From assembly GCF_037975245.1 (NCBI RefSeq), contig NC_092561.1, positions 19,403,508-19,467,507 on the forward strand: a stretch of 64,000 bases of DNA. Direction: 5' to 3'. This DNA comes from Apostichopus japonicus (Eukaryota > Echinodermata > Holothuroidea > Aspidochirotida > Stichopodidae). Position 1 is the stretch's first letter; each line of letters starts with the position of its first letter. The notes beneath the pieces are model-generated. The model was given only the letters and a program-made list of their open reading frames with translations, searched no databases and had not been told where the DNA came from. Positions 1 through 64,000 of this stretch are shown piece after piece. The position numbers and the translations under genes are program-made.

Positions 1-48
1 TATCAACTCCTGATCAAACATTGCTGATTTTTATCAAACCTTTTTCAG

Positions 49-6363
<6,315 letters not shown>

Positions 6364-8082
6364 GCACCCACTCACAGATGAAGGAAGTTTTCACGGCAAA
6401 GATCCTCTCGAAACATTACAAAAATAAGAAAAAGAAGAAGAAATTGTACCCAGTTGACCTAGGTGTGAATCACAAGGTTTATGAATATCTTTGAAAGATG
6501 AGTGGGTCAATTTTTTTTGGTGGAAATCTGGTCGGTAATTATATATAGTTGTGACATAATTGGATGTGCTTCTGTCCAAGGTTGTCATATCGTTATCAGT
6601 GAGTTATTTTATTTCCGTAGAGTTTCTTTATCGTAAAAATCAGTTTCAAAGTGCTCTCGGAATAGACGAGGTATGCTATTCTCGAGTCAAGTTAATTTAA
6701 ATTTTCTTTCGGAATGTATATTCTTAAATTATTTTCTCGTTAACTATTTAATTTTTTTTTTCGAAATGGAAAGTCTTATGTATTGTAGGTGGGATTTTTA
6801 TTTCGAGAAAGAGTTGAAATATTCCATCGGAACGTTTCTCTGCTCTAAATCTTTGGAATGAGAATATTCTTGGTTCCAGTTAAAGTTTTTTTGTTTTGTC
6901 ATATAAACAATAGCATCAAGCACACATATTTTGATTGGTTTTACTCTGAAAAATATTGATTCTTTACGTTATTATTAAAAAAAATTAAGACTTCAGTTTC
7001 AAATTGTGATTTCTGATTTTGAAGTTACTCTGTGAAAGACTGTGCAAGACATATTTTCGGTTTTATGATCCTCAAGTTTTATGGAAATGGTTGTTTAATT
7101 GCAAAATCATTTTATAAGCGGAATATTAATTTGACATATCTTGTATCTGGATAACTTCTCGTCAGTGTAAATTTAATAATAACTCGATTTTATGATAATT
7201 TTTGCTGCATCATGAATATGCATAGAGGGTAGGGGGAATCCCCAGTTCTGTTTCGATTTTGTTTATTCTCTGTTAAAGATATCAGAGAAGTTAATATCAC
7301 AAACCTTACATAAACAGCGTGTTGTATTTTTTTCTTTTGTACTTACAATTCACAGTTTTCAATATTTATAACGAAAGAATAAAACATATTGATTTTTGCG
7401 AGTAATAACTAAGAAATGTTGCTTTTATATATTTTTCATCATTTAGGAAGTTTTACATCGAAAACTAGAAAAAACTTTTCTCAACGGAAATGGTTATACA
7501 ATGCTGCACTGATATCCCACAGTACTACTGTTATGGAATAATTTTTTTTTTTCCATTTTATATTTGCAAATATTTGTTTGATTAAAAAATGTGCCTTTAG
7601 TCTGTTCCAATGAACTTAAATACCACTTGGTCCATTCTGATCAAATTTTAATCGTTTGGAAAAGTTTTTCTCTTACAGAAACAATAGATTTTTAGTGAAA
7701 ACGTCTGTCCAAATTTTTTTTTTCCATTTTCCTTTTATGTTAACTTAAATTTTTAAAGTTACCTTAAACTGACTTTTAACAATGTATTTATTCCTTGCTA
7801 GTATTACTATTTTTAATTATTCTAATGTCTTATTTTAATTTTTTTATTTTTTATTTCTCTGCTCTTTTGCCATTTGTTTATAATCTACCAGTCAGTTTTC
7901 GGTTTTTCATTTAATTGTATAATTCTACTTCAAAAGTCAAATGTCTCTTGAAGTCCTGTCCCTGCCTCTGTCTGGGTCGGACCCAATCAAACTGTGACCT
8001 GATCGCGGTGATGCAAGGCACTCTGACTTCTGACCGGTGCCCACAGCAAAGAATGACTATATAGGGATTGCCACCAACCAAT
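6364..8082. other. 3' UTR / flank of the BMPER-like gene, AT-rich
   Basis: No coding signal on either strand. The sequence is AT-rich with long T runs. A canonical AATAAA at 7378-7383 is a plausible polyadenylation signal for the BMPER-like transcript, about 1 kb past its stop; this is inference. Confidence 0.4.
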
Positions 8083-8155
8083 GGCTGGATAGCTCAGTTG
8101 TTAGAGCAGTGGGCTAGTAACCCCAGAGGTCGCTGATTTTAATCCACCTCTAGCC
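8083..8155 (+). repeat. tRNA-like pseudogene or SINE head (Thr-AGU-like loop)
   Basis: 73 nt. A 7-bp acceptor stem is present (GGCTGGA pairing with TCTAGCC with one G-T pair), as is a good D arm with A box (GCTC...GAGC). The anticodon-loop-like CTAGTAA would read AGU. The T arm is broken (GATTTTAATCC instead of GGTTCGAATCC). That makes it a decayed tRNA or the head of a SINE rather than a working tRNA gene. Confidence 0.55.
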
Positions 8156-8410
8156 GGTAAATGCCTCTGCCTATTTTCAAGTGTTACATCTGCGAGGGAA
8201 AATAAAAGGTTGAACGAAACATTCTATCTACTGCCATAGCCCTGTGTCATAGGTGTATAGGAGTGTTGAATTTGTTATGAATGTATTGATTCTGTTAGAA
8301 TCTTATTCAATGACAGACTAAATCCAAGATGAGAGAAAACATGTTGAATAGACAAGGTTAATTGGAACATTGAATAATAAATTGAGATGAATTAGGCAAA
8401 TCAAAGGGTG

Positions 8411-8462
8411 TGTAAAAGTAAGTTGGCCTGACATTTTGATCCTAGCAGGATCTTCTTCAAAA
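8411..8462 (+). repeat. fragment of a dispersed repeat shared with the 16.57-kb hairpin
   Basis: Contains TGTAAAAGTAAGTTGGCC and GATCCTAGCAGGATCTTC, both closely repeated at 16570-16625. Only one arm of the hairpin is present here. Confidence 0.6.
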
Positions 8463-8494
8463 GCTAAAAGACAAGTAACAGTAACAGAAGGTGT

Positions 8495-8717
8495 GGAGTG
8501 TTAGCTCAGTGGTTAACACCGGTGCCTTTCAATCATAAGGTCCCCGGTTCGAGTCACTCCAAGATTAATGTATGTCGTCCAGTTACAGAGTTGTTGACAA
8601 TTAACAATTCATAATCATGGACGTTAAATATGAATGTGAGAGACTGACTTCGGTCAGCTTGCGGCTTTGATAAGCCAATGAGGCTTCTTCGCGAGTTCCT
8701 GATTGCAGGAGGATCTA
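8495..8717 (+). mobile_element. tRNA-derived SINE, family A, copy 2
   Basis: Begins GGAGTGTTAGCTCAGTGG (A box), with B box GGTTCGAGTCACTCC, then about 150 bp of body running to GCGAGTTCCTGATTGCAGG. Nearly identical to the minus-strand copy at 2648-2873. The B box of this copy is the more canonical of the two. Confidence 0.85.
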
Positions 8718-9130
8718 ATATACATACAAGGTACAAACACACGCACAGAATACAGACAGTTTAATGAGCATGGTGAACACAAAGAGATAGATGTAAGGGG
8801 ATTAGTAGACAAGGGATGGAGAGAAGAAAGAAAGAAACCAACAGAGGAAGAGGAGAGGTAGGATCAAAGAGTGTTGAGATGAAGAGAAGAGGAAAATAAA
8901 GAATATGAGGGGCGACAGAGGGGTACGATCATAAGAACAGAGGAGGACACAATGGAGGTAAAAAGGAGGAGTGAATGGGGGGGGGATTAAGGAAACAAGA
9001 GGGGGGATTAGGATGGACAAAAACAGTTTGAGTTTGAATGTATGTGATGTGTGGTTTCAAGAAGATGGAGAAACGAAACTTGTAATCGGGGGTGGGGGGT
9101 GATTGGGGGGTGGAGGGGGGGAATGTGTTA
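8718..9130. repeat. purine-rich low-complexity tract
   Basis: Long GA-rich then G-rich runs (for example GGGGGGTGGAGGGGGG at 9104-9119). The open frames here are compositional; no gene seen. Confidence 0.6.
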
Positions 9131-9845
9131 GTCTGGGTTTTAGTATTCATCAACTGTCCCTGCACACACTTCATTACAAGACTGTTTGTAGTATGATTTA
9201 TTAATGAATATCTCGTTAAGGGACTTTGAGCTTCGAGTAATAGTAGCATCGAAAAATTAATTGCTAAAAATTTGCTTTGAAGTTGAATGTTAAAAAATGA
9301 TCAAAATTAACTAGAAAATCTGGATTCAAGCATCGAATATCATGGAGAAATTGTTCAAAATCGGCTTAAAAAGAACAGAAAAACAAGGAAGTATTTTGTC
9401 TTAGTTTCTTTGTTTTTTTTTTAAGAGTAAATTATGTAACGAAATATTTAATGAAATTGTAGATATCAGGTGTAGATTTTGTTTTCTCAACATTTTTTTC
9501 CGATATAAATAATCATGGACAGTTGTAGATAAGGAAGTAAAAAACTCATTTTATTTTCCTACAATTTTGTTTTATATTTCTACGACAAACAAACTTTTGT
9601 AAACAAAAACAGATTTGATACATATTTTCATGTCATAAAAAGGTCGAATTTGAAAATGATCAGGTATATATAGAAAAAATTCTGGTTCCACTACTTGTTG
9701 ATGTAATGTTTACTTGTTAAAAGATAATACATTTTATCAAACTGAAACCTATGGTTGTTATTTCTTGTGTCACTTTTATTTTTTGTTACGTAGGAAAAAT
9801 GACAGACACTGGGTAATTTGGTTTCTGTATGTTTTCAATGAATGG
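9131..9845. other. intergenic, nothing recognised
   Basis: AT-rich DNA without a supportable gene, repeat or RNA. Confidence 0.5.
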
Positions 9846-10211
9846 TTAAAGGGTGTAAAGACTCGCACACAAAGAAACGTCTCATGCCGGTAATCTGAAC
9901 TAGTTTCGAATGAGGTGTAACAGAAGTGTTAGACACCACCATCGATCCCAGAAAATACACACACAGCTTGCTACTGTCGGTAATTAGACACTAGTGTACA
10001 GTCAGTACATACAGCTGCGGTCAATACCCACAGCACAGTGTACAAACGATACAGCGATGGACATCTCAGGTCCAGCTAAAGATAACAAGGTTTCATGTCA
10101 TTACTGTGTGCATTTTGTAGCGACAAGCAGAAAACTTCACTTGCAAGCAACTGAAAGCTAACTTTTTCAAAGCGCGGCACAAGGTTTGGGGCGAGTCTTC
10201 AATGCCTTTAA
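9846..10211 (-). mobile_element. MITE family 1 (TTAA), copy A
   Basis: Bounded by TTAA on both sides, with inverted ends TTAAAGGGTGTAAAGACTCG and CGAGTCTTCAATGCCTTTAA. The full 366 bp matches the copy at 12661-13030 in reverse orientation. TTAA targets are used by piggyBac and Kolobok elements; no transposase is present, so the parent family is open. Confidence 0.85.
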
Positions 10212-12660
10212 CTGATTAATCTGACCTTATAGATTTGATCTCAAAACTTGCTTTCTGAATCGATATTACTAGATTTTCAGGAGTAGGTACCATTCAAACC
10301 ATCTTCACAGGAAAACAAAAAAATCCTGAAAACATCAACAGCTCTGCTCCGCTAATCCAGGAACAACGAAATTGTCATAGAATAATGGAATTAAAACTAA
10401 ATTATGAAATGTTTCCGAAATAGTGAGGGCGGTATTGAAGAACTTCGCAAGCATAGTCTCCGAATGTGTGACCTGATTAATTAATTCGCTGTGGCTTCGG
10501 ATTTGAGTACAACGTTTCTGTATGTTGCCGTGTTGGACGAATCTAACCGTAATAGTAATTACCGACTTTGCGATCCGCTTTCACAATATTGCAAGGTCGG
10601 GTAGAGCGACTCCATAGTTTTCCCTTTCGTGAAAAAAAACATTTCTAGCCAACTCAAAAATGCAACCTTGTTTGCATTGGAAGTACAAAGGATAGTTGCA
10701 GTTTCCTAGTTGTGCAAATAAAATGACCGAAGCTACATCGAGCAACTGCTGTCCGACCGAGCAGTAAACTGAGTTGGATATGGACGCATTTCTCAACCCT
10801 GATTGTTGAAATGAATTTAAGAATCCCAATCAAAATCTTTGCTACGTTTCATTCCTATGAAAGGTGAGTTCCTCACCATTTCCCGAAATTGTACACGGAA
10901 TAATATCACTCACGGCAACTTCCACCTGAATACTATATTTAAATTAGTCATCTTGACAGGGAAGTATTTTGTAAGCCTAGTTGTTGGGTTAATTTTTCTC
11001 TTGGAAAAGTATGTTCATTCTGGAAGAAAGAGAATTTTATCGGTTGCGACTATAATGAGCTATAATAGCTTAATGAGCCAATTCGATCCCACCCGCGTAT
11101 CCCTCACCCATCTCAATTAGACTAATTGACAACATTCTTTTTGTCTTCTGGGATCATTTATCCGCTACTGTGACAGAATTAACAAGAGAATTCTGTTTGT
11201 GTCCATGACAACCGTTACGCAGACGGCACCTATGATGTCCCTCTGTGATTGTATACAAACACATAGCTCTCTAAATTTAACTTCACGACCACATTGCGTA
11301 ACACCTGTTCAACCGGAAACAATAACGACTAAAACTTGACAAAAGATCGTTGAACAAGTTGAGCTTATTAAGTATAACAACGACAAGAGAACAATGAGTC
11401 TTCTCGGCCTGTGATTGGTTGATTAGGTGTCGTCTGGTAGGGAGGAATAACAAATTAAACAAGATAATCTGTTCATCCAATTAACGACCACAGTTGGAAA
11501 CTTGGTCTTTCTTGAAATTTAGTTACAACACTCAACGAAGAGTTTTCTATTGGTATTGGTGGATGAATCAAACTGTTGGGTACGTGAGCTGTTCTCTGAA
11601 GAGGAAATCGCTACATAACGGTGAGTTTCTCACTAATATCATATTTTAGTTTCTCAATAATATTTTTCAATAATAGTTTCTCAATAATATTTTCAGTGTT
11701 ATGATAGTAAGTTTAACTAAGTATAGGCACCACCTCTTTCAGCGGCACAGTACCTCCAAACACTTTTTGTTATTATTTTTGACTATAGGTAATTACCGTT
11801 AGTTTCTTCAACTATGAAAACCTTCCGCTATAGAAAAACGATACTTTCCGCCATAGAAAAGGACGTTTTCCACAATCGTGGAAGGATATGTAATCTTGGC
11901 GGAAAATACCGTTTTGTATAAGTTATAGAGATTATATTGAAACATTTTTAAATTTTGTTTTAAATTACCCAACAACTGAAAAGGATCACTAAGAAAGGAA
12001 AAAATCACATAATTTGCTTGTTTTTTGGGGTTTAAAAAATATATAAGCAGCTGTTTTAGTTTACTGTAATGAATTCATATCTGGTGTATAGGCCTATATT
12101 AAAGAATAAATAATATGTTAAACAGTCTTTATTTTTATGTTTTAATTTGATAGAAGGACCTCATGTATATCAATTAGGTAAAATGTAAAATACAGAAGGA
12201 TTACTGGCTGTAAAGCAATATACATACACCGATGGCGGAATGACAAGCCGCCCCCCCCCCCCTTGGAAACATGTTGGTTCATTTATATCAAAGCAGACGG
12301 AAGCATCAACATTTAGGACTACACAATAATTAACATTGAATACCGCGTTCATATATATGGTTGGAACGCCCTTTCTGATTTAATTACTACTTTTATACAC
12401 CCGTATTGATGTATAGTTTATACCGACTGACAAAAAAACTGATTTAACAATGGATTACAAAGAAAGATTTAAGATAATTTAGTTACAGTTCTGAAGAAAC
12501 GAATAATTTGGAGAAAACAGAACATAGACAAATGATAATGGTCTTACTACTTCGGCCCTCACGTGTAGCCTACTGCCGGAGAAGTTCGCCTGCAAGTGTG
12601 TCCAGTTCGCGGACTGATTCAGAGTTTCTTATAGTACCTTAATTTTTGTCACAAAAGTCC
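10212..12660. other. intergenic; one possible non-coding exon
   Basis: No supportable coding gene. A GTGAGT donor at 11621, preceded by about 140 bp of mixed sequence, could end an untranslated first exon of the GPCR gene at 14.7 kb, whose coding exon has an acceptor at 14675. A poly-C run lies at 12251-12262. Confidence 0.3.
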
Positions 12661-13030
12661 TTAAAGGCATTGAAGAATCGCCCCAAACCGCGTGCCGCCC
12701 TGTAAAAAAGTAAACTTTCCGTTGCTTGCAGGTGAAGTTTTTCTCTTGTCGCTACAAAATGCAGACAGTAATGAAACGTGATACCTTGTTATCTTTTTAG
12801 CTGGGCCTGAGATGTCCATCGCTGTATCGTTTGTACACTGGGCTGTGGGTATTGACCGCAGCTGTATGTACTGACTGTACACTAGTGTCTAATTACCGAC
12901 GGTAGAAAGCTGTGTGTGTATTTTCTGGGATCGATGGTGGTGTCTAACACTTCTGTTACACCTCATTCGAAACTAGGTCAAATTACCGGCATTAGACGTT
13001 TCTTTTTGCGCGAGTCTTCACACGCTTTAA
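12661..13030 (+). mobile_element. MITE family 1 (TTAA), copy B
   Basis: TTAA at both ends. The left end is TTAAAGGCATTGAAGA and the right end TCTTCACACGCTTTAA. Length 370 bp, same sequence family as the copies at 9846, 27185, 52895 and 53444. Confidence 0.88.
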
Positions 13031-13434
13031 ATGCATCTTTATTGTATTTCCCACTTCTTGACTATATCTGGCTGAAAATATTCATTGCCACCGGACCGAA
13101 ATTATGAACAAACAAAAATGATAGCATTTGCATAAAACACGTAATAATACCAATCTAAATTTTCTTGAGACGATTTTTCTTTTGAGCAATAAAGTACCAT
13201 TGACTGCTCGTCAAGGAAAAAAAATTACCGGTCTTCAACAAAAGTGCTTAGAACGAAATTATTTATTATTCACTGGATGCGGACCGAAAAAAAAATAATC
13301 ACTGAACATCGGTCATGACTAGCCCTATGTAATACACAGAGTGACCAAGAACGTATACTAACTTGGGGTGGATATTATTTTATTGCAATGGAGGCGAAAC
13401 AGTTTCGTAATTTGTGAAATATGTTTGATTAAAG

Positions 13435-13462
13435 CAGGGAGTCGTTCCATAACAACTCCCTG
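13435..13462. mobile_element. 28-bp palindromic micro-insertion (CAGGGAG type)
   Basis: Left half CAGGGAGTCGTTCC and right half ATAACAACTCCCTG are inverted copies of each other with one mismatched pair. Exact 7-bp direct repeats ATTAAAG flank it (13428-13434 and 13463-13469), as a target duplication would. It is small enough to consist only of two terminal inverted repeats. Confidence 0.75.
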
Positions 13463-13816
13463 ATTAAAGTGTCTTGAAAATATTTATAGCTACTGGCGGC
13501 GAACTGAATGTCACTCGAATCTCACTAATTGACATTTTGAGGTGGGAGGGGATGTGGGGTGGGGCTAACTGAAAAATTGAGCAAATTGGTTTTGACGAAC
13601 TGGCAAGTGGGAGAAACGACCGAAAACCGTTTGGAATATCTTAGCAGGCTCTGATGAGTTAAGAAATCACTTTATCTATATACGTCTTTAATGTCATTGT
13701 AACCGCCCTGTAGGATGTATCGTATATATAGCCTACCACCATGTTGAATATTAATCAGTTCGTCTTGATATGAATTATGAAGCCAGTTCTACATTTGAAA
13801 ATCCGTCCTTTAGTAA

Positions 13817-14000
13817 TATGGAACGCGAAAAGGGCAAACTGATTTCGTTGCTAAGTTTAACGTCAGTTTAGACAACGGAATTTTAGACATCAACGTGACT
13901 TTGAGCAACAGCATAATAAAACAGCAGCAACAACTTTAGTTTAGACAGCAACACACTTAGTTTAGACAACGAAATAAATTTTCCCTTTTCGCGTTCCATA
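13817..14000. mobile_element. MITE family 2 (TATGGAACGCG), copy 1
   Basis: 184 bp with inverted ends TATGGAACGCGAAAAGGG and CCCTTTTCGCGTTCCATA. The interior is built from short GTTTAGACAACG-like repeats. A second copy lies at 20799-21000. The outer TA suggests a TA target. Confidence 0.85.
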
Positions 14001-14003
14001 TAG

Positions 14004-14029
14004 CTTGGAGGTCTGTTTTTACCTCCATG
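14004..14029. mobile_element. 26-bp micro-insertion (CATGGAGG type)
   Basis: Ends CTTGGAGGT and ACCTCCATG are inverted, with a short centre between them. Exact 7-bp direct repeats CATATAG flank it (13997-14003 and 14030-14036). The left repeat includes the last four bases of the MITE ending at 14000, so this insertion is younger than that MITE. Confidence 0.75.
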
Positions 14030-14319
14030 CATATAGTAGTACTGCCGTTCAGTTTTTCGCCACTACCCACTTCTTCACCTTTCAAAGGTGTTTAGTCTGG
14101 AACATTAGGCTGTGTGTTACGTAATCAATTCGCCAAGCCTAGCAAAGGAAACGAGCGTGGAAAAGTCACTTGCACAGCTCAAAATTCCCCCGATCTATAG
14201 GCCTACCGCAAGAGCCTATGAAATTGTCCGAGGCAGGCCAACTGTTATAGCAATGGTCAAATGTTTTATCACTCCAAAATCAACTGTTCGAAATGAAAAT
14301 GTAATTAAATTAGTTTCAC

Positions 14320-14347
14320 CAGGGAGTTGTTATGGAACAATTCCCTG
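14320..14347. mobile_element. 28-bp palindromic micro-insertion (CAGGGAG type)
   Basis: CAGGGAGTTGTTAT and GGAACAATTCCCTG form a near-perfect palindrome. Exact 7-bp direct repeats GTTTCAC flank it (14313-14319 and 14348-14354). Confidence 0.75.
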
Positions 14348-14449
14348 GTTTCACTAGTTTTTATTAAGGCGCCATGTTTGTAATACAATACGTCACGATT
14401 TTTCTTGTTTGAGTAATTTTATCATCATTTATGTTTTCTTTCATTAAAC

Positions 14450-14480
14450 CATGGAGGTAAAAACAGTTTTTACCTCTATG
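14450..14480. mobile_element. 31-bp palindromic micro-insertion (CATGGAGG type)
   Basis: CATGGAGGTAAAAAC and GTTTTTACCTCTATG are inverted arms around one base. Exact 7-bp direct repeats ATTAAAC flank it (14443-14449 and 14481-14487). Confidence 0.75.
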
Positions 14481-14706
14481 ATTAAACCTTGCTCTTTTTC
14501 ATTCGTCTGCTTGTTCGCAAATCACAAGAAATGCGGCCAAAAGTGAACTTGAGCTTGCATATATATGTTTGTCATATAACTTTCTGATTTAGCAGTTCAT
14601 CGTAAGGAATGACTTACAAGTGAACACTCAACTTGTTGTTTTAAACTACTCTGTTTTCATTTTCTTTGCACACAGACGATCACGTGTTCAATTCCACACT
14701 ATCACC

Positions 14707-15783
14707 ATGGCGACAATACCACCGACCGAAAATGATATTATTTCTGACTATGGTAATTCTTCAGCTCCGTACGATGCTGGTAACTTCATCACCGTGTTGT
14801 CAGTCTCGGTACAAATCCTTCTCATTATCGTCATATTCTGCGGTAACTTCCTCGTCACCGCTCTGGTCTGCAAATTCGAGAGATTACACACGCCCTCTAA
14901 TTTCTTCGTGGCGAATATGGCCATCGGTGATATCATTGTGTCGCTTGGCATGATGCCAGGCGTTGTCATAACCTTTAACCCCTATCTCTTGGCTAACAGA
15001 TATTTCTGTTTGTTATTGTGGTGCACGCAATTGTTAGGATCCTCAATCAGTTGTTTATCCCTGCTGTCCCTTACGGTGGATCGGTATCTCAAGATTACGC
15101 GACCGCTGCGCTTTGTCACCCTGGTAACGATGCGTCGCGTCGGCATCGTCATCGCCTCCATTTGGGCCTACACGTTTACGATGACCATAATCTTACCGTT
15201 CGCTGGTGTCACGCAGCAATTCCAGTTGTGCTTTGATTTTACGTCAGTCTTTAACCTCATACATATTCAGGTATACCTGGTCACTTGCGGACTGATTACT
15301 TTCGTCATCATGTTCATTTGCTACGCCGTTATTTTCAAAGTCGTGTTGGAAAAGTCAAAAGACATGAAGAGCACAGAGATTGCAATGGCTAATGCTAAGC
15401 GCAGGAATAAAGAAGAGAGCACAAGCACAGCCGAAGGAAAGGGTTCAAAGAACCGAAGACCGTCCATGATAAAACCGTGGGTCAGACGGCAGATCAAATC
15501 ACTCAAAACTCTCGTCATTGTGATTGGTCTGACAGCGGTTGCTTGGATACCAATCGACGTCGTGCTTTTCAAGGAAATCTACAACCCAGATTACCGCGCG
15601 ACACTCACCTTACGGACGATTCTGAGTTGGTTTACATATTTCAATAGCGCCGCCAATCCATTTATCTACGCTTTCCGCAGCCCGGAGTTCCGCGTCTCCA
15701 TTCGACAAGCTGTTAGGCTGTTTTGGCAGGCTGACGAAAACCGCGGTAAAAGTACCAAACAACCAACTGTCGATATATTGTAA
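14707..15783 (+). CDS. class A (rhodopsin-like) GPCR 1, orphan
   Basis: A 358-residue seven-helix receptor encoded in one exon. The start is ATG 14707 (CACCATGG, a strong context); a polypyrimidine-AG acceptor at 14675 implies a spliced 5' UTR. Landmarks: N-glycosylation site at N17, TM1 N47, TM2 D75, C101 and C175 as the TM3-ECL2 disulfide, DRY at 125-127, a long basic ICL3 (about 211-263), W280-x-P282 in TM6 with Ala in place of the usual Cys of CWxP, and NPFIY at 317-321. The NPFIYAFRSPEFR end resembles adenosine- and amine-receptor tails, but I cannot name a ligand. The closest relative in the window is the minus-strand receptor at 54489-55511. Acts at the plasma membrane through G proteins, by family. 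Confidence 0.9.
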   Translation: MATIPPTENDIISDYGNSSAPYDAGNFITVLSVSVQILLIIVIFCGNFLVTALVCKFERLHTPSNFFVANMAIGDIIVSLGMMPGVVITFNPYLLANRYFCLLLWCTQLLGSSISCLSLLSLTVDRYLKITRPLRFVTLVTMRRVGIVIASIWAYTFTMTIILPFAGVTQQFQLCFDFTSVFNLIHIQVYLVTCGLITFVIMFICYAVIFKVVLEKSKDMKSTEIAMANAKRRNKEESTSTAEGKGSKNRRPSMIKPWVRRQIKSLKTLVIVIGLTAVAWIPIDVVLFKEIYNPDYRATLTLRTILSWFTYFNSAANPFIYAFRSPEFRVSIRQAVRLFWQADENRGKSTKQPTVDIL

Positions 15784-16116
15784 CACCGGTTTTTTATTGC
15801 CATCTCACTTTTTCTGTTTTATCGTTTACAATGATGATCATATTCTTATGATGTATGTATAGATAGTGAGGGTCGGTTGCGAATCGCTCGGGTCTGAATG
15901 TTTCCTTAGAAAATACACAATTCATGTTAGTATGCTACATGATTAACAATGTTGATCGGGAGCAATTAACTGCGATCCTCCCATGTATTTCAGGATGTGT
16001 TGGGGAGGAGGAGGGGTGGGGTAGGTCATGTCTGTACTGTCATAGTGAAATTCGCCGTTATAATATGACTGATTTGTGGAAGCACGTACCTCGAATGTTG
16101 CATAGTGGGGAAAGTA
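15784..16116. other. 3' flank of GPCR 1
   Basis: Probable 3' UTR followed by unannotatable sequence. An AATAAA at 16365-16370 lies further on, but inside repeat-like sequence, so the true 3' end is unclear. Confidence 0.35.
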
Positions 16117-16545
16117 TCCCCAGGGGCGGCGCAAGAGGGTTCAATCTGAAAGGGGCAATGTCACATGTGACACAATTATAGTAAGTTAACCCCAAAGATA
16201 CCTTAGAGCGTGCGACCAAACCTTTGTGCATTCCGTATCTCAAATTCTAGTATTTTAATGTTTGTCAATGAAAGGGCACACTTTATACACTTTATTATAT
16301 TCATAATTTCTCAATATATGGGCACTTTGTAAGTAACAAATATTAAAGAGGCACATTTTTACTTAATAAACATATATATTCAAGAGGCACATTTCACTTA
16401 CGAAGATGGAAAGAGTGTATACCTTTTCATGTAAACATAGTCGGCACATGTCACTTAAAAAGTAGGGGCACTTTTGACGAGCGTTACAGGGAAAGGCATG
16501 GTTCCCCCGTGCCCTTCTGGCTTACAAGGTCGCCCCAGAGTATTC
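16117..16545. repeat. possible hAT-like remnant
   Basis: Begins CAGGGGCGGCGCAAGAGG, of the form seen at hAT ends, and closes with a GGTCGCCCCA motif. Between them are several GGCAC-containing short repeats. No clean target duplication was found. Confidence 0.35.
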
Positions 16546-16574
16546 CAAGTCGCTATCACGAGTTAATTTGTGTA

Positions 16575-16660
16575 AAAGTATAAGTGGGCCTGACGTTTAG
16601 ATCCTAGCAGGATCTTCACCAGGATCGAAACGTCAGGCCCACTTGCTTTTAAACATTCTC
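16575..16660. repeat. hairpin repeat AAGTGGGCCTGACGTTT
   Basis: Arms AAGTGGGCCTGACGTTTAGA and CGAAACGTCAGGCCCACTT are inverted around GATCCTAGCAGGATCTTC-like sequence. One arm also occurs at 8411-8462, so this is a dispersed repeat in a head-to-head form. Confidence 0.7.
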
Positions 16661-17230
16661 TTACACAGGCTTCTTTAGTGAATAAGCCTGTTTGCTAACA
16701 ACTTTTGTTTTAATTTTGTTTTTTAAGAGTTAATTTGATTATATTCTTGACAAAATATTTTCAAAAAAACGGAACTCATTGGTTTTTGCACGGTGTACGG
16801 TGTACGGTGGTCCTGAAGGAACAGAAGAGTCAAATACTTAACTGTGTTGATACTACACGACAATACGTGAGGAAAACGATATTTGTCGAGGTGATAAAAT
16901 ACAGGTAAACGATCTTCTATCTTGACGAATATTATCAAATTACCGACTTGATGCGTTGCACGTGTTGCTGAGCAACGTGCAACCCAGTAACGCGATTATT
17001 TGATAAATTTGCAACAACATGTCGTTATGTCAGCGTAAGTCGTCATATTTACACAAAATATGGCAAATTTGTCGAGATAACGTGTCAAACTACTAACATT
17101 CACTCACTCGCTCAAGGGTGAATGCTGTTATGGCAGTACTTGGGGTAGTTTATGCTATTAAGTCACAAACAATTAATGTTCGAATGATTCTGAGAAGGAC
17201 TGTTTTTCTATAGGCAGGCTTGACCATTAT
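16661..17230. other. intergenic, nothing recognised
   Basis: AT-rich sequence; no supportable gene. A short GTGTACGGTGTACGGTG repeat occurs near 16792. Confidence 0.45.
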
Positions 17231-18001
17231 CAGGTGCGTATCCAGGGGGGGGGCGTTGGGGGCGCGCGCCCCCCGGGTAAGAAAAAGAGGAGAGAAAAAA
17301 AAGGAAAAAAGAGGGGAAAAAAGAGGAGGAGGAGAGGAAGGAAGGGAAAAGAAAAAGAAGAAAGAGAGAAAAAGGAGAAAAGGAGGGAGTAAAAGAAAAA
17401 CGCGAAGACACCGGGGCGAGAAAGAGGAACAGTGACATCATTACAGCGCTGAAGGGTAGCCAGTGACGGATCAATGATTTCGTAAAAGTGTGACTCACCC
17501 TACCCCTTACACCGACAACTCCATTTTTTGACGTTTCCATTTTCCTCTCTCACTAATGATCTATATATGTACTATATATGGTCTATCATAACGCGTGTGT
17601 AGAATTGTGCTATGAAACCAACTGTGGCTGGTCTCGAACTCGACCGTGTCGTCGGGGAACATGACGCATTTTGGGATGGGGGCGATCGCCCGCCCCCCCC
17701 CTTATTCAGCATTTTTTTAAATGATATCGCTAAGTAATTTCAAAATAGAAAGTGCTTAGAGGCAACTTACAAGGCCTGGGAAGTGTCATTTCCAGCGATC
17801 TGGGAGACATTTTCGGCCAAAATTTGCTTGTACGCTTCGCGCTAACAAATGGTCCTGGGTAGTGCCATTTCCAGCGATCTGGGAGGCATTTTCGGCCAAA
17901 ATTTTCTTGTACGCTTCGCGCCAACCTATGGTGGCGCTACGCTTAGATAATTTGCCTACAGGCTTCGCCCCTCCCTTGGCAAATTCCTCGCTACGCGCCT
18001 G
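17231..18001. repeat. mosaic of hAT-like non-autonomous elements
   Basis: Starts CAGGTGCGTATCCAGG and ends CTCGCTACGCGCCTG, roughly inverted ends. It contains a GC-rich segment, an AG-rich tract (17280-17430) and a local duplication of about 95 bp (about 17770 and 17865) carrying CATTTCCAGCGATCTGGGAG and TACGCTTCGCGC. These motifs recur at 19.3, 20.0, 43.2, 43.6 and 45.7 kb. No target duplication was found, so it is probably several insertions. Confidence 0.55.
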
Positions 18002-18149
18002 TTCGAATTTGTAACGCAAACAGCAGATATCACATCATGTCAGTGAGCATGAAAATGGCGTTCCAGGATGAAAAGCCTCAAAACTGTCCGACCTGCCTGA
18101 AAAAATAACCAAAAATTTTCGCGCGCGAAGCGCGCGTTCAACGTGTTCA

Positions 18150-18844
18150 TGTCAATATCATATCAGCATGCATCTGAAAATCAATTGCACAAAAACTGAG
18201 AAATTTACAATCACAAGAAAAGGAAATGACAGTTGGAAGAAATGTAAATATGTTGGAAGCTTGCTGGGAACCGAAGAAGACATTAACAGAAGAATTGGTA
18301 TAACCAACGGTGCTTTCAACACACTGTCAAGCATTTTTAAAAGCAAAAACATAAGCCGGAAAATTAAGCTTAGGATCTTTGAGACTTTATTAAAGAGTAT
18401 TTTTTTGTACAATTGCGAACTGTGGGGCACAACGAAGGATCTTGATCGCAAAATTGACACTTTTCAAAGGAGACTACTTCGAAATATTCTCAACATTAGA
18501 TGGACCAATAATAATTGGTTATCAAATGATGAGCTCTACAACGAAACCAACCAAACACCTTGGTCATCGATAGTCGCACATAGAAGATTGAGATTTTTTG
18601 GTCATGTAGCAAGACTCCAAGAGGACGCTCCAGCAAAGGTTGCTCTAAGAGAAGCACTGAGACATACTGCTAAACCAGTTGGAAGGCCCGTGACTACCTT
18701 GCTTGGAAAATAAAGTCGCAATTCAAGGATATTAATATTAACAGTTTCGAGGAAGCAATAAACCTTGCGCAAGATCGTAAAACGTGGCGGAGGTTAATCA
18801 CTGAGCATGTCGAATAGACCAGACTCAACTTACTACTACTACTA
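18150..18844 (+). mobile_element. 5'-truncated non-LTR retrotransposon, reverse-transcriptase C-terminus, frameshifted
   Basis: Encodes about 180 residues typical of the thumb and C-terminus of a LINE reverse transcriptase: LKINCTKTEKF, then KYVGSLLGTEEDINRRIG, SKNISRKIKLRIFETLLKS, LYNCELWG, and RRLRFFGHVAR with a downstream basic stretch. A frameshift near 18690 separates the last part, which stays open in another frame to TAG 18815-18817. A (TAC)n tail follows (18827-18840), as at LINE 3' ends. 5'-truncated and non-functional; clade not assigned. Confidence 0.75.
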
Positions 18845-19024
18845 AGCATCGGTTATTACATCGCATGCCATCATGTACCGTACGGTCCGTTCAAATTGCG
18901 CAGTATTTCGCGGGATGCTAATGTAAACAACGACATGTCTCATGTAGATGTATAAAAAGCATGGAGGTCCAATTATGTAAACACTCTCTTTTACATTAGT
19001 AATGGCGAATTATGGGCTGCACCC

Positions 19025-19421
19025 CCGCCGCGCAGTGGCGGAGCGTCCATACGGTCGGGGGGGTGGATGCCCCCCATGACGGACTCAAATGGACTGCTGG
19101 CGCCTTTTTTAGCTCTTTACCACTTTTTACTTATTCTAGATTATTAACTTTTTTATTGCGCTCTCATCTACTTCTTGACATTTGTCACATTTTGTTGGTG
19201 TCATTTGGCGATGACACCTATTTATTCTTCGTTTATCTGCAAATTAGCCAGGCCCGGAAAGGGTCATTTCCGGCGATCTAGGGAGTATCTTTATTCAAAA
19301 ATTTTCTGTACGCTACGCGCCAACCAGTGGTGGCGCTCCGCTTAGATAGTGTCGAAAGCGCTCCTACAGACCATTCTCGCCACTCCTGACCAATACCCCT
19401 AGCTCCGCCACTGCCGCCGCG
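19025..19421. mobile_element. hAT-like non-autonomous element with 8-bp target duplication
   Basis: Element 19033-19413 with inverted ends CAGTGGCGGAGC and GCTCCGCCACTG. It is flanked by exact 8-bp repeats CCGCCGCG (19025-19032 and 19414-19421), the hAT hallmark. Length 381 bp, no transposase. The copies at 43541-43918 and 45656-45986 are the same family in the opposite orientation. Confidence 0.88.
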
Positions 19422-19937
19422 CCTCCTACGCCTATGTGTGTAGTGTTCGGTTTCGGAAATATCTGCTATTTTTTCATTCCCTTCAACCAAGTTTTATAAT
19501 AGCCGTTATAAGAGGTTTTAATGTTTGTACACCAATAAATTAACTGTGTCTGAATTTTCGAAAATTTCTGACCAACATTCTGCATCACACTTCCCTCTAC
19601 TCGTGCAATTTTGACCGGTCTGTTAGGGGTTGAAGGAAGTTTTTCTATATTGGTTGTCCATAGATGAAATTTTGTACAACATTATGGGTATGTTTTGAAG
19701 TGAGTTTATTCACGAGAAATGTGAATTTTCAAATTCTGAACAAATATGGGGCTTAAAACCTTGAAAAGTGGGGCTGACGGGTATTGTGGGCCGCGACGTA
19801 GAATCACCTACAAAAGCAAAGACCCACAGGAGATGCCATCAGGTCGAACATGATGTGTGCCGGGTTGACGAACTTCAAAAAGGTTATGGATGGAAAAAAA
19901 ACTATTAGGAAATACCTGGTTCTCAGGCAAAAAGTGT

Positions 19938-20102
19938 ACATCTGGTTGGTCATTTCAAGCCCGAGAAGTGCCGTTTCCGGTGATCTGGGGGGGGGGTCTC
20001 AAAACAAGAAATTTTCTTGTACGCTGCGCGCCAACCGATGGTGGCGCTCCGCTTAGATAGTAATTCGCGCCCCCGGGTTTGAAAATCCTGGATACGCGCC
20101 TG
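19938..20102. repeat. hAT-like fragment
   Basis: Shares GTGCCGTTTCCGGTGATCTG, TTTTCTTGTACGCTGCGCGC and GGTGGCGCTCCGCTTAGATA with the elements at 17.8 and 19.3 kb. Ends ATCCTGGATACGCGCCTG, a different terminus from CCGCCACTG. The left end was not located. Confidence 0.6.
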
Positions 20103-20798
20103 ATTATGTTTAATTTGATATATTTGTGAGAGAAAAAAGAAGCATTCTTCAACGCACAAAAAACACAAAAAGCTGCTTACATGTACGTCACCTAGCAACC
20201 GACCAGAAGATTGATCGCAATCAATTCAATCTCCCAGAGAATTCATAATTCAAACAAAGTCTAAGCATGACCACAGCGGCTATATATGTTAGTGTTATAG
20301 GCTTAACCTTAGGCTGTATCAATGCGTTATCAACTTACCATGCTGGAAAACTGATGTAAAGATATGGTTTAAATACGTACCGATTGACAAGTGACTTTCT
20401 CGTAATTTTATGCAAAGAAAATATATTATCCCGCCGGCAATCCAAACTGTCCCGGTTTTGTTAAAGTTATTTGTAACGATAAAAAATATCAATGTTTTTT
20501 TTATACAATACGCAAACTTTTAAACAATACACGTGTATTACCCACTAATTGTTCATACGGTAACCATTTATGAAGCATGGTCGTCATTTCTTGCAAAAAG
20601 TTATCACTGGTAAATTCCGCACTTAATTGGTGTAATAAAGATGAATATTATAGGCCTTTGTCACCTTATGGTATCTAGTCATCTTATAAGTTCCAATATG
20701 TTCTTTAAAAGGGAGGGGGCCACCCCCTCCCTCCTTAGACGCCTCCTGAGAACGCGATGTCCTGCTTTTCAAACAAAGAAATATATTAGGTAACCCTA
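20103..20798. other. intergenic, nothing recognised
   Basis: No supportable gene or repeat. Confidence 0.45.
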
Positions 20799-21000
20799 TA
20801 TGGAACGCGAAAAGGGAAAAATGATTTCGTTGCTAAGTTTAACGTCAGTTTAGACAGCGACGTAAGTTTAGACAACGGAATTTTAGACATAAACGTAAGT
20901 TTGAGCAACAGCATGGTAAAACTGCAGCAACAACTTTAGTTTAGACAGCAACAAACTTAGTTTAGACAACGAAATATGGTTGCCCTTTTCGCGTTCCATA
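20799..21000. mobile_element. MITE family 2 (TATGGAACGCG), copy 2
   Basis: 202 bp with inverted ends TATGGAACGCGAAAAGGG and CCCTTTTCGCGTTCCATA. Compared with 13817-14000 it has one extra internal GTTTAGACAGCG-type unit; otherwise the copies align closely. Confidence 0.88.
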
Positions 21001-21592
21001 ACCCTATACCTATAGAATAAGCGTATACTTTTACCATGCACAATAGGTTGCACAGAATTATGTCAGTCGTTTCGTTCTTAAATAATGGATTGGTGCGGAA
21101 TAGGCCATAGCAGTACTCATAACCTGCTGATTGGAATATTATATGTTAACCATAGCAACACACAATTTTTGTAATCAGTACGTCACGTGGGTTAAATATT
21201 TAGTTTCGTTAAAGTTACTTGCAAGAATTAAGCTTTATTTAAAAAAAAAAGGAAAAAAGAGAAGCACAAAACAATGTTTCTTGATCTACTTATTTTATTA
21301 TTATTATTTTTATTTGTATCATATCAGAGCTATTTTTAATCGTGATCAATCCGGGGAAAATAAGTACCTTACCTTCACATTAAGAAAAGTTCACATATTC
21401 ATTTGGTAACTAATTAGGATCGTTGCTGTTAAATGAAACTGGTAGCAGCTATTAGGCACCTGGCTCTCCGGCAACGGTTGGACCTTGGTTACCATGGCTT
21501 CGAATACTGTCACAAGTAGGGTTACTCGCCTTAGACTCCCAGATCATGGTTACGCTTCCTTGACTGTTTCGATGGAGACGGTATAAATTCGA

Positions 21593-21597
21593 CTTAA

Positions 21598-21667
<70 letters not shown>
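21593..21667. repeat. (TA)n microsatellite
   Basis: Pure TA dinucleotide run of about 75 bp. The surrounding 21.0-22.1 kb contains no recognisable gene. Confidence 0.9.
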
Positions 21668-21669
<2 letters not shown>

Positions 21670-22186
21670 ATAGGATGAGACCCTTTAAAAATTCACACGA
21701 AAATACTAATGAAAGATATCCCATCACTTAGATCGCGAACAAGAGACAGCGTTCCCTCGGGTTCGACAATTTCCGCTCTTTTAATTTACGATCGATTCGA
21801 ATGTGTTTGTCGCGATTTTTGATTTGAGAGAGGTAGAGAGAAAAACCCGTTTAGCGACAGCGAGCTTTCTGTTTTCATCTGATGCCCTAGCGAGTAGTTA
21901 TCAGTGACGCAAGAGATATTAATTTCAAGACCATGTGGGAAGCAGCTCCCTGTTTACACAAAGAGCTCTCTCCTATCAACTAAAGATTTTATTTATTGTT
22001 TTAGTTTATAAAGCAAAAAAAAATTAGTATTATTTCCGGTTATAATTTTGATGATTTCACTCTCAACTGAGCGGGAAATGAAAATGGCTAAAAATATATA
22101 TTTCTGAACTGCCAAGAGAGGGGGGGGGGAGGGGGGGTTGATTGCGTAATAGCCTAGTATAGGCTAATATTTGGATGTAAGGAAGG

Positions 22187-22301
22187 TATAAATATTAAAA
22201 GTGAAGGTTATTTCACCAAGTAGATTGCGCTGTTTGGCCACAAGAAGCATTGCAACAGTTATCAGTTGTGATATCTTTAAGGAACAATATTGACGTACAA
22301 G
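22187..22301 (+). promoter_or_regulatory. TATA-box promoter and non-coding first exon of the EF-hand gene
   Basis: TATAAATA at 22187-22194 is followed about 30 bp later by a probable start site. The sequence then runs to a consensus donor ACAAG|GTAAGC (junction 22301/22302). The next acceptor in this direction that leads into coding sequence is TTTTCAAAG at 25553, just before the EF-hand gene's ATG. Assignment to that gene is inference from position and strand. Confidence 0.5.
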
Positions 22302-22379
22302 GTAAGCTTATTCTTATTTTAAAATTATTTTTATGCTAAAATTTAGTTTTACATTCGAATCAAAGTTTGCATGGTAGCT

Positions 22380-23190
22380 GATTTTTTACTAAACAAATGG
22401 TTCTAGTGACAAGTGAGCAAGGCTTCTCGTTTTTCCCTATTCACGAATATTAATACTTAATAAATAAATATTATAAAACAGTTTGAATATATCACAGATC
22501 CTGTTTTACCTGTTTAACCTTCGATAGACTAAGTTGGTTCTAGTGACAAGCGAGCAAGGCCTTTGGTTTCCCTATTCAAGAATATAAATACTAAATAAAT
22601 AATAATATTAAAACAGTTTAGCCTGCCATATGCTAAGTAAGTTCTAGCCAGCAAGTTTAAGGCTTCTGGTTTCCCTATTCAAGAATATAAATACTAAATA
22701 AATAAATATGATAAAACAGTTTGAACATAGGCCTATCACATCTCCTGTTTAACGGGTTTAGCCTGCCATATGCTAAGTAAGTTCTAGCCAGCAAGTTTAA
22801 GGCTTCTGCTTTCCCTATTCAAGAATATAAATACTAAATAAATAAATATGATAAAACATAGGCTTATCACATCTCCTGTTTAACGGGTTTAGCCTGCCAT
22901 ATGCTAAGTAAGTTCTAGCGAGCAAGTTTAAGGCTTCTGCTTTCCATATTCAAGAATATCAATACTAAATAAATAAATATTATAAAACAGTTTAAATATA
23001 AGCCTATCACAGATCCTGGTTTACCTGTTGAACCTTCCATAGACTAAGTTGGTTCTAGTGACAAGCGAAAAAGGCCTCTGGTTTCCCTATTCATGAAAAT
23101 ATAAATACTAAATAAATTAATATTAGAAAACAGTTTTTGAATAAAAGCCTATCACAGATCCTATTTTACCGGTTTAACTTTCTATAGGCT
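22380..23190. repeat. about 140-bp minisatellite, six diverged units
   Basis: Six units contain GGTTCTAGTGACAAG or AGTTCTAGCCAGCAAG, TTTCCCTATTCAAGAATAT, AATACTAAATAAATAAATAT and AAAACAGTTT. Spacing is about 137-143 bp, with shortened units of about 104 and 127 bp. It lies in the presumed first intron of the EF-hand gene. Confidence 0.85.
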
Positions 23191-25553
23191 AAATTATCCA
23201 ACATTTCAGAACACTCAGGAAAATGGATGCCTTTATTTTTTTTTATCGAATAACATGTTATACTATCGACATTCCTAACGGAAAGTAGCAATGGAAGTTT
23301 TGTTTTAGCAAGAGGCCCGGTGTTACGACGCCATTATTCTACTAACTGGGACATCCAGCCCTTAGTAGGTGGATGGTAATCCCAATATAGCCATTTCTTT
23401 GCTGGGGTGCCATTCAGAAGACATAGTACCTTGTATGTCGTGTAACCAGGGACAACGCCCCCAATTTTATTCGATCAAATCCAAAATATGGCGGGGAAGG
23501 CCTTTTCAAAGAAATTCGGCACGTTTATTTACTTACAAGACATTCCTTATGCTCTATCCATCGAATAATTGAATCTAGCTTCTTTTCGTCGAATAACCGA
23601 ATTGCATTATTCTTGTCCCATCACACGCACACATAGAAAAAATTGAATATAATAGCCTATTAGTGCCATTCGATTTTTTTTTTTGTAAATTCGTTCGAAC
23701 AATAGATAAATTCGATTAATTAATTAATTCGGACGAATTATTAATTCCATAAGGCCGAAGTAATAATTTGATGAAACGAATTAAAAATATTTTCTATGAA
23801 TGTCACTTTTTTACTTAAAAGACTTGCAAGTGAATGTATGACGTAAGAGCATGCTAAGTCGAATAAACGATGACGGTTAATCGAATAATCAAATACTCGA
23901 ATAAATCAATATTTCGAATAACCGAGATTTATACTGGTCGAATAGCCTGTGGATGACCCTATACCAATCAGATGCTAACATGCGGACATTCATGGTGGCT
24001 AAAGTTGATAACTTAGCAAAATTACTGAAATAATTTCTGAATCTTTAGACGAAAACCACATCCTCAACTGAGTAGCATTTTGTATCGCTAAGGTATACAT
24101 TTTATTTTTCTTTCAAATTTGTAAAATGCATCTGGCAACAATAGAATGGATGATGTCATCAGGACACTTAACCTAAAACATGTATTTTTTTATTTTTTTT
24201 AATTTTTTTTATAAATTTTTCAAAAGAGACTAAAACCACCAAGTTTTACAGTTTTGAATTTAGCTGATGGCAGTGAATAATTGCATATTTACTTGATCTT
24301 TATTTTAATATTTTTTTTTCAGAGTAGAACAGCTTTATAACTTATTATTGGCTTCTTTAATTGTTTGCTCTTCAATAATGAAACGATGTATTAAATTTGA
24401 TTTAATTTAATTGAGGATAGCGCCACTAATAATTTTTATGTTTTTGGTCTCGCAGGCTTTACCCTCGAAAGTTTAACGTTGAAAATAACTGGTTCACATA
24501 TTCAAATAACAGCTCTAATTTTGGCGAAATCTTTTTGTCTGTTGCAAAATCCCCCTTGCAAATTAAATAAAATGTGTTAGGCTTTACAGCCTAGGCCAAC
24601 TTAGAACTCAGAAGGTCTACATGGCTTAAAATATGCAATCTATTAAAGTGGTTTTGACTTATGTCAATCGTACTTTATTAGATCCCACCCAACAAATTGA
24701 ACATTTGCGGGGGCAAAAAATAAAATAAAATAAATATATTTGAAAAGGGTACAGACGGATCGAAAATGATTAAAGACATAAAATCAAGTAAATATAAATG
24801 ACAGAACAAAAACAACAACAATCAACATATTAAACATTGAACATTAAACATTACACGCGCAAAAAAATGGAGGCCAACCTCGAATTACCTAGTAAAAAAT
24901 TGATAAAGCGATAAAATAAAATATTAAACCAGCAATAACATAATAATAAAATAATAAAATAATAAAATAAAAAAATAAAAAGGCTTTCAGAATTTGGTGG
25001 CGCTATGTAACATTACATGCGTACCAAATCGCAGCTCCCAGAGAAGTCCTTTAAACAATGATATCTCCCAAGCGGAGCAAGACTTTACTAGCTGTTTTAT
25101 GGGGGATTTGTTCTTCATAGAAGATGTCTGTTCATGTATGCTAAAGATGAAGGATAGTTTATGTCCACTGTAATGACTGGACCCGTAACTATGTTTGCAC
25201 ATGCGCATTCATTTGATGACACAACCGTATTCTGAATCGCACATTTTCTTGTAAATTGAAGTTCAAGTAATGGAAATGTGTTCATTAGTCAGCAATCTGC
25301 TCGCGAACGTGTTCGTCTCCCTCTTGCACAACCCCCTCCTTACCATAACCCTTACCACATTGACAGAAGGCATGTTGATTAATACCGACGTGTTGCTAAT
25401 ACAGTTTTCCAGACTTGCGAAGAATATGTTTAAAAGACATACTGTATTGAAGTGTTACCCAAGTTTAACGATTTTTATTTTGCATAATGTTTGAAAATCT
25501 ACTCTTGTTAACATTATATATATATATATTATATATCCTTTTTATTTTCAAAG
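23191..25553. other. presumed intron 1 of the EF-hand gene, AT-rich
   Basis: No coding signal. Includes TTCGAATAA-type short repeats at about 23540-23940 and A-rich tracts at 24720-24980. Nothing else supportable. Confidence 0.45.
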
Positions 25554-25577
25554 GTGAAACTGCAGCATTACTCTAAC

Positions 25578-28500
25578 ATGTATCGAGAACCCACATCGTG
25601 GCTTGGTCTTGTAGCAGCCGTTTTCTGTGTCCTTTTCGGGAGTACGGTGCCTTTCCCAACTACCATAGGGAGAGATCAAAGGATACATGTAGATAATATA
25701 GCGCAAGGTAAGTATAGGAAAATATATTACACATAACATCGCTTTATACTGATTAATTCTTCTTTATTAGCACAATTTTGTTAAAATTTTATTTAATCAA
25801 CATTACTTTTTTGTTTTTGTTTTTAATTACGATATGGACTTAATTAATCGCGTGGCTTATCAGAGCAATGTTACTCCATAACTGTAAAACGAGCAAAACA
25901 GCATGTCGAATACACAAGCAATTCTCCTTGTTTCTTCTCTGTCATTCACTGCGTGCAGATGTGTTTTCCGTTTACGATTTGAACAAAGATGGCCACCTTG
26001 ATGTGATTGAGGTGATTCTATTGGCTATCAGGCACCAATCAGGAAGCCACGGACAACTTGACGCCATCACACACACAGTCACAACTCTATTTGAAGTACT
26101 TGAACGAGATGGTAATTAAACAAAGATCGAGTCTTATCGTTTCTACCGCTTAATTCTCAATGGTTTAAAATTTAATAAAATTTCAATTTTATTACCACTT
26201 GTGCAAGATGTTAGCAATGTTCTATCAAGTTTAATTTTTAGAAAAAAAATGTTTTTCTTTGGGTATGCTTTTAAACATCTACGATATAACGATAACGTTG
26301 ATTGGATGAACTTTATAGTACGGAATTTAAGAACCCCATAGGTTGCAATAGTAGCCGATTGTGGTTTCGTTACCATGTGAAAATTATTTGGAAACGGTAA
26401 CACCTTGGATGGCACCTGAGAAGATCCGTAACCATCTACAAACTATGAAGAGGTAGAAAATTATATGAAAATTAAAAAAAAAAAAAAACTTGAACAAAAC
26501 TTATTACAAAATAAATTGATCAGAATTATGTTAACTTAATTTCATTAGAGTCGAGAACCACGTTGGGGGGGGGGACAAAATTTCATTTTCCTTTAAATGG
26601 TAGCCCGCTACTTTATGAAAATGAGAATGCAAAGTTCTTCCTTTCCATTTTCCCAGCACCCCCCCCCAAATACCCATTCTATTGGTACCTAGGCTGTACC
26701 CCCCTGCCCCGAGTTTCCTCTCACCCCTTTCCCGAGTTTCCTCTCAAACCTTTCCCAAGTTTCTCCTCACCCCTTCCTCGAGTTTCTTCTCACACTTACT
26801 CGAGTTTTCTTCTCACAGGACTTCCTTAACGTTAACCTTTGACATCTGACAGTTGACATTAAGCGTTCGATGGTACGTAGATACTCACATATGGCTTTCA
26901 AACATTCTCTTCACATTTCCTCAATATATGTTTTTCTGGTCTGCAGGTAACGGTAAGATTGATATCTCTGAATTCCAAAATCTTCAATCCGATCCAGCGA
27001 TATATGCTACCAACGATGAAGTCTTTGGCATGTTTCAACTATTAGACTTGAATCGAAATGGACGACTTAGGTGAGATTTTCACAACTTAAGTGTAGTAAA
27101 GGTAACTTGAGTAATCGTGCTTAGTTCCTATAAAGGGGGCACATGAATAGACATGCCACTCTCACGATAAGAACATTTAAAGTTTTAAAGGCATTGAAGA
27201 CTCGCCCCAAACCGCGTGCCGCCCTCCGAAAAAGTTAAAGTTTTCTTCTTGTCGCTACAAAATGCAGACAGTAATGAAACGTGATACCTTGTTATCTTTT
27301 ATCTAGACCTGAGATGTCCATCGCTACTATATGTACACTGTGTTGTGGTTATCATGGAAGTAAAAACAGACCTCCATGTTGTTATTGACCGTAGCTGTAT
27401 GTATTGACTGTACACTAGTGTCTAATTACCGACTGTAACAAGCTGTGTGTGTATTTTCTGGGATGGATGGTGGTGTCTAACACTCCTATTACACCTCATT
27501 CGAAACTAGGTTAGATTACCGGCATGAGATGTTTCTTTGTGCGCGAGTCTTCACACCCTTTAACCAACTCTCAAGTACGTATTAAGAAGTTGTAATATCT
27601 GAACAGAGAGAGGCAGACAGAGCGTATCAATTTCGTCATCTGTAAAACATTCCTGGTTTACTTATGGTATCATTACCGTATGTGCATTGACAATCTGCTG
27701 TTAGTGTGTGTGTTCGAGTATTTCTGATCTCGTTTTACAGTTATCTGTGATATATATATATATCTGCATTATATATATATATATATATTTCCCGCCACAG
27801 TGTATCAGAAGTAGGGTTATCGCTGTTTAATGGCACACTAACAGAAGCTAATCGTAAATCCATAGAGGCTGTAGACACAGACAGGAACGGAGAGATCAAT
27901 TACGCAGGTAAGTGTGATCGAGTTTCTTATTATAATGAACAATAGCTATCGATGAAATATATTCAATATAAGGGATTAGGATTAAGAATTCGATTCCAGT
28001 ACGCAGTATGAATTGCTCAAGAACCTATATGTAGCATAATTTATTCCTATTCCAAATTGCATATATACTAATTTAAAACAAAGACGCCCTGCTATCATCC
28101 AAGATTGTATGTAGGCATATCTCCATAACATTTTTAAGTTTTTCGAATAATTTTTGTAAAAATAATCTAAGGCTAATCAATTAAAATGGCTGGACTAGCA
28201 AGTCTATATAGGAAAGCAAAAGGCTTTTATTATACCTCCTCAAACAATTAACATTTGTATTGTATAACACGTTTGTCAAGGGCTAATATTTAGTATATGT
28301 TGGAAGTAATCCAAGAGTGTGTTGTCTGTTATTTATATACAAAGTTCATATGACATACTTTGATTGAGTTGTTAGAATTTTTTGAAACGATAGAGTAACA
28401 GTTAACATTTAGGACTGCACTGAGAAGCTTACGTTGTCATTAGTATACTATAAGAATAATATTGATAATAATAGCACTGATATAGACAGTTATTTGTTGT

Positions 28501-28889
28501 ATACGACGCGCGCGAGGGAGAAGCCCACAATAATTCCAGAAATACTGAGATATTAAAGTTGATATCTCTATCATACATTTACTCTTGGGCCTAAAGCAAA
28601 TATCAAGGCAGAAAATCTGTCTAAACCCATCCTTGAATTTTTAATACAAACATACAATGCTGACTTCTTAAAATTTATTTAAATAAATTATTATTTAAAA
28701 ATTTAAAAGTTTATTCAAATATCATAACTTTTTTATTACTGTTTCACTAACCACGTCCGCTGAGCATCGTGCATGTCCGATCAATAATTTATGGATTTTA
28801 ATATTTCTTCATCTATTTATATTATTTTCTTTCTTTCAGAATTTGCTTCGGCTATGAGACAACATCCAGTTCTTCGCTCCAGCATCTAA
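25578..28889 (+). CDS. secreted four-EF-hand calcium-binding protein
   Basis: Five coding exons (25578-25707, 25959-26111, 26947-27070, 27801-27907, 28840-28889) splice in frame to 187 residues. The start ATG 25578 lies just after an acceptor (25553), so the 5' UTR is spliced. Residues 8-25 form a hydrophobic signal peptide (WLGLVAAVFCVLFGSTVP), so entry to the secretory pathway is predicted. There are four EF-hand loops: 50-61 (DLNKDGHLDVIE), 92-103 (ERDGNGKIDISE), 128-139 (DLNRNGRLSVSE) and 161-172 (DTDRNGEINYAE). Loops 1, 3 and 4 keep the ligand positions; loop 2 has Glu for Asp at position 1, which may weaken calcium binding. There is no C-terminal HDEL-type retention signal (it ends RSSI), unlike calumenin or reticulocalbin. 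Calmodulin-like in spacing; I do not recognise a named orthologue. A MITE sits in the intron after exon 3. Confidence 0.88.
27185..27563 (+). mobile_element. MITE family 1 (TTAA), copy C, with nested micro-insertion
   Basis: TTAA-bounded, ends as in the other copies (AAAGGCATTGAAGACTCG and CGAGTCTTCACACCC). It lies in the intron between exons 3 and 4 of the EF-hand gene. It lacks part of the left half (the TTGCTTGCAAG segment) and carries a 26-bp insertion at 27353-27378. Confidence 0.88.
27353..27378. mobile_element. 26-bp micro-insertion (CATGGAGG type) with an empty-site control
   Basis: Arms CATGGAAGT and ACCTCCATG are inverted with one mismatch. The flanks TGGTTAT (27346-27352) and TTGTTAT (27379-27385) match at 6 of 7 bases. 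The sister MITEs at 12661 and 53444 read GCTG-TGGGTAT-TGACCG with no insert at this point, so both the insertion and the 7-bp duplication are visible directly. Confidence 0.85.
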
Positions 28890-29059
28890 TCTCGCGCATA
28901 GGATTTACATTCGATGCTATCAAAAAGCGTCAATTTGAAGCGTAAACTAAGGACCTAGGGAAAATGGAATTGGGAAGAGATATTTCAAACTAAAACTTTT
29001 CAGATATTTTTCAAAGATAAAAAATCACACAAGATTTATATATGAAAATGCGTACTTCA

Positions 29060-29065
29060 AATAAA
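29060..29065 (+). other. probable polyadenylation signal of the EF-hand gene
   Basis: Canonical AATAAA 171 bp past the stop codon of the EF-hand gene. Confidence 0.5.
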
Positions 29066-31069
29066 CTACGATAGTAAAAAATATATCGTACGGAGTCCTA
29101 AAGGAAACATTTGCATTGCGTGTTATAACGTCTGCGTTTTTCTTTGAACGTGCGCAGACAGTAACAGCGTACTGAAGCACACACTGTTGCTTAGTGATAC
29201 AACGTACAGAGACGAAGAGATTGGAGAGCAGAAATTTAAATAAGAAAAAACTGCGAAATTTTCAACGCAAAGAAGAAGATAAAGATGAAAATAGATGCCA
29301 TGGGTTGCAGCTTCATCCCTCTGTGTAATAGAGGGCGCTAGTAAACATTATTAGAAGCAAGATTGTCCTTGCGGATGCAAGAAATGCGGTGACTTTGGTA
29401 ACCGATTACCGGGAATGGTATCAAAATGTTTGCCGAGCATTGACAAAAATAAAGTTGGAAAGAGAGCAAAGTTAGCAAGCTCAGACGCCCTCCTAATGTT
29501 TTGCGATCCAAATGTTCGTTATTTAGCAAGTTTAGTTAATGATTTCCGATTCCATAATATTTGGTCAACTTTCAGACCTATCTTCATATTTCATCGTAAT
29601 TGAAAGTTAAATTTAGACCTGCCCACTTTTTTTTATTTTTGTTTGATTTTTTTTATCATAAATTAGAAAGGCACTTGAAGACTCAAGTTAGGGGAAGTAA
29701 TTGACACTGGACCAGACGGGGGGGGGGGGGGGGTGGGGGGGGGGGGGGGTAAGGTTCATAAGAACGGTACGGTAAGAACCTATATATTGACCTCAAAATG
29801 TACCATTTTACGACTCTGTTATTTTCTTGATCTATATCGAAAGGTATTGGAAATTGATCACTATCAAGTTAAAAATTGTTATTAAAATTGAATTCATATT
29901 ATATAAATGGTTTCTTTATTAATTTTTCAGTACTCTGACGTTTAAATCCGTGGGTAATTTCCCTCATTCACGTGTAAATCCCAACATTCCCCGCAGCAAG
30001 CGCCCGTTATTATAGGGTTATATCGTACTGTGCGTCAGTGAATCTTCAAAGCAAGTAAAACAGTTTGTTCACCAGGCATGCTAATACCAATTCCCACTAT
30101 TTTTTTTATCAACCTACTAATAATACATTATAAACTGCAAGAAATTCATTTTGATCAAGAAATTAAAATGGTTGAAATAATTTCTTGAGGTGGGGATGGG
30201 GGTGGTGGGGGGGGGGGGGGTAATCACAAACACCTCTTGTTGTAAGTTATATTAATCCCTGAGTATTCATGATACAGATTTCTGTTGTAACTGAAAGTTA
30301 AGCGAAATGTAAGTGGGTGGGTGGGCCAAATGGAAGTGGGGTTAGGTGGGTGGGATGGGGAGGAATGGGGAGCTAGTAGTGGTAGTAGGTGTATGCTAGG
30401 GACGAGAGGATGGTATGCAGTGTTCGACTTCTTACACGAAAACTGTCAATTGCTCGCAAGCTTATAGTCAATAAATAAATCGAAGTACAAATAAAGTATT
30501 ACAGCTAGAGATTGCGAACGTAGATTTTTTTCTTTCCAACTTGCATGCGCATATGACTTAAAGGTGTACTCCGGTGGTTGACGCTGTGACACCTATATAG
30601 AGAAGATAAACATATATTGCACGTTTTCATTTGAATCCTCCATTCCAATATCCTGTATCGAGCTCGATAAAGAGTTATTTGAATGTAAACTGGCTTTTTA
30701 CCAGATTAACAAGTCCTTATTTCCAGGAAGTAAGATCACAGTGGGTGGCCTGTGACGTCATCATGGTATATAATTTAACAAAAAGACATCCTCTCTCCTG
30801 TTAAAATATGTTAAATGCATGATTTTTTCAATAAAATGTTGTACACTTTGGATCGTTTCCTTGTAGTTTCCTTTAACAATTATTTCATCGCTATTAAAAC
30901 CTGTTTGTAAGAATATGATATAATCGTCTTTGGATAATTTATTTATAAATTATTTAAATACTTGTAATTTTTTTAAAGGGATAAATACAATTAAAGCTTA
31001 GTTGGATTTCGGTGACACCCTTCAATCGGATAATGAGAGTTTAATTCACTAAATTTCATCACAGATTTG

Positions 31070-31104
<35 letters not shown>

Positions 31105-32800
31105 CACACACGTCATTTCCATGTCATTGGACAAACACAATGCTTGGCGGATTTATTTTTTTTTTGAACTTAAGATGTCGAAACCTTTCAGCGATAATAT
31201 TTTAAGCGATCAACAAACAAAAACACCGTATATCCACTATCCATTTAAATTGTATATCGATAATCTTCTACTTCCTTAGTGTAATCTTTTGTATATCCGC
31301 ATACACGCCACGTCACATTCCAGCTCAATTATATATCTTAACAGTATAATACACCTAAGGGCAAGATAAATTAAAAATATGTTTAAGAAACGAAACCGAC
31401 AGATTTAGTACGCAAGTTAAAAAGAAAAAGCTCTTTTATCCCTTTATTGGACTAAATAGGGTAAAACCAGCTTTCTTACTAATTCGATAATGGGTGAGAG
31501 TTTGTTTGAAGATAAGAATTAAATAAAATCTATGTTAATATGGGACTTAACATATTAGTATGAAATATATAACCCCCAAGACAAGATGCAATGCTTTTCT
31601 TCAGATCCACTTTTTCTAAGCAGGGAAAAAAACGCATCCATAACAAAGATAGAGAAGTAAGGAAACCCTAAAGAATGCTGAATTTAGAGTATATTTTACT
31701 TTAAAATTAAGTATATAAATTTTCACACAGGATTTGGGTCCGGATAACAAACAAAAAACGGTCATTATAGTTAGAACAAATACGAGTATAGCAAGAAACC
31801 AAATTCTTTGTAATTAACCCTAACAAGCTATCCACAGGTTATTTCATATTTCCTATCAATGTCGAATATAAATAAACAATGCTTTGGCATACTTTATTGG
31901 TTAAATGTAAATTAGTCAAAATTAAGAGCATTATTACCAGAAGAAAAGTTTTACTGTCCTATAATAACAAGAAGAAGAATAAGTAGAAATAAAAAAAAAT
32001 AAAAAACTAGAGCATCTGTAAAATATTCAATAAATTAATAAGTTAAATAATTTGTTTTTAAAGAAAAAGCCAAGTAACGCAACAGCTATCTTTATACATA
32101 TATCATAGAGATTTTTAAATGTTAACATAACTCCCCTCCCCCTCCCCCCGCCCGTCTACCCCTCTCAAAGTGATCTTGCCTATTGTTTTGGAGGAGCCTG
32201 AGATAGTATGGTACACTGTAGAATTCGCCGGTGCCTACCCCACCCCCCCTCCCTCAAGAGGGGAATATCATCTTGTCGACGTGAGAGAGTCATAGTGCGG
32301 CTAGCAGGAGAAATTTCGTGTGAACAATACGCTGCAGTTTTCTAACTTAAAACATAGCAGGTATATATATTAATTGTTATATAAATAGTTTTGTTCTAAA
32401 ATATACAATCTCGTCTAAATCTATAAGAGAAAATAGCATAAAATAAAATAATGGATTTTCTTATAAAGGATCGCATTGTGAATTCTAGTCCTTGAATGAC
32501 TCGACGTCGGTTTGAAACCTACTCCCTGGTGTCCAGGTCACCCACCATATGAAAAAAAAAATGTTACCACCGTTTGTATCTACATAACAAAATGATTTCT
32601 CTCTCAATTCTTGAAAACAAAATTGGGCAATTTTTCTTTTACCCAACAATACGTACGTTATATATATCGAAGCAAATTTGAGTAAAGCCCCCTCCCCGCC
32701 CCCCCCCAACAAGTCAACTTCTGAGTAACGATCATTGATCAGAAACCCCGACTCTGTGACTCTTACTTTTAAAGGAATGGTTGCAGGGATCTATATATAA
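29066..32800. other. intergenic, low-complexity; nothing coding
   Basis: No supportable gene. Poly-G tracts at 29719-29749 and about 30190-30222, and GT-rich sequence to 30410. A TTAAAGG followed by GTGTACTCCGGTGGTTG at about 30559 could be the end of another TTAA-type element; its other end was not found. Confidence 0.45.

Positions 32801-32804
<4 letters not shown>

Positions 32805-32873
<69 letters not shown>
32805..32873. repeat. (TA)n microsatellite
   Basis: Near-pure TA run of about 70 bp; a second run is at 33101-33137. Confidence 0.9.
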
Positions 32874-32876
<3 letters not shown>

Positions 32877-33100
32877 GTGTATAAAATGTTCCAAGTAGAA
32901 CACGACAGAGTGCTCAATTCCGCGTTATGAAGAAGAGCGTAATGTAAATTTTGAATTTTGCAGCCAAACCTCTACTCAGAGTTTCATGCTTACTAGCAAT
33001 CGTCAGGAGGTGTACTAAAAAGCTATCTCTCTTTCATCTTAGTCTTAACTTTATTTTGGGGGTGTTTTGGTTGGTGTCTGCAGCTTGCGAGGATTTCAGA

Positions 33101-33136
<36 letters not shown>

Positions 33137-33140
<4 letters not shown>

Positions 33141-33215
33141 TTTCCAACTCATTGCGCTTCATTTCCAACTCATTACGTTTCATTTCCAACTCATTACGTT
33201 TTCAATTACATATAT
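33137..33215 (+). repeat. three tandem SINE-B tail fragments
   Basis: ATTTCCAACTCATTACG occurs three times in about 75 bp next to a (TA)n run. The same motif is the 3' tail of the SINE at 33445-33560 and of the foldback at 52076-52236. Confidence 0.65.
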
Positions 33216-33444
33216 TTGCCGTTAACCTCCATTTCATTAACAAAATTTCTGTTCGAAGTATATCTTTCGAGAACCGGCTTAAGGAATCACAAATGACTTC
33301 GAGTTGGTTAGAATCATGTTTGATCCCTAGAGTAAGGCAAATATGTCACCAAAACAGAACTAGTATTGTTCGATACAGGTGACAAACGCCTACAGTGGAA
33401 ATACGACCTTCCTTACCGGTTTCGAACCTCTGGACATACAATCA

Positions 33445-33557
33445 GCGTCCATAGCATAGTGGTTAGGGTGTGTGCATATAAACAGGCCCGGGTTCAAATC
33501 CCGGTGGAGGCTGGAAGTTTTTTTACTATTCTGGATTTTCCAACTAATTACGTTGTC

Positions 33558-33560
<3 letters not shown>
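33445..33560 (+). mobile_element. tRNA-derived SINE, family B
   Basis: A box CATAGTGGTTAGGGTG and B box GGGTTCAAATCCCGG, at tRNA-like spacing. They are followed by a short body GGAGGCTGGAAGTTTTTTT and the tail GATTTTCCAACTAATTACG, then a (TA)n tract at 33563-33647. Related to 52076-52236. Confidence 0.75.
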
Positions 33561-33562
<2 letters not shown>

Positions 33563-33594
<32 letters not shown>

Positions 33595-33610
33595 TATATA
33601 TATATAGATA

Positions 33611-33647
<37 letters not shown>
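33563..33647. repeat. (TA)n tract after SINE B
   Basis: TA repeats with a few GATATA interruptions, directly continuous with the SINE tail. Confidence 0.85.
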
Positions 33648-33649
<2 letters not shown>

Positions 33650-33684
33650 TGGTACTTTTGTTTACTTCAACGCATGATAGCTGG

Positions 33685-33737
33685 GACTTAGGTTTACCTC
33701 GGGGATAGGTTTACCTGACACCAGGTAAACCTAAGTC
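33685..33737. repeat. 53-bp palindrome GACTTAGGTTTACCT
   Basis: GACTTAGGTTTACCT at the left is exactly inverted at the right (AGGTAAACCTAAGTC), with another TAGGTTTACCTG between. The same terminal motif bounds 51786-51951. Confidence 0.7.
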
Positions 33738-34099
33738 TAGGGTCTTCTTGTTCAATCAATTTCACTTCCTTTGAGGAATGATTATTTCGAGTTAAGAGAA
33801 AACCTCATAAACTTTTCAATTCCGAAGTTACAAAAAAAAAATCGTTCATTTAAAGGGTAAAATTTCCCCTCAAAAGTGGAGGTAATTCCGAAGGGTATAT
33901 AACAGAATTACGAACATGGTATATATGTTGATCCCAACTTTACACCTCGATTTTGACCAAATGCGGCTATATATAGTTCCGAAACTTACAGGTTCCTCTA
34001 ATTACACTGACATCTTCGTAATTGTACTTTTTCTTCCATTAATTTGGGATATTTAAGAAAATAAGAGTTTCTATTTTAACTGGCAAATTTACACGTAAC

Positions 34100-34307
34100 G
34101 AAACAACGCCCCCACACATAAGCAGTTCTTTCTGTGTTCGGTGGCAGGGCAGTCGATCGGATCGTATCGTTGCTATCCCAATAGCCTACATTCAACGTTA
34201 CTTTATGTGGGCCTAGCCATGTAGTCTACAAAGGAAAGTGCCGCAGGTTACCGTAAACGTTGCCCATTTGAAGTTGGCTTTTGGAACTTTGGTGGAGTAT
34301 ATGCATT
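34100..34307 (+). promoter_or_regulatory. possible plus-strand promoter / untranslated first exon
   Basis: A locally CpG-richer segment ends at a GTAAGTAAAT donor-like site (GT 34308-34309; the base before it is T, so not ideal). It marks the left edge of the CpG-poor tract. No downstream coding exon was recognised. Confidence 0.25.
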
Positions 34308-34613
34308 GTAAGTAAATTCCTTAAAAGTGTTCCGTATATATTTATAACATTTAGAGTAAATACCTTCATGCTGAACACAAATAAATTAAGACCATGGTTA
34401 GAGTTAGAGTAGACTAGCCTAGGCCTAACGTTAGCCCTAAATTGGAGCTATCAGTATTACTGGCTATGGTAAATCACAGCTGCCTGCTACTGCCTTTGCT
34501 GATACTCGGAATATAAATGTGATACATACTGTAAATTAAAGTATATACTTGTAACAGACTGGTCAACCTACACATTTTGCAGCCTGGTGATCTTCCAGAT
34601 CTTTTAAAGTAAA

Positions 34614-35030
34614 GGCTTAATAATTGACGCACCTCCAAATATTACTAGGCCTAGGCCTACTAGCCTAGTACTACTATTACTATATACTAGCCTACTACTA
34701 CTGTAGCTAGTACTAGCAACTATACAGCAGGCAACCATAACTTTTTGCAGCCAAGCAGAGTTAAATATTTCATGAGTTTGAATCCATTTCAGGTATATGC
34801 TGATCAAATTATTTTTGTGCATGTTTTGGGGCATTTGGAAATCTTACTCCCTAAAAATAACCAAAATTACCTCAATATAATACCACTAATCTCTGGGACC
34901 TGACCTTTCTGAAGTTAGAGGCTCAGAGCATAGCAAACAGCATCCAAAGATAATGGATGTTTACTTAGGCCTTCACTACAGTAAGCTCATCGACAGATGT
35001 GTCAATTTAGGGGTATGAAAGAACTTGCAT
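34614..35030. repeat. partial copy of the GGCTTNATAATTGACGCAC element
   Basis: GGCTTAATAATTGACGCACC (34614) and a block of about 75 bp (34953-35026, including GTGTCAATTTAGGGGTATGA) both match 50708-50840 in the same orientation. A CTA/TAG-rich low-complexity segment lies between them. Confidence 0.6.
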
Positions 35031-36245
35031 TCGTGCGATGCAATTTTGAACCATTTCACGAAATATAAATCTTTGGGTATGTCTCAATCTCTCTGACATA
35101 AAATGAGGCAGTCAGAAAGTCACAACTCCACAAAAACAGATACACAAGCAAACGGAACACTACAGTAAAAGAAAGGGCCTGACAGTGACAGATTCCATAA
35201 ACGAGTTACAAAAGTAAAAAATGTGAAAACGTTTGCCGTCTCAGTACAATATTCATCCCCACAATATTCTCTTTATGTGTTAGTGTGCATCACTTAGCCC
35301 TGTGCGTACAGTAGTAGTGGTGTGTCATTGGTTCTGATTCAGAGAACTAAGTCACACAGGGCCTCAGTGTAGCAGTGTACAACAATTTTTTGTACTGTAA
35401 CATGAGTTTTTTCCCCTGCACCTATGGGATGAATCATGGCTGAAGGTAAACAATTGAGTATTCATTTTAGAATAACAACGCAATCATGGCTAAGTAATTT
35501 AGGCATTTTGATATTAACGTTATGATGTGGGTAGTGTTAATAGTGCTGAAGTAATAGCTTGATCAAAAGTATTCCTCAAAGTCCCACAATGCCTTCACAG
35601 GGTGACCTACTGTACAGTCACTTGAGCACTTAGGAGTTTTTGCAAAAAGAGCAAATTCCTTGTCCAAAATTGCTAGGTTTGATCCAGTTTTACAGAGTCC
35701 CATAACAAAAAAACACAGTCTGTGATATATCAATGGAAAAGTGTAAAGATTCAATGTAACATATTTGAAAGGATTAGAGTATGTTGAAAAACCACCAGCT
35801 ATGCATTTTAAGGAAATAAACAGCACCTCATTGAACCTTGCATTGTGTTCACACTAATGAGTTATGAAATTGTTATCAGTGTCTTCATCATTAAAAGCTA
35901 TTAATTAGGTTGATCAATGGTCTCACATATTAGTGCAATCACAGAGGTTAAATTTCAATCAGGTTATAATGCCAAGGGAATCCAGACCTACTTCATAAAA
36001 AAAAAATAAAAAAAATCATGGCTCCTATAAAAATCATTCATGATAAAAACCAGCATACATACAGTATGTGCAACTAAAGTAGTTTCATATTGGGTATCAT
36101 GTCCAAATAAAAGCTCTTGATTGTATTCAGTTTTCATACTTTTAAAAATGACCATCTGTGTGCAGTAATTTGGTGTTAGTAAGTAACATGAAAATGCACA
36201 AGACTAATGTTCAACAGGCACTAGATATAGTTCTCATGTCCATAG
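35031..36245. other. CpG-poor tract, nothing recognised
   Basis: No coding exon supportable on either strand. Confidence 0.45.
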
Positions 36246-36252
36246 CACAAAC

Positions 36253-36280
36253 CAGGGAGTTGTTCCATTACAACTCCCTG
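36253..36280. mobile_element. 28-bp palindromic micro-insertion (CAGGGAG type)
   Basis: CAGGGAGTTGTTCC and ATTACAACTCCCTG form a near-perfect palindrome. The flanks CACAAAC and CACGAAC (36246-36252, 36281-36287) match at 6 of 7 bases. Confidence 0.7.
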
Positions 36281-36300
36281 CACGAACAGGCTATTATGAT

Positions 36301-36333
36301 CAGAGTTGTTATGGAACAAATAATACTCCCTTG
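36301..36333. mobile_element. 33-bp micro-insertion, diverged CAGGGAG type
   Basis: CAGAGTTGTTATGGAACAA followed by ATAATACTCCCTTG. Flanked by direct TATGAT repeats (36295-36300, 36334-36339). It lies 20 bp from the previous element. Confidence 0.55.
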
Positions 36334-36339
36334 TATGAT

Positions 36340-38865
36340 GTTAGAACTGTACTGTGTGACAAAACACTTAAATGCATACATGTGGTAACATGTTGCTATG
36401 ATCCGATACTAGCTGGTTGGGTGTATAAATAGATCACCATTATGCAAACTGCACTGCACATGGTTTCCATTATGTAATAAGTTTCATTTTATGAATTTGT
36501 CAATCTGACATGTATGCTACTGTATATGTGTAGGCTGCATGTACAACTTATTGTATCTTAATAATATACAGCAAAAAACTATTGAGAACTGTGATAAACA
36601 GCATTTTCAAAGTGACAGTTGGGGATCTAAAAAAACCACTGAAAGCCTTCTGTAGCGATATAACATGATACTAAACATTATATATCTCTGCAAGCTAGTG
36701 TACCCTGCTTTGAGATGCATGGTTTAAATAAGGTTTTCACAAGTTTGCCCTGTTGACCCAACCACTGGCCTAGACATACCAATAAATAGATCTATCCATG
36801 CTTCAAATTGAGTTTTCACAATTTGACCATTTTTACCTAAATTACCTTTGACCTTCACCAAAAACAATAGGCTTCTTGTACTTGTGATGCATCTATGTAT
36901 ACATACCAACTATGACCAACTATGAGATCTGTCCAATAAAGCTTACTGTCATGAGAAACTGTGTTTACAAGCTAGGATCACAAACACAGTACTCCTACCA
37001 ATGCACACGCACACATATGCCATCGTGAGTGGAAAGTTTCAACATCATTGAAACCATACATTAAAAATGAACTCAGTCATAATGCCAAAGTCTGTGTACA
37101 CGAGTAGTCCTGAGCTTAAACCCCAAATGATACGTTGAGGGACTAAATGTACCGGTATACATAGTCTAGGGTGCATGCAATTTTTTAGTAAATGAACTGC
37201 ATGCGGGATGAGGCATTGAACCATGCATGAATACTCAGTCAATCTCTTGAAGTAATTGCATGCTAAATTCCTGGGTATAACTTACATACCAAATAATAGA
37301 TCAATATTCAAACTTAGTAGTGTGGCATTTTTCTCAATTGTTGCATATGCGGTTTCCATGAAAAAAGTGATAGCTAAATTAACTAAACTGACATGAATAT
37401 TGGACAACATGTACACTAAGTATATATTGACATCAAATAGGGAACTGCACTGTCAAGACTTCCACTTGCAATTTATGAAACAATTATCTGGACTTATTTA
37501 TGTTCATTCTCTTGTCAGAAAAGATGGCTTAAATTTGGCACAATTTGAGGAATGCATGAATGCAGAATGAGAACACCACAGCAGATATGCTCCACTTTAT
37601 TGCAAGAAGTACAGGGCTGCAATTTCAAGGTCGACACAGGATATCAAAATACTGTAACTTTGAGCTGCTGGTTCATGCTGACCATGGGATGCAGAGAGAA
37701 ATGGCTTATATGGAAATAAGGAGCTCCCACAAGCATATATTGCAAACATCCCTGTTGTCTTTAATATTCAGTAAGTATTGACTGTGAGATATATTTTAAA
37801 TCCCTATGACCTGAAGTTAGTTTTCTAAAGTCTTCCCTTTAATATCCTCTACGTCTGATCAACACACACTATACATAATATAAATTTACTGTACTAAGTT
37901 TCAACACGAACAAAGGTGATGAAAATTTGCTGTGATGAAAGGTGATGAAAATTTGATGAAAAGGTGATGAAAATTTTCAAAAACTGTAAACGATCTAAGG
38001 CAACGGCTAACAAAGTAATGTAAGAAAGACTTTCCACTTCCCACCAAGTCCACTGCCAAACCTTTTGTTTTACTTTGCTACTTCCACCATCATAGAATGT
38101 TATCAGAATTGAAATGACTTTATGTGTAGTCTTTGAAAACCAAATGTACTGTAAATCTGCCATCTGGCAGGCTGGAATGAATTGTAGGTAGGATTGTGAA
38201 GCAAAGACTTGAGGTGTTAACACACCATCACATTTTAACCTTGATTATGATGTGTTTATTTGTACCTTTTGCAACAATGTCAATATCAAAATGTGAGGCT
38301 TTAAAAAAATATTTACATGGAATGTACTTCAGTGAAACTTTGACATATGATTGAAATGTTGTTTTGGTTCGTTGTAGGTTAACGAGAGCTGATGGAATTT
38401 CTCCACAAGAGAAGGAAGTACTGTCATCAATAAAATCTGCAGACAGAAGAATATTTTTACTGAAGATCAAAATTTTCAGTGAAAGGAAAGGCTTTCGATT
38501 AAAATTGGACAAACAACTTCTGTAGATACAATGAGGACTAGATTTATATGTCATTGCTTGGAGCCAGGTACGGTGCATTCTATGAGTTTGAATTTTTCTT
38601 TTTAGTTTCTGGACAGGTATATGACATGCAGCATACAAATTAAAATTTGTTAATGAATTTTCTTCCTTCACAGCATCATAAAATTCATTATTAATAATCC
38701 ATTTATACAAATTCTTATGTTGCTGTATTTGAGAATAATTTTCGTTAGTAAAACAAAGATTTTAATCATATTCATTGCATTAACTATTATTCATGTAACT
38801 CCCTTACTTCACTGTATCAAATAAAACATTGTTTCACCAATCCATTATTCCAGTTGTTACACTGC
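36340..38865. other. CpG-poor tract, nothing recognised
   Basis: A 160-codon open frame on the minus strand (38710-38228) shows no recognisable domain and I do not call it a gene. A short GATGAAAATTT repeat is at 37917-37978. Confidence 0.4.
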
Positions 38866-40210
38866 TGGGAGGGGAGACACCAAGGTCTTTTAATACTTCA
38901 GTTACCCAATTAATGCTAACTAGATGCTCAATAATGCTTCCCACAATGGGGATGTTGGGTCTAGCAAACCTTAAGTCTAGTGGACCCTCAATGTAATGGG
39001 CATCCTCCCCCCCCCCCCCCCATGTTGGTACTGCATGTGGTATACTTTTGTTAGTGAAACTAAGAGTTTCATCCTAGTCATTACATTGAGGGATGCTCTT
39101 TACTAAACTCCTTTACTTCACTGCAGCATATTGGTAATCAACTATTCTAGTTGTAATGTTGCTAGTACTGTATTTGAGAATCCTTTTGCTAGTGAAACGA
39201 AGAGTTTAATGCTATCCATTACATTTAGGAGTACTCTCTAAGTGTCTACCTTCACAACATCATATGATAAATTATTAACAATCCATTATCTCTTTATATT
39301 TATGGCAGAGCTGTAGTCGAGTCCAATTAGCCAGAGCCCGATCCAAGTCCGAGTCCATCTTGTCTGAGCCAAATACAAGACCCCTCAAGTCCGAGCGGAC
39401 TCCAGACACCAAAGATCACCTTTGGTAAAAATTCTTGAACTGTTATGATAATTATATGCACCCAGGAGGAAATTTACCTCATGCTATAATTTTTTCGGAC
39501 CAGATAAGTGACAGCAAGCTCTTCCTGGTTCATAAATGTTATAAAACTACTGGGAGGGGAGACACCAAGGTCCTTCAATACTTCAGTTACCCAATAAATG
39601 CTAACTAGACGCTCAATAATGCTTCCCACAATGGGGGTGTTGGGTCTAGCAAGTCTAGTGGACCCTCGATATAATGGGCATCCCTCTTGTTGGTACTGCA
39701 TGTGGTATCCTTTTGTTAGTGAAACTAAGAGTTTTATCCTAGTCATTACATTGAGGGATGCTCTTTATTAAACTCTCTTTTCTCACTGCATCGTATTGGT
39801 GATCCATTATTTTAGCAGTAATGTTGCTAGTACTGTATTTGAGAATCCTTTTGTTAGTGAAACGAAGAGTTTAATGCTATCCATTACATTTAGGAGTTAA
39901 CTTTCTAAGTCTCTACCTTCTCAACATCATATAATAAATTATTAACAATCCATTATCTTTTTATATTTATGGCAGAGCTGTAGTCGAGTCCAATTAGCCA
40001 GAGTCTGAGCCAAGTCCGAGCCCACTTGGTATGAGCCAAATCCAAGACCCTTCAAGTCCGAGCCGACTCCAGATATTCAAATATGATCACCTTTGGTAAA
40101 AATTCTTGAACTGTTATGATAATTATGCACCCAGGAGGAAATTTACCTCATGCTATAATTTTTTCGGACCAGATAAGTGGCAGCAAGCTTTTCCTGGTTC
40201 ATAAATGTTC
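38866..40210. repeat. direct tandem duplication, two units of about 670 bp
   Basis: Unit 1 (38866-39540) and unit 2 (39551-40210) share TGGGAGGGGAGACACCAAGG, AATAATGCTTCCCACAATGG, GTAGTCGAGTCCAATTAGCC and TTTTTTCGGACCAGATAAGT in the same order. The offset shrinks from 685 to about 668 bp because of small indels. Parts also echo upstream at 38670-38860, so an older repeat layer is present. Confidence 0.85.
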
Positions 40211-43145
40211 AGCCCAGGCGCTCAAGTTTCAAACCATGCAGGGAGAGGCAAAATCATATTCAAACCACGACCACCGCCAGGTTAGAACGTGCTTGTGAGA
40301 ACCTTGCTCTACTAAAAGTGAAATTCTAGTTACATTTAGGATTGCTCATTAAGATTTTCAAATCATCATCATTGTCATGGTTGCTACTTTTTCTGATGTC
40401 ATCATCATTTGTGAATTATTGTTATTGTTGCCATGTTACATTTGCCAGTATCAATTTTGCTCATTGTTCTCTCAAAATTGCAGAGTAGAGGGAAGAAATG
40501 TTAGCTAATAGTTATTATACCATATGTTCTTGGTCTCTAAATTGTTTATGCTGAGGTCAGTATGAACAGAAGTGTTTATAATAGTTTTCCTTTCTGTTAA
40601 AGTATTTTCTGAATCATTTCATTAATTTTATATTTATACTGGAATTTTCAGTAGGTGTTGGCTTCATTGAGGGTCAAAGGCTACTCAAGGTCAGTAGAGT
40701 AACATAGAGCATCTAACTCAACAAGGAAAAGTTGGTAGTCATATGTAGTGCATATAGGTTTCTGACATTGAGTACTATTCTATAAACAGTATAGCAGAAG
40801 CCCATGTGAGATAACTACTGTAGATATCTGAAACTGAAAGCCATGTTAACATGATAGTTCAATATTGGAATGATGAATGGAAGTTTGTATGCAGGTGTAT
40901 CATGTGCTGAGTGCTCTTAGCCAAGTCAAAGGTTATTTGAGGCCAATATAGGTAAAATCTGAAAACCTTCATGATCCCATACTATCTAGTATCTGACTAG
41001 TAGCTGCTTTAATAGCTGAATCTTAGGGCAATTAATATATTTATCAGAACAAGTAATGTACCTCAAAAGACTTCTTAAGCTCTTTTGAGCCCCATTCAAT
41101 ATTTCAGTGTATTAACTTCATCATTCTTTTAACAAATTTACTCCAAATTGCTAGTTTCATGCTCTGGCAATGAACCATTGTCATATCATGTTGCATGAGT
41201 GCTGTAACTGGTTTACAAGCTTGCAAAAGTCTTAAAAGGAGGATAGGGTGTTGGGATAAATAGTTCAAAATAATATTAACAAAATTGTACCATATTTTGC
41301 TTTTCTTTTTTCCCATATGTTGCCACTGCTTGAATAAGACTAGTTGATAGGACTTTTTGTGAGCTCCACCTTTGACAACAAGGTACAGTAGACTTCAACT
41401 ACATCTTGTTGGCAACATCCTAGGAAAGTTTCAATAAGCACAGATGTTTCTATAAATGAGGAATCTGATGAACATTCCAATACTGCAAGTCTTTATTGGA
41501 CATTTCAGCAGGAGGCAACCAATTCTGCTATCGTTACATACTGTAGGTCCTTCATAAAATGCCACTTAAAGAACTGTATTACTTCCTTGGGAAGGTGAAT
41601 TTTATTGTCAAATACAACATCTGTCAAATATTTAGTTTCCCAACCTGTCCAACACCCCCCCCACCCCTCCATTTATCCCGAGTAGTTTACAGAAACTGGG
41701 ACAGAACATTTTTTGTGGGAAACAAGGTTAAATAATGTTGTTTGAGGTATTGAGCATTTATCTATATGTCCCTTTCGAATCTAGATAGGAGGAAGTAGCA
41801 AACAATGCAAGGAAAACATGAAGTGCAAGTGGATGCTTTAATTGCTTTTACCCAAAACATTGCTATATTCATTGATAAATATAATCCACTTCATATTCAG
41901 TACTGTTATACAACATGCAAAAGAGTTATGATATTGATGTACTTTCTGAATTTAGACCATTGCAGGTGAACAAGTTTAACATTGGTTTTTAATTTGAATG
42001 TATGTAGAAAACACCGGTTACATAATGAACCTCAGATACAATGTCGTGCAAATGCATATTACTGCTAGGAGCTGTTTAACAAACAGTGAAAGAAAAATTT
42101 ATTACTTGACTATCAAAAGATTCGCAGAACTCCACTCCTTCAACAATATTTACAGTGGTGCAGACTTCAAAGCAGTGCAAGGGCAACAACTGCCTATCTC
42201 TTTAAGAAATTTCCAAGTGCTTTCATTTCTAGCATTTGCATATGTTCAAAAGAAAAATGACAAATTAAACGATGTGGTCTTTTCAACATGTTACCACATC
42301 TCCCCCCCCCCCTCTCCCCCATCAAAAAAGTATTGCATGTACAGCAGTAACCCTTTTTGTACATGTGCAATATATGGGGCAGAGCCTTATTCATGACTTG
42401 ACCAAGCCCTTTATCCATTTGAATAGCACAAGTTATGTCAGTGGTATTCACATCAATGCCTCATAGAAAATGTGCCTCATGGTGAATTTTCTAGCTGATA
42501 GCATGAATGTGAATGAGCTGAAGTTGTTGAAGTTGCTTTGTTCATATATTTCTGAAAGTAACATGAAATTTCATATTGATTTTTAATGAAAATATTTGCA
42601 TTTATCAGTAATAAACAGAAAGAAGACATAATGATTTCTGCTAAAGTGTCGTTATCTCTGCCTCTTATGTTAAAATTGTGTTCATTGGTTGGTCCTTGTA
42701 CTTCGAACATATTGCTCCCTAACTCAGCAAACCCATATTCGATCTGAAGATGCTAATTCAGACAGCCTACTGTTCTAGCAAGTTCTCGACCAAATATATT
42801 GATGAATTTGCATCTGGATGAATTTGCACTAGATGAATTTGAATCATGCCAACTATGTAAGGAGCCATTTCTTTAAACCTTGCAAGACTGTGCAAAAAAT
42901 ATATCATTCATTGGTCTGCATGGTATCAAATCTCCATGATGACCACTCATGGACGACCCTTCGACCGCGGACCGGCAGTAGGCTATAGTTGCTGAAAAAC
43001 CTGACGTGACAGCGCATAGGCCGAGATATGTCATGATATTTCAAAGCAACTTACCAGATTGTCTTTTTTCTTCTATTTCTCTAAACTATTTGATGACCAT
43101 ATCAAGACATGGGGATCTCAAAATAAAGGATGCTGTGAAACTTTA
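40211..43145. other. CpG-poor tract, nothing recognised
   Basis: No supportable coding exon or repeat. A C-rich run lies at 42302-42312. Confidence 0.45.
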
Positions 43146-43342
43146 GAGCAGCTTACAAGGCCTGGGAAGTGTTATTTCCAACGATCTAGGAGGTCTTTAT
43201 AGCTGAAAATTTCCCGTATGCTGAGCGCCAACCCATATGGTGGCACTCCACTCAGGTAGTAACAAGACGCCCTCTCAGGAATTGTTCAAGCCCCCCCCAA
43301 GCGCCCACCCCCTCCACTGGACCAATCCTGGCTACGTCACTG
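43146..43342. repeat. hAT-like fragment
   Basis: Shares GGCCTGGGAAGTGTTATTTC, GAGCGCCAACC and GGTGGCACTCCACTC with the 17.8-kb elements. Ends TGGCTACGTCACTG. Confidence 0.6.
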
Positions 43343-43540
43343 CATGTACCACAGGTTTATCTGATATCAAAGTGAAAGCGGCTTTCCACAAGAATAAAGA
43401 AAGCATATCTACATTTTTGTGTAACACCTACACAACTCAATCCCCACACAAACAAGACTACCTACGTATAGTTTTCATTGAGGATTCCAATAATTCCTGC
43501 AATTTCCTACCAATAACATATGGAAAGTCACTCCTGTTAT

Positions 43541-43918
43541 CGTGGCGGAGCTAGGGGTATTGGTAAGAGGGGGTGAGAATGGTCTGTATGGGCGCTTTCG
43601 ACTTTATCTAAGCGGAGCGCCACCACAGGTTGGCGCAGAGCGTACAGAAATCTTTTGAGTAAAGATACTCCCTATATCGCCGGAAATGACCCTTTCCGGG
43701 CCTTGCTAATTTGCAGATAAACGAAGAATAAATAGGTGTTATCGCCAACAAAATGTGACAAATGTCAATAGGTAGATGAGAGCGCCATAAAAAAAGTCAA
43801 TACTCGCGAATAAGTAAAAAAAGTGATCAATAGCTGAAAAGGGCGCCAGCAGTCCATATTAGTCCGTTGAGGGGGGGGGGGGCATCCGCCCCCTGACTGT
43901 ATTGACGCTCCGTCACTG
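43541..43918. mobile_element. hAT-like element, left member of a composite pair
   Basis: Starts CGTGGCGGAGCTAGGGG (one base of the CAGTGG end lost) and ends GACGCTCCGTCACTG. Matches 19033-19413 (inverted) and 45656-45986 (direct). Left flank CCTGTTAT (43533-43540), right flank TTGGGAGC; the two do not match each other. Confidence 0.85.
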
Positions 43919-44609
43919 TTGGGAGCTCAGTGTAGGAAGAGAAGGGGGAGAGGGAGGGTATTTTTTAACGGTTTGGGTGAGCGTCTGCAATGATTCGTAA
44001 TGACATGTTATCACAAGCGTTCAACATGCTCAGATAAAAAGAATGAATGAGGAGGAATTCATATCACTTTTTAATCATTTTTTGAAACAAATTGAGCGAA
44101 TTGATCGCTAGTAATCTTGAAATTGGTTTTATCACGGTCATTGTCATGTTTCTCATATGTACCTTTCTCATATAAAAGAATTCTGTACGTAATGTTATCA
44201 GAAATACTTTTAAAATGACACCAAAGAGATTAAAAATTCTTTTCGAATTTGTTAATAAAATTGTCTTTTAAGAGACACCGTAGACACGTTGCTCGGTTGG
44301 GTTTACTGCAATAGTGGCAAATGGAGACCAATATCCGCACTTAGTGGACCTAATGTTATAGTCGTGCATTGACCTTGAACAGAGGGGCCTACCGTGAAAA
44401 CGTACGGAAAATTTATCCTTTTATATCTCAGCGAGACAATACCACTGGATACAATAATACGACTCAAAAGTCCTTAGATGTGGTTATCATAACAATCACA
44501 ATAAAAGATATGTATGAAAAGCAGATTAAAGATATGATGGAAACTCAAATGTGGACCAAAAAACGATGTCCCTACGGATGCCGTTTAGTGACATTTACAT
44601 AATTTGTGT

Positions 44610-45545
44610 GTAGTAGGTTCCGTAGCTCTTTTGTGGAAAAACTTTGTTATATGCTTAAAGTTGGTAGTTCATCCATGCTTTAGATTAATGAGAGACATAG
44701 ATCATCACGTTTTATGAGGAGGGAGGCTATTTTTAAAAATCTGGGTAATAGGTACTGTAACTCTTTTCTTGGAGAAAGCTTGGAATAGGCGGATATAAGG
44801 AAGAAAGTTTCGAGTTCCTTCCACGCATTAGATAAATGAGGGACCTAGTTCATCACGCTTTGCGAGGATATCTCATATATTAGGTGTAAGAGAAGCGGTG
44901 ATTGTAAGGAAGGGAAGGGGAGAATGGGGGGGGGGTAAATGATGTTACCAGGGGGACCTAATAATTTGTCCTAAATGAGATTTAAAAAATTCATTAATGT
45001 AAGTAAATTTCATTACTGCCTGCTCTCGCTGATTTCTTTTAACCCTATAGAGCGGAGTGTGTGAGGTGAAGAAGGGTAGGGCAGGATGGGGGAGGGATGA
45101 TAAATGACGATGTAACCAGGGGGCTGATAATTCGTTCAATAAGAGATTTGAAAATATATATATATATAGCCTATATATGTAAGTTTATATCATTACTGCC
45201 TGCTCCCATTGATTTCTTTGAAACCTAAGTTTCGCTTATCGGAAGACTATACGCCGATAATACAATTCTTTAACAAGGAGATGCTTCTAATTTATTAGAC
45301 TGTGTAACTTTCACTAATCTATTTGGAAAAAATATGCTTTTAAGTTGAAAGACTCAGTAAGGATCAATTAAGTAGAACAAAGATCGTTGCGTGCTGCGTG
45401 TAACGATGAAGTTTCCTACATTGGGATGGAAGAGTATCAGGGAGTGTAAGATTGAGTGGGAAATTAAATGACGGTGTAACTGAGAAATTAAAGAAAATCT
45501 TAGTGATAAAATCATTATTGCTTGCTCTTTGCTGATTTAACATTA
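44610..45545. repeat. degenerate tandem repeat of about 150-180 bp
   Basis: TCATTACTGCCTGCTC recurs at about 45010 and 45192 with a relative near 45511. TAAATGANGNTGTNACCAGG recurs at about 44933 and 45098 with a relative near 45463. GTTCATCACGCTTTGCGAGG (44846) echoes near 44700. This makes up most of the DNA between the two hAT-like copies. Confidence 0.65.
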
Positions 45546-45655
45546 GAATAAGTGTCCCTAATCATTATATATTCCTTTAACATACGAGGTTCGGTTGGGG
45601 AAGGTGGGGGGGGGGGGGGACACTAGACGGATTGACGGGGAAAAAGATTAGGAGC

Positions 45656-45986
45656 CAGTGGCGAAGCTAGGGATATTGGTCAGAGGGGCGAGAAAGGTCT
45701 GTACGGGCGCTTTCGACTTTATCTAAGCGGAGCGCCACCACAGGTTGGCGCAGAGCGTACAGAAATCTTTTGAGTAAAGATACTCCCTATATCGCCGGAA
45801 ATGACCATTTAGGTATAGGTGTCATCGCCAGCAAAATGTGACAAATGTCAATAGGTAGATGAGAGCGCAATAAAAAAGTAAATAATCGCGAATAAGTAAA
45901 AAGTGTTGAATAGCTGAAAAGGGCGCCAGCTTCCCATTTGAGTCCGCCCCCCCCCCCCGCCTAACTGTATGGACGCTCCGCCACTG
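45656..45986. mobile_element. hAT-like element, right member of the composite pair
   Basis: Starts CAGTGGCGAAGCTAGGG and ends GACGCTCCGCCACTG. Left flank TTAGGAGC, right flank CCTGTTAT; the two do not match each other, unlike the copy at 19 kb. It lacks about 40 bp present in the other copies. Confidence 0.87.
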
Positions 45987-46149
45987 CCTGTTATGACATT
46001 AGAAACAAATACTGATATGAGATGAGTGTGGTATATATACCTACTGACAACTGATAACAGTATTATAGTGCATGTTCTAGCCTTTTGACATCGTATGAAT
46101 CTAGCAGACAACGTACAGGTACCGTCTGGTACCATTATCCGTTTTGAGT

Positions 46150-47040
46150 GATATTTAGGGGTTCTAGGACAAAATCCCCCCCCCCCAGACAATATCCCAC
46201 TGACCCATACAAAGCCTGCCTGCAACAACCAGCGATGGCACAGGTGTGACAGTCAAGGCATGGGACATTGTACTGGTTAGGATACCGTTCAGGGGATTGG
46301 TCAGGGGACTGGTCAGGGTACTAGTGAGGGTACTGGCGAGTGTAACTGTGAGGGCTCCTGTTAGGGTACCGGTTAAGGTACTGGTCATGTGACTGGTTAG
46401 GGTACCGGTCATCATACTGGTCACTCTACCAGTCAGGGTTCCACTCAGTGTACTGGTTAGGGTACTGGTCAGGATACCAGTCCGGATACTGGTCCGGAGT
46501 TCATTGAGGGTAATTGCAAGGCTACCTGTTAGTGTGGCCATGGGATATAGCTCCATGGTGTGACATTTAAGGGACCGGTCAAGGTACTGGTCAAATTACT
46601 GTTTATTGTACCAGTACTAGTAAGGGTACGTGTCAGAGTATGTGTCAGGGTGCCTTTCAGGATACCAGTTGGGAAACCGGTCGAGGTACCGGCCGGGGTA
46701 CAGTCCAGGGTACTGGTCAGGGAGGAGTACCGGTGGGGGTAACTGTCAGGCTCACTATTAAGGTACCGGTCGGGGTATGGTCGGAGTACTGGTCCGGGAA
46801 CCACTGAGAGTACCAATGGAAATACTGGTGAGGGTACCGGATGACGTTACTGGATGACGATACCGGGGACCGGGATGACGCATTTTTGTAAAGAATTGAT
46901 GGGATTTTTTATAGCTTGGGGAGATTTTGGCTTGGGTGGATTTTGTCCTAGGGGGATTTTGTCCAGGGGGATTTTGGTTCTGGGGGATTTTGTCCTAGGG
47001 GGACTTTGTCTGGGGGATTTTGTCCTGTCACCCTATTTAG
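46150..47040. mobile_element. satellite-filled inverted-repeat element (12-bp array)
   Basis: About 630 bp (46228-46860) consist of 12-bp units close to GGTACTGGTCAG. The left edge CTAGGACAAAATCCCCCCC (46163) is inverted in the right side, where GGGGGATTTTGTCCTAGG recurs several times (46905-47025). The 12-bp period leaves stop-free frames on both strands with four-residue repeats, which I read as artefacts. No transposase. Confidence 0.7.
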
Positions 47041-50000
47041 GTATTAGTATTGGACCAAAAACAGTATTAATGTCGGCACAAAACAAACGTTAAAGAAAGC
47101 TCAAATGTTGTTTGTCCATCTCTAACATCCCTGGTGGAACCATGGAAATATTTGAAAATGTCAGCACTGTGGCAAGTCCCCAGACATTTTGATATGTTAC
47201 CATTATAGTTAACAAATTGGGTAAGCCTGTTCAGGGAATGATGATAAGCAGCCCCTCCACTTTTATGTTTTTGACAAAATACTATACACTCAAAGCCAGA
47301 TTTTTAAAGCAAAAAAATTACGGCTCAGGAACTAATGGTATACTGGCAGTTTTGAACTAAAATTGACAGTGAATATTACATGAATTTCATCAGAACATAA
47401 TTTAAGTAATGTATAAATGCATGCGCAGTTGCAACTGTTCACTGTATGTTTATTTTTTTTTCACTCCTCAGAGGAATACTGCTACAAACAGTCAAACAAC
47501 AAACAATTTTCAATTGATCAGGAATACAACAGAAAGTGTCCCTTTCTGTACACTACTGTACAGTATACTGTGTTGCTGACTCAAAACATAAACAGAGATA
47601 GAGGCAGTGAATGTGATTGCTTAAAATTCATCAAAAATTGTTGACGATTTGCTTTTTTAAACTTCTACCCAGAAATCTGGCTTATTACCAAACACATACA
47701 GTAGTGGAGATTAGCATTATATTAAAAGACGAGGCACAATAAAAATTGTACAATCATATTCAAGCAGTTGATTGTATTTTCAATCCCAGTTTATATTTTC
47801 CACAAGATTTATTTCACATAAACCAGGATACTAGCACTATTACATGACCTCAATTTACTGACCTCTCTCAAACATGAGAAACATTTTGGGAACTAACTTA
47901 TACCTCAAGTATTTATCTAGACTTACCAGTATAGGCTGTATCTAATACCGTAACCAATGCAAATTACCACAATATCATGGAGTTTCCATGCTTGGAGGGA
48001 CAAAATTATACACAATACCCCTGGATTGCACAATTTCATACCTATAGTTACAAATGTTGTGGTTTTACAGTATGTTTCATTGGGCTGCACTAGGTTTCCA
48101 TGACATTGGTGCTAGTTGCATGTGCCTTTGCTGTATTTACTCCCCTCAATTTTGAGGGGAAATAATTTAATTTTGTTTAAAGAATAAACTGGTTCTTGGT
48201 GTAATAAAAGACCACAAGCTTTCAGTAATTAAGTCAGGCCTAACATTGTAAACTTTTCCCATAGCATAACCCCTGAACCCCACTTGTAGAATTGTGAAAC
48301 TGTGGTTCAGAAACAATGCAGTGTACCCCTGGAGATTTTGAGGGATAAAAGTTTGAAAGATTTTTATAATAGTAATCTGCTTAACAAATACCCTTAGTCC
48401 TGCACAAGTATCTGTGTGGTGGTTGTTGAAAATTACTGTACTATGGCTTGCTGATCTTGCTTGGAATACAAAATTAAAACATCTTAAAACATGAGAAATG
48501 CATTTAAGAACAGTTAAAGCAAGGTAAGGCAGCAAAATATCCAGTAACCTCAACACTTAAGCATCAGGACCACTTCAGTTGTATAACAAGTTCCATGTTC
48601 TTGACAAGCAGCTGCAAATGTTCCCTAATACTTACAAAAACATGTAGTGCCACAATGTCACCAAACTAAAATATTTCAAGAAGTACTGTACATTGCAAAA
48701 GAATGAGTCCATTTATACAGTTAAATATGTAGAAGACTTCCCATGAAGACTGGTCTGCATTCTCTTGGTTCTGTCTGCTTGAAGCTTATAATATTAATTT
48801 CCTCTATCTTTTATATGGTGTAACAGTGTAACATATCCTGGAACTAGTTAGTTTTCTGTTACTGCTACTACATTACTGTGCCAATCCAACAACTATTCCC
48901 AGCAACTTCCTAACTCCATTGAAAGATGTGCTGTGTCCCAGAGGATATACATGAGATGTGTGAATCTACTTCGCGATTTACAGGACATACTTTTGCTTTG
49001 CTTGGCATCGGCTTCTATGCAAGCTTTTAATTGATAAGCCCAACAAGGAGCTACTGTATACCACTATGTACAGCATGATGAAAAGCTTGGTTGATGATTG
49101 TATTCACCCCACTGTAAACTGTGTGATAATCTTGCCTGGCATTTCTAATTAGAGCATATCCTTTGCTGTATTAGCCTGTAGATCTATCCATCTGTTGGTA
49201 CAAAAAGAAAAGCTTTCTCTTAAAGATATGCTGATTTGGTCCCAATTATAGCACGCGCAATATAGCTTGGAATGTTTTGCGATTACCGAATAGACCTCAC
49301 ATGACCTCACACTCTACAAATGAAGAAAACAATGAACTGCTTTACAAAACTAAATCTCCTGTAATTCAGCCAATATTTTAATCATCTCACAACCTTTCAT
49401 ATATACTATTTTCACTGTAAATTTCAATTCGTTTATCCATCCCATTTTGGGCCCATTAATTCTTGATTCATCTTGCCTTGTATACAACATTACACATTTT
49501 ATTTATGCAGCCATGCATTCAATTGGAGCTGAAACAGCTCCCTACCATAGCAAGTGCTTTTAAAAGTTGCAAGTCATTCAAGCTTTACCAATTGTAAAGA
49601 TTTCAAAATTTAAATATGCATGTACATTTTATGTGGACCTAGCCTGACAATTTGGTGTTGTCTTGCATTGACCTTTAAGATTAAAAACCAGTGAGTGGAT
49701 ATAGCTCTAGTGTAGTTAAATACTATGGAGATAGAGGAAAAGATACCACCACATTAACCAGATCATACAAAAGTTTTCATCCCTTCTGATTGTTTCTTTC
49801 TTCATTCCATAACTTTGGAATAAATTACCTCAGATGTTACTCGTATTTGAGATAATAGAGTCCTATGGTATCAAGTTTATGCGATGTCAAACCTACAGAA
49901 TATTAACTTACTTTTTGGTTAATTCAGAAAATATCTTCCATTTTGCTGTCAATGATGCAGTAGGTCACCACATCAGTCTGTCCCAGACGGCATCTGTGCT

Positions 50001-50707
50001 CTAGCTATGATTGCTGTCGTTCCAACATTGACTTTTTCACTGCATGGCAGCTACATCGTACAGTGTTATTCCCCTGGATAGTGGGCTGTTGTCATTCATC
50101 TTGAGATTGAGAATGTTGATCATCAAATTTGTCTGAGAAAACATTAACAGTGCCAATCAAATAAATATCAAATGGTCAGAGTGTAGATGTGCATTATTTC
50201 AATTTTTATTGTACACTTCTCTCCAATATATTTTGGGCCAATACAGAGCTCAGATCTTAAACACTGAATATTGCACATTTAGTCAACTTGGTATTACTTA
50301 TGGATCTAAATAGACTTAACAAAATGACTTACAGTATATGCAAGGGAGGGGATAGAAGGCTTTATCAAAATTTTGTGTTATATAGATTTTTGGAGGATGT
50401 TAACTTTTAATTAGGTGCACTCAGCTTTTGTAATAGTTACATTATGGAAAGGTACTGACTCAATAACCTTTTGGATGCATGGCATTGTTATTTTGTACAA
50501 ATTTTGGCTAGTTATAAATAAGACACTTGAAACACAATGCATCACTTGAGAGACTTACAGTAGATTAAAGGTATTCTGCATTGGAATTTTTGAAAAGTTC
50601 TAGCAATTATAGCATCTTTTATTCAATACAGGCTACTTGTAAGTTACATTTGCATGGTGACTTCAGTCTATAATAATCTAGGCATAGCTACTGTACAGTA
50701 TAGTAAA
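47041..50707. other. CpG-poor tract, nothing recognised
   Basis: No supportable coding exon on either strand. It may be intronic to a gene whose first exon is near 51.4 kb on the minus strand. Confidence 0.4.
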
Positions 50708-51023
50708 GGCTTCATAATTGACGCACCCCCGTAATTGACGCACCTTAAATTATTACTAGCAATGGATGTGTACTAAGGCCTACACTACAGTTAGCTTATC
50801 GACGAATGTGTCAATTTAGGGGTATGAAAGAACTTGACACGGCAGACATTTTGTGGTCAAATTCTGCTCAATTGTACGGTGCATAAGCACAGAACCTTAA
50901 ATATTTTGAGATTAGAACATTTCTGAGGAACTACACATATGAAAAACACATACAGTTGAGTAATTTGGATTTTTCCTTGATAGATATCATTGATCAAATC
51001 CTTAAGTGCGTCAGTTATAAGCC
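50708..51023. mobile_element. TIR element GGCTTNATAATTGACGCAC
   Basis: Left end GGCTTCATAATTGACGCAC and right end GTGCGTCAGTTATAAGCC are imperfect inverted repeats, about 316 bp apart. A partial direct copy is at 34614-35030. No target duplication was clear. Confidence 0.55.
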
Positions 51024-51426
51024 CACCATGCTACAGTATCTGGTAATGATTAGGGCAATGTACAGTAACATAATTGTCCAGCAAAATCTAAGGCCATATA
51101 TGATACATACATGCACAGTAGGCTAAGAAATTAAGCTGACCTACTTGAAATCTAATTTCTCTGGCAGTTGGTATTAATTTGTAGCTCAAACTACAGACCA
51201 GTTTACCCTTGACCCAATCCTAAGGTAGTGTTAGGACTTGGACTATGGCCCTAGGCTACAGCCGAACGTAGGCTAGGCCTTACAAGTTTTAGGCTAGAAG
51301 CTAGTCTAGACTATAGTATTGAAATATGGGTATGAACAAAATAACGTGAAGCTGTATGCAACAACGTTACAATATCAACGTTATTAATATCACCAAACTT
51401 AATTTACTAATCTCATTGGACCTTAC

Positions 51427-51720
51427 CTGAAGTTGTTGGTGAGACGTTTTCGTTTTAACGGTACTTTTTTAAGAAAAAGTCAACAAGGAAAGAACCTGGG
51501 CACGAAAACCAAACTACCCGGCGAACGACTGACCCGATCTCAAGCCCAGTCCCTTGCATCGAGAGGAAACAGATACTACACATCATCTTATATTAGCCGA
51601 AACTGTTATTGGGTTGCATGCAATGCAGCCTACGGGTATGCTTTAGCGTTAGCCCTGGCGTATACAGTGTACACAGTGTAGAGCGTATACACTGAATACA
51701 GGCTACTGCCGCTGTCAAGA
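51427..51720 (-). promoter_or_regulatory. probable minus-strand first exon and promoter
   Basis: On the minus strand, CpG-rich sequence ends in a strong donor ACTTCAG|GTAAGG (junction 51427/51426). The only ATG-led frame found closes before the donor, so the exon is probably non-coding. It marks the right edge of the CpG-poor tract that extends left. Its downstream coding exons were not found. Confidence 0.4.
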
Positions 51721-51785
51721 AAACTACGGATGCCTGTACGTCAGGTCAACTTATATACCAACTGGGGGATATACTTTGAGAGCAA

Positions 51786-51951
51786 GACTTAGGTTTACCG
51801 TAAGGGTTTGACCAATTGGATTTTTCCTTGCCAAATGACCCAAAAAGTAGGTAGCAACTTATAACGACTAATATGCAGTCCTAGTACCATAAGGTATACT
51901 GATGTAAAATTTCAAGTTGATCCAATCATTTCACCTCAGGTAAACCTAAGC
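51786..51951. repeat. 166-bp element bounded by GACTTAGGTTTACC
   Basis: GACTTAGGTTTACC at the left and GGTAAACCTAAGC at the right are inverted. The interior is unrelated to the palindrome at 33685-33737, which carries the same ends. A small TIR element is likely. Confidence 0.6.
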
Positions 51952-51989
51952 ACCAACTTGGAGAAGTAAACGTAAATACCAATCCAGTG

Positions 51990-51990
<1 letters not shown>

Positions 51991-52037
<47 letters not shown>
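51991..52037. repeat. (TA)n microsatellite left of the foldback
   Basis: Pure TA run of about 45 bp. Confidence 0.9.
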
Positions 52038-52038
<1 letters not shown>

Positions 52039-52075
52039 GCAATGGAGGTAAACGACAAAGGCAAATGAATATATA

Positions 52076-52365
<290 letters not shown>

Positions 52366-52894
52366 TTTTTTCGCTTTTGTATCGAATTTTATGCATTTTT
52401 AGAGTAAATATAGAGATATCAATTTGTTAAGCAATATATGAAATCGCCGAGCCGCGTGTTACTCGTGATAATAGAAATGTTGAAATCTTAGGGGTGGGGC
52501 GAGATAGGATTGGGCGGGGGGAGGGGAGGGGAGAGGAACACGAAACATTATTTTTTAAATAATTCTATCCTTGTCAATGTTGAGTCCGTAGACTCAAACA
52601 GCGGTGACAGATAGATTGATAGAGAGAGAGGTTGGGGTGGGAGGGAGGGGGGGGGGGGGAGGTGGAGAGAGAGATAGAGAGGTCGGGCGGGGGGATCAAG
52701 TTATGTGCGATTTATGAAAGAAGAATTGGTATTTAATTACACATAAAACATGCCTAAAAAATCAGAATACGCCTTCAGAAATAATGTAAGCAAAGTACAA
52801 ACAAACGTATATGACGTAAACGCTGTATACGTCATATACGTTAGATAGATGGACAAAGAGCACTAGTTTAAGGGACACAAACTCAACCATCATC

Positions 52895-53189
52895 TTAAAG
52901 GGTGTGAAGACTCGCGTAAAAAGAAACGTAATGCCGGTAATCTGACCTAGTTTCTAATGAGGTGTAACAGAAGTGTTAGACACCACCATCGATCCCAGAA
53001 AATACGCACACAGCTTGCTACCTTAGGTAATTAGACACTATGCCCACAGCACAGTGTAACAAACGGTACAGCGTTTCATTACTGTCTGCATTTTGTAGCG
53101 ACAAGCCGAAAACTTCACTTGCAAGCAACAGAAAGTTAACTTTTTCAGAGCGCGGCCCGCGGATTGGGGCGAGTCTTCAATGCCTTTAA
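52895..53189 (-). mobile_element. MITE family 1 (TTAA), copy D, internally deleted
   Basis: TTAA-bounded with the family ends (TTAAAGGGTGTGAAGACTCG, GAGTCTTCAATGCCTTTAA). At 295 bp it has lost about 75 bp from the middle (the ACTAGTGTACAGTCAG region). Confidence 0.85.
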
Positions 53190-53443
53190 GCTTATATGTC
53201 GGAAAACAGTGGTAGTAAAACCTACCAAATCTAGCTAAGAAAAATCGTGTTCCGTTTGTGAAATATCTTATACTTTATAATCCGAGTCTGCGCACTGGCG
53301 CTGTCATTTTTTGAATCTGTGAAATATGATACTGCCACTATAGGGTTTCAAACCTTTAAATATCTCACTTTTTTAATATCTCTAGTATTTCACATGTTCA
53401 AGGTATACATATTCACAGTGCAATGCCATTACTATAGGTCACG

Positions 53444-53815
53444 TTAAAGACATTGAAGACTCGCCCCAAATCGATCGCTTGCCACGCTCTGAAAAAGTTA
53501 ACTTTCCGTTGCTTGCAAGTGAAGTTTTCTTCTTGTCGCTACAAAATGCAGACAGTAATGCAACATGATACATTGTTATCTTTAGCTGGACCTGAGCTGT
53601 CCATCGCTGTATCGTTTGTACACTGCGCTGTGGGTATTGACCGTAGCTGTATGTATTGACTGTACACTAGTGTCTAATTACCGACGGTAGTAAGCTATGT
53701 GTGTATTTTCTGGAATCAATGGTGGTGTCTAACAATTCTGTTACCCCTCATTCGAAACTAGGTCATATTACCGGCATTATACGTTTCTGTTTGCGCGAGT
53801 CTACATACCCTTTAA
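53444..53815 (+). mobile_element. MITE family 1 (TTAA), copy E
   Basis: Full-length, 372 bp, TTAA-bounded, in inverse orientation to copy D only 255 bp away. Keeps the uninterrupted GCTGTGGGTATTGACCG site. Confidence 0.88.
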
Positions 53816-54488
53816 AGACATGAAGTTAAATATTGTAGATTCGAACATTTGCAAAACCCCTGCATCTCAATTACAGAAATAAATGATTGTAATAAAGAGA
53901 GAAATCATAAAAGAATTGAAGCAGATGTCTTGTATGTGAAGATGGAAACAACAGCCACAACAACAACAACACGTACATTACAACTTGTGATACCTCCTAA
54001 ATGAAACCAGACTTTTTTCTTTTGCTGTTTGAGGAAGATGACCATGACAGTTAAATCTCTCTAAAACAAAAGCCAATCATGATGGTTAGGTTTTGGGTCT
54101 CTTTTCGAAAATCCGAATTAACATTATTCAAGTATATAATATATTTTATAATATTTGCTTTTCATACAATGCAAAGACAACGGCATTGTACACAAACAAC
54201 TTTTAATCGATTAATTTAGAAAGGTAAGTTAATTTGACGGTGATGATCAAGCAAATGCCGACTCACGGTTGAGTTAATTTATTAATCATCTCAGTTAATG
54301 AAGCAATCAATTGCTTTGACAAAGGCATAACGTAGTACAATGCACAACATACATAAAATACATATTTTAATAATTCACGTTTTGAAGAGTTTTGTTTAAC
54401 TTTATTATATGAAGTATATACCTTACATACGACTTGACGAAATCTCCTCAAATAATGGACTCCGACGAATTAACAAATATCGTCCGCC

Positions 54489-55511
54489 TCACGGTACAGT
54501 GGTACCACTGCTACTTGGGTACACCCTACTCGACCGACTGTCAGACAGCCTATGAACCACTAGCGCTAAATCCTTGTAGAATAACTCCTTGGATGCTTCG
54601 CGGAACTGCTCACTTCGAAGCGCATATAATATGGGATTGACCACGCTGTTCAGATATGTAAACCAACTTAACACCGTTCTAATCGTTAAAGATGCTTGAA
54701 TCGTGGGAAAGTGTAAATCAAGTAGAACTAGTGTTATCGAGGGCAACCAGGCACAGCCGGTAAAACCAACGATTACTGCCAGGGTAGATAAAGTCTTGAG
54801 CTCTTTCCGCCATATTGATTGTTTGACTTTTGGAGCAATCGTGTATTCTGCAGATGTTCGTTTTTTTTCTCTCACAAGTTTAAACATATAAAAATAAATG
54901 ACAAGTAACGTTAGGAATGGACCAAGCCCGTTGAAAACGAACATGTAATGGATGTGGTAAATGTTAAACACCCGGGCAAAGTCAAAGCAGAATACCCCTT
55001 CATTACGTAACCCGACAAATGGTGGTAGCACCACGGAACTAAAACCGTAGAGCCATATTATCGCGATGACCACTAACGCCTTTCGTTCTGTTATAAGAGC
55101 ATGGTAACGTAACGGTTTCACGATTTTCACGAACCGGTCTAGGCTTAAGCAGAGTAACGATAGGACACTCATAGTTGAAGCAAACACCTGCGAACACCAA
55201 AGCATGAGGCAACCGTTAATGTCGTTGACGAAAGAAGGATTAAATGTGACTTTCACACCTGGTATTAATGCAATGGAAAGCAAAAAGTCAGCGACAGCCA
55301 TGCTGGCTGTAAATAAATTAGAACTATTCCTCAAACGCCTGAAACGAGCGATCAGAATAATAACCCAAAGATTTCCTATAAAAATAGCAGAAAGTAAGAG
55401 TATCTGTATGGCCACCGAAACGTAGATAATAAGAGGCAATGAGTAGCTAAAAACAGGCACCGCTGTATCGGTTGACACATTAGTAGTTTCATTAATAAAG
55501 AAACTCGCCAT
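54489..55511 (-). CDS. class A (rhodopsin-like) GPCR 2, orphan
   Basis: A 340-residue seven-helix receptor in one coding exon. The start is ATG 55511-55509 (ACATAATGG, good context), eight bases after a TTTCTAG acceptor, so the 5' UTR is spliced as in GPCR 1. Landmarks: N-glycosylation sites at N7 and N11, N47, D75, C101 and C175, DRF at 125-127 (variant of DRY), W255-x-P257 preceded by Ala, and NPILY at 292-296. ICL3 is much shorter than in GPCR 1, so the alignment in total length differs by 18 residues. Shared signatures with GPCR 1 include TFNP, LLWCxQ-like TM3, FCFDF in ECL2 and RTxLSWFTYxNS in TM7. Ligand unknown. Confidence 0.9.
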   Translation of the reverse strand: MASFFINETTNVSTDTAVPVFSYSLPLIIYVSVAIQILLLSAIFIGNLWVIILIARFRRLRNSSNLFTASMAVADFLLSIALIPGVKVTFNPSFVNDINGCLMLWCSQVFASTMSVLSLLCLSLDRFVKIVKPLRYHALITERKALVVIAIIWLYGFSSVVLPPFVGLRNEGVFCFDFARVFNIYHIHYMFVFNGLGPFLTLLVIYFYMFKLVREKKRTSAEYTIAPKVKQSIWRKELKTLSTLAVIVGFTGCAWLPSITLVLLDLHFPTIQASLTIRTVLSWFTYLNSVVNPILYALRSEQFREASKELFYKDLALVVHRLSDSRSSRVYPSSSGTTVP

Positions 55512-55641
55512 TATGTTAACTAGAAACAAGTGAAATGATGTTATTGGTAACCGTCTTTGGTTATCCTTAAGACTGGTCTATTCGTGGTCGGTTATTCGAA
55601 TATGCACGTGCGGTTTAAGACAAAGACAAAATAATGACAGA

Positions 55642-55773
55642 CGGTTATCCGTCTTCGATTATAACAATAAAATACGGTTATTCGTCTTGGAATACAACGA
55701 TGAAGGGCGGTTATCCGTCTTCGATTATAATAATAAAAAGAAAAATATCCGTCTTCGAATACAATGATGAAAA
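55642..55773. repeat. 33-bp minisatellite, four units
   Basis: Units start near 55642, 55675, 55708 and 55741, each like CGGTTATCCGTCTTCGATTA followed by an AAT-rich part. It lies about 130 bp upstream of GPCR 2, in its presumed intron or promoter. Confidence 0.85.
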
Positions 55774-57285
55774 TGGGAGAATTGATTCTACACGTGATCG
55801 ATTAAATTGAAGAAGTTAAGCTGTCCATGTATGTCCGTTTACAATATTGAAAAGTGGTTAGTAACCATGCCTTTTGTAGCATTCTCAAATTGCTGTTGAA
55901 ATCACACAACTATACGTTAAAAGAGGACTGAGCTCCCGAATTTGGTGCGAAATATAAATATTGATTCTCTGTAAACTTTCTCTTATTACAAACGCTTTGT
56001 TAAATAATTCATATACAACGTTTGCTCAGTGCACCGAAGACTAATTCCTTGTATATCTGTTAAGTGACTAGAGTATTGCACACTGAAGGAGAAATGGTTT
56101 TCTTGCAAAGACATTCGTTAATTGTTTGCGTTGTTTAGAGTGGATATTTCAATCACACGAAACGATTGAAACTACGCTCGTCTATAATGACTGTAACAAT
56201 TGATGCATTTCTCTTTATTCTTAATTTCAATCGGTTCTTCTCACTTGGAAGAGAACTTTCATCCGATAAAAGGTCAAAATTTACAATCCAATTCAATCGT
56301 CACGTTGATCGATAACTCTAGACCGCTCTACGAAATTTCCAATCCATTAGAAAGAATTTCCAATTGATAATCTTCTCGTCTACCTACGATAATTATCGAT
56401 GGAGCTTTGGCACAATTCATCAACAACTTAAAAAGTCAAGTTTAATTTGACTAGAGCGAGAAGGTCCACCTCTAAAGAGTAACTGATGAGAAGTTGCTGC
56501 GGAAGAGAAGGCTAAACAACTGCAAAAAACAACTGCTGTAGTTAATAATTTAATTAATTATGGTTCCTTGCGTAATAACAATTATAAAGAAAGAAAATCC
56601 GCAAACAAACCTGACACAATATTAATCGGTAAATCTTGAATCAAGACCCCTCTCCAAATGAGCTGCCGCGATAATTTCAACTTGCCAGTTTCCACAAAGA
56701 ATCTATCTCTGTTTCCTATCTACAAGCTTTTCTACTATTGATCTTTAAACTATAATGCGTCAGTTTTTCCTAATATAGAACTGCAAAACTGACATTCTGA
56801 GAAGATGAAGTAAGAAAACCAGGCTCTGTAACTTTTTTTTATATATTTCTTTTGATGACGCATTGTCTTGAATACATCAACTATACGAAATTATCACATG
56901 TACCATGCAGCATTACCAATGGCATGATGGTCTTAAATAATACAAATAAAACGTGCGCGTGGCTTAATTAAGTGACGTCACGGTACCGTAGAATATATTA
57001 TTTCTCAGTGAAAGTGGATTTGTCAATGCAGAGATTATTTTATGGTCAATGTTAACAAATATTGCTTAAACGGAGAGTACAGCTAAAAACATAGTCACGA
57101 CTTGCAGTATAGTGTATATTCGCAAGTTTCGTGAGCACTTGTAGCAAGTCTTGTTGGTTGCTAGGTAAACTGGCCTAATAGACGTTGTACCCTTTTGTCT
57201 GACTGCAAGAATTTACCATCTCTTCAGTGAATTCCGATCCATGAACCGAATCCACGAAAAGAACATAGTGAGTGCTCAGTTGCGT
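55774..57285. other. upstream flank of GPCR 2, nothing recognised
   Basis: AT-rich, no coding signal. The first untranslated exon of GPCR 2 may be here but no convincing donor was identified. Confidence 0.4.
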
Positions 57286-57292
57286 GTTATAG

Positions 57293-57321
57293 CAGGGAGT
57301 TGCCATCATTTAGACACCCTG
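57293..57321. mobile_element. 29-bp micro-insertion, CAGGG ends
   Basis: Starts CAGGGAGTTG and ends ACACCCTG, inverted at the tips, with a non-palindromic centre. Exact 7-bp direct repeats GTTATAG flank it (57286-57292, 57322-57328). Confidence 0.65.
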
Positions 57322-57482
57322 GTTATAGTAACTATGGTAATATCGAGAGAAGTTATACACAAAACAACACACATAACATTGCCATTGTTCATTTATCATA
57401 TTGTCACGTGATATGTGTATAATAAGATGAGTATCACTATTAGCTAGCGTATGGCAAGCCAGGTGGGACAAACACCGCATAA

Positions 57483-57670
57483 TATATCCGCGTATTAATT
57501 TGAATGTATAAACGCGTATCAATTCGAATATATACGCGTACATATACTATTAGCCAGTCATAAGGTTTAAATATATCCGCGTTTTAATTCGAAGGTAAGC
57601 ACGTATATTAATTCGAATACATTTGAGGATTAATTCGAATATATACACGTATTAATTGGAATATATACAA
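57483..57670. repeat. CGCGTATTAATTCGAATATA tandem motif
   Basis: At least six variants of TTAATTCGAATATAT spaced about 25-50 bp apart, several preceded by CGCG or CACG. Confidence 0.6.
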
Positions 57671-60600
57671 AGTTTTGCCCGAATTTTGATTCCCCTGAAA
57701 TTTGTGTAAGGGGGGGGGGGGCGAGAGGGGGGGGGGGGAGAGTGGCGTATCTTTTCACTCTTTAACCTCCATGGCCAATTCTCTCAGTAGGCGAGACGTC
57801 TATGAGAGGTATATTTCGCTGCCTGAAGTAGATTGCACATTTTATGTCGAAACTAAACAAATTCTCATATCATTTTGTAATTCGACGATAAGAAGTTTTT
57901 AAGCTTTGTGACTTTGTAAATGCGTCTGGCAACATCAATTAATTGTCATTGCGACTCGGATGAGATTCCAAACAAGCTAACTTTCAAACCAACTTCCAAA
58001 TGTTTCATTTTCAGGGGTAAATTAATAGAAGATTAAACTACAATAATAAAGATTTGGAACAATGCCAACCACGATGACGTCAGACATCTCCTGCTGCGGT
58101 TAACTTCCATCTGTAAAACAACGATCAACAAGACACAAATAAGTTACATGCAATCGACAATATCTCGTATTTAGGGAACAAGATAATTGAGAAGGGGCGG
58201 GGGCGGTCCAACAATAGTGTGCTTATCTTTCTCCCCCTCCCCTACCACCCCCCTTCCCATTTGTCTGCCACCGAAATATCCCTTCAGTGTGTTATTTATC
58301 TATCCAGATCAATTACAAAATAGGGCAGGGTGATTCTGAGTTCAACGTTTTTTAGCTGTTAAATGACTTGTTTTTTCTTCTGTTGGGGGGGGGGGGGGAG
58401 TGGGAGAGGGGGATTATTCCATTCATAGCATTCGATCATTTACCAGCCCTGAATCAAGTTTTCTTTCATTTAAAGTAAACCTTTGGTTTCCAAATGAGTT
58501 GAGATTATTTAACCTTTCAAATACAATCCAAGTACAACCGAAATTAAGCAGTCGTGACAAATGGCGAACATTAAGACGTCCAATTTACCATATGTCTAGT
58601 CCTAATGTTGAACACAACTGGGGCATTCACACTCAAGGACTAAATCCAAGGATTTATTTATATTTTCTCCTCACGGAAGTATGTTGCATAAAACTCTTCA
58701 AATAACAAGGATGAAACGATTTAACAGAATAAAGCGCTAGATTAGCAAACGTATTATCATCGATTAAAAAATCTATAGGAAAACGTGAAAAGCATCCATC
58801 ATGCGATCAGGATAAATGGTCCAAGAGAAACACGAATATATATGCAACCTCGATCACTCGCTTTGAATAAATTTCAAAGTAGCACGTGCATTTGACTTTC
58901 ATTATTCTAGGTTCAATCACAGAAATGTATAAATTTCTGTGCAGGGTCCAATGCAAACTGTCTAGTGCTGTTGGATTAGATATATATGGAAGCACGGAAG
59001 GGACATCAAATGACCAGGTGAAAAGGTGACTTTTAGCAGAAAAGGGCAATATTTGGGGAAGACGTCGAAAATCCGAACATTTCACGCGCTACAATACATG
59101 GTATCGTGCTTAATTACAGATTACCACGCAACTCTTGATTCTCACAGATTACGACCGAAACTCCATATAGGCCATCAGCTGAAGCTCAAAATGTGGCTGT
59201 AAAATCAGTTTCGTTCCAGCAACAACGGGTCTAGACTTTTAATGCATTTTTGGGTAGTTTAATGCATCACAAACATTATGTCAAAAGTTCTCCAAAAAAT
59301 TTCCTGCAGTATTTTTGTAAGAAACCCTTGAAATTGGGTATGTTATGTAGACATTACGTGCTACGATGCTATGTATTAGGAACACATGTGCTAACGTTAG
59401 ATTTGGTACAGTGGTGCATACATACCACTCTTTTCTTATATGTTAAATTACGGCTGATATATTTTTTTTGTAAAATAGTTGGGTCAGGGTTACAAGAATG
59501 GTGGAAGAGAATTCTGGTCTAAGGGTCAGTGAGGGTTGTTTTCAGGCATTACAAGTTGTGCCCCCCCCCCCCCCCCTCCATTTTCGCCAAATGGTAAAAA
59601 ATCACATTTTCAACTTTGAAATATGAAATACAATTTTTGCACATTATAACTTAAGGGTTTTAATTATAAAAATGTACCACTTTTAATAAACTCAGATATA
59701 ATGCTTTGTAATAAATCAAATATTTTTAGATTTTCCCCCTATGTTATGAATGCATTTCGTCTGTGCATGTATGCGTAAATATACACATATAATGAAAAGT
59801 TCCTCTCCATAATTGTTACACTCCCCATCCAAACTGTTTTACAAATGCGACCCCCTCCCCCTCTACTTTACATGTAGCTAAATCCCTAGTTACAATGAGA
59901 TGTACCAATGCCCCAAGACCAGTGAGCGATTTCTTTTGTATAAATCAATATATAAGTTGGCACACTAAGACGTCATGGCATATCGTAGATGTGAAATAAA
60001 GTTATAGTCGGTATATATCCGTTACCTTAGTACTCTTTCTACAGTCTTCTACAAAACTAGGTACTCTCTCCTTGTTACTGAAACGACATGTTTATAATTC
60101 GTGTTCCTGCAAAAAGAGTTTCCAAGGGAGTTAACGTATAAAAGAAAAGATCGACAAGGTTTCGAATGGTATTTTGAATAATAATAGTTCTATATTCTAC
60201 AAATAATATGAATAATAAAGGTGAATGGTACAAATAAGTGAATAACAAAGACAGTTAACTTAAGCCCCAGATAGAAAGAAATAATGTATCTATTAAGACT
60301 GGGTCGATACACTCAATGGTGTAGTAGAGCTGGGCCTTTGCGATGATTCAAGATACAGGTTCTTCATCAAAAGGCGCGGCGCGGAATTAATAAGTGATTA
60401 AAAGTTCATCCAAGGACAGTTGTACTAGTCTTAACAGTATCCACTTCAATTCACTGCATGGAAGTCATTTATGGTATGGAAAAGGGAAAGTCTATTCCGT
60501 AGTAGAGGTGAAGATAATTAGATGAAATAAAAGTCACTAAAGACTTGAATATCCTTCAGTCAAAACTTGAACAGATGCACAGAACATATTAACAATATGA

Positions 60601-61047
60601 ATAAAACAGGTAACGAAATGTTACGGCAAACAATAACGAACCGTGATATTGGAACAGGGTCAGGGGCGATGGTTCCCCAACAACAGTATATAAACCTTTG
60701 ACTGGTTTCAGGACGCGGTATTTGCGTCATCGTCATCAGTAAATGTAGTTGTGAATATGCAAGAGGTAAAGCATGCCCATAACACCCTCCTCCCCCCTCC
60801 CCTCCCCTCTCAAAAAAAAGTGTGATTTAAAGAAAATGTGGATATTTATCAAAGGTGTCTGGTAGGTAGGGTAATCTACGTAAAACTACTAATAGCTAAA
60901 ATGAATATATGAATAAGATCATGTTTTCTGGTTCCTTTAAACTCTGGGGAACAAAATAATGACAACATGACTTTGAAAAAGTTAACCCTCTTCACAAACT
61001 TCAAACTTGATTAAAATTTCAGACTAAGATATCAAGATTTAACACCA
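57671..61047. other. intergenic, low-complexity; nothing coding
   Basis: Poly-G tracts at 57711-57739 and 58386-58398, a poly-C run at 59561-59576, otherwise AT-rich. No supportable gene. Confidence 0.45.
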
Positions 61048-62996
61048 TCACAGTTCATCCTCCAAATCATCTTCCCCTGCATCAACAATCTCAACATCTT
61101 CTTGGAAGTTGCTGCAATTTCTATATTTACATAGGTCTGTACACGGTAGTTGTGCATTCATTCAGGAACATCTTCCTTTAAGACATTTGCCGACTCTACA
61201 GCTACTGCTGACACACTGAAGCAAAACATCTGGGTCAGGTGGCTTCGTCATCCAAGTGATTATAAGGTCATCATTTTCAAGTTTCCATCCATGTCCCTCT
61301 GGTGAGAGTGCATCAGTCCTTTGCTGCAATGCCCTACTGTGAATAGCAGCCTGGTTGGTGCAGCGCTTAACATGCTGGATCAGAGCATCTTTTGTTGGTG
61401 GTAAACTCTGCTCTGAGGAGGAGATGAACAGAACGCCTTGTACCATGAAATTCGATATTTTTGAGTCTCACATTTTATGATGGGGTACCAATATAATTAC
61501 AATTCAGCTAGAAATATGTTGCAAATTACTTTAATAATTTCAATGGAAAGATTAACCTGATATTGCATCTCAAAGCGTTTAGAGAATTTTTTAATTTTCC
61601 TTGGGGGAGGACCCCCATATTCCAAAAGTCCTAGATCCACCCCTGAACACTCAATGAACCACACATTGGAGAGAGAGTACTTTACCTTTCAAGATCTGTA
61701 TGTCTTCCTTGTCAAGAATTGTATCTAGTTTCTTCAACATAGAGAGTGGTACCTCACTTCAATGGCAACACGGTCTTTTCCTCTAATATTCATAAAATCT
61801 GGGCTCATCTTTTTTCCGCTCTGCTGCTTGTCGAAGCAATACCTTAATAAAATGAAATAAAAAAAGGAAATTGTTTTGCATTTTCTGTTGATCAAAATGT
61901 ATGTTTGAACAAATAAGAACTAAGACAATTTTATTTATATACCATGTGATCTGCTCATCTTCTATGGACAAACAAAGACACATTCAAATTTTGCAAACCA
62001 GTGTCATGCAAAAAAGAATTAAAACAGGCTTTTTTTTGACAGTACAGTACATTATCTCTTAATGTTATGGTTTAAAATATACAATGGTAGATTATATCTG
62101 TTACTAATAATAAAGGAGACAGATACTTGTTCATTTTGGTAAAGCTAGACAGGCTGACCATAAGACCTTGCAAACCTAACCTTATTGCACCTTTGTTACA
62201 CTTATTTTTCTAACTAAAATAATATCTCTATCATTCAAATAAAGGGCCACAGTAAGAAAACTATGAAGCCTGTATTTAACACTTAGGCTAGTGCCCAGAT
62301 GGAGAATTTGAAACAAATTTCCGTTCCTACCACCATATAACAAAACAAATCAGATGACCATGCCACTAATTATATTATGTTCAGGTCCAACACTGTGCCC
62401 TTTGACTTGGATTATATCCCTTAAGAGCTACTGATCTTGCATTATGCAACTTCTCTTAACACTTCAACTATGCCACAGAAGTACAAGTAGAGTCGTGTAG
62501 TATGCTTAGGCTTACCTCCATCGAAAGTCTCTGCCTGCTGCAGCTTGTCCCGTTTGCAACGCCTAGTAATGTATTGTTTCTTTTCCCACATATAATAAAT
62601 TGAACAGGCAATACACCAGAGCTTCTGCTTGGTTTCCTCGATCTTTTCCGTCAATTCTTCGTTTAAAATCATATGGGGTCTCCTCTGGAACTGTCCGTTT
62701 TCTTGCAGCAATGTGCTTGCTATCAATGAACCGCCTGTAACACTTATCGTGGAACCCCATCATACTATGCTGTTGAACACACGCTTGATCGTAGTAGGCC
62801 ATGGAGTAATCAGTAGTACGGCGATATCACTGTCTCCGCCGCTGAGATTAAGCCAATCTTTAGCGCAGGAAGTAACTTTAGTCCATCGTTTATTCGTCAG
62901 TGCCTTGAATGCTTCAAATTTTACAGATTCAATGTGCACTGAGCACTGTAGATTTCCGTGTGTCGGAGACTGACTAGCGCCCGTGGGAGCCGCCAT
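61048..62996 (-). pseudogene. broken gene of an invertebrate cysteine-rich (CxC-ended) family
   Basis: Three exons on the minus strand. Exon 1, 62996-62515, starts ATGGCGGCTCCC and ends at donor GGAG|GTAAGC. Exon 2, 61842-61686, has acceptor TTATTAAG and donor GAAAG|GTAAAG. Exon 3, 61412-61048, has acceptor CTCCTCAG. Exon 1 needs two frame changes to read through: KALTNKRWTKVTSCAKDWL, then GFHDKCYRRFIDSKH, then KLWCIACSIYYMWEKK. Exon 2 needs at least one (QAAERKKDEPRF, then KDRVAIEVRYHSLC). Exon 3 contains HGW and ITWMTKPPDPDVLL, then CRVGKCLKGRCS, an in-frame TGA (61164-61162), and an open remainder with LPCTDLCKYRNC and an acidic end. From memory, many invertebrates have large families ending in this HGW...CxC...LPCTDLC pattern; the function is unknown. 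A decayed copy is likelier than repeated base-calling errors. Confidence 0.7.
61600..61645. repeat. hAT-like terminus
   Basis: GGGGGAGGACCCCC followed by AAAAGTCCTAGATCCACCCC and TG resembles a common hAT 3' end. It lies in the intron between exons 2 and 3 of the broken gene; the partner end was not found. Confidence 0.4.
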
Positions 62997-64000
62997 GTTT
63001 GTTGTTTTCTACAAAGATTGCACACAGAACTCATGGCTCATTGGACAATTCATATCACATGGTACAGATATCTCACTGGCGCACAACTTTTGAACGTAAA
63101 ACGGCAAGTTTCTTAACATACGCAATAAAAAATATAGTTCGATCTTTCGAGCGGAATTGCAAAAAAACTGCAGGAAAGTACATGGAGAACTTTTGGATCA
63201 TTAATCTTAATTAATTTATGTATTCAATGCTGTAGAGAAATTTTAGACCCGCAGTTGCTGGAACGAAACAAGCGAATTTCGACCTTCAGCTGATGGCCTA
63301 ATATAAGTAAACAATGTAATGTCGTTCTCAAATAGCCATGTGTGTGTGAGTTGCGGGGTATTCTGCAATTGCGCCCTGGTAACTATGTAACAATTGTTTT
63401 TTTTTTTATCTTCAATTTTTTTATCAATTTGACAAGAAAATTCTGAGTGTGCAAAACTCTATTAATTTTCAGATTAATGTCTTACAACATGCAGTGGTAT
63501 GGATCAAGGGCAGGCACATATGGGGTCCACTTCCACCCCATCCTCTCTGTATTAGTTCCATGGTACATAACAGAGTTATTTTTTTTTAATATAAAAGTAG
63601 CAGTTCCGCGACTAAAACAATATTTTGGGGCTGTAGATTGTACGGTACTTTAAATGCCTATACTTCGAGTAGCAGTTCCACGGTACCACACAATATTGTT
63701 TAATGTGAATCTTATCTGACAACTAGGTCAAACCTTTCGCCCCTGCACTACCGCCCCATCCCCACCCCTCTCACTCCCCGCCTCCCTTCTCCCAATGCCA
63801 TCTAACTGTCCATGACATTCATCTCATTTCATCTTACAAGATACGAAGAGAAAACACACGTGTATATGACCAAACGACAGAATTCCCTTCCAACGTAGGC
63901 TTTATTTCCACCTATGGTTAAGTGTGATAGGCTGGATACTTATCCACTATATTCACATCCACACATGCATTTTAATATATCTATTCGATAAAGTGACAAA
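62997..64000. other. upstream flank of the broken gene; nothing else recognised
   Basis: No supportable coding sequence. A C-rich stretch occurs at 63736-63792. Confidence 0.45.

What the first reader, a model, noticed from the sequence alone, without database searches (positions are those of the whole stretch)
13428..57328. Eight 26-33-bp palindromic insertions, each with a direct flank repeat of about 7 bp
At 13435, 14004, 14320, 14450, 27353, 36253, 36301 and 57293 there are tiny insertions made almost only of two inverted ends. Flanking repeats are exact in five cases (ATTAAAG, CATATAG, GTTTCAC, ATTAAAC, GTTATAG) and 6 of 7 in three. An exact 7-bp match at a defined position has a chance of about 1 in 16,000 each, so the set is not random. 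Known MITEs are usually 100 bp or more; these look like minimal transposons or end-to-end fused TIRs that still insert with target duplication. A 7-bp duplication is uncommon among named superfamilies.
Basis: seen in the sequence. Interest (0 to 1): 0.9.

Follow-up and report, generated by a model that had tools for sequence, protein, structure and literature searches.

The report
Scars left by departed P-type transposons
The tiny palindromes are most likely repair scars left where P-element-type jumping genes cut themselves out of an animal genome, probably a sea cucumber's, and they record how the enzyme cuts and how the animal mends its DNA.

Summary
In detail: all eight palindromic insertions are where stated, with 7-bp direct flank repeats (five exact, three 6 of 7). 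The reading as minimal transposons that still insert is not supported: they are excision scars of P-superfamily transposons. The host genome (671.6 Mb) has 2558 CAGGGAG and 646 CATGGAGG palindrome matches against 44 and 0 for reversed patterns. In 50 sampled sites flanks repeat exactly at 7 bp in 28, at 6 bp in 0, at 8 bp in 1. A 12,042-bp element with the same ends, 33-bp inverted repeats, an exact 7-bp duplication and a P-type transposase frame is the source type of family A. In 99 family-A junctions chosen to keep at least 16 nt of one end, that end stops at 18 nt in 76 and never reaches 20. In 9 of 34 one-stub loci the 7-bp flank recurs behind a single stub, which a two-ended mini-transposon does not explain. 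Drosophila P excision gives the same anatomy from 17-nt tails. Not settled: the sources of families B and C, two of the eight scars, the overhang itself, and the species.

The parts
13428..13469 (+). Scar 1, family A: TSD ATTAAAG, 28-bp join at 13435-13462, TSD ATTAAAG
   Evidence: decodes as two family-A end stubs (10-12 + 16-18 nt) with 1 mismatch
13997..14036 (-). Scar 2, family C (CATGGAGG): TSD CATATAG, 26-bp join at 14004-14029, TSD CATATAG
   Evidence: 17-18 + 8-9 nt, 1 mismatch
14313..14354 (+). Scar 3, family A: TSD GTTTCAC, 28-bp join at 14320-14347, TSD GTTTCAC
   Evidence: 16-18 + 10-12 nt, 1 mismatch
14443..14487 (+). Scar 4, family C: TSD ATTAAAC, 31-bp join at 14450-14480, TSD ATTAAAC
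   Evidence: 16-17 + 14-15 nt, 1 mismatch
27346..27385 (+). Scar 5, family C: flanks TGGTTAT / TTGTTAT (6 of 7), 26-bp join at 27353-27378
   Evidence: 17-18 + 8-9 nt, 1 mismatch
36246..36287 (+). Scar 6, family A: flanks CACAAAC / CACGAAC (6 of 7), 28-bp join at 36253-36280
   Evidence: 1 mismatch
36294..36340 (+). Scar 7, degenerate: by eye a left stub of family A lacking GG plus an unassigned right stub, 33 bp; flanks 6 of 7 with a 1-bp shift
   Evidence: does not decode with families A-C by ungapped joins (17 mismatches)
57286..57328 (+). Scar 8: TSD GTTATAG, 29-bp join at 57293-57321, TSD GTTATAG; its ends belong to no family defined here
   Evidence: 7 mismatches to the best A-C join
14593..15783 (+). 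Open frame of a rhodopsin-type GPCR directly downstream of scars 1-4 (context, not part of the scars)
   Evidence: PF00001, E 2.9e-38 for 14701-15783

Best explanation
Each palindrome is the excision scar of a P-superfamily cut-and-paste transposon. The transposon inserts with a 7-bp target duplication (shown for two long family-A copies). On leaving, its transposase cuts one strand at the element end and the other about 18 nt inside the inverted repeat. Each broken flank then carries the TSD plus a single-stranded 3' tail of about 18 nt of transposon end (inferred from the ceiling in the junctions and from Drosophila P biochemistry). The two tails are not complementary end to end. They are trimmed and joined, most often with 1-2 bp of overlap, which leaves TSD - up to 18 nt - up to 18 nt inverted - TSD (product shown, process inferred). 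In family A the commonest join, 28 bp, is the one in which the terminal AA of one tail could pair with TT at positions 11-12 of the other; the recurrent 25-bp join fits pairing with TT at positions 8-9.
For: Source element: facing ends CAGGGAGTTGTTATGGAATGG at C3:19626415 and C3:19638456 enclose the P-transposase locus L015. The 12,042-bp element has an exact 7-bp TSD GTCTGAC and 33-bp TIRs; a 4,560-bp copy on C2 has TSD GTTTAAC. Its 628-aa frame matches PF21787 (E 1.8e-29) and PF12017 (2.1e-5), another frame PF21789 (3.2e-8); the only PDB sequence matched at E <= 0.001 is 6p5a, 'Transposable element P transposase', 1.4e-9. Ceiling: in 99 junctions (from 100 listed rows of 901 matches; the pattern itself requires 16 nt of one end) that end reaches 18 nt in 76, 17 in 13, 16 in 6, 19 in 4, none >=20, although totals up to 43 bp were allowed and the longest was 34; overlap 2 bp in 45, 1 bp in 23, 0 in 8. 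One-sided scars: of 34 one-stub loci the left 7-bp flank recurs exactly within 10-26 nt in 9, in five of them with nothing between stub and repeat (L092, L130, L137, L140, L144), and at >=6/7 in 14; shuffled 0.00 and 0.91. L109: about 58 nt of one end joined to a 10-nt stub inside TSD GTTCGAC, as incomplete gap repair would leave. L145: filler that repeats the stub, TSD GTTGAAG on both sides. Empty sites: 4 paralogues with TGGCA-GTTGTAC-CAACG, control 0. Precedent: Drosophila P{wa} junctions, same anatomy from 17-nt tails, with microhomology and templated insertions (PMC2895639, passages with Table 1; PMC7776569, passages).
Against: Two of the eight window scars (36301, 57293) do not decode with the three families defined. 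In 23 of 99 junctions the two stubs do not add up (gap of 1-6 nt, from mutation or insertion). Long elements for families B and C were not identified, so their P origin is by analogy. Family B is not capped at 18: 44 of 90 sites keep at least 20 nt, 32 of them 22 if the end continues AG, and without the long element its limit is unknown. In 14 of 50 sites the 7-bp flanks differ by two or more bases. 20 of the 34 one-stub loci show no flank repeat at >=6/7. The ends of the second copy on C17 were not at the expected offsets. A de novo scan of 203,517 bases gave 6 exact 7-bp hits, of which four are in the window, one is a locus fetched for its scar, and one (L005) is not of these families. Some scars are multiplied inside other repeats. 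The overhang was not measured.
Confidence: 0.93

Rival explanations
1. Minimal transposons: 26-33-bp units made of two fused TIRs are themselves recognised by a transposase in trans and inserted with 7-bp TSDs.
For: Both ends are present in the eight window sites, the TSD is exact in five, and one 28-bp sequence is very common (42 of 99 junctions).
Against: One-sided scars with exact TSDs (9 of 34, five with nothing between stub and repeat). Family-A stubs stop at 18-19 nt. Products with about 58-60 nt of one end and with filler exist. The common 28-bp form is the join expected from two terminal A of the tail.
Confidence: 0.04
2. Footprints of another superfamily with CAGGG ends, such as hAT, whose target duplication has the pattern nTnnnnAn (recalled).
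For: The TSD pattern here (T at position 2 in 34 of 36, A at position 6 in 28 of 36) and CAGGG termini resemble hAT (recalled).
Against: The element with these exact ends and a 7-bp TSD carries P-type transposase domains. hAT excision makes hairpins on the flanks and should not leave 18 nt of TIR (recalled).
Confidence: 0.03
3. Internal-deletion derivatives (MITE-like) that shrank to nearly nothing and were copied along with host repeats.
For: Nine of 47 sampled loci sit in one repeat family that carries the scar along, and a pair of B scars about 90 bp apart recurs.
Against: Many sampled loci have unrelated flanks with their own TSDs; random deletion end points would not stop at 18 nt.
Confidence: 0.03

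Closest known systems
Drosophila P-element excision junctions (P{wa} assay; 17-nt 3' tails)
   Same: TSD - stub of TIR - inverted stub of TIR - TSD; short microhomology joins, one-sided losses, templated insertions, incomplete gap repair (PMC2895639 passages with Table 1; PMC7776569 passages)
   Different: Induced in the laboratory there, accumulated in a natural genome here; 8-bp TSD and 17-nt tails there, 7-bp TSD and an inferred 18 nt for family A here
Galileo (P superfamily, Drosophila)
   Same: P-superfamily transposon with a 7-bp TSD, consensus GTAGTAC, close to GTTNNAC here (PMC2775673, passages)
   Different: Galileo has long, internally repetitive TIRs; the element here has 33-bp TIRs in 12 kb
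Zebrafish Pdre2 / THAP9
   Same: P-type element outside insects, in a deuterostome (PMC10983969, passages)
   Different: 13-bp TIRs and 8-bp TSDs
Excision footprints of DNA transposons in rice
   Same: Excision traces studied genome-wide (PMC4423477, passages)
   Different: Found by comparing two species, with 1,821 polymorphisms examined by hand; here the scars carry an end signature that one genome can be searched for

Membership tests
P superfamily (source element of family A) | P-type transposase (HTH plus RNase H domains of the TNP-like family) | tested here: met
   PF21787, PF12017, PF21789 and PDB 6p5a; the frames are separate and were not joined
P superfamily (source element of family A) | Terminal inverted repeats (31 bp in Drosophila P, 13 bp in Pdre2) | tested here: met
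   33-bp identical repeats at both ends of C3:19626415-19638456
P superfamily (source element of family A) | 7- or 8-bp target duplication | tested here: met
   Exact 7-bp GTCTGAC and GTTTAAC at two long copies
P superfamily (source element of family A) | Long staggered cut, about 17 nt inside the TIR | tested here: inconclusive
P-type excision scar (the eight window sites) | TSD on both sides of joined, truncated element ends | tested here: met
   8 of 8 with 7-bp flanks, 5 exact and 3 at 6 of 7
P-type excision scar (the eight window sites) | Core is a join of two known TIR ends within the overhang length | tested here: inconclusive
   6 of 8 decode with 1 mismatch; 36301 and 57293 do not. 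Of 2000 random 28-mers with fixed CAGGGAG/CTCCCTG ends, the best had 3 mismatches (2 of 2000)
Family C (CATGGAGG) as P superfamily | Long element with these ends and a P transposase | tested here: inconclusive
   None identified, but only about 100 rows of 255 matches were listed and 10 loci fetched; one facing pair on C4 was not resolved
Family B (CAGGGAGCTGCTACT) as P superfamily | Long element with these ends and a P transposase | not tested
   No search for it was made
Minimal transposon / MITE | Both ends present in every copy | tested here: not met
   Copies with one stub and an exact TSD (9 of 34, five with nothing between)

The most novel reading that the evidence does not exclude
This animal loses its P elements largely by end joining rather than restoring them by gap repair, so that scars far outnumber residents (about 3,700 strict palindrome matches against 45 transposase-domain matches). 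The scars would be a natural genome-scale assay that reads out, family by family, the transposase cut offset (18 nt for A, probably 18 for C, 20 or more for B) and the germline end-joining spectrum of an echinoderm, with repeated visits of different P families to one 7-bp site recorded as stacked scars.
Probability: 0.55. Interest if true: 0.65.

Novelty: new variant of a known kind. Interest (0 to 1): 0.55.

Why it matters
The papers seen here study P-type cleavage with its long stagger in Drosophila. If the scars are read correctly, the cut offset of unstudied P-type transposases and the repair preferences of another animal's germline can be estimated from a genome sequence alone. The scars also suggest that P-type transposons were far more active in this genome than the remaining transposase copies show, and they offer footprint-type markers for population work.

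Tried and rejected
Rejected: mini-transposon (one-sided scars, ceiling); hAT footprint for family A (the transposase is P type); MITE shrinkage (sharp ceiling). Led nowhere: literature search for the palindrome letters (4 papers on unrelated subjects, judged from the listing); termini search around other P-transposase copies, which gave one 7,016-bp candidate with 8-bp TSD and CAGAGCCGT ends that does not match the scars; empty-site test of a scar nested in the 12-kb element (both long matches carry it); full-length element for family C (partial search); ends of the C17 copy. A facing pair of family-C ends on C4, about 5.5 kb apart (L127, L128), has GTATGAC outside both ends, but as an inverted, not direct, repeat; unresolved.

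De novo scan (517 bases, redundant loci left out): exact TSDs around CA...TG palindromes 6 at 7 bp, against 1, 1, 0, 0, 0, 0 at 4, 5, 6, 8, 9, 10 bp. Four of the six are window sites, one was fetched for its scar, and one (L005) is not of these families.

For family C, 16 of 49 sites keep the 18 nt, with C (11) or T (5) next.

Rows dropped before counts: one of 100 listed rows (second strand of the same site); second-strand rows and one composite join, 13 of 47 sites set aside as two-sided by a pattern. The 45 loci given to one search were 12 fetched automatically and 33 picked by me from the lists, not at random. Of the 12, L091, L092 and L093 had been seen before (as L052, L065 and the window), and L092 is one of the 9 exact cases. 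Extra bases lie between stub and flank repeat in L118 (4), L129 and L135 (TG, possibly the last two bases of the other end) and L131 (1).
Full report
Observation. All eight insertions are present at the stated coordinates. Five have exact 7-bp flank repeats and three have 6 of 7. The host genome has 671,581,487 bases in 35 contigs. That is close to the Apostichopus japonicus assembly reported as 671.60 Mb with 23 chromosomes, but not identical: the paper also gives 671,643,915 bases in 34 scaffolds (PMC10344927, passages). The species is therefore an inference from size, not a sequence identification.

Genome-wide reality. CAGGGAG-N(6-18)-CTCCCTG has 2558 matches against 44 for the reversed pattern. 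With gaps of 19-48 it has 528 against 12; that list includes stacked scars and some unrelated repeats. CATGGAGG-N(4-30)-CCTCCATG has 646 against 0. In 50 sites from 47 loci on C1 the flanks match exactly over 7 bp in 28 and with at most one mismatch in 36; over 6 bp in 0 and over 8 bp in 1; shuffled pairing gives 1.23 exact. In the 36, position 2 is T in 34 and position 6 is A in 28, consensus about GTTNNAC. The 50 are not all independent: nine loci share one host repeat and two pairs are copies.

The source element. P-type transposase domain PF21787 has 45 matches in the genome, a lower bound, and none in 14 control genomes. A pattern meant to exclude two-sided palindromes found facing ends CAGGGAGTTGTTATGGAATGG at C3:19626415 and C3:19638456, around the transposase copy L015. 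The fetched ends show an exact 7-bp TSD (GTCTGAC) and 33-bp inverted repeats, so the element spans 12,042 bp. A 4,560-bp copy at C2:29714454-29719013 has TSD GTTTAAC. The element's 628-aa frame hits PF21787 and PF12017, another frame hits PF21789, and the only PDB sequence matched is 'Transposable element P transposase' 6p5a, E 1.4e-9 (recalled as the Drosophila protein).

How the palindromes are built. I measured 99 distinct family-A junctions (the 100 listed rows of 901 matches; the pattern requires 16 nt of one end and a total of 26-43 bp). The longer stub reaches 18 nt in 76, 17 in 13, 16 in 6 and 19 in 4; none reaches 20, and the longest join is 34 bp. The stubs overlap by 2 bp in 45, by 1 bp in 23 and by 0 in 8; in 23 they leave a gap of 1-6 nt. 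The commonest product (28 bp, 42 of 99) is the join in which the terminal AA of one 18-nt tail could pair with TT at positions 11-12 of the other. The 25-bp product, outside that pattern, fits TT at positions 8-9; exactly this sequence is in 8 of the 50 rows, three of them in the shared repeat. A 36-bp, complete 18+18 join lies behind 60 nt of a left end (L111/L146). For family C, 16 of 49 sites keep CATGGAGGTAAAAACAGA (18 nt), followed by C in 11 and T in 5, and the fetched one-stub loci have C, T or G next. This fits a limit of 18, but the long element is unknown. Family B is open: 44 of 90 sites keep at least 20 nt, 32 of them 22 if the end continues AG. Repeat-borne copies inflate some B classes.

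Scars that a mini-transposon would not make. Among 34 one-stub loci, the left 7-bp flank recurs exactly 10-26 nt downstream in 9 and at 6 of 7 or better in 14; shuffled flanks give 0.00 and 0.91. In five nothing lies between stub and repeat, for example GTTTAAC-17 nt-GTTTAAC (L137) and CTGAGAC-16 nt-CTGAGAC (L140). L109 keeps about 58 nt of one end and 10 nt of the other inside TSD GTTCGAC, as incomplete gap repair would leave. L145 holds a filler that repeats the stub, as in templated end joining. Stacked scars share one target: ATGTAAC three times with an A-type and a B-type scar (L076), GTTTGAC three times (L065). L132 joins a C stub to a truncated A scar at GTACAAC.

Empty sites. A host repeat carries TGGCA-GTTGTAC-CAACG without insertion in four places (control 0). 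The nine filled loci carry the scar at that point: four with the exact TSD on both sides (L058, L066, L070, L082), one with a mutated copy (L051), and four with the right-hand 7 bp inverted (L047, L067, L074, L078), which remains unexplained. These repeats show the uninserted sequence; they are not alleles of one site.

The window scars. Six of eight decode as joins of two family-A or family-C stubs with one mismatch each. Of 2000 controls with a random middle the best had 3 mismatches, in 2. The scars at 36301 and 57293 do not decode with families A-C; 57293 suggests a further family.

Comparison. Drosophila P transposase cuts 17 nt inside a 31-bp TIR and leaves 17-nt 3' extensions, with 8-bp TSDs (PMC7776569, passages). 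Junctions after P{wa} excision have the same anatomy as here, with short microhomology, long microhomology reaching the TSD, and templated insertions (PMC2895639, passages with Table 1). Galileo shows that 7-bp TSDs occur in the P superfamily (PMC2775673, passages). In the listings I saw no paper on such scars in a sea cucumber or a genome-wide census of P scars; the library is open-access only.

What is shown and what is inferred. Shown: the anatomy, the 7-bp TSD, the source element type of family A, the ceiling in the rows examined, one-sided and partial products. Inferred: the single-stranded tail, microhomology joining as the process, the P origin of families B and C, and the species. Match counts for strict patterns miss mutated scars but include scars multiplied by host repeats. 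The 45 transposase matches include families with other ends, and long non-autonomous copies were not counted, so the ratio of scars to residents is rough.

Noticed in passing
window 13428-14487: Four scars lie within 1.06 kb directly upstream of a GPCR open frame (14593-15783), which would fit the preference of P elements for promoters (PMC7776569, passage).
   Followed up: partly
window 54489-55577 (-): A second rhodopsin-type GPCR open frame (PF00001, E 2.8e-40).
   Followed up: partly
L067, L074, L078, L047 (reverse): In these repeat copies the 7 bp on the right of the scar are the reverse complement of the left TSD, so the palindrome extends into the flanks; possibly hairpin-templated correction.
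   Followed up: no
L036 1932-8947: A 7,016-bp candidate element around a P-type transposase match with exact 8-bp TSD TTGAATGC and 16-nt ends CAGAGCCGTATATAGA: possibly an 8-bp TSD family beside the 7-bp one.
   Followed up: partly
C4:14203788 and C4:14209255 (L127, L128): Facing family-C ends about 5.5 kb apart with GTATGAC outside both, as an inverted repeat; the right one is joined to a B-type palindrome.
   Followed up: partly
C1:3231773/3231872 and similar pairs: A pair of family-B scars about 90 bp apart recurs in several places, so a host repeat seems to carry two scars along.
   Followed up: no
L035 7712-8703: Internal direct repeat of about 619 bp (95% alike) inside the 12-kb P element.
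   Followed up: no
window 18072-18713 (+): Open frame that reads like a LINE-type reverse transcriptase fragment (judged by eye).
   Followed up: no
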